A DNA stretch of 64,000 nucleotides, from positions 55,402,583 through 55,466,582 of the forward strand of contig NC_054740.1 in NCBI RefSeq assembly GCF_018143015.1. The letters are read 5' to 3'. The DNA is from Lytechinus variegatus (taxonomy: Eukaryota > Echinodermata > Echinoidea > Temnopleuroida > Toxopneustidae). A model generated the notes under the pieces. That model did no database searches. It was not told the origin of the DNA and saw only the letters and a program-made list of their open reading frames with translations. Both the position numbers and the translations under genes were made by a program. Positions 1 through 64,000 of the stretch are shown piece after piece (within the stretch, counting starts at the first letter, position 1; each line of letters begins with the position of its first letter).

Positions 1-429
1 TGTTGGGGGGGGGGGTTAGGGCACTGTCACATCGTTCTGTGCAAGCCTTGCAGGTGATTACCAGCAACTCACCCACACCAAAGTTTTGAGCATGTTGAAA
101 ACTTTTCTGCATGCAAATCAGATTTGTTTGCGCTTCTGCGGGCAACTGCGTGTGAGATGAAGTGCAAGATAAAGTCTATGCGGGCGTCCTAGCTGCGGGT
201 AACAAAAATAGTTACCCACGAGTCACATGCAGGGCTTGCACGAAACAACATGATGACAGGGCAATGAAAATGCAAAAAAATCTAATTTTGATGGTCATAT
301 GCACTTTCATATTTATCAACCTGGAAAATATGGGACCTCAAACTGCCCTTGAAAAAGAGAGACTCTGACATATGACCACACTCAAGATCACCAACACAGA
401 GTAATATCATTGCTTGGAAAAATAAACAG
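1..429. other. Left edge, no gene recognised
   Basis: Starts with a G-run that resembles the G-rich end of the mobile elements seen later. A 68-codon open frame at 162-368 has no recognisable content. Confidence 0.4.
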
Positions 430-1211
430 GGGGGGGCGTTTCATAAAGCTGTTCATGACATATGTTAAGAGTGGCTTGAAGTTCGACTAATGAACCTTTC
501 TTCCGTGCTAAACCATCGCCAATGGTCATACCATTTACCACAAGAAAGGATACCAGTTGTCTCAAAGTCATTCTTAGTCTTAAAGGTCAAGTCCACCTCA
601 GAAAAATGTTGATTTGAATCAATAGAGAAAAATCAGACAAGCACAATGCTGAAAATTTCATCAAAAACGGATGTAAAATAAGAAAGTTATGACATTTCAA
701 AGTTTCGCTTATTTTCAACAAAATAGTTATATGAACGAGCCAGTTACATCCAAATGAGTCGATGATGTCACTCACTCACTATTTCTTTTGTTTTTTATTG
801 TTTGAATTATACAATATTTCAATTTTTACAAATTTGACGATTAGGACCTCCTTGCCTGAAGCACAAAATGTTAAAATAATGGAATTCCACATGTTCAGGG
901 AAGAATGAAACTTTATTTTACATGACAATGATGAGAAAATATAAATATTTCATATTTCATATAATAAAATACAAAAGAAATAGTGAGTGATGTCATCAAC
1001 TCTCTCATTTGGATGTAACTGGCTCGTTCATATAATTATTTTATTAAAAATAAGCGAAATTTTAAAATGCCATAACTTTCTTATTTCACATCCAATTTTG
1101 ATGAAATTTTCAGTGTTATGCTTGTTGAATTTCTCTCTTTTTATCCAAATCAAGTTTTTGTTGGGGTGGACTTGTCCTTTAATTTACGAACAGCTTTATG
1201 AAACACCCACC
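430..1211. mobile_element. Palindromic 'TTTCATAAAGCTG' MITE split by a TTAA foldback element
   Basis: The left part (430-583) begins GGCGTTTCATAAAGCTG; the right part (about 1179-1211) ends in the inverse, CAGCTTTATGAAACACCC. The middle is occupied by the foldback element at 584-1178. The intact form is seen at 10181-10365. No coding capacity. Confidence 0.8.
584..1178. mobile_element. TTAA-flanked foldback MITE (AAGTCCACC family), copy 1
   Basis: Flanked by TTAA at 580-583 and 1179-1182. Long arms fold back on each other: AGGTCAAGTCCACC at the left and GGTGGACTTGTCCT at the right, with the CACTCACTATTTCTTTTG motif and its inverse facing each other inside. TTAA duplications are typical of piggyBac- and Kolobok-type elements. 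Non-coding. Confidence 0.9.
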
Positions 1212-1823
1212 TGACCTCTGGCTTGAATGTCATGCTTGTTTTGTGAATCTCTCTACCAAAATAATTGGCACATTTTTTTAAATACAAACACTTTATGGAA
1301 TTTTCGGCCAAATCGTGGTTTTGGAAACCACTCATAGATTTGTGTACGCGCATTTGTGTACAAAGTGAATGGAGGTGGAAATAGGGAACCGTGCGTGCGA
1401 CTGAATAAAGCGCTGCTGTATGTAGTGAATGGTGGTTACCTATATCACGATAATGCCGAAATTTCATTGGAATCTGTTACTTAGACTAGAGCTCATTTTT
1501 AGATTGTGATGAACAGATTCCTAATGAAAAATCACTGCTTTTCACTATCATTGACATTGTATCAAGCTACTTTTGTTTTTAATGTTTTTTTTTCTATTTT
1601 AATATAATAATCTATTGACTATAACAAACAAGACCTCGGACCTACCCCACAAAACTTAGTTTTATTTAAGATCATCTCATGTCATCCAGCAACACTCATA
1701 CTGCTCGGGCATATTATAATAAATATCCCGGTCCCCGTCCATGACCAAACCTCGTTTGCACTTTGAAGCCCTTCCTCTCACTCTGCCAACGGCCAACCGA
1801 AGCCTACATGTATGCCGTGCCCA

Positions 1824-1923
1824 TGGCCTCTCATGCCCACCGTTTCTGCCTGTGCCTAGCCTTGCTCGCGCTCATGCTCTCGACTCTGACGATTTCAACC
1901 CAGCTACGCGAGTCTGCGCTAGT
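1824..1923 (+). CDS. Weak candidate first exon with a signal peptide
   Basis: From ATG at 1824 the frame reads MASHAHR, then a hydrophobic run FCLCLALLALMLSTL, then TISTQLRESAL, and meets a good donor (CTA|GTAAGT). An upstream in-frame ATG exists at 1812. The layout is that of a secreted-protein signal peptide: basic n-region, about 15-residue hydrophobic core, small residues near a possible cleavage. The segment is more GC-rich than its surroundings, and an AT-rich TATA-like stretch lies near 1710. No following exon was recognised before CWC25, so it may be chance or a remnant. Confidence 0.25.
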
Positions 1924-2358
1924 AAGTCTAAATAGCTGTCCCAAGCTGTTTTATTCCCTTTTCAAAATGTCAGATCAGACAGTAATTCCGTACCTGCAGG
2001 GGCATGTCCACCTTTTAAATCTGGTTTTCCTGGTGATGACATAATTATGAGCTCAAATATTCGTGGAAAATATGAACACGTTTCACCTTCGTCTTTGCTT
2101 GTTGTTGTCGTCCACGTCGCATCGAAAATTGCATGCAAAAAAAGTAAACAGAAAAGACTTGGAGGTAGAGTAATCAGCATATGTTTCCGTAGTACAAAAA
2201 AAAAACACTACACGGAGCCCTTTTAAAACAAGGGGCCATCAGGATGCAACCAAAGACCACTATATGTTTCCAGAGCTCAGCTATTAATTTTCTTATATTT
2301 TAGAGAATAACGGGTATTGCTGCAGCTATAGATCTTTAAAACGAATGCCACCTCCCAG

Positions 2359-2590
2359 CAGGGGCAGTTCCAGGATTTTTTCAAAGGGGCCGGGGCACAT
2401 TTTCCCGATGAATTGACAACCAAAAAAGGGGGCTTCACCAAAAATTTGAAGGTCATTTCGTCCACAGAAAATTTGACAAGCAAAACTCACTTTCAAAAGG
2501 TGGGCCGGGCACACTTCTTGAGTGAAAAATGGTATACTACAAATTTTTATTATGGCTCTCAAGGGGATGGGGGTGGGCCTACTGTGCTTC
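2359..2590. mobile_element. CAGGGGCRG-ended short element, right end unclear
   Basis: Starts CAGGGGCAGTTCCAGGATTT and carries the GGCACATTTTCCCGA and G-rich stretches also found in the element at 46148-46381. The right terminus is not clear. Open frames inside are not protein-like. Confidence 0.6.
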
Positions 2591-2689
2591 CTCTTATTTT
2601 TGATGTGGTTAGTTCCAGAGCAATACATTTTTAGCAATCATTGATTTAAGGGCCGTTCCGGGGACCCTCATTTTAAATACCATCATGTC

Positions 2690-3436
2690 CAGAAAATTTT
2701 TGATTTGAATCAATAAAGAAAAATCAAACAAGAATGATGCTGAAAATTTCATCAAAATCGGATGTAAAATAAAAAAGTTATGACATTTAAAGTTTCGCTT
2801 ATTTTTCATAAATTAGTTCACAAAACATTTTCACAAAACAGCACAACTCATTGACATGCAAATGAGAGAGTCGATGATGTCCCTCACTCACTATTTCTTT
2901 TAAAAAAAATTGCTTGAATTCTGCAATACTTCATTTTTTTACATTGACAATTATACCTGCTTGACTGAACCATAACCATGCATAACATATTAAAACAATT
3001 GCAATTGTCGATGTTCATGGAGGAAAAAAATGCTTCAGCTTTCAATGAGGAGAAAATAATAAAATACAAAAGATAGTAAGTGATGTCTTCAGTTCCCTCA
3101 TTTGCATACCGACTGATGCGCATTTTAATTTTTTGTGATATTCGGCAAAAATTTAAAATAGGAGAGACAAAAGGGGCCTAAGCTATGTTTGTCATTTTGC
3201 CTCCGAAGAAGATTCTGCTAGGATCGAAAGCTTAGGCCCCTTTTGACTCTCTTATTTACTCCATTGGCTCTTTTTTTAGATAAGCAGTTTACAGCAGCTT
3301 CTTTTTGCCAAAAAATTAAAATGTCATAACTTTCCTATTTTACATCCGATTTTGATGAAATTTTCAGTGTTATGCTTGTTGGATTTTTCTCTTCTGTTCA
3401 AATCAAATTTTTGTTGGGGTGAAGTACTTGTCCTTT
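2690..3436. mobile_element. TTAA-family foldback MITE, copy 2, interrupted
   Basis: Same arms as copy 1, starting near AAAATTTTTGATTTGAATC and ending CTTGTCCTTTA, but the left tip is lost. The right arm is broken by a retroelement-like insertion at about 3160-3306, flanked by a near-duplicate GCAAAAATTTAAAAT stretch. Confidence 0.75.
3160..3306. mobile_element. Retroelement tail-like insertion with a 23-bp inverted repeat
   Basis: Contains an inverted pair built on AGGGGCCTAAGCT and AGCTTAGGCCCCTTT around a short loop, followed by a T-rich tail. Part of it (3204-3252) recurs at 20038-20086. The second copy's arrangement suggests a 5'-truncated retroelement tail, perhaps Penelope-like; the family is not proven. 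Confidence 0.5.
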
Positions 3437-5246
3437 AGATCCAGAGCAACTGAGCCCCCCTGATTTTCGGCTCAGGCGGCTGGATATGGTACATATTTAT
3501 CCTGTTATAATTCGAGTGCCCCCCTGGGTTAAAAAGTCATTTATCTTGATCAAAAACCTGATTAAAAAAATATATATGCATAGAATATGCACATGTAGTT
3601 GCAAGTGATCTCATTATAAAAATACAGTTTTAATGACTAAGCATATGCCTATCGGGCCAAGGATATCAAACTTTCTGTGAGAATGTCAACAGAACACTAC
3701 AAAGAATTCTCACTGTCTTTTGCTCCTTATGTATACACATTGCTTCCTCAGCGGGCGTACAGATGGGGGACTTGGGGCCTCGCCCCCCCCCCCCTCCAAA
3801 ACAAGAAAAGTTCCAAGAACAAAAAATAAAATAAAATGGAAAAGTGTGAGATTATTGTATTAATTGATGTCAAAATCTTAGATTTTCATCGCAAAAAACA
3901 ATTTTTTTTATAGACTTTTCAAAACTGTCCCGTTTTTTTATATGCACTGTATATATATAACATTTTTAGCTCATCGGTGCACGTACGCTTTGCGCTTGCA
4001 AAAAAATATTCCGCCCGATGAACCAAAGTCTTTTGCCCGCGCTTCCCGCTTATATACTCCTTGTCATATCCTCTTAATTTAATGTCAAACAAAAAATGGG
4101 GGGGGGTAGTATTTAAAAGTGCTGCTCATGCACTATTTATATTTAGTGAGGTATATCCTCTTTATAGGCCTTAGTGTTTAAAATGTTTATTTTCAGGTAC
4201 GATTTTCACAAATCAGCTGGCACTTCCACATCGTGTGGATGATATAGCAAAAAGTGTTTATATAGAGTATTCTATTTTTGGTGTTAAATGGGAATCCAAC
4301 CCAAATAAAAACCGTCTTTTAGAGTTACCAGTTGATTTGAAATATGCATAGTCCAAAATCATAACTCTGAATTTTTGCTTGTCCGATTTAATTCTTTGAA
4401 ACTTCCACCATTTTGCTTTATACATTTTTCTCCTTTCCAATAACAGCATTTTATGTCCAAGGATGGATTCTCATTGAAAATTTTTAACTCGCGGAGGTCG
4501 CATAATTCAATTGTAGTGAGATATGGATTCTGTTTGATTACCCAAAAGTGAAAAATATCTCGTTTTCAAATAGGGCAGAGATCGGGTGTTGAGCTTCGGG
4601 GATGAGCTAGGGGGAGGGGGAAGGGCGGGCAGATAAGGAAAGAAAGAGAGGATCGAGTGAGGGGGCGCAGAGAGATCGAGGGAGGAAGAATTGAGGGAAA
4701 ACTCATGAGAGGAAATGGGAGCAGGTCAGAGCTATACAGTGCGTATCAAAAAAAAAAAAAAAACGGGACAGATTTGAAAAGTCTATAAAATTTGTGTTTC
4801 AAATTATGATCTCTATTTATTTTGGTGTCAATACTGCTCTGAAGTCTTATCCTTTAACATGTTTAAATGCCATTGAAATGATTTAATTTCGTTCATGCTT
4901 GAGCGAACGCGGAATGTTTTTGTCTGGGCTTAAAAAGGAGGCTTGCGCCAAAATGGCATAAAATGATAAATATAATGGTCGGACTTCTTGCTAATTAACA
5001 GATTTCCTTTTAACCTTTTCATTATCTATGCATAATTTTCGAATTACGCGGTCAAAATTCATTTCCAAATCTACTTATTTGCTTGAATAGTTCTGTTGTT
5101 CCTTTTTAATATGTTCTCTTTGAGCTTTGAATATTCCTTTTTTAGGCAAGAAAAATTTTTTTTGTAAACCGAAGTATGGGAAAGTTTTTTTTTTTTTTTC
5201 AAATCCTTTAATGTGTGCTACAAATGTTAAGGTGCCGAACAGTGGC
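3437..5246. other. Repeat-rich spacer, two facing transposon ends
   Basis: No gene seen. About 3890-3957 holds ...AAAACTGTCCCGTTTTTTT...GCACTGTA; 4735-4790 starts ACAGTGCGTATC, then an A-run, then CGGGACAG and GAAAAGTCTATAAAA. These are the same terminus in opposite orientation, as if two elements pointed away from each other; neither partner end was found. A purine-rich tract lies at 4600-4720. Confidence 0.5.
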
Positions 5247-6390
5247 ATACCGATGGGTGGGGGCTCGGGGCGCTCGGGGACCAATAAAAAAAAATAATGA
5301 CCAAGAAAACAAAAGTGGAAAGGAAAATAACAGAAAACATAAAAAGTGAAATACGATATCATTTTCTAAATATTATATCATTATATCAATTTGAAATCAT
5401 TCCTCTTACTGCGCGAAGCACGGAAGCTTAAAACATTTGAATAGCTAACATAAATTATACAATTATGCCTATACCTTGCATGGTCACATCAGATTTGAGT
5501 GTAAAAGTTTATCCACATTAAATTTTGTCAACTCCAGTCGTAAAACAAAGTAAAGAAAACGGGTAAACTATACAGGAAATAAAAAGGCCCTATATCCTCC
5601 TTTCCGCGAATGGCGTTGAAGCTCTGATTTTTAAAATCTGAAACTTCTGTTCTAATTTCTTAGATTATATATACTGTAACTCGATTAAGAAGAAAAACGA
5701 GCTCAAATGTGAAAGGGATGATGCAAGCTAGAAGAGGGATTTTTCCTTTCCCATGCTCGCGAAGCACGGAAACCTCTGTGATTTATTTTCGAAGAAAGAA
5801 AATCGCTCACATTAAGCGCCTTCTTTTGTTTGATTAAGAAAGTTCAGTGATAGGCCCTATTCAAATTTTCAGGATGGATGTGCAGCGATACAGAATAAAG
5901 TTTAAAGTCGCACACTAGCTGTTGCATATAGCACGGCACGAATTTAATTCTTCCCCATTTGAGCAGATGCTTTAATTTACCAAAAATTACTTGCTGAAAT
6001 TAAAGAGAAAGAAATAACATTTGGGGACTCGGCGGTTTACCCGCTCCGAACAGAACCAAAAAATAATGCAATTTAAAAAAAATCGTACTCTTTACACCTA
6101 TATGTATACTTTACAATTTCTGGCAAGAATATAGGATTCCCACTGCTGGGAAGGGGAAAAAACGGAGTAGAACGAAGGTGTGGGAAACAAAAGGAAGCAA
6201 ATTTTTTAGCATGAAGAGAGAATATAAGTCTCGTATATAGGTTGTTAGAAACAACAAAAGCGATACCTTCCTTCCCTTTTCTACTCTCGCTTTTTCTTTT
6301 TCTCCTTTTCCCCTTCTTTTTTTTCCTTTTTGGGAGCGTGTGGGGGGAGGGGGGGGGGGCGACCATCCCCTGGCTACACGCCTCGTAGAA
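5247..6390. mobile_element. Probable degenerate member of the GCGAGC-array element group
   Basis: Left end near CAGTGGCATACCGATGGG. The right side has a long pyrimidine tract (6270-6340), a G-run and then ATCCCCTGGCTACACGCC. The same order of parts occurs in the clearer members at 18340-19470 and 41207-43341. Only two decayed array motifs (GCGCGAAGCACGG near 5412 and 5757) remain. Confidence 0.45.
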
Positions 6391-6700
6391 CGCCCCTTTG
6401 GCTATTCACAGAAGTTGCTCAACTACCCGGTGCCATGTCGTGGCGATTAGCCATACAGCCGGCCGTCGGATCGGATTCCGGATTAGGTCATCGGATCAAA
6501 ATCCGTGACTTCGACTTTAGTTTTCTGTGATAGCCACAGTTAGCTTAGTCAGTATCATTCAGAGAACGTTTTTTCTAAATCTAAGCGCAGTCACTATAAA
6601 ATCTTATCGATTTTATTGAGTGCCACTCAATGAGTAGTATAGTTTGTCAGTCATATTTTTGACTTTTTTGTGCTTGATAAATACCAGTGTTCCATTCAAG

Positions 6701-9700
6701 ATGGGTGGTGGAGATTTGGTAAGTTTTTGTGTAATGTGGGTGACACGAATTTGTATTAGTGGGACCGTAGTATTACTAGTAATGTAGTGATTGATAGAAG
6801 TAGGATGGGGGGTCGGGTGTCCGGACACTTTACAATTTTGAAGCCTTCTTTTTTGTCTTTAGATTACACTAAAAATATGAATTCAATAGTTGCAATCATC
6901 TTCTATTTTGTTCTCTATAATATTTTCTAACATTTTGTACTAAAAATTGATGAAACTTTGCTTGTATTTTTTTCCAAATGAATTTCTAAAATTGATTGTC
7001 CGGACACACAACCTGTCCGGACACACAACAACTGGGTATACATAGCGGACCGGAGCCCAGGATTCGTCCGTGTAATACTAGTCAAACATACTCTCCAAAA
7101 TCGGGTAGAATGTGGTTGCAAATGCCAAAAGCACTCCAAATAAAAGGGGGAAACAAAAATAATGCAAAAGTTCAATGAGTTTGGTGTGTGTTGTGATTGA
7201 ATGAGCTTGCTTTTGAAAACAAGATAGACTGTCAAATCCATGCACATGCATGTAGGATGCTGGGGCCGATTGCACGAAAGGGTCTTTCCAAGGACCGTCT
7301 TTCGTGTCGCCCATCTTTTATGATACGCTATAGGCGGGTTGTTTCTGAAATTTATGATAAAGAATAAGATTCGTTAGTTTGCTTTTAAATCAAATTTTAT
7401 ACAATTTCATGATATATCACATCATTTTATAAACAAATATGTTGTTTAATTTAACGGACGAATGAAATATGTTTGCAGATGATTTATTTAAAATGCGTTT
7501 CACATGGCGCATCATAAAAGATGGGCGACACGAAAGACGGTCCTTGCAAAGACCCTTTCGTGCAATCGGCCCAGTACTCTAAACATGTTTAAGACCCCCT
7601 TTGTTGTGGACATGAAAATTTCGTGATGATGCTTTGTTTTGTTTTTCTCAGAATATGAAGAAATCATGGCATCCTCAACGGCTGGACAACCAGGAGGAGG
7701 TGTGGAAGAGAGAGATGAAAGAGAAGAAGGAACGCCAGAAGATGATTGAACTCAAGAGACAGCTGCAAGAAGAGAGAGATCTTGAAGAAATGAAGAAACG
7801 TGGGGAGGACAGTGGGACTTTGAAGTGAGTTATTCCGTTGATAGTATTTTGAATACCATGGACTCGCCCACCAAGAACAATTCACACAGGAAGAATGGAA
7901 GTGCTTCTGTCAGAATTAGGGGCCGCGGAAGCAGAAGTGGGGGGGGGGAGGCTGAGGGGGCTTCAGCCCCCCCCCCCACTTTTTTCCAAAACCGTGTACA
8001 ATGATCATATTGCAACTTTTTGCATAGTCAGCCGCCCCCCCCCCACTTTGAAATCCATTCCGCGGCCCCTGGCTAGACTATTAGACCATCATTTCATATT
8101 GCCTGGTATATTGACAACACTTTTTATCATTTCCTAAAGATTCAGAATGACGAAAGTCCAGTCCAGTCGAGGACAAACTTCAAAGATTTTTGTTTATCTT
8201 GACAAATCTTTTAATCTGGGCAACCTGTCTGAAGAACTGTTAGGAATGTTGAATAGGTTTATAGATTTAAAAGGACCTTTTTACATTACGGAACCAGTTT
8301 TAAAGGACAGTATTTATTTATTAAATGCAATACCTGTACTTCTCTATGATTTATGAGAATACTTGCTAACATCAGAGCATGAATTATTTTAATATGCATG
8401 AACTGTGGTCGCTGATGATTTGTTTTGGTCTCTCGCGCTGTAGGAAAAAGAAAGATCGAGTTGATTGGATGTACAACCAACCCAAAGTTAACGAAGAAGA
8501 CTATTTGATGGGAAAGAAAGTTGATAAAGCCATCATGGAACACCAGCAAACAAAGGTGAGTAGAATTAAACAATTTTATGACTATAAGGTTGCATGGTCT
8601 TCAGTTGAAAGTTTGGGGCTAACTGGCTTCAGTTGACAGTTTTGGGCTAACTGGCTTCAGTTGACAGTTTTGGGCTGTCTTATGCCAGTTGAAAGTTTGA
8701 GGCTGTCTGGCTTCAGTTGAAAGTTTGGGGCTAACTGGCTTTAGTTGAAATTTAGGGCTGTCCTGCTTCAGATGAAAGTTTGGAGCTGACAGGAAGGGGC
8801 AAGCTTTGGTGTTAACATTGATCAGAACTTTTCTGGTTTCACTGAAGATATTGTAAACCCATGGTGATATTGAAGCCTGTGTATAGCTTTGGTAAAGGGT
8901 CAATAATGTGATTGATAATCGAATATCATCTAATATGACAGTCTTACTGAAGCGTAGAGACCGTTAGGTATTTTTCCAACTGCACTTCTCTGAGAAAATT
9001 TCAAATATTCAAATCTTGGATATATAGCGCCCTCTCTCGGCGATGCTTGTTTTAAATTAAAAAATGGGCATTCAAGCACTTATCTTATAAATTTAGTGAT
9101 TAGATATCCAAAAGTTACAGACAAAGAACATATCTTGAAAGTTTCAGCCCATTCCATGATTTAATTGAAAGACAAAAACACACAGATATTTTAATTTGAT
9201 CGGGTGACCCGATCAAGTTAAATTACCATGTAAAATCGCAAAATTTATCCTGTAAAACACAATTTCATTTCATATCCTCCACATCATAACTGCTGTAGGG
9301 CATATCCATTCATATTAGCTAGCAATGAATTGGAATAGTGATAGGTGCATTTTGGTGGATTTACCAAAACTATACACAAGCTTTAAACACAGTTGGACAT
9401 TCAATTTCAGTTTCATCTTTATTTCCCTTTTAAGATTCCATCAACCACCGTGAGAGGTAGATCCAGGTTAGGTTATTTTTATCTTGAAAACCGCTGTGAT
9501 TTATAAGTATTTTTATAGTTTTTAATTTATTTCTTTGTGTTTTTTTAGACCAAAGAAGCATCTAGTGGAGGAGGGTCAGGTCTTATTGTAGATATGGCTG
9601 CTAAAGTGAAGGAGGATCCTCTCTTTGCTATCAAGTAAGTGATATCATCTGGGCCCTGTCTTACAAAGAGCTACGATTTATTCAATCAACCGCAAGTGTA

Positions 9701-12700
9701 TGGACATCCATCAATGTCATTTTTTTTCCTCTGGAAATTTGAAAAAATGTCCTTTGTATGTAAAGAAAAAAGATAAGCACACTGAATTTTTAACAAAATT
9801 GTAACTGTATGAATGGACATCGTATCAAGAAAATATGTTGAACAAGCATGCTTTTTAGATTTATGACGTTGGTGGCTTTCCATAGTTGTGGTTGATTGGA
9901 TCAATCTTAACTCTTTGTAAGATGTGGGCGAGAATTTTGTAGATATGATGGGAGGATTCATCAAAGATTCTCCTAATTGCCATTTTTTATGTAGCCATAT
10001 TCCAATTAAAGTTCATGCCCCATATTCAGATGTCCAGTTTAACTGAGGCCATTGGTTTTACTCTGTGCTAAACTTATGGCAAGCTAAAAATGTCAAATCT
10101 TTGTTTACATTTATGTTTCTTTTGTTTAATTTCTTCTTATCCCATGCTAATTGTGGAAAGGATAGTTGGTCATCATTTCTGGTGGATGTTTCATAAAGCT
10201 GTTTGTAAGTTAAGAGCGACTTTAAGAACGACCGGTGATCCTTTCTTGTGGTAAATGATATTCACCATTAATTTACATTGGCGAATATTTAGCACGTAAG
10301 AAAGGTTCACCAGTCCTTATTTAAGTCGCTGTTAACTTACGTACAGCTTTGTGAAACACCCACCCAGACAGTTTTGAATGAAATCATTTAATTTGATTGG
10401 CTGATAGTAAATTTGTTATAGATATTGTGCATTTGTTATCATAATGAGTCTTTATGAAATGGGACCCAGTTATGCATAAACCGCTGTACTGCTAATGCTT
10501 TTTTTTTTCATTTTTCTTGTCTCTATAGAAAACAAGAAATAAATCACAAGAAGGCTCTTATGAATAATCCCATTAGAATGAAGCAACTCCAACAAATGGT
10601 GAGTAAACAATGTCTTTTGAGGTCATTTCAGTGTGTATATGCAGTGACAAGACATATATGCTCCTGCAACATTTGCTCCAGTCTCAATGTCTCAGATGGC
10701 ATAGGGTTAGATTTAGCATTGAAATAGAGTTTTTGGTTCAGAATAATGTAAAAATGATGATTATGGTTTATTTGCATTTACTTTATCATGTGTGGCCTAA
10801 CATGCAGATTTTCCATCGGAACAATTGTCCTTGGAGCAAATGTCATGGAATCATAAAATGTCGTGGAATCATATAAGATGTAGTGGAATCATATAAATAC
10901 ATTCATTTAGTGCTGCTTCTTTTTAGGAGTTGACATTTCCCGGAAACTCTATTCTTTGTGTTGACTTTATGACAGTTATTAAAGGACAAAAAAATCTAAA
11001 TGTTTAAGCTTGAATTGATCATATTTAAGCTATATATGGTCATAAAACATTAAGTGCTTAATGATCAAAGGTTCTGATGAGAATCAGTGTTTTTAGACAC
11101 ATTCTATTTATATTCATCATATATTGCAGTCATTTTATGGAATTAAAGATTTCTTTGTACTTCAATTATCACTTTCTTCTGATTTTCTTCTATACATTCT
11201 GTTCTGTCGTTCTCTCTTCTTTTGTGTTTTCTCTTTATATGTTTAATTCTTTTATTTCATTTTTCTCTAGTTAAAAGCGCAAGTAGGTGCCAAGGAAAAG
11301 TCCAAGAAAAGTAAGAAGAGCAAGGCACCAAAGAAACACAAGAAATCAAGGAGACAGTCATCCACTGACAGTGAAAGCGAGAGTGATTCTGAAATAGAAC
11401 ATATCAGAAGGAAGAAGAAAAAGATGGATAGAAGGAGAGACTCTAGTGAATCATCAGATGAACCAATGAGAGATAGAAGGAAGGAATCCAAGAGGAGCAA
11501 AGAGAGGAGACATTTTGATGATAGTGATTCGGAACATGAACAAAGGAAAGAGAGAAGGAGGAGAGAGGAAAGGAATCATGAACGAAGAAACTTTAATGAT
11601 AGTGATTTGGAAGAAAAAGGAAAGGAGATAGAAGGAAAAAGGAGAGAGGTAACCATGAAAGAAGAATCTTCAATGATAGTGATTTAGAAGAAGAAAGGAA
11701 AGGAGATAGGAGGAAAAAGGAGAGGAGTAACCAGGAAAGAAGGAACTTTCATGATGGTGATTCAGAAGAAGAGAGGAGGAGGGATAGAAGGAAAAATGAC
11801 AGAAAGAATAAGGATAGGAGAGACCTTCATGATAGTGATTCAGAGCTGGATCGGAGGATAGAAAGAAGGAAGGAAGAGAGGAAGAGCAGAAGAAGAAGGT
11901 ACTCCAGTGATGAATCAGATGATGTAAGAACAAAGAAAAGCTCTTCATCTCGTCTTGATGAACACAAAAAGAAAATCCCTCCTGGTTATGGACTGATTGT
12001 GAGTATTAACTAGACCAAACATATTGAATACACATTTATGTAAACCATACACATATCATAACTTCTGAAGGTTTTCATGGTGAAGAAGAATAGTATAGTA
12101 GGTTTCACGGTACAACATGTATCATTCTTGGGCAAGTGATGGTCCTGAAAAGGACCACCTAATCTCTTGGTGGTCCTGATTTGCCTCTGGGTACACCATG
12201 TATCTTTCTTGGTCAAGTGTTTGTCCTGAAAAGAACCACTCAATCTCTGGGTGGTCCTTATCAGGACCAACACTTGCCCAAGAAAGATACATGGTGTACC
12301 GAGAAACCTACTACACATACACCTATCTGAATGGTAACCTACGAATGTATTTTTTGGGCCTGTATTCTCAATCTATAGTTTTAGGATTTCAAATTTCATT
12401 TTATCCTTTTTCTAGTTGTAAGCGCTTTGGGCCATTTTGGGAAAAGTGCAGTACATATTTTTTCTTTGTTCATTGAATATGATTCTCTTTTACATACTTA
12501 CAGGGGGGCCACAAAGCACCAAGAAGGCATAGAGAGAGTAGCAGTGAGAGTGACCATACCCCCTCCAATCATCCCAGACACGGTGATAGGCACAGGGGTC
12601 GGAGGTCACGGTCAAGGTCACCTATCAAACAACGTAAACCAAAGTAAGCCAACCAATTTCTGTACAGTTATTATTGTTCTTATATTTAAAGGGCCCATGT

Positions 12701-15700
12701 CATCCCAATCGATTCATATTGATGTACATTGCTAAATGTACAAAACACATTTGAATACTTTGTGTAGAGGTGTTGTGGTTCAGTGGATAAGGCTCCAGAC
12801 TTTGAATCCCAAGGTCTGGGGTTCAAATCCCAATGCAGCACTCATGTCCTCTACATTTGCCACCCTCCACCCAGACGTAGTAAATGGGATACCCGGTAGG
12901 AAGAAATTCCTTGAATGCTTGATGTGCCTGATTTGGGTTGCCATGTTAAGCCAGGGTAATTTTATGCAACGCTTTTAATAGAAACACTGTATTAAGTGCT
13001 ATATAAATGTTACATATCATCCGTATACTTGAAGCGCCGTGGTGTAGCCGTTCTGACTCTCGCCTTGTAATCAGAGGGTTGTGTGTTCGAATCCCACCTA
13101 GCACCCTTTGGCAAGGCGTCAATCCACACTTTGCCACTCTTACCCAGGTGCTAATTGGGTACTGGTAGGAAACAACCGTCATTGTGGTTGGTTTAGCAAG
13201 TTTGCGCCTAACAGGCTGCTTGGAATGCTATGAATCCAGTGACCGGGTAATAATAATTATGAAGCACTTTGAACAGTCGTAGATTGATAAAGCGCTATAT
13301 AAATGCCAATTATTATTATCATATGAGTTGGACTGTTAAAGGGCAAGTCCACCCCAACAAAAAGTTGATTTAAATAAAAAGAGAAAAAATACAACAAGCA
13401 AAACACTGAAAATTTCATCAAATCCGGATGTAAAATAAGGAAGTTATGACATTTTAAAATTTTGCTTAATTTCACAAAACAGTTATATGCACATTCTGGT
13501 CAGTATGCAAATGAGGAGATTTGATGATGTCATCCACTTACTATTTCTTTTATATTTTATTATATGAAATACGAAATATTCTAATTTTCTCCTCACTGTC
13601 AAATAACAATAATTAATTCCTCCATGAACTTGTGGAATTAGCATTGTTTGTTACCATATGATTCAGACCAGTTGGTCCTTATTGTCAAATCTGTAAAAAG
13701 TGAAATATTGTATCATTCAAACAATAAAAAACAAAAGAAATAGTGAGTGAGGGACATCATCGAAAGTCTCGTTTGCATGACACTGAGTTGTGCATATCAC
13801 TTTGTTGTGAAAAATAGCGAAACTTTAAAATGTCATGACTTATTTTACATCCGATTTTGATGAAATTTTCAGCGTTATGCTAGTTTGATTTTTCTCTATT
13901 TATTGAAATCAACATTTTTCTAGAGTGGACTTGACCTTTAAGCATTGTGCATCAATAGGAAGCAACTTGAATCTGGATGGCACAAACCCTTCAAAACAGC
14001 ATAAAAACACTTGGAACGAGTTAGCTAATATGAAAACAGATAAATCGAAGACTGAGATCAAAGAAAATTTGGACAAACAGGATTATAAGCATTAGCGGGG
14101 GTATTGTGGTCCAGTGGTTATGGCTCTTGTCTTTCATTCTGAGGAAATAAGTTTGATTCCTAGCCTTGGGGTTTTTTCCTTCAACAGAAAATTAATTCCC
14201 ATTGTACAGCACTCCACACAGGTAAGGTGAATGGGTACCTGGTAGGAAAGTATTCCTTGAAATGCAGTGTGGATAACGGCTGCTCTGCTATTAAAAGCCA
14301 GGGTAATTATGCTGCATTACTGTAAAGCACTTAGAGACTTCTGATGAAGAAGGTGTTAAGCGCTATAAAAGCAAGTATGATTGTAATTATTATTGAATTA
14401 TGAGGCCATTTAATCGATCATAGATACGTGTTTGGTAGATGTTTTGCTGCTAGTTAAAGAGTTACATCTCTTCACTACATTATTTTGTGTTTGGTAGGAA
14501 GATGGACGCTGAGGAGCTGGAACGACGTCGTGCTGAAATGATGGACAATGCTAAATGGAGAGATGAACAGAGAAAAGACAGAGTGTCTAGATATAATGTA
14601 AGTTTCATTTCTTTTCCTTGTACTTCCCTTGAATTATTCTATAATTCATGTATGGCTTAACAACTGTAACAAATTTATAGTAGGCTACACAGGTTTTAGA
14701 TGGTAATAGATTTTACTGAGGATTGAATCAATGAAAAGTTTCATCTCAGTCCCATCTTACAAAGTAATCCTTAGGTCATAGACATATTCTACCTCAGTTC
14801 AATAAATAGGATTGCAAAACTAGCTTTGAGGTGGAAGAAATTAGAATTTTGTGAGTGAAAAAACAATAAAACAATGGGTTTGAAGTTGACAGTGACTGAG
14901 ACAATTTTTTGGACTGCATAAATTCAACTCAGGCACTGTGTGCAATAAAAGAATTAATGGAAAATAAATTATATATTTGTTTATCTCATCCAGGCTGAAG
15001 AGAGAGCAGAGACAGAAATGGAGAAAAAGAAGACCAAAGATGCCAAATTTCTAGAGTATGTATACTTCGAATTGTACTTGTTTCGAGTTAACTAGTTGAC
15101 TTATTTCCACTTTTGCATAATGGATTTAAATGTCTACTAAAGTGTATACTCAAAATAAATTGATTCAAATTCCCTTTATCTTTCATGGAAATTTTCAGTT
15201 CTGAAGTCACAAGTCCAATCAGGTAAAACATACATTGTTTGTTGCTCGTATAAGACCTTTAGAGACATCGCTCTGATGTGATAAACACTGTTGATAATGT
15301 GAATAATTTCACAATTATTTTCAGCATTCTTTGATTTAGATGTCACAAAGTTCATTGTTAACTATGAACGAGACAGGTATTAGTGTTGGTTAATTTGAAA
15401 AAAAATAAATATGAGCATCATCTAATGATATTATTAAACAATATGTGCATTCATTTGATTGGTGTTATTTCTCATGAACTCCTTCCCCCCACTCTCTCCT
15501 TTGCGTTATATAATTGATTTTGGATTTCGAGCCCAACCTTTGAAAGGTCAATGACCCCTGCTGACTCTTTCTATTGTTTCTATACTGTATTTTATGCTCC
15601 CCTGTTGTATTTTTATGACAAGAATTGGAAATAAATGATACTAAAACGTGAATTTAATACCATGGTTTCCACTTTTTTTTTGTTTACAGGACAATGCGGT

Positions 15701-15798
15701 TACCTAGCAACAGCTCCGTGGAAGATCAGATCAAGAGGAATGTTTTCAGCATCCAGCGAACCAATGCAGCCTTGGACAAGAACTTTGCCAGAAGATAA
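6701..15798 (+). CDS. CWC25: CWC25 homologue, spliceosome-associated step-one splicing factor (11 exons)
   Basis: Exons read 6701-6718, 7652-7824, 8444-8555, 9549-9634, 10529-10598, 11271-11998, 12504-12643, 14498-14597, 14994-15055, 15199-15222 (optional) and 15690-15798; all have GT-AG borders and compatible phases. The predicted protein is about 540 residues. It opens MGGGDLNMKKSWHP, followed by a charged helix matching the CIR N-terminal type domain (about residues 8-60). A CWC25-type block follows, with DWMYNQP (about 70-76) and MAAKVKEDPLFAIKK (about 117-131), then an Arg/Ser/Asp repeat region (about 155-440). The C-terminus is conserved: AEELERRRAEMMDNAKW, then SVEDQIKRNVFSIQRT near the stop. 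In the known family, Cwc25 joins the Prp2-activated spliceosome and promotes the first transesterification in the nucleus. The start is fixed by the MGGGDL match split over exon 1. One base is missing in exon 6, so the frame is broken there. Assignment is by remembered family sequence. Confidence 0.93.
6797..7030. mobile_element. Dispersed repeat with TGTCCGGACAC palindromes, copy 1 (CWC25 intron 1)
   Basis: About 230 bp, nearly identical by eye to 46388-46621. The palindrome TGTCCGGACAC lies near the left end and twice near the right end. No open frame. Confidence 0.75.
7262..7573. mobile_element. Palindromic MITE with about 60-bp terminal inverted repeats (CWC25 intron 1)
   Basis: Starts GGGCCGATTGCACGAAAGGG and ends CCCTTTCGTGCAATCGGCCC; the arms continue through GACCGTCTTTCGTGTCGCCC and its inverse. 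The AT-rich centre is non-coding. Arms are still almost perfect, so insertion is probably recent. Confidence 0.9.
7918..8070. mobile_element. Short GGGGCCGCGGAA-ended MITE (CWC25 intron 2)
   Basis: AGGGGCCGCGGAA at the left and TTCCGCGGCCCCT at the right, with long G and C runs inside that also form a hairpin. About 150 bp, non-coding. Confidence 0.8.
8600..8790. repeat. Minisatellite of about 30 bp (CWC25 intron 3)
   Basis: About six tandem units around TTCAGTTGAAAGTTTGGGGC, with variants (GACAGTTTTGGGCTAACTGG). Not coding; it lies 45 bp after the exon 3 donor. Confidence 0.9.
9651..9929. mobile_element. Palindromic 'GTCTTACAAAGAG' MITE, copy a (CWC25 intron 4)
   Basis: Begins GGGCCCTGTCTTACAAAGAG and ends in the inverse, ACTCTTTGTAAGATGTGGG. 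It starts 16 bp after the exon 4 donor and leaves the site intact. Confidence 0.85.
10181..10365. mobile_element. Intact palindromic 'TTTCATAAAGCTG' MITE (CWC25 intron 4)
   Basis: GGTGGATGTTTCATAAAGCT at the left and AGCTTTGTGAAACACCCACC at the right; inner arms GTTAAGAGCGACTTTAAG and inverse. About 185 bp, the whole length nearly self-complementary. Confidence 0.9.
11271..11998 (+). CDS. CWC25: CWC25 exon 6: RS/DSD tandem-repeat exon with a one-base frame loss
   Basis: This exon codes the low-complexity middle of CWC25. It starts with a Lys-rich stretch, then Ser/Asp/Glu blocks, then about five units of roughly 26 residues (78 bp) built on a D-S-D-(S/L)-E-E core plus Arg/Lys runs, at about 11507-11900. 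It ends in PPGYGLI, which matches the family's PGYGL. The exon is 728 nt long; joining phase 0 to phase 0 needs 729. Read in frame from 11271 it hits a stop at 11685-11687, while the next unit reads well one frame over. Comparing the unit at 11604 with the next one shows one A missing in the A-run at 11614-11618. A homopolymer assembly error or a real indel allele would both explain this. Confidence 0.88.
12098..12311. mobile_element. Foldback MITE with an internal duplicated arm (CWC25 intron 6)
   Basis: GTAGGTTTCACGGTACAACA at the left matches TGTACCGAGAAACCTAC at the right in inverse. A second copy of the left arm (GGGTACACCATGTATC, TTGGTCAAGTG) lies at about 12187, so the element carries two left arms and one right arm. 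Confidence 0.8.
12764..13020 (+). mobile_element. tRNA-derived SINE, copy 1 (CWC25 intron 7)
   Basis: A tRNA-like head has an A-box-like GTTCAGTGGATAAGG and a B box GGGGTTCAAATCCC. The body carries the GGGATACCCGGTAGGAAG segment shared with the other SINEs, and the tail is GTGCTATATAAATG. The head does not fold as a full functional tRNA by eye. Confidence 0.85.
13030..13321 (+). mobile_element. tRNA-derived SINE, copy 2 (CWC25 intron 7)
   Basis: Head GCCGTGGTGTAGCCGTTCTG and B box TGTGTTCGAATCCC. The body has GGGTACTGGTAGGAAAC and the tail is AAGCGCTATATAAATGCC followed by ATT repeats. It lies directly after copy 1. Confidence 0.85.
13340..13937. mobile_element. TTAA-family foldback MITE, copy 3 (CWC25 intron 7)
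   Basis: TTAA at 13336-13339 and 13938-13941; ends AGGGCAAGTCCACCCC and GAGTGGACTTGACCT. Same inner palindromic landmarks as copy 1. Confidence 0.9.
14094..14400 (+). mobile_element. tRNA-derived SINE, copy 3 (CWC25 intron 7)
   Basis: Head GGGGGTATTGTGGTCCAGTG and a decayed B box (AGTTTGATTCCTAG). The body has GGTGAATGGGTACCTGGTAG and the tail TTAAGCGCTATAAAAGC, then TAAT repeats. It ends about 100 bp before exon 8. Confidence 0.85.
15199..15222 (+). CDS. CWC25: Possible 24-nt cassette microexon of CWC25
   Basis: A short segment sits between a TTTTCAG acceptor and a GTAAAA donor. Its 24 nt keep the frame whether included or skipped. Inclusion gives FLD-SEVTSPI-RTMRLP across the junctions; skipping gives FLETMRLP, which lines up more closely with the vertebrate protein as I remember it. 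It may be an alternative exon or a chance pair of splice-like sites. Confidence 0.4.
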
Positions 15799-16605
15799 CA
15801 TTACCGTCTTCCTTCATCATTGCTGTTAGGAGTGCAGCATAGGGATGTACAAATTTGCTCGCAGCCATGTAATGATAACGTTCCATTCGTACGAAGTACG
15901 TATCAAGTTATCTGATACCTAGTTCCCACTTTCACGATTCGCGCCACTATTGAAAGCGTGGTCTATATCGTGGAGTAATCTTAGTGATCCTATGATATCA
16001 TATCAGATCGTATTAGTTAACCCGGCGATCATATTGATCATAGAAATTTTTTGAATGGTTTCAAAAAATTGTGCGATCAGCTATGCAATACAATTACAGC
16101 ATTTGTGGTGGATCGTAAGGCGGTTGGAACGGGGTACAACATCTTGATATGCTTGCATAGGACTTTGGATATCATCAACCTTGCTTTTAGCCAACAAGCC
16201 TTTTTTCAGGGCACAACAACATTGCAAGGAATATATTCTTGCCAGATACTGCTTTACCCCTTGTAGGTTGAGCATAGTAAATGTAGATTACTTGCAAAAG
16301 GTTGTTACAGGTGCAGCAGAGATTTGAACCCAGAATCTTGTAATTTAACCCTATATAGACCAGGCCATTTTGAAATTGCATAGCCCGCGGAGGGGGGTGG
16401 CCTTTTTAGGGTTTTGGGGGGCTTTTTGGCCCCTCCCCATTTCAGTTGTTGATTGTGCAATCACAACTGAAATTGGCACACACCTCACCCATATAAGTAA
16501 TGTACAAAATTGGATACTGGCAGTTAACTCTACCAAACCTCAATTTTTTTCAAAGTAATTATTGATGTAAATTAATGCATAAAATGGTAACTTAGCTGTA
16601 AATCT
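15799..16605 (+). other. Probable CWC25 3' UTR and flank
   Basis: No further coding seen. A hairpin at about 16440-16477 is built on ATTTCAGTTGTTGATTG and its inverse, beside a G-rich tract. Confidence 0.4.
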
Positions 16606-16609
16606 TTAA

Positions 16610-17163
16610 AGGCAAGTCCACCCCAACAAAAACTTGATTTGAATAAAAAGAGAAAAATTCAATAAAATAAAGTTGAAGTTAAAGTTTCGCTTATTTTTAA
16701 CAAAACAGTTATATGAATGAGCCAGTTACATCCAAATGAGAGAATCGATGATGTCACTCACTCACTATTTCTTTTGTTTTTTATTGTTTGAAATATGAAA
16801 TATTTTGATTTTCTCGCCATTGTCATGTGAAATGAAGTTTCATTCCTCCCTGAACACATGATATTCCATTATTCTACCATTTTGTGCTTCAGGCAAGGAG
16901 GTCCTAATCATCAAATTCGTAAAAATTGAAGTGTTGTATAATTCAAACAAAAAAAAACAAAAGAAATAGTGAGTGACATCATCGACTCTCTCATTTGGAT
17001 GTAACTGGCTCGTTCATATAACTATTTTGTTAAAAATAAGTGAAACTTTGAAATGTCATAACTTTCTTATTTACATCCGATTTTGATGAAATCTTCAGCA
17101 TTGTGCTTGTCTGATTTTTTTCTATTGATTCAAATCAACATTTTGCTGAGGTGGACTTGACCT
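16610..17163. mobile_element. TTAA-family foldback MITE, copy 4
   Basis: TTAA at 16606-16609 and 17164-17167; ends AGGCAAGTCCACCCC and GAGGTGGACTTGACCT. A small part of the left arm is missing compared with copy 1. Confidence 0.9.
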
Positions 17164-18226
17164 TTAAATATTGCTCCAAAACTGCAAACACTTTTGTGAA
17201 CATTCTAGTATACTATCTTAAGAGTGTTTAAGGCAAAAGTTTATTTTTTTAAACATTCCGTCTAATTTCATATTGTAAATTCTGGTTTTCATATCTACAG
17301 ATTGAAGTGAATAAATGACTTTGAAACTGAAAATATTCTTTTGCAACTGTGCTATATTATAACTTGTTCAATCATTCATGGATATATTCATAAATAAATG
17401 TTGAACCCCTGGTGTCGGAACTTCATCAAACTTAAGTTAGTTGTGACTTTCGTGTACACTCTGCCATGGTTAAATCATTAGACCAGGCCTGCATTAGACT
17501 TTTATTTTTGTCCTGTGACACAAAGCAGTCATTGATCATACAGTTCATTCTCATGATTGATAGCAAAGTGACCAATGCGACCATTCATAAAAATTAGCCC
17601 TATGATCAATCACATGCTTTTGTGTAAAGTGGCCCTAAAATGAATTGACATGAAATAAAAATTGAAGTGAAGGCTTGATTGAGGTGCAATATAAACAAAC
17701 ATTTTCAAGGTGGCTAGTGTGAAAGAGGTTCAAGTCACTTCTAATAGCCATTGGCTTGCAGTATATAATGTACAATTGTACTTCCAAGTTAGGGAACCCC
17801 ACCACAGAATGCTCTGTCATGTCGGAGTATTGAATGTAGACAACACTTCAATGTTTGGCAAGCCCAGAGAAACAAACTATATTGAATGTCATACTTTAAT
17901 TTATTTGCCTGATTTCACAAATGAATATTGACAAAAATGGCAGATGTAGAACATTTGAAATATGTTCATTTTTTGGTGGGGTTCACTAACCTTTGAGCAC
18001 CACTACACATGTACACTGAATATTAACCCTTCTTCCCTATGGCCCGTATTAAATTAAACCCTGGGTTAAAGTTGTGGTTTAACTATGGAGAGCCAATTGG
18101 AGCACAAATCCCTAATTAACTCACATGACATCCAAATTGTTCATACTGGTAATTGCCTGGGAATGATAACTAAAGTATTTTTCTTTATTATGAAAGCAAA
18201 AGGAAACAAAGAGGAGAAATATACAA
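17164..18226. other. Spacer between CWC25 and the nested hAT-like elements
   Basis: No gene recognised. 18040-18110 has the GGCCCGTATT...GGTTTAACTATGGAGAGCC half of the MITE seen whole at 27224-27501. Confidence 0.4.
17310..17315 (+). promoter_or_regulatory. Candidate polyadenylation signal downstream of CWC25
   Basis: An AATAAA hexamer lies about 1.5 kb after the CWC25 stop, just past a TTAA foldback element; a second AATAAA lies near 17393. The 3' end is not otherwise marked, so this is only a candidate. Confidence 0.2.
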
Positions 18227-18234
18227 TACAATAC

Positions 18235-19889
18235 CGGTGGCGTAAATCCGTGTTGATGGGTGGGGGGATGATTGAAACATTTTAGTATTTTTTTGCAATC
18301 ATGTTTTAGATTTGCAAGGAATTGTCATTGATATGTCCACAGTGGCGTACCGTGGGTCACGGAATTGTGGGGGCACCAGCAAAACTTTTGAATCACTGAG
18401 TGATCGAGCGCGCAGCCAGTTATACTGACCTAATAGAGACATTTTAAGGACAATGTCATTAAACGGATATGTATCTTACTGATCAAATAATGCGAGCGCG
18501 AAGCGCGAACTTAAATTTTTTATATTCACACCTAAAAAGGGACATTATAATCAAAATGTGTGTAATCATGATAGGTACCTGTCTCTCTAAACAATGCGAG
18601 CGCGAGCTGAAATTTTCCTTTATTTTGACCCCAAACATCCAAGATTTTAAGGAATATATTTTAGGAATCCATTAAGAGTATGCACATCTCACCATAGTCA
18701 TCTAATGCGAGTGCCAAGCGCTTGCTGATTTTATTAGAATTACATCTGAACACATGAAACACTTTTTGTAGTCATTGCAATCATGATTATCATACGCATC
18801 TCACTAATCAAATATTGCGAGTGTGATGCGCGAGCTGAAAATTTAGACCTGAAGTGGGGCATTCTAACGTTTCTTTGTAGGAATTAACTAGGACCATACG
18901 TATTTCATTAACAAAATGATGCGAGCGCAAAGCGCGAGCTGAAATTTTTTTATATTCAGATCAGAAGAATGGACATTTTAAGGACTGATTTTAGGAATTC
19001 ATGAAGAGCAGACATATCTCACCAATCCACTAATGCGAACGTAATCACGGACAGGAAATATTTCATATATACGAAGACCTTAACATGGGGCAATCACTTT
19101 TTGAGTCATGTAAAATAAGCATATGTCACTACATAAAACAATGATAACTCAAGTGGTAGGAAATATATTTGGTTTATATTGACTTGAAAACGGGATGTTT
19201 TAGTACAGCAGGATTATATAAACAGACAATGCGAGCACCAGGAACAATGAAGACGTAGGTCCTGGGCAAATTATGTTTCATGAATTATGTTTCTTATGTA
19301 ATGTAACATAACATAATTATAATATAACATTATATTGAATATTTTCTTCTTTCCCACTACATTTCTCTTCCTTTCTCCCTCTTCTCCTTTTCCCCTTTTT
19401 TGTTTTGCCAGCCGATGGGGGGGGGGGGAAGGGGGCTTGTGCCCCCATGCCCCCCATAGTTACGCCACTGTATGTCCATATGGCAAATACCCCTCCAATA
19501 TTATCCTTTTACCCCATAATGGTTTAATGGTTTTATTAGAGATTACAGTAAAAAAAAAATCAACATTCCATCTTAATCCCTTCCCAAAGACCCCAACATT
19601 GAATTGGAAGAAACGGGGGTTTCTCTTCAATGTTATAATAAGGACATAAGTATTTCGTTTTGAAATGGTGAACTGGCTCTTTATTTGCATTTTATGATTC
19701 AATAATATTTTTTCATTTGTTAAGCGGTATTTTAGGAAGAATTTTCACCAATAAAACAATTATCTCACGTGATTTTTTTTCATTTTTTTCGTTAAAAAGT
19801 GGGGGGGATGTTTGTACAGGCCATCCCCCCTCCTCGAAAAGTGGGGGGGGGGGATATGTCCCCCCATTCCCCCGGGATTTACGCCAGTG
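18235..19889. mobile_element. Outer hAT-like element, host of a second element
   Basis: Ends CGGTGGCGTAAATCC and GGATTTACGCCAGTG, flanked by the perfect 8-bp duplication TACAATAC (18227-18234 and 19890-19897). Without the nested element at 18340-19470 and its extra 8 bp, it is about 515 bp and non-coding. An 8-bp duplication with C(A/G)G-type ends fits hAT transposons. Confidence 0.85.
18340..19470. mobile_element. Inner hAT-like element with GCGAGC motif array
   Basis: Ends CAGTGGCGTACC and TACGCCACTG, flanked by the perfect 8-bp duplication TATGTCCA (18332-18339 and 19471-19478). About seven motifs related to GCGAGCGCGAAGCGCGAGC occur every 100-115 bp (near 18402, 18490, 18593, 18703, 18815, 18918, 19030). 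A pyrimidine tract and a G-run precede the right end. No transposase. Confidence 0.88.
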
Positions 19890-20037
19890 TACAATACAAA
19901 CTTAAATTTTGAACTCTTGGCTCCCCATGATTTCTAATTTGAATCCTCTATAAATGGATTGGACAAGTCTTTTTCAATCATATTTCTGATCTTCATTTGC
20001 ACATTTCTCTGTAATTATACATTTTCCTGTAAAATTC

Positions 20038-20086
20038 TGAAGAAGATTCTGCTAGGATCGAAAGCTTAGGCCCCTTTTGACTCTCT
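20038..20086. mobile_element. 49-bp insertion with an 11-bp target duplication
   Basis: The segment from TGAAGAAGATTCTGC to CCCCTTTTGACTCTCT is flanked by TGTAAAATTCT on both sides and matches 3204-3252. This is the footprint of a heavily 5'-truncated retroelement insertion. Confidence 0.7.
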
Positions 20087-20485
20087 TGTAAAATTCTTTG
20101 GCAGATATATTATTAAAATTATTTTTGTATGATTTTGTGAAAGTTTTGTTCAATTCTGTGAACATTTCATTTTCCGCTTTTCCCAGTACCAGAGCTTATC
20201 TTCACTATTTCACATGCTGTGTGGGTGGAAAACAAATAAAAATACACAACCAAAGCATGACCAAGGTCTCTACGTGATAGCTTTTATTTACAACTCAATC
20301 ATTTGTGATCTATTCATGAATACTTTGAAAGTAAATTGCGCCACAAAATGTCACAAGACAAAACAAAACATTAATGATTAGAATGCTTGAATTATTAAAG
20401 AAACATTAATGAAGACTCCAAAGCCTCATAGAAAAGTAATCAATAATTTGTTGTGTCACTAAGTCATTGATGCTGACACATTGCT

Positions 20486-21019
20486 AGGCCCCGTCTTACA
20501 AAGAGTTACCTCAACTACATAATGGAAATCCATTATTGTCAAAATTTTTGCCAAGGGATATTTGTCCATAATCCACAATGTCCATATTGTAAACAAAGAG
20601 GGGAACATCCAATTTCCAACGATGAATGTAGAAGTGAGAATCATATCTAGGAAATATTTTGAACAGGCATTGTAGATGGCTGGCGTTGCCGGCCTTCCAT
20701 CGTAGGTGTTGATCTGGGCCCCGTCTTACAAAGAGATACGATTGATCCAATCAATCGTAACTCTTTGGAAATCCATCAGCATCAGAATTTTTTTCGACAG
20801 GAAAACTGCAAAATGTCCTTTGTAAACAAGAACACACCAAGTTATCAAGTAATCAATGAATTTATGGATATACATTCATATCTAGAGAAATTTTTGAGCA
20901 AACGTGCATTTTATATGTTGACTTTGCCGGCTTTCCATAGCTGCAAATGATAGGATCAATCACAACTCTTAGAAAGACGGGCCCCCTGATCAATTACAAC
21001 TCTTTGTAAAACAGAGCCC
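20486..21019. mobile_element. 'GTCTTACAAAGAG' MITE copy b, split by copy c
   Basis: The left part 20486-20715 starts GGCCCCGTCTTACAAAGAG; the right tip 20986-21019 ends ACTCTTTGTAAAACAGAGCC. Copy c (20716-20985) sits between them. Confidence 0.75.
20716..20985. mobile_element. 'GTCTTACAAAGAG' MITE copy c, inserted in copy b
   Basis: GGGCCCCGTCTTACAAAGAG at the left and ACTCTTAGAAAGACGGGCCCC at the right give near-perfect outer arms. About 270 bp, non-coding. Confidence 0.85.
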
Positions 21020-21020
21020 A

Positions 21021-21118
21021 GGTAGGGGTTTCGTAAAGCTGTTTGTAGGTTAAGAGCGGCTTTAGAACGACTGGTGAACCTTTCTTGAGGATGATATTCA
21101 CCATTAAATGTCCACTGA
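21021..21118. mobile_element. Half of a 'TTTCATAAAGCTG' MITE
   Basis: GGGGTTTCGTAAAGCTGTTTG followed by GAACGACTGGTGAACC; the right half is absent. Confidence 0.7.
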
Positions 21119-22293
21119 TAGAAAACCCCTATTGCTGTATACAGATTCAAATCACTCTCCAATCTAACACCAATATGACTCTGTGAAAAAAAAGGTTCGG
21201 AAGTGAATATCACTTAAATTCTCTTTACAAACACAATCCTTTGAGGAATTATCATTTCTAAAATGATATGAACAAATAAAGATAAATGCCATATAAATGG
21301 ATTTATAAAAATATTTTATGAATGCAACTACAGATCTATATTAACATTTCACTGCTTTGTATGAAACATCATACAGGTACATGTAATGGATTTTATAACC
21401 ATATTCCCTGTGACCACTCTATTAATCAGATCCATGTTTATTATCTAAATGTAAACTTTTACCAATTTATCAATACCTAATTGAATTACATCACATTTTC
21501 CCCTTTTTACAAATAATATTTGTCTTAAAATAAATTGGGATATGGGGCACAAATCCTAATTGAATTACATCATATTTTCACTTTTTACAAGTAATATTTG
21601 TCTTAAAATAAATTGGGATATGGGGCACAAATCCTCAATTAAATAGAATTATAATGGGTTAAGCGTCATTCTAAGTTTTACTTCGACATGGAACAATTTT
21701 TAGCCACCTGGGACAGCTAAAATATGGGCAGACAATGAACATTTACAACAAACAATGAACAAATCAAAGTCTATGAACTTCATTCAGTTCACCGTATTTA
21801 TAAGTATTGGTAAACTTAAAGCAAAATGAAATATTCCTTCAACAATATATAAAATATCAAATAAAATTCAGAGTTCAAAACATAAATTAAAGAATTCTTG
21901 TTTAATCATATGAAGGGAGCTTGATAGCTTTGCATACTTTTTTCAGAAATGTAGACATTGTCATTGCACCAATGCATTAGAGTGTACTCATTTTCAAATA
22001 GAGAATAAGGGCTATGCAGAATGAAATTTGTGTGCATGGAGACTGAGCATGCACCAATGCAGACTTGAGTCTATGGAAAACATGTGTTATTTGCAAAATC
22101 ATTTGGCCTCCGACGGGATTAAAATATGGTTCTACAGATTTCTTGAAACAGACAAAAGAATTGCTTATTTCCCTGTGAGCCGTGATAAATCTCATTAGCT
22201 GGTGATGTAAATAGGGATTGGAAATCAAGTTAAAAATTTCAGTCATAGAAATTTCACATGGAAAAGACACGCCAATGAAACCGACCCCAGTCG
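21119..22293. repeat. AT-rich spacer with an 81-bp tandem duplication
   Basis: Two adjacent copies of an 81-bp unit (about 21480-21560 and 21561-21641), both containing ATTTGTCTTAAAATAAATTG, differ at a few sites. No gene seen in the rest. Confidence 0.75.
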
Positions 22294-22461
22294 GGTGGGT
22301 GTTTCATAAAGCTGTTCATAAGTTAAGAGCGACTTTAAGAACGACTGGTGATCCTTTCTTGAGGTAAATGGTATACACATTGGCAACGGTAAGCGTGTAA
22401 GGTTCACCAGTTGTTCTTAAAGTCGCTCTTATCTTATGAACAGCTTTATGAAATGCCCCCC
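22294..22461. mobile_element. 'TTTCATAAAGCTG' MITE, first of a side-by-side pair
   Basis: GGGTGGGTGTTTCATAAAGC to GCTTTATGAAATGCCCCCC, with GAGCGACTTTAAGAACGAC inside and its inverse in the right arm. Confidence 0.85.
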
Positions 22462-22465
22462 GATC

Positions 22466-22639
22466 AGGGTGGTGTTTCATAAAGCTGATCGTAAAGTTAC
22501 GCACAACTTTACTAACGACTGGAACATGTTCTGATACGTACTCAGCTACATAGGGATATATCATATAGCACAAGAAAGGGTCACCAGTCGTGTGTAAAGT
22601 CTTTCGTAACTTACGAATAGCTTTTATGAAACGGGCCCC
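22466..22639. mobile_element. 'TTTCATAAAGCTG' MITE, second of the pair
   Basis: GGGTGGTGTTTCATAAAGC to GCTTTTATGAAACGGGCCCC. The arms differ from the first (GATCGTAAAGTTACGC), so it is a distinct subfamily member and not a recent tandem copy. Confidence 0.8.
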
Positions 22640-23200
22640 TGAGCTAATATTTCAAATGGCATATCTGTTGGTTTTGATTTGTTAAGACTTGCTGTAGCAC
22701 AAGATAAGATCATTTCACATTGCCAAGTTAAGTCAACGTTCTTCGTGCAATAGTTGATTTAATTCAATTAAAATGAATACTTTATAAATAATATGTTCCA
22801 TTTAAATCGTGATCTCACAAATTAACTTTTCAGAGCACTTTACATAAATGATAAGGAACAGAAAAAAATATATAATACTACATGTAAAGTTTAGAGATTA
22901 AAGATTATTATCAAACTACACCCATGAAAGCAGTTTAACCTTGTGAAACACATATTTCATGAAAATGAAAAATATGGAATTGGAAATATGTCTCTGCCAA
23001 TTGCCAGTAAACAACTTCTATGTTTCTTCCCCATAAAGAGCTCAATAAGCTTCCAGAGTCCTGTAACACAAAGTTAGAAATTAATTGTACGCTCGATTTT
23101 CACGATTGATTGTACATTGTAGTCAATGGGATCAATTGCAGAAAAATGATCTATGATCATTGCTAAGCTTTGTGTTTGAAAGAGGTTTGAAAACAGCATG

Positions 23201-24094
23201 AAAGGGGAAGTTCACAATAAGTTGGTTTTGACAGCAGAAAATTAAAAAAGTAAAACAGTGAATGTTTCATGAAAATTCCTCAAAGAATAAAAGGGTTGTG
23301 ATTTTTTTTTTTGAAGTTTTGATTTTGTGACATCACAAAAGGGCAGCTCGTCCAAATGTTATGATATAAATTCCCTAAAATGCCATTTTCTCAAAAAATT
23401 GGAGTGATTTTAGTAAACATATCTTTCAATACATCATCTCATACCCCATTCAGTAAAAAATATTTATATTCCTCATTTTCCATTAAAAAGTTGAATTTGT
23501 GGAATTTATGTGACACGATTCATGGGGAGGGTACTTCCATATGATGTCACAAATCTTAAGGACACCGCACACCTTAAGACTGTTCGCGATCCGATATTGG
23601 AACGAATCACATTTTGCTAATTTTCTGAAAATGTGAATAGAAATACATCTTTATTTGAGGTTGAAACTAATTGAAAGAATAATACGATGACCATTATGAA
23701 AGATTGCAAGCCTTTATTTTGGAGTAAAGGCAAAATTAGTTTAAATCGTAGCCAATCGTACGACTGCTGTGACGTCATTACGACAATGTATTAAATTCGG
23801 TTTTATTCTATGAAGGATGATAGCATAGTCACAGATTTGAATGTAAGTATTTGTATGATGATTTAGAACATTACACAGTAAGATACTTAAAGTCTCAATA
23901 TTAGCATCAAAATTTACTATGTTTTATTCCAAAATCGAGTCGCAGACCGATCGTAAGGTGTGTGGTGGCCTTAAAGCTTAAAAAATCATTACTCTCTTAT
24001 TCTTAGATGGACTTTCCTTAGACTCACCATTTTTTTAATCATTTCTCTTGGTATTTTCACAAACAACGTTTCTTCAGGGTGAACTTCCCCTTTA
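23201..24094. mobile_element. AAAGGGGAAGTTCAC-ended element with a nested TTAA MITE
   Basis: AAAGGGGAAGTTCAC at the left and GTGAACTTCCCCTTT at the right. The right side is followed by TTAA-like sequence, the left is not. The centre is interrupted by 23560-23970. Confidence 0.7.
23560..23970. mobile_element. TTAA-flanked MITE with CACCGCACACCTTA ends, copy A
   Basis: TTAA at 23556-23559 and 23971-23974. Ends GGACACCGCACACCTTA and TAAGGTGTGTGGTGGCC. Same family as 59102-59513 but in the opposite orientation. Confidence 0.88.
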
Positions 24095-24104
24095 ATAAGC
24101 AACC

Positions 24105-24264
24105 AGGGGGGCGTTTCATGAAAGGACTTGTCGGACGTTTTATCTGACAAGTCCCATTTTATCCGACAGTTACCATAGGAACAGTGCCTCTCAGCCAATC
24201 AAAATCATGGAAAGATGTCAGATCTGACAACTTGTCGGATCAAAATATTGATGAAACGCTCCCC
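24105..24264. mobile_element. Short palindromic MITE with GCGTTTCATGAAAGG ends
   Basis: GGGGGCGTTTCATGAAAGGA to TTGATGAAACGCTCCCC, with TTGTCGGA(C/T) and ATCTGACA arms. About 160 bp. Confidence 0.75.
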
Positions 24265-25939
24265 AGAAGACTTACTGTTTATTTTCTATTCAATACACTA
24301 CATGGCTCATAAAGCCAACTTAAATTAACTATCATCCCTGCATTGGAAATAAACAAAGATCTCTCAATTAATGCATATTTACTCATAACAGGAATAAAAT
24401 TTATGATATTGTACAAAGAAAATTAAATAAGAAGACAAAGGAGAATAATCTACAGATAATAATTATTTTTCAACGCTAAAACATATTTATATAAATCAAT
24501 AAACTTTATAGACATCAGCCATTTTAAATGGACAATTTCCTACCTAACATGCACTATAAGAGCATTAAGAAAATATAAATCATGCTGGTGATATATTCAT
24601 TCTCTAACAATACCAGTGATCGATCTCGTGTTAGAATCTAATTCAAAATAATCACATTCCTTGATAATTCATTTCATTTTCTCATTAATTCTCCTTCCTT
24701 CTCACATCCATCCCTCTATCCTTTATTCATTTTTAATCAATTCTACTTTAGCTTGGCAACTTTGGACAATTATAATTTCATATTACAGCATTCATATCCA
24801 TTAGAAATTGAGAAATAATATTCTTTGTTATTTATTCTGTATTTTTTTAATCACATAGTAATTTGTTACCAATGCGAGGATTTGTTTCAAAATTATGGTT
24901 TTGGATACATACTTTATTAAATTTTACTTGCACTTGCATACGAAATAAGGGCAAAATATTTCAAATTCAGAGGAAAACGGTTGCGACCTTTGAATAAACA
25001 ACACACACAAACATGTAAAAATCATGGATTATCCAAAATGAGATGATTTTTTATGAATCTTTTATATTTACCTACTTTTATAGAGGTTTATGCCAAGGAA
25101 TGTAATCAGTGAAGGACAACAAAATATTGTTATCCCGAGATAAAGTTCTCGTTATTTCATTATCCATAAAGATTACATTGCTGAAAATTGCCTGTCAATA
25201 TGCTCAATCACAAATCCATCAAATTTTAGGACTAGGCCTTTTGATCTTTGAATATTCACAATATTGAAATATCTCAAAACAAATGAGATTTATTGTGACA
25301 CTTTTTTTTCCACTGCCGGTAATAAAAATATTCGGCACACGGAAAATAATTATTATGCAAATTGGAAACGATAACAACCATGGCAAATTAGTATACAAAC
25401 CAACAAAAATGGTGTTACAGAAAATAATGTCAAAAACAGTGCCATAATTCTTTTGCAATACAGAGATATTTGACGATATCTGTGAGGGCATATCAACCAT
25501 AGCATCATTGGATATCCCAATAGTGACATGCTTGCAGCATGAATATTCAAAATATTCTAATTCTTCAATACTTTAAACCATGAATATTCAAATTGTTATA
25601 CCTAGTCCTCATACTTTCTATTTTCTACACTTTCCATTCGGGTTTAGACCATATATCAAACTAATCCCATTTCATAAATATTTGAGGAAATTTCTCTTCA
25701 CAATGAGAGAATTAATTCCTTTGACCTCTGATAGTAAACAAACACTGAACATTGAAGGAACAAAACCATGTATCATTTAGGATAAGCTATCTTCAGCTGT
25801 CAGGATGCTTTTTTTCAAGCAACGTGCTGTATGATGATTGCTTCGGATATACCTTTCCTCTCCTATGTTGCGTACAGTAAGGACTAACAGTCTCAATTAG
25901 GTTATTTCATTTGCAATGTCTATGATGAGAGTCTGTTTC
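24265..25939 (-). other. AT-rich flank downstream of GORASP, probably including its 3' UTR
   Basis: No coding or repeat structure recognised. The part nearest 25939 must include the GORASP 3' UTR. Confidence 0.4.
25289..25294 (-). promoter_or_regulatory. Candidate polyadenylation signal for GORASP
   Basis: TTTATT on the + strand reads AATAAA on the minus strand, about 650 bp past the GORASP stop. It is a reasonable first signal, but other AATAAA-like hexamers lie further on and the real 3' end is not visible. Confidence 0.25.
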
Positions 25940-28900
25940 TTATGAAGACGGTGCGGAGGTAGCCGGCAGCGGTGACGTGCCGATTCCGGCCGGTAAGGTA
26001 GGTAGGGGCGTCGGCCCTGGTATTGAGATTCCTCCGGGCAGACTGACGGCTGGAGGAGGGGGCAGGTTTGAGACCGCAGGCGACGATGCTCCGAGCGAGA
26101 CGGGGGCGGGCAATGCTCCGAGCGAGACGGGGGCGGGCGATGCACCAAGAGAGACGGGGGCGGGCGACGCCCCGAGAGAGATGGGGGCTGGAGACACCCC
26201 TCCTATCGGGGCGGGGTTTAGAGGTGATGATGTTGTGGATGTGTTGAGAGCAGGGTAGTTGGAAAGATTGACCGACGGTAACGAGACATTGATGTTGGGA
26301 AGTCCCGGCACATTGGCTAGACTGACTGGTGGTAGCATACCAGAAACTACAAAAGATAAGGAGAAATATTCACATGACATGATGAAAAAACAATGCAGAT
26401 TATTCTGGATTCTACTTTGTTATCGAAGACATGTACATGCTCATTTGAACTAAGATAAGAAATAGCTTCTTTTAAATTTCATCAACAGCAATCATTCGGA
26501 AAGTTGATTTGAGTTCAAGTGGAGATCATATTTTGATAAAGAGTCTTGAAGAAATGTACATCAAGAATTCAAGTCACTCAAAATCAAATAGACATAATAT
26601 ATATGAATGCACAGCCTACATAAGATTTGATAACTATGCTGATATCAATTTTCAGGAGCAACATATCATGTTTGGGAAATCACATGTACACCGAGTGAAA
26701 CAACTTCTGCAGGAAAATGGAACTCTTAAAACCAGATCAATTCATATAGAGGAGAAAAATCAAAGCAACACATAAATAAAGATTTGAATGATTATTGAGA
26801 TAACTAATGCTATGTAGATCCTCCACTTGGCAAGATCTGTGATGTTACACAAGCACAACTTCCCCATTACTTTAGTACACATTTCTCCTAAATTTTCTCT
26901 TTTATCTAGTCCATCGCAAAATCACCTTTTCTTTTTATGGGAAGACATATACTACAGGTTTCATAACATGACATCATGGATGAATCGTTTGTCCCATCAT
27001 TAGAGTGAATATAAAGAGTTTTCTCTAAGTATACTTTCAGTGTCCAAAGGGGAGAGATCTGATATTGGTTGCATTGCCAATGGCAGGATCTCCATAGAAT
27101 TAAGTGTTCACGACAAACATATGGTTATAACCTTCTTAATTGTTTGTCCAATTTTACTCAAAACTTCATTAATTCCATTCTTTCATTTTTTCTATTTTCA
27201 CACAGGCTATTAAACATCTTAAATGGCCCGTATTCTGAAGTTGGGTTTAACTTAAACTCAGGTTTAAAGTTGTGGTTCAAGTATGGATAGCCAATTGTTA
27301 CATAAATCACTAACGGTCGAGATATCATATTTCAGCTCATTTGGCTCTCAAATCATTCATTGTCTTTACCATCGATGAATCAGGAAAGAGCACAGTAAAC
27401 ATAATAAACATAATAAAAATTTTGACACTTTTGGCTTCCCATAATTTTAGCACAGAGTTAGACCATGGTCTAAGTTAAACCTGGCTTCAGAATACGGGCC
27501 AGTGGGTTGAATTTTCCTTTAAACTTCCACTAGTTAAAAAGATGACACAGTTTCTATTGGTTGAAGGTGTACGAGAGATGAGATAGCTTACTTGGTCCTG
27601 AAAGTGGCGGCGGAACGGAGGCACCAGACGGAGACGCTCCCGGGGTCACATCTAGGTTGAGGGGAGGAACCGCTCCTCCCACGGGACTCTGGTACAAGGA
27701 TGATGTTCCTGTCGTCAGGGGAACCGTGGTCCCTCCCCCAAGCATTGCTGGAGAGGGCGTGGTGGCATTCAGATTGGGCTGGGCAAGCGGTGAGGCTGCT
27801 GCTGCTGCTGTGACCCCAGCGGGTGTGGCACCCGGGGCAGAGGGCGTGGCTCCTGGTGTAAGAGCAAGGTCCGCCATGCTAGTCTGGAGACCAGCCACTG
27901 AATTAGAAGGAGTGGAGGCCAGCGAAACCTGTAGAGAGAAAATAAATCTAGTTATACCAATGACAATCAACATCAACCAATAAAATAAACAAGGGTTTGA
28001 GAGACCACAGATGAAAATAGCTGAAATTGCAAAAGCCCCTATACAGAACTGTACAAAGTACAAAAAAGTTAAAAGTAAAACGTGAAAATAGCTAAAAACA
28101 GCTAAAAAGATTGATTCTCACATGCCTCAATTAAGAAAGAAAGTAAGACAGGAATTACAATGTTAAACTTATCTGATGAGTGACCAAATACCATTATCAC
28201 AAATGCATTGACTTTTTTTACAAACTTTCTTTTAATTAATTAACATGGGATATTCATCATCTTTGGCTCAATATTTATTAGTCCAAATGTTGAAATTTTT
28301 ATGAAAAATAACCACAAAATAAAAATGCACATGTTGCAAAATTTAAATGATCTGATCCTTCAAATTTCAAGTTTTAATAACATTTAAATGTCAACCATGG
28401 AATTTCACTGGATATTAAAAAATGTCTCTGACATTTTAGTCACAATGATAAATCGCATGTCTGAATTTTCATGCTGCTATACAAGGCATACCTCTGAAAA
28501 TCCATCAGGTGGGGGTGCAGTAGATTGATCTCCTGCGGCTGCTGCTGCGGCTGAAGCTTTCAAGTGTGCACTGATATCGATACTCTGACCTTCAGGGAAC
28601 GACCTTGTGGGTATCCGGTGAAGATATCCGTAGCCAATACCACAACCCATGCTATAAGAATCAAGAGAAGAAAAAGAAAAGGTTACTGGAAGAAGTTGCA
28701 GTAATAACTAATTCCTACTTTCATGATTTGCGCCATGATTGGAAGGGTGATCCGAGTCATGTAATAATCAGGGGGGGGGGGGATGAGAGCCTATTTGACA
28801 GACATGTATCTTTAAGATAGAAGAGTAATACCCACCTTCCTTCTCCTCCCCAATTCCTGTTCGGTGTGATGGTGACCTCTCTACATCCATCCGTTTCCAC

Positions 28901-31900
28901 ATTATACATGTACAATTTCAGAGGCCTGCCCTCGTGTGACTCGATCAAGGAGAACAAGTCTTCCGACTACAATAAGAAAAAAAAAATTGGAGAAAAACAA
29001 AGTTTGATTTCTAGCTTATAACATAATTCAACAGAAAAACAAGAATACTTGTTTGGGAGAACCCGGTACAGATTACATAATGTTGTTTTTATTTCTGTAA
29101 GATTAAAAACAAAATCATATAAAATTACAAATCGAATGTACAGGTAAAAGTTGCGGCTGGTAGCTTAATTCAGCTACAACTATAATTGTTGCTGCTGGTC
29201 TTCCATGGGGACAATACATTGTATAAATCAAGATAAAATGTCATATAAATTAAAATATAATCGATTTGATAATGATGCAATGAATTACAAAATAAAGTAA
29301 AACAAGTGGAATGCCTCTGGCCGTCTCACCTGCATAACGCGATTCAACATAGCAGCAGTGCTGACTTTGAAAACTACTATAACTCCCACAAGATGTTCAG
29401 TGATACTTGGTTACTCTTATTTCCACGTTTTATGAACTAGACAAATACACTTACAGAAATAGGATGGTAATTCAACAAATACCCCCAATGTGGCCAAATT
29501 TCATTGACCTCACATGACCTTTGACCTTGATCATGTGACCTGAAACTTTCACAGGATATTCAGTGATACTTGATTACTCTTATGTCCAAGTTTCAAAAGT
29601 CAGATCAATAAACTTGCAAAGTTATGATGGTAATTCAACAGATACCCCCATTATGGCCAAAGTTCATTGACCTTTGACCTTGGTCATGTGACCTAAAATG
29701 CGCACAGGATGTTCAGTGATACTTGATTACTCTTATGTCCAAGTTTTATGAACTAGACCAAAATACTTTCAAAGTTATGATGGTAATTCAACAAATACCC
29801 CCAATTCGGCCAAAGTTCATTGACCCTAAATGACCTTTGACCTTGATCATGTGACCTGAAACTTGCACAGGATGTTCAGTGATACTTGATTACTATTATG
29901 TCCAAGTTTCATGAATCAGATCCAAAAACTTTTAAAGTTATGATGGTAATTCAACAGATACCCCCAAATTGGCCAAAGTTCATTGACCCTAAATGACCTT
30001 TGACCTTGGTCATGTGACGTGAAACTCATGCAGGATGTTTGGTGATACTTGATTAACCTTATGTCCAAGTTTAATGAACTAGGTCCATATATTTTCTAAG
30101 TTATGATGACATTTCAAAAACTTAACCTCAGGTTAAGATTTTGATGTTGATTCCCCCAACATGGTCTAAGTTCATTGACCCTAAATGACCTTTGACCTTG
30201 GTCATGTGACATGAAACTCTAATAGGATGTTCAGTAATACTTGATTAACCTTATGGCCAAGTTTCATGAACTAGGTCCATATACTTTCTAAGTTATGATG
30301 TCATTTCAAAAACTTAACCTCAGGTTAAGATTTGATGTTGACGCCGCCGTCGGAAAAGCGGCGCCTATAATCTCACTCTGCTATGCAGGTGAGACAACAA
30401 AACAAAACATGGCAAAACAATGAAAAAATAAATCATATACAAGACTAACAAGAAGTATATAGCGTATTACTAATTCTACTGTGTTGGAATGCATGATGAC
30501 AAAAACCAAATATCATTCATTTAAGTAGATGCATCAGTGGCATGGATATTTGAATATCACTGGGATACTGTGTAGATCTACTTCATACTTACTTCTAAAA
30601 GCACCGAATCGGCTCCGATGATGTAGTCTGTATTTGCTCTGAATCCTGCTATCGATGCAGGGGAGTTGGGTTGCACATCCTGTTCAAACAAGATTGGATA
30701 TCAAAATCAATGAAGATGAGACTTCTTTTCATTTTACCTTGAATAGTAAACATGTCCAAAAGATGATTATCAAAGTATTGGAATTTTTAATATTTCTATT
30801 ATTAATACTGGATGAGAGAACTCTTCTTACAGGTTATGATTTGAAAAATACAAGTCATAATATGTTAAATATGTTAAATAGTTTTGTGTATTTGTTTACC
30901 ATCATTGAATAAAAAGCCAAGGGTAAGAAATATAATGCAAGTTCTTTACAGATCAATCTTAGGTAATCTGTGATTGCTTATTTGGAAGTAAAATAAATGT
31001 AAATACAAGTTTGAAAGAGAATGTGATATGCAGAAAGTAATAACATACCGAATCGATGACGTCAGTTGCCATGGTGCCCTGGCGGCCTGGTTCTAAACAA
31101 ATGAACCCTGAATGAAAGTGTGTATTTCTCAAAGGAGAAAACGGCTGCTATCAGAATGATTGCTTGCAACCTATTTTTCAAACGAACCAAAATGTGTACA
31201 GATGATCGTCAGGTTCAAGTCTTTTTAGAACCAGCCCGCCATGACACCATGGCAACTGACGTCACACTTGGGTACTCTATTGGAACTGTTGCATTGATCT
31301 ATTACTTTTCTTATTGTTTGTATTTAAACTGGGTTCCACAAGAAAGTGATCAAACTTTTACAAGGGCACTTGGAACATTCCACTCAGTCAAAATGAACAA
31401 TACATTTTATAATAATAAAAGTCATTTCTTGTATAGCGCATAACACATTCTGAATAACGTCTCTATGCGCTTCCAAAGGACTTGGATATTATTACCCTGG
31501 CTGTAACTCAAGCAGCTAGCTTGCAGCGCTCGGCATTTCAAGGAATAAATTCCTGCCATAAAAGGAATAAATTCCTGCCATAAAAGGAATAAATTCCTGC
31601 CATAAAACCCATTCACCTCACCTGGGTTGGGTGCAGCACCATAAACTTCTTGCGGAAGGAAACTACGCCATGGCTGGGATTTGAACCCACGACCCTATGT
31701 TTCAAAGTCCGAAGACTAATCCACTGGGCCACAGCGCTCCAGCTCTCATTCACACAAGCTAGCTTCAACAATGTTTACTAACACATGTCACTAATTACAA
31801 GATTGGTTCGATCACAGAGAGGAAGTTGGCAAAAATAAAGCCAAATGAAAATGAATGAACTTCCCAGTTTACTACATGTCCTACACAGGCATGTTCGAGT

Positions 31901-34900
31901 GATTGGCTCAATCACAAAGAAGCTACAACATCAAAACTTTAAATGACCAAAAAAATCAGACAGCCACACACAGATCCCCTTGGTGATGTCCCGGTATTAA
32001 AGTGAGGGGTAATCTGAACACTGTGTGAATCTGCATGCATATCACATAGCCATACACAGGTACACACTGAGGATGATAGGCATGTTTCGAGAAGGGCTCT
32101 TGAGTTTGAGGTGGCTGGTTTAAAGAGAAATGCCAGTAGTTGCAATAAACACTGATTTCATGAGAAAGTCTGTAAAACCAGGCTTAATTGTCAGTATATC
32201 ATTGAGGATCTAGAACTTGGGTGGTCATTATATTAGATTCTGTAAAAAGTCATTTTGAGATCGTTACCAAAATTGGAATTTATCTTTAAGTAGGAGGGGA
32301 TAGCTAAAGATAGAGGATGGAGGATGCACTGCATCAGGAAAAGTGGAGGGCGAGTGTCACGTGAATCCAGTCACACCCGTTCACGGGGTCAAAACCAGAT
32401 TTAAAACATTGAATTGATGATGATGATGATGAGATGATGATCATGATCATCATGATTATGATCATGATGATGATGATGATGATGGTAATGATGGTGATGA
32501 TCATGATGATGATCATGATGATGATGATGATGGTGGTGATGATGATGAACTTACCAAGACATGCCACACATTCTCGTTGGCACCTTCAAAGGAACAGAAT
32601 CTGATGCTAACGCCGAGAAGACCCTGGCCACCCCATCTCTTGTTTGGCGTGAGCGTGACTTCCCTGACACTCAATGCCTTGCTGCTATACACCAACATCT
32701 TAACAGGTTTCTCCTCATATTCCTGCAGGAGACGCTTCAACGTGTCATCATCCTTGTCCTGAGAACGAAAATCATCGTAATTGTTGTTTACAAAGAAAGC
32801 TTCGACAGCAACATGACACTACAAGATATCTTGTATCATGTATTGGTATAAAATGTATTACATGCTGAATGTATATTTTGAATGATTTTGATTATATTGA
32901 TTGCCTTTTACTTGGTCAAAATATTTACTCATGGCAAGGCCCCAATGCAAATCAGACTGCATCTGTTTGGGGTTTTTTACCATGTGAAATAATTTTTCAT
33001 CTATCTTACAGTTGCTTTGACTACAGTGCAACATGCCTCTTATGATTTTTTTTTATCCATTCTTAAGACCAGGGGCCCGTCTTACAAAGACTTGTGATTG
33101 GTCCGATCAATCGCAACTATGGAAAGCCAGCAAAATCAACATATGAAACGCATGTTTGCTCAAATTTTTTTCTAGATATCCATAAATTCATTGATTTCTT
33201 GACAGTTCAGTGTGTTCTCCTTTGTTTACAAAGGACATTTGCACACAATTATGACACTGATTGATTTCCATAGAATTATGATTGATTGGATCTATCGTAA
33301 CTCTTTGTAAGACAAGGCCCAAGAAGAGGGAGGGAGAGATGGGTTGTTTTACAAAGATTTAAATGTCACTTAATTTCAATTGCAAGTAACACATCGCAGC
33401 ATTGGTCAAATTGTGCGCATGGGATGTACACTACCTGGTATCCATCAATCAGACCACGCATGAAATACCGTGTTTTGGCATTCAAGCACGACCCCAAGTC
33501 ATACTTAACTCTTTGTGAAATACCCCCCAGGGCTCCGTCTTACAAAGAGCTGCGATTGATCCGATCAATCACAACTATGGACAGCCACGAACGTTAATTT
33601 CTAAAATTCTAATTTGTTCAGAAATTTTTCTAGATATGATGTACATTCATACATACATCATTCTCTTGATGATTCAGTGTGATTCTCTATGTTAATACTA
33701 AGGTGAATGTGTAAAATTCCTGTAGAAAAAATTATGGTATGGATGGATTTCCATACATGTACAGTGGAGATTGATTGGATCAATCGTAACTCTTTGTAAG
33801 ACGGGGCCCTGCTCTGCACTTGGACTTGCCCAACACAGTACATGTAGAGTGGGATACCACTTTAACAAACACTTATAGAGTAGAGAGAGCTGTGTTCTAA
33901 AATGTCTATTTCTTTTGGGTTATGTATAATTTGAGATGACTGATAATGTCATTAAATTTGTATGAGATGAAAATGAAATTCAATAAAACAGAAAAATCAT
34001 AACATTTCTTATTCTTCAAGTACAAGATAAACATTTCTGGGAAACACCTCTAGTTAGAGTTGTCAAGACAAAAAGAAAGTGAAGTGTGATATTTCTTACC
34101 AATCTTGTGTTTCCAATAGCGATGACAAAATCAAAGAAAGCTTCTAATCCAGCTTTGTGCCCGGGGGAATTCTCTTGAACCTAAAGCAAATTAAATTCAT
34201 TGAAATTGTAATTCATTACAATCTAGCCTACATGTAAGTCATTACAGGGATTTTGTGTTTTTACAAGTATGATGAGGTCATCATAATTTGTATACATTTT
34301 AAACATTATCATGAAGTTGACATTGAATAAAAAATTTCTCAGATTATACATAGTGTAAATATCAACTAAAATAAATACCAAATAGAAAGCAAGATCCCCC
34401 AGCAAGTTCCTACAGACAAAATTGCTTCATGGAATTATAAAGTAGCATAAATATTTCACTGGTACATCTGACATATTCAAAGCTGATTCAAAAACATTGC
34501 AATCGCAAGAATGAGTGGCCGGCGATACTTGCCATTGCAAAAACGATGTTTTTGAATAAGTGGTGGATTCATCAATTTTGAGACCGATAGAAGCAAGGGC
34601 AAGAAGTGAAACACTTGAGAACATCTTACAGATTTCAGGTAAGTTCATGCTTTTGCATCAATTATTTCATTAGTCCTGTAAAAGCCAATCTTTGTTAGCC
34701 ATGGCCATAGGCACTAGATGTGCTGTTGCGGATGGGCACTAAATGTACGCGTAGGTTCGCATGTCAATGCACCGATGCCAATATCGAAATTTCGAAAATC
34801 AAAAATTGATACCAAAATTGACTACGAAATCCAACATAATCCTCTCAAAAATGAGCTCAAATCTATCAATGATTCGGGAATCTAAGGGCCACTTCACATT

Positions 34901-37900
34901 TCACCAAATTTTTTCTTCACATTTTAAGAATTCAAAGTTCAAATGTGGACGTAAAAAACCTGCGCAAGACATACTGAAGCCCTAGATACAGGCTAGCATG
35001 ATGAATTTCATGGATTTTTGCTAGCGCGCGGCGATGTTTATTTACACATGAAATATGCATACTACGTCCACTAAAGTACCCAGTCGGTGAATGGGGATGA
35101 CAGTGAAATGTCAGAAATAGTTAAATAAATCCCCAGGCCCATAAACGACGATTATTCCTGTCTATTGAGGAGGGTGCACAAGCGCACCCTTGTCTCCAAA
35201 TAGATGCTTCACTTAAGGCATCAGTGGAGCTTCCACCATTACGAGCGCAATGGCCATCATCCGTGTGTGTAGGAGGAAGACAAAAAAATCAGAAAATCTT
35301 GAAAAACTCCTCCGACACAGAGGATTTATCTAATGTTAGAATACATCTACCTTCTCTGACTGACCTCTCTTACAATACATACTAAGTCACATGTACTATT
35401 TGTGCTGGATCTCTCTGCTGATCTCCGAAGTTAACGGAGGAAGAAGAAGTTAGAAAACAGGAGAAAAGTCAAAGACAAGTTGCTACAATGAGAGTACAAT
35501 AACAATTCAGTAAATAATGTTTTAAATGATTTTTATTGCAATTCCCGATCCGATCCGATTTTCCCCCTTTTTTTTTACATTTTTCCGAACTCCGATTTTG
35601 GACGATTGGGAAAAAAAATCAGATAAGAAAAACCAAAACATAAAAAACAAAAAACATGTGGCAACATGCATTGCAGCAAAGCACTATTCCTGTGAACAAG
35701 CTCCGAGCGAAGTCCTCATGTCGGTCATCAACTTGCGCTGATGATTTGTTTTGATCTTTGACATTAGTGGAAGAGGAGGAGGAGGAAGAAGATGATATGA
35801 TGATTTGTTTTCATCTCCGACGTAAACGGAGGAAGAAGATGATGATGGGTGATGATTTGTTTTGATCTCCGACAAAAGGTGAGGAAGAAAAAAACAAGAT
35901 GATGATTTGTTTTGATCTTAAGCAGAGGCAAATAAAATTTAGTTGAACATGCTGACATATTTTAGACTGGTTTTGAGGAGCTAGCAATTTAGAATTAGCA
36001 ATGATCTCTTGCTCTCCTAGAAGTAGAAGAAATATAAAAGAGGCATCTTCCTGACTCACAAATGTCGCAAATGCAAATAAAATTGAACAGAATAATGACC
36101 GATCAGTGGAACATGTTTTAAAATATTTTGAATTAAGATTGTATTTTTCTCAACCTTACAATTTAAAATAGATATATATTCTTTAGGAATGATCTCTTGC
36201 TGCGACATCTTTAGTTAGAGTTTACAACTGCCTCCCAATCACCACAATGTTGTAGAGAAGGGGAATATAATAAAAAACAAATTCGGATAGCAGGGTGTCT
36301 ATTTCGGTAAGTCATAAGACATCTAAGAGTTTATGATTGCTTCTGCAATCCAACGGTGTTGTAGAGAAGGTGAATATCATCATAAACAACTTCAGATAAT
36401 AGTACGTCTATTTCGGTAGGTCATGCGACCTCTAAGAGTTTACAATTGTCTCTGCAATCACCATGATGTTGTAGAGAAGGTGAATATCATCGTAAACACT
36501 TCAGATAGCAGTGCGTCTGTTTCGGTACGTCATACGACCTCTAAGAGTTTACGATTGTCTCCGCAATCTACACGAAGTTCTAGAGAAGGTGATTATCAAC
36601 CTAAACAACTTTGAATAGCAGTGCGTCCTTTTCGGTAAGTCATGCATCCTCTAAGAGTTTACGATTGTCTCTGCAATCACTGTGATGTTGAAGAGAAGGT
36701 GAAAATCATCGTAAACAACTTCGGATAGTAATGCGCCTTTTTGGGGTAAGCCATGTGACCTCTTAAGAGTTTACGATTAATCACCACAATGTTGTGGAGA
36801 AGGTGAATATCATCGCAAATAACTTCGGATAGCAGTGAGTCTATTGCGGTAAGTCATGCGACCTCTAAGACTTTATAATTGCCTTCGCAATCTTCAAGAT
36901 GTTGTAGAGAAGAGGACTATCGTTGACCCGCGGTAGTGTCGCACGTAGACAGCTGGCAGCCGTCTGTTTCAAGGAGTTTTTTTTTCTCCTCGTACACAGA
37001 TGGCTCGCTATCGTGCAGCCACCATTAGGGGACTTGCAATGCAAAATCCCCCCATCGGGGCTCTTCAATTTTTGTCTTTAATGAATAAAAATTTAGAAAA
37101 TTAACGCGACCAAAATGCAAATTAATATTCTCTCTTGGCATTAATTGCCAAAAAACGTAGAAAAATCAAGTTAAAAGGAACAAAAACAGTGACTTACCTC
37201 GGCTGTCGCGCAAATTCACTTCCCCATGTTATCCGATCTTGTACATATGGCCATTAAGTCCCCTGTACAGATCGCGCTAAAACTTCGGTCTCTGTACTTG
37301 GTGAGTGAAGCCAACGGAGTTCAGCTGAACAACCAACATAACAGAGACCGAAGCTTTTGGTCTATGTCGCACGCTGCATCATCATCTTCTTCTCCTTTCT
37401 CCGGATAATTTTGTCGGAGATCGAACAATTCATCATCTTCTTCCTCCGCTTTTGTCGGAGTTGGAGATCAAAACAAATTCTGTCATCAGTGTAGTTTAGC
37501 TTGCAGCATTTGTCCGCGCCGACCACCCACAAATTTCAATGTATTTTTATTTTTGAATATCTGCCGATCCAATATCCAAACCGATTTTTATTTTAGGAGC
37601 AAAACTTCCGAACCAATCTCAGCTCCGATCCTGTACTTGCTCTAACAACATTATCAGTAAATATTGAAAAAGTTGCTATGGTACTTCATAATCATCATCA
37701 TCTGGAACTGAATAAATATGAGATTTAACTTCAGCGGCCTGTAGGCTGTAGACCTTGATTTGTAATCAAAACTTATGCATCCATACATGACTCATCACAG
37801 TACTATCATTACAAACACAAATATAAATAGGCGGGACACAGAGTCAAACTATACTACTTCATTTCTTACCCTCAAGACATGGTAGCCTTCTGTGCCTCCT

Positions 37901-37932
37901 CCTGGGACTTCCACACTGTTTGCACCTCCCAT
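25940..37932 (-). CDS. GORASP2: GRASP/GORASP Golgi reassembly-stacking protein (8 exons)
   Basis: Exons in transcript order: 37932-37870, 34180-34100, 32758-32555, 30679-30593, 28966-28836, 28651-28492, 27928-27592 and 26346-25940. All have GT-AG borders and phases join without loss, giving about 489 residues. The start MGGANS carries Gly2 for N-myristoylation. The first PDZ-like half (about 15-105) includes [18 protein letters not shown] and [19 protein letters not shown]; the second (about 111-208) begins DVQPNSPA and includes [16 protein letters not shown], then [20 protein letters not shown]. The tail is Pro/Ser/Ala-rich, as in the family's SPR region, and ends in a TAA stop. Known GRASP55/65 proteins sit on the cis/medial Golgi, bind golgins and tether cisternae. 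Invertebrates usually carry one gene, so the 55/65 label is arbitrary. Long introns hold many transposons. Confidence 0.95.
26088..26210 (-). repeat. 27-bp coding minisatellite in the GORASP tail
   Basis: Four full 27-bp units at 26088, 26115, 26142 and 26169, plus a partial one, code repeats of SPAPVSLGA on the minus strand inside the last GORASP exon. Units are in frame and GC-rich compared with the rest of the window. They lie in the disordered Pro/Ser-rich region, where length variation would be tolerated. Confidence 0.85.
27224..27501. mobile_element. GGCCCGTATTCTGAAG MITE (GORASP intron 7)
   Basis: GGCCCGTATTCTGAAG at the left and CTTCAGAATACGGGCC at the right. Sub-terminal GGTTTAACTTAAACTCAGG pairs with a GTCTAAGTTAAACCTGG stretch. 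About 278 bp, non-coding. Confidence 0.88.
29323..30395. mobile_element. GTCTCACCTGCATA-ended element with a tandem array of DR1 sites (GORASP intron 4)
   Basis: Ends GTCTCACCTGCATA and TATGCAGGTGAGAC. The inside is a degenerate tandem array of about 155-190 bp units with ATGATGGTAATTCAACA, CAAAGTTCATTGACC and the perfect direct repeat TGACCTTTGACCT at 29515, 29669, 29831, 29994 and 30186. The right part carries GACGCCGCCGTCGG. Non-coding. Confidence 0.8.
31054..31266. repeat. Inverted repeat of about 43 bp with a 127-bp loop (GORASP intron 3)
   Basis: Left arm 31054-31096 (GATGACGTCAGTTGCCATGG) and right arm about 31224-31266 (CCATGGCAACTGACGTCA). A foldback MITE or a snap-back duplication. 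The arms contain TGACGTCA, a CRE-type palindrome, near their outer edges. Confidence 0.75.
31421..31744 (-). mobile_element. tRNA-derived SINE, minus strand, with a triplicated 22-bp unit (GORASP intron 3)
   Basis: On the minus strand the head reads GCGCTGTGGCCCAGTGGATT and the B box GTGGGTTCAAATCCC. The body has CAACCCAGGTGAGGTGAATG and the tail TGCGCTATACAAGAAATG. At 31541-31606 a 22-bp unit (AGGAATAAATTCCTGCC core) is present three times. Confidence 0.88.
32416..32548. repeat. (GAT)n microsatellite next to the GORASP exon 3 donor
   Basis: Imperfect ATG/GAT triplets with ATGATCATG palindromic steps. It begins a few bases inside intron 3, just after the minus-strand GTAAGTTC donor. Confidence 0.92.
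33072..33320. mobile_element. 'GTCTTACAAAGA' MITE copy d (GORASP intron 2)
   Basis: GGGGCCCGTCTTACAAAGAC to ACTCTTTGTAAGACAAGGCC, arms with TCCGATCAATCGCAAC and its partner. Confidence 0.85.
33341..33529. mobile_element. Related TTTTACAAAGATTTAA palindromic MITE (GORASP intron 2)
   Basis: GGGTTGTTTTACAAAGATTT to ACTCTTTGTGAAATACCCCCC, with ATGTCACTTAATTT and AAGTCATACTTAACT inside the arms. It directly abuts copy e. Confidence 0.65.
33530..33809. mobile_element. 'GTCTTACAAAGAG' MITE copy e (GORASP intron 2)
   Basis: GGGCTCCGTCTTACAAAGAG to ACTCTTTGTAAGACGGGGCC. About 280 bp, non-coding. Confidence 0.87.
35690..36936. repeat. Composite array: GATGATTTGTTTTGATC motifs, then a 110-bp tandem array (GORASP intron 1)
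   Basis: 35740-35930 repeats GATGATTTGTTTTGATCTCC with GGAGGAAGAAGATGATG. The same words in inverse occur at 37395-37490. From about 36208 to 36905 there are seven units of 103-112 bp, each with CTAAGAGTTTACGATTGTCT, GTTGTAGAGAAGGTGAATA and GCAGTGCGTCTATTTCGGTA. Not coding; the unit spacing is nearly constant. Confidence 0.85.
36946..37364 (-). mobile_element. Mutator-like non-autonomous element with 9-bp target duplication, copy L
   Basis: Ends TAGACAGCTGGC and GCTTTTGGTCTA, flanked by the perfect 9-bp duplication TGTCGCACG (36937-36945 and 37365-37373). The inverse copy is at 49185-49623. It carries hairpins at both ends and an internal donor-like AGGTAAGTCACTG on the minus strand. It is inserted at the edge of the array at 35690-36936. 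Confidence 0.85.
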
Positions 37933-38998
37933 CCTTAATGATTCGAATTTGATTTTACTAGAATTTCGTTACAGATCAACTGAATATTCGTCGATTCAAC
38001 ACATTTCCTTGTAAAAGAAAGATGTTTTTCGTTGAAATGCCGCTGCGGATGGAAATCTTCTCCCGGCAAAATTTACGTGGCAATCAAATCAGCAATGCAA
38101 CATGGGACGGTTATATGGCAAGCCTATACGTCCATAATTTAAACCACTGATATGCATTCTAAACTTCATTCACCCCCCCCCCCAAACTCAAAATTGAAAT
38201 ATTGATCTTAATTTCACAGACGAGATCATACTCTGAGTCAAGTTAACTCTAACACTGAAAAATTCGAAAACTTAAAATTAATTAGCATTATCATTATCCC
38301 CTATATTATCACTGTAAATAATGTGACTGATAATTTATAGAGCGCACTGCGCCATAATTATTTGAAGTTGTTTTCCTTTGGTTTTTCACCGTGTATGGTA
38401 ACAGTTGGAAAGAAACTTATAGTTAATAAATTCGAAATATCATCTTCATGATGATTGAACTAGCTCATTAATGTAAAAGGATATAGGGATCGAATAGTGT
38501 CTGATTATATCTGCAAAATTGAAAATAGCAAATAAATGAACAATAATCACGAATGTAGAGTGATGTATTGAATTATGTGAAAGATTATATCTAATGCACA
38601 TTATAATGAAAAGAAACTTTGAAATAGTAATTTATGGAATTTACTTTTAAAAGGGACATAACGACATTTTCCCAGTTTCAAGTAGAATGATGTTACATTC
38701 CGCGTGTTGGACACAGATGAGATAAAAGAGAAAAAGAGGTAGTGCATTGCAGTTCCAACAAAGTTTATTTCCAAGTATTCTCCAAATGTTCGACGCAAAC
38801 CTCACGTCTTTGCCATATATATATATAATATTTGGGATCCCAAAATATGTCTTTATTTAAATGAATAGTTATTGAAAGAAAAAATTTACCTGGGTCAATA
38901 CTACGTACTCCATTAATAATAGATGAATATGGGTTTTTGTAATTATGGGCATTTGGCTTGCCATAGATTGTTAAGCTGGTACGCGATGATGAAGCTTC
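37933..38998. other. Upstream region of GORASP
   Basis: The first 170 bp should hold the 5' UTR and promoter on the minus strand; no TATA box is evident. The remainder is AT-rich with no gene or known repeat recognised. Confidence 0.35.
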
Positions 38999-39019
38999 GA
39001 ATGATTATGCCCATCCCCC

Positions 39020-39436
39020 TTTCGGAAAATTGCCCATTCGTCTACTACCCGGCTACTACCAACTCGTCCACTCACCATAATGGTCTACTGTCATTTAGTC
39101 TAATGCCATTCCGTCCATCAACATTTCGTCTAACAACCATCTGGTCCACTAACCATTTGGTCGATCCAATCATCATTTCTGTCGATGACCATTTTGTCTC
39201 ATAACCAGTCCGTATAGGTCTAATATAATATCCATTTCATTTTCATTCATTTTGCACAATTTTCCAGACCAAATGGTATATGGACTAAATGGCTATTGGA
39301 CCAACTGGTTACTAGATGGAATGGCATTAGACTAAATTAAAATAGGCCATGTGGTGATCGATGTGGACGAACTGATGGTAGACCAAATGAGAGTAGTGAG
39401 TTGGCAATTGGACGAATTGGCATTAGACGGATTGAA
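39020..39436. repeat. Foldback field of 'ATTTGGTCYAATGCCATT'-like words
   Basis: The left half strings together TGGTCTACTGTCATTTAG, TCTAATGCCATTCCGTCC and similar 15-20 bp words. The right half has their inverses (GGAATGGCATTAGACTAA, GGTAGACCAAATGAGAG). Both halves are degenerate tandem strings, making a large imperfect hairpin. Confidence 0.75.
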
Positions 39437-39934
39437 AATACCCCCCCCCCCCCTTTCGAGGTCTTGTGTACTCGCTGAATCGCGTATATAGCCGTTTTAG
39501 ATGTCAAACAAAACATTTGAATTAACATGCTATTATTAATCATACTACTTCTACCGGGGAACTAATAAATATGATCACATATATGATGGTAATATTTTTT
39601 TCCGCCGTCAATTCGGCCATGAGTTGAAAAAAGGAGTTCACGATAAGACATATTGATACTGCACCAAAAAAAGGAACTTATAATCCAGGAACATCGATGT
39701 GCAGCTATGGTTTACCAAATTAAATGTTGATATAGCAGGAAACGGAACATCCTAAGGATTTCTTTCTTCTTTTTTTTTTTGATAAGATGTGTATCTCAAA
39801 TAAACAAATAAAACGAGCGCGAAAAGCAAGATTATATTTTTATACACTGACCTGAAATTGAAATGAACATTTTCAGTACTGTTTGGTTTATAGGAATTAA
39901 TGAAAATTGGGGTAGATTTATTATTTACGTTCAA

Positions 39935-42900
39935 CATTTTTTTTTAAATATAATCAAAGTAACAATACATATTCTATATAATAGATAAATACAGACAAAT
40001 CAATGAAATTTCGTAACAAATGTTGAATATAAATTAAACAAAACTACAATTTGTTGCAGTAATTTTATCGATGAAAAGAAACAAGAAATGAACGGAGGGA
40101 CTTGCCAAGAAAAGCAAAAGCTTGTAGAGAGGGCAAGCCCCTAAACTTAGTTTCAATACTAATTATAAACAAACTAAATACAACTATATACATAAATCGA
40201 GACGGACACAGAAGACAAACTTAAAACAAGTAATCCACAAATATCAAAATAAAACGAAAATAAGCGACAAAAAAAATACAGTGGTAACACAAAAAAAAGT
40301 ACTTACAAAAATATATTAGGGAGGGAAAAGTGGCAAAGGAAAGAAAGAGGGAGATACGGGAGGTGCAAATAAAAAGTGCAAATGAAAAGAGGAACATGGC
40401 AGGGTGCACAGGTCGTAATGTATTGTATCATGTTGAAGTGTTGTTGTTTTTTTTATAAGTAAAGCTTGACAAATTATTGGTAGTTAAAAGTTCAGTTATT
40501 ATGTAGTTTTAGTTTAGGTTATGTGTTAGTTTGAGTGGTTGGTGTGGAGTATTGACAAATGAGCATCTTTTTATGTTTGCGTTTAAAAATATTAAGGTTT
40601 GTAGATTCTTTAAAGTCGTTGGGCAGGGATACACAGGTCCCCCCAAAAAAGAGTTTTTCGCTATAATAGTACGGGTAGGGGGTAGATGATAACAGTTACG
40701 TTGTCTCGTTGGGTAATCGTGTATAGAGGAGTTTTTACAGAACATATTTGAAAAAAATTGTTGGGAGATCACCTTTGTTTAGTTTATACATAAATTGGGC
40801 GAGTTGGAAAAGATATAAATCGCTCACTTTAAGAATATTACTTTGGAAGAATAGTATATCTGTGTGTGATCTGAATTGGGTTTGAAAAATTATTCTAAGA
40901 GCCTTCTTCTGCAGCATTTTTTTTAAATTGTGTTTGAAAAGCACAACCCAATGCCAAAATGCCATGATTAATGTATGGTAATATTAATGTATGATACAAT
41001 GTAAGTAAAGTGTGAGATGGGAGAAAATATTTGAGTTTGTTGATAATTCCGATGTTTCTTGAAATTGTTTTGCATATATTATTGATGTGTGGTTTTCATG
41101 ATAGCTTATTATAAATAGTAACCCCCCAAAACTGGTCTCTGAAACATTTTCAAGAACAGTATTATCAAAAATTATGTTATCAGGTATTGTATTTATTCTG
41201 TTACTACAGGGGCGGATCCAGCCTTCGCCAATAGGGGGGCCCAGAATTTTTTTTTCAGCCATATTTTCCCCGATCGGCCACTCGAATATGATATCTGCCG
41301 GGATTTTGGGTTTCTTTAAAGGGGTAGTCCTATTAGTCACTTCTTTGCTTTATTCTTATGAATAAACATAAATATATAATACCATAATCATTATTTATAT
41401 AATGCGAGCGCGAAGCGCGAGCTATTTTTTTTGGGGAATCTTATGTACTTTTTTCAAAAAGTTTTTTTAACATTCTGGGCAATCCTGAAAAAAGATAAGT
41501 ATGCAAGTGAATAATTATTACGAACGTGAAGCGCGAGCAGAAATGAACTGATGGAAAAGGTACTGTTAAGGACTTGCTTGCAGTTAGCCATGAAGATGTT
41601 ACATATTTTAAATAATCAAATAATGCGAGCGCGAAGCGCGAGCTGAAATTTTTTGACATGTTTACCTAAGGAATGGAAATTCTAAGCACTTTTGTAACTT
41701 AACATAATAGGTATATAACTAAACGATTGGTGCGAGCGCGAAGCGTGAGCAAAAAATTTTGTGATTAGACCTACTGAACGAGACACACTCTTAAGGTTTT
41801 TGTAAATCATGAAAAGGATGAGGAAGTGGGGATCTTCCTTACATTAATAATGCGAGCGCAGAGCGCGAGCGGAAAATTTTTATATACGTTTTGAGCTGAT
41901 CGAAAACGTATTTGTTATGGACTGCTTGAACTTAGCCATGAAGACGTTACATTTTATTTCAACATTCAAATATTGCGAGCGCGAAGCGCGAGCTGAAAAT
42001 TTTTGACATTTCTACCTGAATAATGGAAATTTTAAGCACTTTTTGTAATCGTGGAAACGATAAGACAAAAACTGAACATTATTGATGCGAGCGCGAACCG
42101 CGAGCGGAAAAATTCTGGACACTCTATTCATGTTTTGTAAATCATGAAAAGGTTAAGCTATTCGAAATTTTCACACATTAATAATGCGAGCACAAAGCGC
42201 GAGCAGACGATTTTTTTATATTAATATCTGAAACTGGATAATTATTTGAATGGAGAACAAGCTGCGCAGGTCTGAATAAACGTGTGTTTGAGATATTCGA
42301 CCTAGAATTTGGGTACTCTAAATACCTTTTTTTACCATGAAAATCAATAAAGCGAGCGCAAAGCGCGAGCTAAAAATATATGATATTCAGATCTGAAAAG
42401 GGGTCACTTTAAGCTCTGTATTGCAAGCACTTTGTGGAAAAATTGTGAGGTGAAAAAGGATAACAGTTAAAACAGAGCTGATATTTTCAATTATTGTTGC
42501 TTTGAGTTTGACATAGGACCGGATATTCTATAAGGACATTATGTCATCATAAGAAAATGATGACTATCTTCATATTTCTCTTCCTAAGCATGAGAGCGCA
42601 AAATCTATTAATATTATGGCCTAAAAACTGGACATTTAAAGCACTTTTGTAATTATGCATAAGATGCATGAGTTTAAAATCTATCAATGCGAGCGCAAAT
42701 CGCGAGCAGAAATTTATGATTGTCATCAAATGGTGATTTTAAGTAGTTTGTTTTAGAATTAATATTGAGATATACATAACTCACTAATCAAAATGCAAGC
42801 GTGCAGCGCTAGCTGATACGTTTTGACAATCTGACCTAAATAGGGATATTTTGAGAACTTCATGGAATACAGGAAAATAATAGGTAACTGACAAATTAAA

Positions 42901-44200
42901 TTTTGTGAGCGCGCAGCGCAAGCAGAAATTGGTAATATTCAGACCATAAAACAGAAATGTTTACACTTTTAAAAATCAATTTGTAAATAAAACAAAATAA
43001 TGAAAGTTCAATTTCCCAGCTGAAATATGTTTTGTATATTGACTTCAGAATTTGATATTTTAAGGTCCATATTGAGCAAGATATCACCTAAAAGGCAATG
43101 CGAGCGCAAAGCGCGAGCGAAAATTTTATATCCCGACATGAAAGATTAAAAAAATAATTTCCAAGTCTTCCCCTTATCTTATTTTATTCACTCATCTTCC
43201 TCCTCTTATGCTTGCCTTCCTTCTTTTCTCCTCTCTTTTCCCTTTTTCTTTTTTCCTTTCTTTTCCCCTTTTTTTCTTTTTTTTTTGCTCCGCCAATAGG
43301 GGGGCCCGGGCCCCTCGGGCCCCCCCCTGGATCCGCCTATGTATTTATTCTGTTACTAAAAAGCATAGAATTCGTCTTTTGTAAGTTAAGTGATAGTTTA
43401 TTCGCCTTAATCCAGTCAGTGACATGTATGAGTTCTGAGTTTACAATTCTTACAAGTTGGTTTACGTTATCATGAGAACAGAAAATGTTCGAATCATCAG
43501 CAAACAATACAAATGTTAGTAAATTTGAACCTTTTTAATGTCATTAATATATGTAACAAAAAGAAGAGGACCAAGTAAACTACCCTGTGGTACTCCACAT
43601 GTAATAGGAAGAGTAGAAGAAACAACGTTGTTGACTGACACAAACTGAGACCTGTCTATTAGGTAGCTCTTGAACCACTCCAAGGCATTCCCCTTGATAC
43701 CATAAAAAGAAAGTTTATGAAGAAGTATTTCGTGGTTAATGGTATCGAAGGCCTTGGAGAAGTCCAGGAAGATACCAACAGTATGACAACCTTTATCTTA
43801 TCTGTCCATAGCAAGAAGTAATTTTATTAATAAAAGTCAAAATTGCATGCGAGGTGCTATGATTTTCACGGAAACCAAATTGCGAGTTCGAAAAAGTATT
43901 GTATTTATTAAAGAACGTAGTTGTACGAGTATGTATAAGTTTTTCGAGAATTTTAGATAACGAAGTGATCAATGAAATAGGACGGTAATTAGAAACAAGT
44001 TGATTATCACCTTTTTTGTAAAGGGGATGACTTTGGCTATTTTCATTAGGTTAGGTACCTTCCCTGTGTTCATAGAAACATTAAATATGTGGACCAGAGG
44101 ATCGACGATAGTTAAAATAATTTTCTTAAGTAGGAAGTTCAGGGTACATATATATTTTCATGAAGAGCGATAAAATCATTTTCATTTAGACCTGATGATA
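39935..44200 (-). mobile_element. LINE retrotransposon (CR1/L2/Jockey-like), 5'-truncated, split by another element
   Basis: Minus-strand reverse transcriptase blocks are recognisable: NYRPISL (near 43990), [20 protein letters not shown] (about 43735-43790), [11 protein letters not shown] (about 43567-43600) and FADDSN (about 43495). Downstream of the insertion at 41207-43341 the C-terminal region appears: LQKKALRII with HTD..FF..NILKVSDLY (40735-40965), then HDYPTRQRN. A 3' region of about 0.6 kb contains GGGCTTGCCCTCTCTACAAG. Several breaks mean it cannot be active. The clade is not fixed by eye; the tail motif fits CR1/L2-type elements. Confidence 0.88.
41207..43341. mobile_element. 2.1-kb GCGAGC-array element inserted in the LINE
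   Basis: Ends CAGGGGCGGATCCAG and CTGGATCCGCCTATG. It is flanked by TATTTATTCTGTTACTA on both sides (41190-41206 and 43342-43358; one more matching G makes 18 bp). Inside, about 14 motifs close to GCGAGCGCGAAGCGCGAGC recur every 105-130 bp in one orientation, usually followed by a (T)GAAATTTTT stretch. A pyrimidine tract (43200-43290) and G/C runs precede the right end. No transposase frame. Confidence 0.88.
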
Positions 44201-44785
44201 AGGAGAAAGCACTTTTGGTAAAAAAAAAAAAAGGAGACATGTTTACTTCGATCTATCCTTTCAATTTCCCTTCTTTGCTATAATTTTGTTTTTTATTGAC
44301 AAAATCATGAACAAAGACTAGGTAGCTATTGAGGGCGTAAATATTCATATCTGAATGACACGCGCCTCAAAACCCAAGATAACAACAACAGCTTAATTTT
44401 TTTTACCATCGCTCCTTGATTCATAATTACTTTTTAAGGGGTGGGGCGACTAGAATTATTTTACCTTTCACGCTAGTACTCTCGATCTGCATATTAATTT
44501 ATTTTCTTCTCCCTCTAGTTTTAGCCCAGGAACTTAAGTTTCAGGCCTTCAGGCCTTATTATCAACAAATTCCGCGCACTCATTGGGCTTACTAGATTAA
44601 TAAATAAGATAATAACATTTTCATGAATTACTTATTCCTAATAACTGAATTGTCTCCCCTTCAGAATGGAATATTGACAAGTTTCATATCGCGCTCAGGA
44701 ATATAGGAATAGGAAGATAGCCATCATTTTCATATAATGACACAAAGTCCTTAATGTCTCGGTCCTGGGTCAAAATGATATTAAA
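44201..44785. other. Spacer, no gene recognised
   Basis: AT-rich sequence between the LINE and the next array element. No terminus or coding pattern seen. Confidence 0.35.
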
Positions 44786-45743
44786 ACAAATATCAGCTCA
44801 CGCTTCGCGCTCACATCATTCATCACGTGCGATTCACATCCACTTCACAATTTTCCTACACAGTGCTTGAAATAGGGCTTAAATTGACCACTTTTTTAGA
44901 TTGGAATATAAAATATTTTCAAATCGCGCTTCGCGCTCGCATTATTGATTTGAAAAGTTTTTTTTAATGTATCCAGAGTGCTAAGATTGCTAACATGCAC
45001 GCATATTTTTTGAGATATGCAGCTTGTTCTTTACTTATAACGTGCTTTAATTATCCAGTTTCAGATGAGAATTTTTCTGCTCACGCTACGCACTCGCATT
45101 ATTAATGTGGGAAGATACCCAATTACCCATCCCTTTCTTGATTCACTAAACATGAATAAAGTGTCCCGTTTTGAAGTATGAAATCTCATTTTTTTTCGCT
45201 CGCGCTTCGCGCTCGCATCAATTGTTTGTTTAGTTACAGACGTATACCTACCCATTCATGATTACAAAAAGTGCTTAGAATGGCAATTTTTTAGGTCGGA
45301 ATGTAAAAAAAAAGTCACTCGCGCTTCCCGCTCCCATTATTTAATTGCTGAAAGATCGTCTTCTTGGCTATGTAAACCCTCCTGAACATGTCTGGGTTTA
45401 GTTTTAAAATTTATGCTCGTGCTTCACTCTCACAGTGATTATCCAGTTACATTTCCCAGAATATTCGATTTCCAGGACCAAATACATTAAATTTCTTTTT
45501 TTAAGATATAGCTCGCGCTTCGCGCTCGCACTATTTAAATAAGGCTTATATGGGATTATCGCATATATGTAGTTTTATATGAATAAAGCTAAAAAGTACA
45601 GACTACCCCCCTTCAGAGAAATAAATTTAAAAAAAATCTCTCAGCTCTGAGCGGCGGATCGGGGGGGGGGGGGGGGCCGGGAATAGGTGAAAAAAAAATC
45701 GCCCCCCCCCCCCATCGGCGAAGGCTGGGTCCGACCCTGGGGT
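44786..45743 (-). mobile_element. GCGAGC-array element, minus orientation, one end lost
   Basis: On the minus strand it starts CAGGGTCGGACCCAGCCTTC, followed by GCCGATGGGGG, a GTAGTC..TTTATTCATA stretch and then the array, the same order as in 41207-43341. Seven motifs are seen near 44794, 44923, 45078, 45200, 45318, 45414 and 45512. The other terminus was not found. A G-run of about 18 lies at 45661. Confidence 0.8.
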
Positions 45744-46147
45744 AGCGATTCTGGTCAACTTTGGCTCGATTCTTACCACAATTCGGGTGGAATTCGGTTT
45801 CATTGGGGCTAGTTAAAATTGATTCGGGACCATTCTTGGTGAGTCTGCACTGAATCAGGACCTAGATGTTCGGGACCCATTCGTCTCTATTCGGAGAGCT
45901 CAGAGACGAATAAGTTCCAAATCTACCGAATCACTTACGCCATATTTGGGCAGATTCAGTCCGAATTCATTCTGGAGAATTTGATTTTGGTGTAACCCTG
46001 GCTTTAAGCTTTATATTCTAAGCCCCGGCGGCGCACTTGCGATTCGTTGCCATCTACGAATGTCAAAGAAATAATGAAATAACATTCAATATGGACATTC
46101 CAATTACTATAATTTATCTCAGTGATCAGAGTTCAGAATAGTGGTAA

Positions 46148-46381
46148 CAGGGGCGGATCCATGATTTCCGAAAGCCGGAGGCACATTTTCCCGAGGAAAA
46201 TTTTGAAATGCAAAAAAAAGGGGGGGTTAAGAAAAAAATTTCTTTGGGAAAATGTGCCTCCCCTTTCAGGGGGGACTTCTGTTTTAACTACATTTGTACA
46301 TTACAAATTTTAATTGTGCCTCTCAAGGGGGGGGGGGGGCACGGGCGCGGCCGGCTATACCCTTTCCCCTCGATCCGCCTG
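46148..46381. mobile_element. Short CAGGGGCGGATCC-ended MITE
   Basis: CAGGGGCGGATCCATGATTT at the left and CTCGATCCGCCTG at the right, with possible TAA on both sides. It shares GGCACATTTTCCCGA with the element at 2359. About 234 bp with a G-run near the right end. Confidence 0.8.
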
Positions 46382-46387
46382 TAATTG

Positions 46388-46621
46388 GAGTAGGATGGGG
46401 GCGGATGTCCGGACACTTTACATTTTTGAAGCTTTCTTTTTTTGTCTTTAGATTACACTAAAAATATGAATTCAATAGTTGTAATCGTCTACTAATAATT
46501 TGTTCTCAATATTTCCTAACATTTTGTACTAAAAATTGATGAAACTTTGCTTGTAATTTTTTTCCAAATGACTTTCTAGAATTGATCGTCCGGACACACA
46601 ACCTGTCCGGACACACAACAA
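46388..46621. mobile_element. Dispersed repeat with TGTCCGGACAC palindromes, copy 2
   Basis: Matches 6797-7030 in the same orientation over its full length, with few differences. Confidence 0.75.
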
Positions 46622-47767
46622 TGCTACTGAAACCGAATTTCAGTATATTTCTAATCTCCCTGTATAATTAAATCAAATTCAAAGCCATTTCGTGCGTCAT
46701 CATCGGCTGCGACTTGAAGCCGATTTGGATTTTTCTCCGACCAGAGGGGCAAAATCATGATTTTTGTTATTCCCAAAATTATGTCTTATTTCTTGGAACT
46801 TTCACATTTACTGCAAAATATCATTTAAAAAAAAATCGCGTCGCATCAGATCGCATAGTGTGCGCTGCGCTTGATAAACCAATATTTTGACGATGTACTA
46901 GTACTGTACTTAACTTTTAGAATGAAAGACCCTCAAAAAAGTAATCAGTAATTGTGACGTCAGGCATGCACACTCCCCTTTAATCATGCAGGTTAAGGTC
47001 AACGAACTTTTTCACATTTTTTAGTATGCGCCGGTATGCGCATCGGCGCGGAACGCACCAAATGCGCGGAAATACGCTACAAGGGAATTTCCCTTTTGTT
47101 TGTTTTGTTTTACAAAATTTATACGTCATAATAGCATTTAGCAGCAACAATGGGTTACAATGCATCCGGAAATGAAAGTACTTCTCGATCCGAGTCAGGG
47201 AAACATTCATTTCTCTCTCTCTCCCATTTGAATTTACATGTGCAAAAATTTACCATATTTATTTGTTAATTGTGCTATCAGTAATCTATTTGATAAATTT
47301 CTGTATCATGTATATTTGTTTGTCATTTAAGATTTATGTTTTTGTTCTTTGGCACGGCTTCTTTGTAAAATAGTCTCGCAACTAAATAGGGCTCCAGTAG
47401 CGCTTTTACCATGAATAAATTAATCGAATCAAATCATTCCCCGTAATGAGGAAAATCTTTGATTTCATGTTATTGAATATACTGCTCCCTATTTTCTCTT
47501 GGTTTCTTTTGCCCCAAATTTTCTGCCTGATTTGTTTACAGTTTATTGGCCCTTCAAATTGCCAATTGTTAAATACAGCCGTTGCTTTGCTGGACGCAGT
47601 TTATTATGTCAAAATCGTTTGATTCTACGTATTCATGATAATAAACTTCTCGTTTAATTCATTATACATGTATCTAAATGCTTGCATGCTGACTTGTAAA
47701 AAGCTCAATAAATAGAATCAGGGTGTAGTGAGGAGTGACATAAATTTTGTTTGAGTACTGCAGTCTG
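46622..47767. other. Spacer, no gene recognised
   Basis: No coding or repeat structure supported. Confidence 0.35.
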
Positions 47768-48040
47768 CAGTAGTGGGGGCGTCGTGGTCTAGTGGTTACG
47801 ACTTCTCGTCTTTCAATCAGAGAGGGACGTGGGTTCGAATCTCAGCCACGGCGTGTTTTTCTTCAGCAAAAACAATTATGAGCTGCACTCAACCCAGGTG
47901 AGGTGAATAGATTCCTTGAATGCACCAAGCGCCTTAGCTTTAACAGCTGGAACTACAGCCGGGTTATACGGTGCGCCATTAAATAGGAAACTAGATGAAT
48001 GGGCGCCTCATAAATGCTATATCATTATTAGTGACAGGAG
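47768..48040 (+). mobile_element. tRNA-derived SINE, copy 5
   Basis: Head GGGGGCGTCGTGGTCTAGTG and B box GTGGGTTCGAATCTC. The body has CAACCCAGGTGAGGTGAAT and the tail CATAAATGCTATATCATT. The best-preserved head among the copies here. Confidence 0.88.
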
Positions 48041-49175
48041 TAGAAGGATAATATAAGTAGCAGTTCCAGAATACGATTTTAAGAGAGAGGATCGCCTACT
48101 AAATCATAACCAAGTCGAAGGACTGGTTTAGTCAAGTGGTTCTCGCCTGAGTTGAATTGAATTGAGTTGATATGTTCCAGAGTATCTACTTAATGATTTG
48201 TAAGAAATGATCTCCAAAGTGAGCTTTTTGGAAGATTTAAAATATATTGATGTGGTTCATCACCCCCTATCATTCACATTATAGTTATTCAATACATGAT
48301 GACATATAACAATTTAAAGCCGAGCTCCAAGAGCTTTGTCGTGATTGGGTCAGTTTTGAGGCATCATCACTTTGCAAGCTTTCACCGGTCCAACCACGAA
48401 ATAACAACTTTAGCGCCCACTCACGGTACGATCTGTATTAGTTTTGCACTCGCGCGATATCGTTTTTTCATTGCGCATTGAATGTGTACAAATTATAATG
48501 AAACCACTGACGTTGATTCACCGGTACATACAGCAGAAAATACGGACACTACCTCGATATACAGGGGATTTTCACCTATTATAAAGTTGATTTCGCTTGT
48601 CAGGATCGCCTTAAGATTTGCTGTAGATGGTTTACTCTGCGTACTGTTGGATGATTTTGGGAATCAGCTTCGAAATATCGCAGAAGATCTTCATCTTTTC
48701 GAGTCCACCAAAGCGCGATCTGTGCAAAGAAGGGGTTGGGCAGCAAGCTTGAGCAGATGAACCCAGGTACTGTACTTAAATTACGTGGATACATAATCTG
48801 ACTATTCTGAGACTGTCCAGATACATACAGGGGATATCGGGACTGTAGCTGTGTGACTTGACTGAGTGCTGTGCGACATCATTTCCTTGGTTCAAGATTG
48901 GCTTATGCCTCATTAAAACGAAGTGGATGAATACAGTTTACCAGATTGAATTTGTAAGTCGATCATGAAATCAATCCTCGCTACATGTTAGAAATGAAGA
49001 CGACTTAAAATGATTTTTTAAATTGTTGGAATTGGTGGTGATGTTTTGGCACCGGCCGACTTTTAGCGAATTTCCCAGCAGTAAATTGTTTGTGAATGTC
49101 ACTCATAGCAAGTCCAACAATCACATTTTAACTTAAAGTTGAGGTAAATCTGCCCACCGCATTTGTGATTAGCGT
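48041..49175. other. Spacer with an unassigned 92-codon open frame
   Basis: 48482-48760 is open from ATG and ends AASLSR before a stop. Part of it (IALRFAVDGLLCVLLDDFGNQ) looks protein-like, but no family is recognised and no splice context supports it. It could be an untranslated first exon, chance, or a transposon remnant. Confidence 0.25.
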
Positions 49176-49184
49176 GATCAGGAA

Positions 49185-49623
49185 TAGACCAAAAGCTTCG
49201 GTCTCTGTTTTGTTGTTGTTCAGCTGAACTTCGTTGGCTTCACTCACCAAATACAGAGACCGAAGTTCTAGCGCGATCTGTACAGGGGACTCAATGGCCA
49301 TATGTTTATGTACTTAAGATCGGATAAAACGGGGAAGTGAATTTGCGCGACAGCCGAGGTAAGTCACTGTTTTTGTTCCTTTTAACTTCATTTTTCTCCG
49401 TTTTTTGGCAATTGATGCCAAGAGGGAATATAAATTTGCACTCTAGTCACTATAATTTTCGAAATTTTTATTCATTAAAGACAAAAATTGAAAAGCCCCG
49501 ACGGGGGATTTTGCATTGCAAGTCCCCTAATGGTGGCTGCACGATAGCGAGCCGTCTGTGTACGAGGAGAAATAAAAAAAAATTTTAAAAAAATCCTCGA
49601 AACAGACGGCTGCCAGCTGTCTG
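49185..49623 (+). mobile_element. Mutator-like non-autonomous element with 9-bp target duplication, copy R
   Basis: Starts TAGACCAAAAGC and ends CCAGCTGTCTG, flanked by the perfect 9-bp duplication GATCAGGAA (49176-49184 and 49624-49632). CTTCGGTCTCTG and CAGAGACCGAAG form one hairpin near the left end; GCCGTCTGTGTACGAGGA and TCCTCGAAACAGACGGC form another at the right end. The GACAGCCGAG|GTAAGT site near 49358 resembles a splice donor. Nine-bp duplications are typical of MULEs. Confidence 0.87.
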
Positions 49624-49632
49624 GATCAGGAA

Positions 49633-50483
49633 TGGCTATATTTCGGCTTCGATCTCGATGTCATCATTCAAATTCTCATTGCTTGGCTTGGCTAATTCGC
49701 CATGATTTTGATATGGACTGAATTTAGTGACCATGTCATTCGAACATGAGGCGAACAAATGGTTGAGCTGCAGTAGGCAAATCTTTTTTTGGTCACTAAA
49801 TTTAGTCAATATAAAAATTATGGCGAGCCAAGCTAAGCTGTGTCTGACTGAGAATTTAAACGATAGCGTCGAGATGAGAGCCGAAAAACAGCTGTTCATG
49901 ATCGCAATAATTTGACAAAGCAATGGGCATTATCATTATTGACTTTGAAATGTGACTGAGAGACTTGCCATGACATTTGTGAACAATTTCTGGTGGGGAA
50001 ATTTGCACGAAGTCGGCCAGTGTGAAACTGCATTAGTGGCAGTGCCATTGCCATTGGTTAGGAGTGGGGTCAAATTGATAAAAATCTATTGATAATTTTA
50101 AAAGTAGTCCATAGACTTTCTAATCCCCCAGGTCCAGGAGTATCGAGAACAGATAATTATTTAGAGCAATGTCTTCTCTAGCCCTTGACAAGTCTAATTT
50201 TGTAGAAAATTTTACTGATGACCTTAATTATGACCTTGTCCTTTGGGTTGAGTTAGACCATTATTCTGTAGTTGAAGGTTCTTTGTAATTTCCACCTAAT
50301 TTGAGATTAACTTGTTTTTACTTTACACTAATTCTGTACTCTGTCATTTTCATTATCTTCAAAATGTTACCCATCATTTCATGATTCCATCAAAGAAAAA
50401 TCTATATCCAGCCCTCCGAAGGCTAGGTTTTTTTTCTTCAGTATTTTGCGTGTGTTGTTCCTTAGTTCACACACAATTACTGT
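49633..50483. other. Spacer, no gene recognised
   Basis: 49640-49920 contains a loose inverted pair (CAAATTCTCATTGCTTGGCT near 49668 and GCCAAGCTAAGCTGTG near 49827). No coding evidence. Confidence 0.35.
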
Positions 50484-50590
50484 TGAAGCATTTTGGCCCA
50501 GTGGATTAGTCTCTGGACAGATGGTTTTAGGCACTTGTTCACTGCTACCACCCTGCCTGTGGGGAATCTACAGGTAGGACTATGGTATGC
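50484..50590 (+). mobile_element. SINE head fragment
   Basis: TTTTGGCCCAGTGGATTAG resembles the SINE A-box region, and GGGGAATCTACAGGTAGGAC resembles a decayed body. No tail. Confidence 0.4.
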
Positions 50591-50987
50591 CAATGTTGTA
50601 CAGAGCACACACTTTAAAAAATCATTAAAATATCACTTTTGTGACCAAAATTATTAATTTCCATACAGTTGCAATTTATTTTTCATTAGTAACTTGTGAA
50701 TAATTTTTGTATTCACCAGAGCGCTCAAAAACTTGAATTTGGGGCATATTTTTTGGTACGCCCTCTATTGGTGGAAAGTAATATGGCAAGAAAATTTTCA
50801 TTTTTTGATCTCTATTTTTTAATTAAGAAAAAAATAATTTAAAGAATCAAATTTAAATAAGAGTCAAGTTGTATGAATAATAGGTGTAATGGAGACTGTC
50901 AGTGTAAAAAAAATAAGCATTTGCCCCAAAGAAAAAAGAAAATAAGCCAAACATTGCCACCCTTATTTTGCCACACATGGAGATATA

Positions 50988-51250
50988 AGTGAGAACAAGG
51001 TTATATCATAACCTTGTTCATTGAATGAGTGGTTTTAGGTTTGAGTCCCAACCATAGTGTAATTTCCTTCATCAAGAAATATATCCACAATGTGGTGCAC
51101 TCAACCCAGGTGAGGTAAATGGGATTAATGGGATTAATGGGTACAGTCAGGAAGTACTTCCTAAGAAAGCTATGAGCACCAAAATTGAAAACCGAGCTTA
51201 CCCGGTTTAATATAGGGATGCCTTGAGCGCCTGACAAGCCGTGAGGAGGC
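50988..51250 (+). mobile_element. tRNA-derived SINE, decayed head
   Basis: B-box-like TAGGTTTGAGTCCCAA; body GCACTCAACCCAGGTGAGG, with AATGGGATT repeated in tandem, then a GGTACAGTCAGGAAGTAC stretch. The tail is degraded. Confidence 0.75.
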
Positions 51251-51560
51251 AGCATACATGTAGCTCAGTCGGGTAGAGTGCATATTTCGGTTAAGATTGT
51301 AGATCTCAACGTGAGGGGTTAGAGTCCCTCTCATGACGAAATGTGTCTAACAAAAAATCTGATGCTATAGCATTGTGTGTTAGCTTTGCTCACCACTGTA
51401 TTCAGTGCAGGTGTGAATGTAGTTGGAAAACACTCTGTCCATCGGAAAGGATGCAAATGTTGGTCCCGTGTATAGGAGAGTCACAACTTGTGCATGTTAA
51501 AACCAATACACTATTCATCAAAGAGTAGGTTGTTCACCCTGTGTATTGCACCTGCCGGTC
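51251..51560 (+). mobile_element. Second tRNA-derived SINE-like unit
   Basis: ATGTAGCTCAGTCGGGTAGAG is an A-box-type head and GGGGTTAGAGTCCCTC a B-box-like segment. The body GGTGTGAATGTAGTTGG differs from the other SINEs, so this may be another family. Confidence 0.65.
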
Positions 51561-51837
51561 CCGCCAAAATTCAGGTCAAGTTAAGCTTGACGTTCATATG
51601 CCATAATAACCAATATAATGATAGTGGGCATTAACGGAAAGACAAAGACAAGACACACTGGATACTTGTGCTATGCAAACACCTTAATTATTATATAGGA
51701 CTATTTTATTATAGTCCAGGTTGGGAAAATGTATGAACTTGAGAGGGGAATCCAACCTCACCTCCTTGAATCCTTAAATCAGGAATACCACTTTTTAGAC
51801 TTGCTGAATTCAGACTTCTTCATATTTTCGGCCATAT

Positions 51838-52010
51838 GGAGGTGCCTTGGCCGAGTGGTCTGAGGCGCCTGGCTATACATGAAAAAGTCTGGGGTTCGAT
51901 CCCTTGCGGCAGCTATGCCATGAGCAAGGCATTTAATCTACAATGCTCTTTTATCCTGCTTTCAAATAAATGGAAATGCTACATGTATATGCATTATTAG
52001 TAACTAGGTG
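51838..52010 (+). mobile_element. SINE with a tRNA-Leu/Ser-like head
   Basis: GGTGCCTTGGCCGAGTGGTC and GGGGTTCGATCCC are strong A- and B-box matches. The rest (GAGCAAGGCATTTAATC) is a SINE-like body. The stems do not close as a complete tRNA by eye, so a functional gene is not called. Confidence 0.7.
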
Positions 52011-53008
52011 TGAACTTGTTTAAAAAAAGAATAGAAAACACCTTTTTCATATGGGAAAGGAGTCATTCTCGATAATTTTCAGACTTTTTTTAAAATCAAG
52101 CCTCACTGGCATCCCTGTTTCATAGAATTGAATGATGAAATAAAATAGCTTGCCAATGCCATGCACACATTGGCATGCATGTACCTGTATGCTGGGTAAA
52201 ACATTGTGTGTGTGTCTGTGTGACCGTGACAGCTCTTTAATTTTCTGTCTAAGAGACTGAGAAAGCGAGCTATTTTTAGGTCTGTCTGGCATTACAGTTT
52301 GCCGGAGTTGCTGCAATTAGTCATTTGATGCCATCGTGACAAAACTGACAATTTTTGCACCAATAAACAGACTGAAGAGATAAAATTGGGTATGAGGAAG
52401 ACACCATCTCCGATAGATTGGCTAATGACTGTTTTGCAAATATACCCACCAGTCCTCAAACTGGCAAGAATCCTACCTAGCATATTGGAAAAATATCTTT
52501 AGAGCAAAGGGAGGTGTAATTTCTATTGATTGATTAAAGTGATTGGTTAACATTGGTTTGACTTTTAAAGAATCTGAGCTAGAAGGTCACACTTGTCACC
52601 TGTGTCTGTGATATGTTACAAATGAAGCCCAGAAAAAATTGCATTAGAAAATGATTATTTAGTGCTTCAAAAATTGAAATATAAAGTGACCGGAAACACC
52701 ATCTTAATTTCACCCCATACACTTATGTGTACTATTTAGGCGTCTATAAGACGCCTATTTACAAAATCGGGGTTTGCCTTGTAGTTTTAGCTTTTCATTG
52801 TCAATAATGGTTGTTTTCAGGGTTTATTAGTTCTAATACATGCACTTGTACACATGTTTCATCTTGGTTTGAGAATTTTTTAAATGGGCTGCTCACGAAG
52901 TTAAACAATACCTTTAATGCCCGAATTCACAAAGGTGGTTTAGAAAACCAACGGTTGAGTCCATGGTTTATGCAGATTTAGTGTTAATGAACTTCATGAA
53001 ATAGTCTA
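52011..53008. other. Spacer, no gene recognised
   Basis: Only short open frames with no recognisable content. Confidence 0.35.
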
Positions 53009-53171
53009 ATACTCCAGTCACATTTCGCCTACGGCGGCTGTATGGCAAGTCAAAAACAGCCATTTTATTCATTGTTATTCGAACCACCTATATGTATCTG
53101 GTACAAAGAATATTAGAATGGCTGTTTTTGACTTGGCTTACAGCTGTTGTAGGGAAATGTGAATGAGGTAT
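53009..53171. mobile_element. Palindromic MITE with CAGTCACATTTCGCCTAC ends
   Basis: AATACTCCAGTCACATTTCG to AAATGTGAATGAGGTAT. The inner arms GGCAAGTCAAAAACAGCCAT and its inverse are nearly perfect. A partial relative lies at 56765-56895. Confidence 0.85.
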
Positions 53172-53440
53172 AATTACGAAACTAACATTTCTAGAAATGA
53201 GTACATGTACAACAGGACATGAAGATGGTGTCAGTTGGCTTCAGTCTACTGCAACAATTTTCATTTCTCTTTGATTGGGTTGTTTACTTCTCAGCTGACT
53301 TGGGCATTGTAATTTTGTAAAGGAAGCATTCCCGATTCCAATTCAGTGAACAGTGAATCAGTAGGCCTACATTATAAGCATAATTCACCACTCACTTGCT
53401 TATGTAATAATACCCTGAGTCTAAGAAACCCTGCTCACTG

Positions 53441-53890
53441 AACCTTCAAAGACCCTGTTCTCATTACGCTTTCTCTAACTTGTTTACTGGTAACCGGTTC
53501 AGGAAACCAGTTTGGAATATCGCTTTGCTAGCATTCCCGCTTGATCACACGAAAGTGGTTTTCAAAATCACTTCACGTAAAGTGATCTTGTTGCCATGGG
53601 AACGCTCTCAGCGGGGTGACAATATCCATGCAAAATTTGAAACCACAGCGTAGGCATTCTACATGTACACTCAGTGTGTGGAGAAGTACACTCAAATGTG
53701 ATCAGATCGCTTATTGAAGAACGGTTGTGTCTTCACTTACGTTTACCTCAACGAGGCAAAGCGATCTTGTAAATTACATCGCGAGGTGGTTTTATGAACC
53801 GGTTTGGAAGATTGCTTTTAATAACGCTTTAGCCATGCTCATTACTAGTTTCCAGTAAATTAGTTTTAGGAAGGTAATGAGAACGGTGTC
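53441..53890. mobile_element. MITE with GACCCTGTTCTCATTACG ends
   Basis: GACCCTGTTCTCATTACGCT to AGGTAATGAGAACGGTGTC, with AAA on both outer sides as a possible 3-bp duplication. Inner words TTTACTGGTAACCGGTTC and GATCTTGTTGCC. A right half is at 57190-57312. Confidence 0.8.
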
Positions 53891-54610
53891 AAATTGTTAT
53901 TTCATATTAAAGACAGGTCAATGTTTCATGTCAGTGAGTTTGAATGCAAGATGATAATGCTTGTACTTTCTGTTAAAAGTTTATTGTCACTGTACTTCTG
54001 TCACTTATCAGATGTGTACTGTACATGTAGACCATATACATGTACAGTGTACATGTACATGTAAAGAGAACTTGTAGAATGGTTCGATTCATTTTAAGAC
54101 TTTATTCCAGACAAAGCTGCATGAGGTCTGTATCAAACAAAGAACACAATACACACCAAAACAAACTGATAATACTGGATAAAACTAAAATAGAGACAGA
54201 AAGTAATTTTGTTCAGGCCTACCTATAGAAAATATCTGTTGATATCCATGCTGTTTTTTTCTATATATATATTTTTTAGTAGTAGTTGGATTTACATGTA
54301 TTTGTAGGTCCTACATACATGTATATTGTACTCTAGGCTTACAATACTTGCATATATCCAGAAAAGGACAAATAAATGTACATACCATGTAATAGTGTAG
54401 TCCACTGTTTGTATACATGTACATGTAGATGATGATTGCTGGAAGGAGTGCATGTACTGAATGCTACTGAATGCTATTAAATCTTCAAACATGTGCATTA
54501 ATGTCATTAACAGTACATGTGCATTAATGTCATTAACAGTACATGTGCAGTGCTTCTGTGTGAAACTAACTTTAGCATTCAACAATTCAATTTCCAATCA
54601 ATGGAACTAT

Positions 54611-54999
54611 TACCCTTTTCATAAACCTATCCTCCAATTAGCCGCCTAAGAGTAATGCGGATAATTCAATAAAAATTGCGTTCACAAACTCCGAAAATAA
54701 GCCGCATTATTTTTACGAGCGCCCATCCTGAAAAAGGTGGATAATCGTCATGACAACTGGACATGCCCCCTCCGATGCGGTTGTGTTGGAAAAGGGTGAC
54801 CTTGTGACCGCAGTCACCGCACCATGGCAATTATCCGCATTATTTGGAAATGCGTTCATAAACTCAAAATCTTGTCCCGATGCTGCTATTATGCAATTAA
54901 TAGCAGCATCAGAGTAATGCGGATAACTCTTGTCCTCCTCCAATTTTACGACCAAATTATGCAGCTATTAGCCGCATAATTGGGTTTATGAAAGGGGTA
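54611..54999. mobile_element. MITE with TACCCTTTTCATAAACC ends
   Basis: TACCCTTTTCATAAACC to GGTTTATGAAAGGGGTA, and AATTAGCCGCCT against AGCCGCATAATT. The inside repeats AGTAATGCGGATAA. About 389 bp, non-coding. Confidence 0.85.
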
Positions 55000-56058
55000 G
55001 GCCTATATGTGTACTCTAGTGATTTTGATTCCTCCAACCTCCCTTTTCAGACATCAGGAGACAGGGTTATAACCTGGTGGAATTACATGTACACTCCAGT
55101 ATGTAGTTGTATTTATTTTACACAATGCATTGTAATGCTAGTCACTGAGCACCACACTGGCACAACTTCTTAATTTGTGCTGAAAATATTTACTTATGAA
55201 ATTATCATCTACATTGCACAAATCTGTGAATTCAGGAATATGACCATCGCATACATGTATTCACATTTCTAGTTCGGCATGTGAAGCCCTGTTTTCTTAG
55301 CAATGTTCATGGAAAAGAAAAAAATTAATTCAGCCGAAGAATTGCATTACATTTACAACGTGTACTTCAAAATACGTGTGTAGCTTCTACTAAAGAATAA
55401 AGATATTGTGGTCTGGTGGAGGAGACTAATTAGTTTTTGCCTATTTTTCTTCACTGTCAGTCGTAATATTTGTTTTTCCTACGAACTTTGAACGACCTTG
55501 GTGGAGATGTATACTGCGTGTGAATATTGATTAGCCTACTATGATCCTGCATATAATTTTAGTCGCTCTCATTACTGGATTAAAAATGATTTGGGTCATT
55601 ACATTTTGAGTTAAGACTGTACAAAACAGCTGTATAGGCCACAGGTAAACAAGAATGAATTAGCATTTAGAAATGTGAAAATTGTTAATGAAGTAGTATT
55701 AAATGCCTGTGTAGATTACTGTTGTGAATGTCATCATTTTTTCTGGAATACAATACATGTACAATGTACAATAACAAGGGTTTTAAGAAGACAGAAGGTC
55801 ATGTATCTGATGGAAAAATCATTTGTTTTTGTATAATTCATGTCGTTATAGATGTAGAATATCTAGCCCTAACACCCCCCCTTAAACTAGCAGTTGAGAC
55901 AATGTAAAAGAGGGTTAATATTTTTACCCACATTTTCGTTCTGTCTACTCATGTCATTTGTCTACTTTGCTATGATTTTACATGGTAAGGAATGTTAGGA
56001 AAATGAATGGAAAAAGAAAAAAATGATTGAAAATGTTTGTGTTGCACTGTATCCTGTG
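55000..56058. other. Spacer, no gene recognised
   Basis: Rich in ACATGTAC/TACATGTA words, as is 54000-54430. No coding support. Confidence 0.35.
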
Positions 56059-56062
56059 TTAA

Positions 56063-56667
56063 AGGACAAGTCCACCCCAGCAAAAAGTTGATTTGAATAA
56101 AAAGAGAAAAATCAAACTAGAATAAGGCTGAAAATTTCATCAAAATCAAATGTAAAATAAGAAAGTTATGACATTTTAAAGTTTTGTTTATTTTTCACAA
56201 AACAGTGATATGGCATATCAGAGACATGCAAATGAGATAGTCGATGATGTCCCTCACTCACTTTCTTTTGTTTTTATTGTTTGAATGATACAATATTTCA
56301 TTTTTTTACAGATTTGACAATAAGGATCAACTTGACTGAGCCATATAATATCAAACGTTGCTAAATCCACATATTCAGGGAGGAATCAATCTTTGTTTCA
56401 CTTGACAATGGGGAGAAAATTAGAATATTTCATTTTTCACATAATAAAATACAAAAGAAATAGTGAGTGGATGACGTCATCAGTCTCCTCATTTGCATAC
56501 CGACCAGGATGTGCATATACATGCAACTATTTCGTGAAATTAAGCAAAATTTGAAATGTCATAACTTTCTTATTTTACATCCGATTTTGATGAAATTTCC
56601 AGTGTTATGTTTGTTGGATTTTTCTTTTTTTATTCAAGTCAACTTTTTGCTGGGGTGAACTTGTCCT
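56063..56667. mobile_element. TTAA-family foldback MITE, copy 5
   Basis: TTAA at 56059-56062 and 56668-56671; ends AGGACAAGTCCACCCCAGC and GCTGGGGTGAACTTGTCCT. The arms are the cleanest of the five copies, so it is probably the youngest. Confidence 0.92.
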
Positions 56668-56764
56668 TTAATGAACCAGGTGCAATATGTAGATTATGTT
56701 GACCCAACATACCAACAAACTTTTCTTCCAATTCCTTTCAAATATGCATGTAAAAGAATATAAT

Positions 56765-56895
56765 TATACCTCAGTCATTTTAACATTTTTTGTACAAGAT
56801 ACAACATATAGGTGGTCTGAATAAAAAAGAGTATGAAGCAGCCGTTTTTGACTTGCCGTACGGTCACCGTAGGGTAAATGTGACTGAGGTATTAC
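56765..56895. mobile_element. Partial relative of the CAGTCACATTT MITE
   Basis: Left tip ACCTCAGTCATTTTAAC and right arm GCCGTTTTTGACTTGCCGTA ending AAATGTGACTGAGGTAT. Confidence 0.7.
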
Positions 56896-57189
56896 TTATG
56901 TTCATATACATGTAGGTTTTGTTTGTCTATAATACCAACAAGTAGCCATTATGTTGAAACAGGTATTTTGGTGTTGAAAAGTACATTGACATGGTTTAGT
57001 ATAGTACCGGTGACGAGTGAGACCTACATGTACAAAGCAGGGTCTCATTTCATCGAGACTCGTATTGTAACAATTGTCCATAACAAATCTACCATCAGCC
57101 AATCAGATTGAAGGATTTCAGTAGATTTTAACTGTCATTGCAAACTTGTAATTATGACAAGGCTTATGAAATGTGCCTCAGTTCAGGAT

Positions 57190-57312
57190 CATCCAGTATT
57201 GACAACCACTTTTAAAACCACTTTCGGGTGATCAGGCGGCAAGGCTAGTTAAGTGATCTTCCAAACTGGTTTCCACTAAACTAGTTTTAGAAAGTATACT
57301 GAGAACGGGGTC
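57190..57312. mobile_element. Right half of the GACCCTGTTCTCA MITE
   Basis: ACCACTTTTAAAACCACTTTC followed by TTCCAAACTGGTTTCCAC and ending ACTGAGAACGGGGTC. Confidence 0.65.
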
Positions 57313-59097
57313 TTTGATGGGATCCTTCAGTGGTATTATTTGGATGCCAGTGTCCATGCATAACTTTTATTGTTGCTATATCAGGCATGTCTTAGACTAA
57401 TTTTCATGTTTTCTATTTATATGGCTATAACTTTTGTATGCCTGAATCAAAATGAAAACTTGTCTGCAACCTTTTCACCCTCTCCTCTGAAGCCAAGCTA
57501 AAGCTTCTAATTGTTGAGAAATTTGCTTCCTCATTTACCCTTCATCATAAAATGATACATATATTACAATATGAATGATTGAATAAATCCTTTTAAGGAA
57601 TTGTCCCAGCCGAAATGGAAAGCAGATATGTATTGTGGACATTAACAATCTCCACTGTACATGGGTTAGATAGGCCCTTCTTGTAGATTGGTTGGTTAAA
57701 AAACTAATAAGTTTGATAGTTGTCAAACTGAGAAATGATATATGAAGGTGGAAAAATCAAAGAAGCGAAATGATGATATTTTGACTTGACTCTTGTCTGG
57801 CTTAACTTGCTGCCGTGCTCAATTACATTAATTTCCTCAATTTTGACAAGTCAGTCACCACATTGTGGATATGAATAATTTTAGCGAAAGTGGAATGCAC
57901 ACAAAAAAAATTCACTATAAAGGCAAGCCAAAGTTGCACATGTAATAGGGCCGTGTGTCATGTAGTGCAGAAATCCTGTGGCCTACCGTGGAGCCAATTT
58001 GGCGAGTGATCATGAGATGTACGCAGGCGACGAAATATGAGACTAAAGAGGAAGTTAACGAGTAAATTGTCTTTCTCGGAGTTGGCTAGATTTTCCACCC
58101 TCCCTCCGATAGGATTAATGCTTTAAATTGGCAACTTGGCTGATACTGACAGTGTGTGTACATAACATGGCATGGCAATAGACTCAGTGTGTTGTCATAC
58201 AAGTTTAGTTGCCTATAGATAGATTCATAGCATTTTCAACACAGATTGGTCAGGGATACGTTTCCTGCATATATGACATGCATCTGCACTACCGTATTGG
58301 TATAGTGGATGTATTTATATGTATGTTTGGGTTTTAATAGCCATATTTCAATGTATTTTCCAGTGTGATATTCCACATTTGGCCGGAGGCAGGGGTCAGA
58401 GTAACTACTGCATAAATGTGCAAGTACACACATGCTTTACACATTTAGACACCGGGAACTGAGGAGTGTTAAACCAATTGGCAGCTCATGTACATGTAGG
58501 TGGTTGGAACAACTCGAATAATTCATATTTTTCAAGTAGGATTTTAAAATGTGTTAGATATTATTTTTAGACTTTGACATGTTCATGTGAAAATGAAAGC
58601 CAGGATCTTCCTTTCCTGTTTTCAACTACATGTAGGCCTAACTAGTGTATATTGTTTTGAAACCTACCCAGAAGGTGGGTGGGTGGGTGGATATCACTAT
58701 CAGCATGATATTGCTTTAGTCTGTCATGTTTTTATAGTATATTACCAGTGAGTAATGAATATGTACATTATTATCATTATTCATTGGACAAATGAAGATA
58801 ATTCAAAGAATTCATAACAATTCAGAAGACAAAGAATTGATATTACATGATAGCAATTAATCAAAATCCGAAACATGAATCGTTATAATCCCAGTTGCAT
58901 GGGAGCATCCATTTTGTTTTATTTGTGCATTGATTGCACTTTTAGTTACTCCACTGCAGATTTACTACCCTATCGATCGATCCCGATTTCTAATTGATTG
59001 CGATTGATCGAAGGGTATTCAAATTGATGTTAGAGTATCAAGTGGGTTTAGCAGGGAATAGACAATCTGACAATTAGATCAAAGACGAGGTAGAGTC
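57313..59097. other. Spacer, no gene recognised
   Basis: A short GGGT run lies at 58675-58690. No gene or complete element seen. Confidence 0.35.
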
Positions 59098-59101
59098 TTA
59101 A

Positions 59102-59513
59102 GGCGACCGCACACCTTACGATTGGTCTGCGACCAGATTTCAGAATAAAATGTAGTAGAACTTGATGCTAATATTGAGACTTTGAATATCTTACTGTGTA
59201 ATGTTCTAAATCATCGTACGAATACCTATGCTCAAATCTGTGACTAAGCTATCATCTCTTAAAATAAAAGCGAATTTGATATCTAGTTGTAATGACGTCA
59301 TAGCAGTCGTACGATTGGCTACGATTTGAAACTATTTTGGCCTTTACTCCAAAATAAAGGCTTGGAATCTTTCAAAATGGTTATATTAGTACTCTTTCAA
59401 TTATTTTCAACCTCAAGTAAAATTATATGTTCCATTAATATTTTCAGAAAATGAGCAAAATGCGATTTGTCCCAAAATCAGATCACGAACAGTCGTAAGG
59501 TGTGCGGTGGCCT
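59102..59513. mobile_element. TTAA-flanked MITE with CACCGCACACCTTA-type ends, copy B
   Basis: TTAA at 59098-59101 and 59514-59517. Ends GGCGACCGCACACCTTACG and GTAAGGTGTGCGGTGGCCT. Inside, AGTCGTACGATTGGCTACG is shared with copy A in inverse. Confidence 0.88.
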
Positions 59514-59767
59514 TTAAATACATTGCAAATTACAGTAATCGGTCATAGGGGTCTTTTCCCCCAAAATATTGAGCCCCAATGCAGGCCTACATGTTGTATA
59601 TTAGTGGACACTGGTGTGAGATACATATGTCTCGGCCAGCATGTGCATTGTCGTTGGATGAGAGATTGCAGTCGGAGACTGATTTAAAATGTCACGCTGA
59701 ATGGTATGGTTTCATAATCACCTATCAATGTCAGTCTCTCCGTGAGAAGTAGTCTATTATATATATA

Positions 59768-61556
59768 CAGGGCGCGACAAACCCGCTTGCCCGCTTGCCC
59801 GGGCAAGTGAAAATGACGTGCGGGCAAGCACTTCTCAAAGTCAATTGCCCGATCGGGCAAGTGGTTGATGCGTCTTTTTTTCTGTACCGTACCTCGTTTT
59901 TCCACATAATCATCCAAAATCCACACTCAAAATCATGAATAAGCTTAAAAAATGAGTAGCGCAGTTTCAAATTCCGAAATTGCGTTATTTTTTTCTGTAG
60001 CACGTATTTCCATACATGGTACCGTACCAGGTATGAAAAAAAATCAACGCAATGGCCGGGGAAACAGTTGAATGTAGTATAGGGGTCCATTATGACTACC
60101 ACCATGTGCAATTTCTAATGCACATTTTCCCCCTTCCGATAACACAATTCTGTGATAAAATAATTAGAATTACACAGGAAATAAATCACAGAGTCTAGTA
60201 ACCTCGCATTGTATGGTGAGTTGTCATTCGGCTATGCTTTTCAAAACGGCCTATTAACATCTAAAATAACTTTCCGTATTTGTTAATTATAACTTAAAAT
60301 TCATTTGTTTCCCTTTTTGAGGGGATGAGGTAAATATCAGACAATAAATCATCAAACAAAGCTCCGTCTATTTTACAAGGCCGGCGGGAGGCTCACAGGC
60401 ACGTGCACATACTAGCTAGCCAGTCTGAGCTCTGTCTCTCTGCCAGAGCTCTGGGGGACAATTCGCTCAGTAAAGGCCTCAATGATGGTGATTTTCTGTT
60501 TCAGACAGAGTTTACATTTCGGGTATATTATTCAAAACTTCCAATAAAGTTTGATGATTTCTTCATTGTCATGTATATTTAAGTTATTAATGAATACATT
60601 CTCACCAAATGTAGACTCCCCCATAGAAAAATGCAATTTTCGTAGAAGTCTGCGTTTTCAAAGAACTTCAGGAAAAGTTAGGGTATGTGGGCCTTTATTA
60701 CATGGCCGAGTACAGGTTATTGTACTGGAATAGGCGAAGTAGAAATTAGATATTGAATTCATTTATATCACAGTTCAACTCACAGTCACACCCACACAAA
60801 CACACGCAACCTCACACACACACACACACACCCAAGATTCTAAGCAAAGTGAAAAAAATTACTTAAAAATCATTAATAACAGGTATTCCTCAAAATAGAA
60901 AAAAGAAGTACTGGTAGTATGTGAAAACATGTACATGTAGATAAAATTATTGACCGAGTGGAACATCATAAAATGATGAAGACTTGATGGTTTCCAACTA
61001 ATTTTTTTTTTTTAATCAAGGAAATATGGAAAATAAATGACCATTTCATGGATTTAAAGATGCAAAATGTGAAATTTTAGCCACTCCACTTTTGATGATA
61101 AAATAATTTTTTCTGAGTCAATAAAGAGCTGAACATTTTTCACTGGCTTTCTTTATAATTTCCAACTACGGTAAATGAAAGCAATTCTAAGGAATTATGG
61201 TTCACAGGTAGCCATTTCATGGATTTAAAGATGCAAAATATGAAATTTTAGCACCTTTTGTTGAAGGGTTTTTTAAAACCTTAAATACCCATAAAATATC
61301 GATTTTTTTCTCTCCAAAATAAACGTAAAGACTCAGGCCTACATTGCTGAAAATATCCTTTTCAATGTGTGTTCTTTTATACTGGACATGATTCTCAATT
61401 GTTATTTTGTATTCCTTACTAAAAATAAGAGTAGTGCCGTCATAATGAAAAAATTATTTAAAAAATTGGGCAAGCAGTTTTTTCTATCGGGCAAGCAAAT
61501 TTTTTCATCACTTGCCCAACAGGGCAAGTGACGAAATTTTTTTTTGTAGAGGCCTG
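59768..61556. mobile_element. hAT-like non-autonomous element with CGGGCAAGTG subterminal repeats
   Basis: Starts CAGGGCGCGACAAACC and ends in the inverse of CAGGCCTCTACAAA. The flanking 8-mers are TATATATA and TATGTATA, a near-identical 8-bp duplication. GGGCAAG(T/C) words cluster at both ends (59798-59870 and 61470-61530). A roughly 45-bp direct repeat with CATTTCATGGATTTAAAG lies at 61040 and 61211, and a CA-microsatellite at 60813. No transposase recognised. Confidence 0.8.
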
Positions 61557-61564
61557 TATGTATA

Positions 61565-63739
61565 TATATATATATATCAAAGATAGTCTCACTTCTGTTT
61601 GCGTCAATCGTTAAAACCTTACAAGTCTCTCATATGATTTACAATTGGAATGTACTTAATACATGTAGGTAGTTGAGTTAAATGGTTATCTTTTACATAT
61701 ATATATGTAATGATGTGTAAATTGATTGATTGAATGGGCCAGCCCTCCCCCCCCAAAAAAAAAATTATTGAAAATTTTCAGAGAATCAACCAAAGTGCGC
61801 AGGAATTCAGGAAATCCTTCAATTCCACTTAGGAAAATGCACAGGCCCCAACAACAAGCTCGGTCCCTTCATTCCCTCGCTTTCCGGTTTTACGAAGATT
61901 TATACGTGTTTGCCCCCCCCCCCCCTTCTGTAAGAAATGTCTCTGTTGCTGCCATGAGCTCATATCAAATGTCTGATGACAAAAACAATATTGATCGGAT
62001 ACTGTTGACTTGGGTGACTTTGGACACATCTCTGCAAAAAATGTGTACCCGTCAATAAAAATAACTGAATAGAGCCACAAGCCCACAACATGCTAGAATG
62101 ACCGGAAACACGGCAAAGTACTCCTAAAGGTCAAGCACACACAAAGTTTCAAAGTTTTTTTTGCGTGTTTACGTTGTGTCTTGTGTGTTGTTGAGTCAAT
62201 CACATGCAATCTTCTTGATTTCCATTGCATTTAATTCTGAGCTCATTATGGGTCAAATCATTGTTATTCTGAATGTATATGTAGAATTTGACTACAGTTA
62301 GTCAAAGTTGTCTCGTCTATAATTTCCCAAGATGAAACGACCGGAAGACATACAGGACTACCTTCTCTTCTGTTTATTAATGATGCTGATTCTGAAGTAC
62401 TCCCCCAATACATGATAGTTAAAGTGAAATCTCTTTTTGCACGAGAAAATAAAGAAAAACAGTACCAGTTGTTCGTCAGATCATGTTTTAAGTTACAAGC
62501 AGCTTGATGAAACCGCTCTTTGGGTACAAGTGTAGCTTAAAACAAGGCCAACTATTTTCATTGGAGTTTAACCTAAAATGCTGTAGGAAAGGATTGTATT
62601 TTTTTCAGTGATGTTCATTGCTGTGGGAATACAAACATGAGATCTATCACACGTTATTGCCTTCTCCCCCCCCCTCGGTTTGAATGGAATACATGTACTG
62701 CAGGTACTGTGGCTGTGATATATGTATTCCACTCCAAGGATAGCATTGATTCTTTTCAATGTACATAAGTTGTGCATGCTATGCATGATTACATATGCGT
62801 AACAATAATATTCTACATCATATTCTCAGTATGTACTCATGTATTTCTCTTTCTGTCTCTCTCTCTCTCTTTGATTTCATGAAATACTACTATGCATGTG
62901 TACGTGCAGGTATGTTAACTCGCAGCACATAATAATACCAAAAGAAGAGGCCATAGAAATGAATCATGAAGTCTAATTTGTCCTTGTAATAGCAGATCAT
63001 AACACTATTACTATAAAGAGTAAGAAGGGCAAAGACCTTTACACTTGTGCATGACATTTTTTTTGCAAGAACAGAAATGACCAATTATCAACAGTTTGAA
63101 TGAAGAAATTCGCTTTGGAAAGAAAGTTGACTGAATAATATCAACTGATAATGGAATTCATTTTGGCACAATATTTGCTGAGTACAAATATCTTTAATCA
63201 TTACCGCCCCCCACATGCACTATGTTTTGCATTATTACTACTTCTACCACTGATACTGCTGCTGCTACCACTGCCACTTCTTAAATGTTTATCAGGCATA
63301 TACAATGTTCATGTAAGTCTGAATAATCATGGGCCTACTAGCAGGTCCATGGAGTAATAAAGGAAATTAAACTAACACTCCCACTTTCAAGATGCTGTAT
63401 ATTTGATGCTCATTTAGAGTACAAGAAATAATTGAACAATTTACTACTTCTTACAGGTACATCTACATGTTTACATATTCTTATGTCAACATATACTTGA
63501 AAGTGTGACATTTACAACCAAGAAGTCTTTTCTTTTATTTATTGAACTGCACATGTATGAAATTTAATAACCTTTTTTTTCAATACCTATTTCAATAATT
63601 GCATATTAATCAGATACCAGCAGAAAAAAGGCCTTTTCCGAGAGTGATACATCTGTTGCAAGCCAACGATTTTGACAATGCATTCACATAAAGGAACGGA
63701 AACACGATCGTTGAATAGGTATTAATCACACAGTAGCTA
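61565..63739. other. Spacer, no gene recognised
   Basis: Short G/C runs and a CT microsatellite near 62855. Open frames here do not look protein-like. Confidence 0.35.
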
Positions 63740-63742
63740 GTA

Positions 63743-63949
63743 GGTTTTGGCATTATGATGTTGAGGATGTTGGTTACCGTTCGGCCGTTGATGACTCATT
63801 TAAGTGGAATCTATCCCTTGATGCTCTGGAGTCGGTTTCCCATCCTCCATTTAGCTCAGCCCCAGGAGTTTAATTTACAAGACAGCATCTCCGTGTTGGA
63901 GAGTGTTTTGGGATCAATTAATGATTTCTTCAGCTCCATAAGTACATGA
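63743..63949 (+). other. Unrecognised coding-like stretch at the right edge
   Basis: Two overlapping frames look protein-like. One reads HYDVEDVGYRSAVDDSFKW and continues to a stop after SSAPGV; the other, open from 63755, ends DSISVLESVLGSINDFFSSI. Codon content is richer than in the surrounding sequence. No family recognised and no clear acceptor. It may be an exon of a gene beyond the window. Confidence 0.25.
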
Positions 63950-64000
63950 AATATGGTACAAAACATCCATTTATACTGATAATTGGATTTTTTTAGTGGC

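Follow-up and report, generated by a model that had tools for sequence, protein, structure and literature searches.

Asymmetric arrays of a 19-bp motif, a probable transposase-binding site, in hAT-type transposons of Lytechinus variegatus

Herves, an active hAT element of Anopheles gambiae, carries imperfect tandem repeats of about 100 bp at one end, beginning 146 bp inside the element, and its transposase binds a short subterminal motif, CG/AATTCAT; the excerpted source describes three repeats and a transposase-encoding element (PMC3143072). In Hermes, as described in the excerpted part of PMC10368747, BED domains bind subterminal repeats asymmetrically, the sites being 4-bp AAGT repeats that are concentrated at the tips and read by a zinc finger of the transposase. 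The hAT5 and hAT6 groups are credited to Kapitonov and Jurka 2007 in the excerpt of PMC12730594, and hAT5 also appears in that of PMC9004415. The foldback-like transposons Tetris and Galileo contain tandem repeats inside their ends, and those of Galileo are reported to hold extra transposase-binding sites (excerpts of PMC4079207 and PMC3688188). Our analysis of a 64,000-nucleotide stretch of the Lytechinus variegatus genome (hereafter the window) suggests that hAT subterminal repeats, probably transposase-binding sites, have been multiplied into asymmetric arrays under several end types.

The repeated feature is a CpG-rich motif of 19 bp. At up to 3 mismatches it occurs 21 times in the window, always within the three elements that an initial annotation had named (18340-19470, 41207-43341 and 44786-45743), and not once in 100 shuffles, so the motif is real. 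At up to 6 mismatches these elements hold 4, 13 and 7 matches, respectively, those of the last on the minus strand, and the window outside them holds four weak matches with 5-6 mismatches. The single orientation and regular spacing claimed for the motif extend to 20 motif-centred 10-kb loci: together with the window, these loci show the same orientation in 168 of 169 neighbouring pairs up to 400 bp apart, and a spacing of 110-119 bp is the commonest (52 of 168 pairs). The motif clusters, 39 in number, contain 1 to 26 motifs each.

Across the 870-Mb genome there are 14,565 exact copies of the motif and 47,024 sites at up to 2 mismatches, or about one per 18.5 kb. Density beyond the motif-chosen loci was judged from these genome-wide counts and from 57 kb of hAT-centred loci, which hold 9 sites at up to 2 mismatches. 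The motif read backward, counted as a control, gave 986 + 901 sites in the exact search and 17,881 + 17,148 at up to 2 mismatches, counts that are inflated because the motif is a near mirror repeat, almost identical to itself when reversed; chance was gauged instead by shuffling the window alone and by estimating motif density. As text, the motif had no match in the papers searched, and the array elements could already bear Repbase names.

Family C is represented in the window by a complete non-coding transposon of 2,135 bp (41207..43341, plus strand) with the ends CAGGGGCGGATCCAG and CATAGGCGGATCCAG. Its motif array, 13 copies with 0-4 mismatches in one orientation (41404..43118, plus strand), occupies most of the 2.1-kb element, and the G-run end beyond it is made up of a pyrimidine tract, a G/C-run and the terminal repeat (43166..43341, plus strand; left limit set by eye). 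This succession of tract, G-run and repeat is present, as the initial annotation had it, in both 18340-19470 and 41207-43341, and the G-run-end stretch of family C resembles a stretch of family A (72.8% over 213 columns). The 40 scored of 8,703 first-look candidates gave 46 matching rows, 35 of which cover at least 2,078 of the 2,135 bases (the window copy and 34 others, at 93-97% identity); family C was amplified recently. One subfamily has enlarged a three-unit block of about 332 bp inside the element. Among ten other copies checked, nine have a flush 5-bp TSD and the remaining one is offset by 1 base, whereas the window copy is flanked by an atypical 17-bp direct repeat, TATTTATTCTGTTACTA (left copy 41190..41206, right copy 43342..43358, both unstranded).

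The region 44786-45743 is a truncated, older relative of family C (44693..45739, minus strand), about 68% similar to it, with the similarity extending to about 44693. Its seven motif copies and the plain end at 45739 agree with its description as an element, but the opposite (G-run) end was looked for there and not found. The alleged fourth motif-bearing member (5247..6390, plus strand) has to be rejected, as it contains no motif at up to 6 mismatches and resembles family C in the pyrimidine-tract stretch only.

Family B is a non-coding transposon of 1,131 bp (18340..19470, plus strand) with the ends CAGTGGCGTACC and CAGTGGCGTAAC, four motif copies at up to 4 mismatches, and the 8-bp TSD TATGTCCA at 18332-18339 and 19471-19478. 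Near-full relatives at 82-94% were found among the 40 scored of 5,624 first-look candidates. The insertion is hosted by an outer mobile element (18235..19889, unstranded) with the TIR CGGTGGCGTAAATCC / CACTGGCGTAAATCC and the 8-bp TSD TACAATAC. Matching outer sequence is present on both flanks in all ten near-full family B copies with flanks read, and in copy L075 the outer left end starts at the same base next to a different flank; family B and the outer element have multiplied jointly, as a composite. Separate composites number three: family A, family B nested in 18235-19889, and family C nested in an L023-type element, to which the flanks of L020 and L024 are also similar. Nested-transposon composites are here seen amplifying as new units. 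Related array cores occur under ends with 5-bp and with 8-bp duplications, the core having also acquired new ends when an element nested in another and the composite was then amplified. Both the composites and the related cores under ends of either kind would be accounted for if the array were a portable mobility cassette that adds putative transposase-recruiting sites to a host hAT-like element, so that the composite outcompetes its parent, a proposal that we consider rather unlikely.

The elements are indeed transposons with a shared architecture. The TIRs are about 15 bp long and start with CA(G) (CAGTGGCG / CAGGGGCG type), and the ends are asymmetric, a plain end being paired with one that bears the pyrimidine tract and G-run. 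In all 14 rows that pair two ends, the motifs point away from the plain end and toward the G-run end; three of these rows are family H copies, and that of family E encloses a family C element, the source of its motifs. Two further rows, L010 and L013, represent a single insertion in duplicate (98.5% identity across 6.7 kb), and since this insertion has the uninformative duplication GGGGG, 12 rows are informative on TSDs. TSDs of 8 bp were found in three copies of family A, three of B, one of D and one of E, with one mismatch in L022, L025 and L026, and family H has CCGATCGG, TTCAGAAC and CACTCTCG.

Families A, B, D, E and H have the 8-bp TSDs and short CA(G) TIRs of hAT elements, and the hAT dimerisation region (PF05699) was found in family H only. 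To say that the layout belongs to no named family was too strong, as the hAT superfamily, which is well known, accommodates the elements; family C, with the 5-bp TSD of hAT5 in its copies outside the window, may belong to that group, judging from duplication length and TIR likeness. Transib elements also have 5-bp TSDs, and their termini open with a CACWRTG-like heptamer; family C fits in TSD length, but its termini, CAGGGGC and CATAGGC, do not match that heptamer. A foldback element was rejected on the short TIR and the single array in one orientation. Nor are the arrays, for the most part, an ordinary satellite without element ends: using end probes derived from the families seen in the same loci, 27 of the 39 clusters have a recognised end inside them or at most 700 bp away, and 12 of the 39, five of them single motifs, have none.

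Family H encodes a transposase, is 5,483 bp long and has an 8-bp TSD and the TIR CAGTGGCGGCACCA, which is unlike those of families A-C. It carries one motif, with 2 mismatches, at positions 107-125 from the plain end, obeying the plain-to-G-run rule, and the two near-full copies seen have one motif each. The chance of a motif at up to 2 mismatches in 150 bp and one orientation is roughly 0.4%, a figure uncorrected for the five hAT families looked at. The last 83 bp of family A match the G-run end of family H at 79%, with an E-value (1.9e-12) that is flattered by G-rich sequence and a low-complexity filter switched off. Copy L076 has an 862-aa ORF that contains PF14291 (64.1 bits) and PF05699 (34.8 bits) and has no match to solved structures at E <= 0.1. 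As to the N-terminal BED/zinc-finger DNA-binding domain of hAT transposases, a Cys/His pattern is visible by eye in this ORF, and its zinc-finger hits stay below threshold (E 0.038, 0.13 and 2.1). In L076 the ORF is open and the G-run end stops 13 bases short, in L082 both ends are present and the frame is broken, and no family H copy seen combines an open transposase frame with both ends.

At up to 2 mismatches the motif is present in one of the five transposase-encoding hAT families examined; another contains a similar sequence, with 5 mismatches, at 78-97 bp from its end, and the other three, with ends unlocated, have no motif at up to 5 mismatches in the stretch examined. No transposase gene was seen in families A-E, and inspection by eye of the 60 longest frames in the list picked out no transposase; many of these frames are low-complexity pyrimidine/purine ones, and the array was rejected as a coding repeat. 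Among the origins guessed at initially, arrays of transposase-binding sites are the best supported, given a hAT family (H) with the same end layout and one motif near its plain end, the binding itself being putative.

The claimed retention of the motif amid diverging spacers is seen when units are compared and is absent when copies are. In the 2,135-bp family consensus, 9 of 13 units (those with the next motif within 80-135 bp) agree at 86.7% in the motif and at 52.0% in the spacer, shuffled spacers giving 44.0%. Among seven family C copies, on the other hand, 18 of 1723 motif sites and 74 of 10204 array-spacer sites have changed, a trend toward the motif changing more (Fisher p = 0.18), and in dead copies the CpG sites of the motif change faster than its other sites (13/745 versus 5/978, p = 0.016); these p-values treat sites as independent. 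The idea that the motif is functional in every copy was dropped, as conservation after insertion was sought and not found, and our reading shifted to a motif functional in the active lineage: conservation across units and not across dead copies is what is expected if the site serves active elements only. Replication slippage, another of the initial guesses, agrees with the expanded block of one subfamily, but alone it cannot explain conserved motifs across units whose spacers are nearly unrelated.

We favor, with a probability of roughly 55%, the reading that families A-C are non-autonomous hAT-type transposons in which the motif, a subterminal putative transposase site near the plain end, has been duplicated into a one-way array. 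Most likely, the 19-bp motif would have started out as a recognition site lying slightly inward of the plain end, and duplication of this site within units of about 110 bp would have produced the array. The array may then offer a transposase, or a protein that partners it, multiple places to dock at one end, and the G-run end would act through its TIR. Protein binding to the motif, the identity of the transposase that mobilises families A-C and a gain in mobility from the array are points that we infer.

It is also possible, if unlikely, that the hAT elements are real and the array is a passenger minisatellite, a neutral filler that expands by unequal exchange, owes its motif likeness to homogenisation or copy history and binds nothing. 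The highly variable array length (clusters contain from 1 to 26 motifs), the expansion of the 332-bp block and the lack of motif conservation between copies after insertion are all consistent with such a filler, and tandem repeats of transposon ends can become satellites, as in the excerpted account of Tetris (PMC4079207). However, homogenisation should level whole units, yet spacers stand at 52% and the 19-bp motif at 87%; the motif includes five fast-changing CpGs, so its retention across units needs a cause; and one orientation prevails in several end families.

Those five CpGs, packed into 19 bp in a window of 36.6% GC and a CpG o/e of 0.65, point in another direction as well, namely to a chromatin or transcription module, in which a host CXXC-type or zinc-finger protein would bind the motif and so maintain an open state, or germ-line transcription, of the element, and in which the spacing of about 110 bp might suit nucleosome phasing. 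The faster CpG change suggests that dead copies are methylated, from which an unmethylated active copy would differ. A host-bound site, however, need not face one way relative to the transposon ends, as the motif does in 14 of 14 rows, and we find such a module improbable. Finally, GCGAAGC is an unusually stable DNA mini-hairpin, and the motif core contains it. A single-stranded GCGC-GAA-GCGC mini-hairpin that favours slippage, or whose structure a recombinase reads, nevertheless seems very improbable as the cause of the array, since the predicted fold (a 4-bp stem with a GAA loop) is no better than that of shuffles (z 0.24), and only 2 of the 28 copies changed on both sides of a stem pair (four pairs, 239 distinct copies) still pair. 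Outside the stem, 7 of 9 double changes at the pair 2-18 still pair, with 6.1 doubles expected by chance and perhaps one inherited variant involved. The hairpin is disfavoured as a conserved feature, there being no compensatory change in the predicted stem.

Certain transposons without genes multiply into the thousands beside a source that remains rare. In the present case, tens of thousands of motif sites, the transposase-encoding family H, with two near-full copies seen and one motif in each, and gene-less families with many motifs share one genome, which makes the notion that more binding sites at one end bring more amplification directly testable.

Among known systems, the elements resemble Herves, also a hAT with asymmetric ends and repeats of about 100 bp at one end (excerpt of PMC3143072); in contrast to what is described there, the window element has 13 motifs, the motif is 19 bp long and CpG-rich, and the element is non-coding with thousands of candidate copies. 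Multiple subterminal sites, arranged unequally between the two ends, are shared with Hermes, for which the excerpted source shows the binding that is putative here (PMC10368747). The family C array reaches further inward than the subterminal repeats described in these excerpts for either Hermes or Herves. Family C, a candidate hAT5 member, is like that group in its 5-bp TSDs and CAG...-type ends (excerpts of PMC12730594 and PMC9004415), and a separate hAT, L077, with the 6-bp repeat GTCTAG at its ends, is like hAT6 (PMC12730594, in part). Tetris and Galileo, as excerpted, have their tandem repeats within the long inverted repeat that makes up each end, whereas the elements described here combine short TIRs with one array that runs in one direction.

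The CpG-rich 19-base motif GCGAGCGCGAAGCGCGAGC has 21 matches in the window at no more than three mismatches, and none was found across 100 dinucleotide shuffles. All 21 lie within three elements that the initial annotation had named as carriers, 18340-19470, 41207-43341 and 44786-45743, which at up to six mismatches contain 4, 13 and 7 matches, respectively. A probable fourth carrier, 5247-6390, has no match at up to six mismatches and is dropped; outside the named elements the window has four weaker matches (five to six mismatches each). Genome-wide (869.6 Mb, 33 contigs) there are 7,467 + 7,098 exact copies and 23,956 + 23,068 at up to two mismatches. The motif read backwards, used as a control, gives 986 + 901 and 17,881 + 17,148, respectively, counts that are too high because the motif is a near mirror repeat.

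The element at 41207-43341 (2,135 bp; family C) belongs to a non-coding transposon family that was amplified recently. Of 8,703 genomic candidates, 40 were scored and gave 46 match rows. Thirty-five of these cover 2,078 or more of the 2,135 bases: the window copy itself and 34 others with 93-97% identity to it. Seven copies (the window copy and six of the 34) share 97.7-98.7% pairwise identity. The family has a plain end, CAGGGGCGGATCCAG, and an unlike end, CATAGGCGGATCCAG followed by a G-run. Target-site duplications of 5 bp are flush in nine of the ten next-best copies and offset by one base in the tenth; the window copy is flanked instead by a 17-bp direct repeat (41190-41206 and 43342-43358). 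By duplication length, family C would fit the hAT5 group, for which 5-bp duplications are given in PMC12730594 and PMC9004415.

The motif points away from the plain end and towards the G-run end in all 14 rows with an end pair and a duplication (L010 and L013 being a single insertion), in a scan that had no shuffle control and could also report the reverse arrangement. Adjacent motifs are co-oriented in 168 of 169 pairs, most commonly 110-119 bp apart. Among 39 motif clusters, both ends were recognised in 12, the plain end only in 11, the G-run end only in 4 and neither in 12, five of the last being single motifs. The one seemingly wrong-way end, in L015, is probably the right end of the L015 element itself, which is similar to a plain-end probe.

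Twenty motif-centred loci revealed further end families: A (L017, L019 and L026; CAGTGGCGTAGCTAGG), with 8-bp duplications that carry one mismatch in L026; D (L025; CAGGGGCGTCGATCC), with an 8-bp duplication containing one mismatch; E (L023; CAGGGGCGGAAAATC), with an 8-bp duplication and an enclosed family C element; and a family C relative (L015) with a 5-bp duplication. Family A has a C-like core under new ends, and about 104 bp inside it retains a remnant of the family C plain end. In L009 (3223-4768), L011 and L027 an array subfamily forms a higher-order block of about 332 bp, equal to three motif units, within an element bearing family C ends. A short stretch of the window, 46148-46383, has CAGGGGCGGATCCATG on one side and CCTCGATCCGCCTGTA on the other and is perhaps a small element with the same end type.

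Family B, at 18340-19470 (1,131 bp), is flanked by an 8-bp duplication, TATGTCCA. Of ten near-full relatives (rows ending short of the element ends were skipped), five carry an exact, flush duplication, one carries an exact duplication shifted by one base, three show a single mismatch in it, and the last, with a few bases deleted at its left junction, has none. All ten share one and the same outer sequence on both sides, because family B sits inside an element at 18235-19889 that has its own 8-bp duplication, TACAATAC. In L075 the outer element starts at the same base as in the window but has a different flank; thus, family B inserted into the outer element first and the composite was amplified afterwards. 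Family B copies in L021 and L022 occupy other sites, each with its own duplication. Adjoining a family B element in L028 is a self-similar array of short tandem units exceeding 4 kb (5291-9669; offsets in multiples of about 26 bp).

A genome search with PF05699 yielded 187 candidates; 150 of them were scored, giving 63 matches. Six regions were examined and represent five families, because L077 and L081 belong to the same one. In family H, locus L076 has an 862-residue open reading frame with DUF4371 (PF14291) and a hAT dimerisation region. Comparison with three further copies delimits an element of 5,483 bp with ends CAGTGGCGGCACCA and 8-bp duplications (CCGATCGG, TTCAGAAC and CACTCTCG); one end has a G-run, and the other has none directly there. 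Family H carries a single motif at up to six mismatches, with two mismatches, which lies 107-125 bp inside the plain end and is oriented as in the arrays. No copy seen combines an open frame with both ends: L082 has both ends and a broken frame, and L076, with its open frame, stops 13 bases short of the G-run terminus. Among 40 copies scored of 1,076 candidates, two are near full length and 38 internally deleted; the plain-end match covers the motif position in 37 of the 38, and one deleted copy (C12) is matched from base 209 onward only. Over its final 83 bp, family A matches the family H G-run end at 79%, in G-rich sequence with the filter off.

A second hAT, L077, has an 830-residue frame, ends CAGAGATGCCAAC and, 58-97 bp within one end, GC-rich palindromes that resemble the motif only when five mismatches are allowed. 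In L078, L079 and L080 no motif at up to five mismatches occurs in the regions examined, where element ends were not located. The apparent L077 element (1430-4900) has a common 6-bp flank, GTCTAG, a hAT6-like duplication length; L081 contains a partial copy with stretches 99.7% identical. The surrounding DNA resembles a tandem repeat of the window (29381-30341; 163/192-bp units). The window also has a perfect tandem repeat at 31540-31607 (22-bp unit, 3.1 copies).

Between nine family C consensus units, identity is 86.7% in the motif and 52.0% in the spacers (shuffled spacers, 44.0 ± 1.5%). Across seven family C copies, a comparison that counts all changes since amplification, 18 of 1,723 motif sites and 74 of 10,204 array-spacer sites have changed (p = 0.18); within the motif, CpG sites changed at 13 of 745 and others at 5 of 978 (p = 0.016). 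Conservation between units together with neutral change between copies therefore indicates that the lineage producing the dead copies kept the motif, on which those copies themselves show no constraint. Judged from sequence, this pattern is that of a cis-acting site required by the active element, and it leaves the binder unspecified. Motif positions 2 and 18 are both changed in nine copies among those in L009-L028 and the window, seven of which could still pair; the two positions fall outside the predicted hairpin stem and may reflect a single inherited variant.

Transposases of the hAT type recognise subterminal repeats by way of zinc-finger domains and handle the two element ends differently, Hermes (PMC10368747) and Herves (PMC3143072) being examples. 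By analogy, the motif array is probably a multiplied subterminal site. The ends, duplications, motif orientation, copy number, conservation pattern and a relative that encodes a transposase are observed directly; from them we infer that transposase could bind the motif, with a possible gain in mobility. The motif letters had no match in a literature text search, and the array is not plainly described in the portions consulted of papers on sea-urchin transposable elements, hAT repeats and tandem repeats in hAT elements (including PMC4079207), Repbase lying outside the search. Gene-less hAT elements, subterminal repeats and tandem repeats within ends are already known; new, as far as searched, are a conserved CpG-rich 19-mer in a one-way array that fills the element, and the recurrence of such an array in association with a number of different end families, whose duplications measure 5 or 8 bp.
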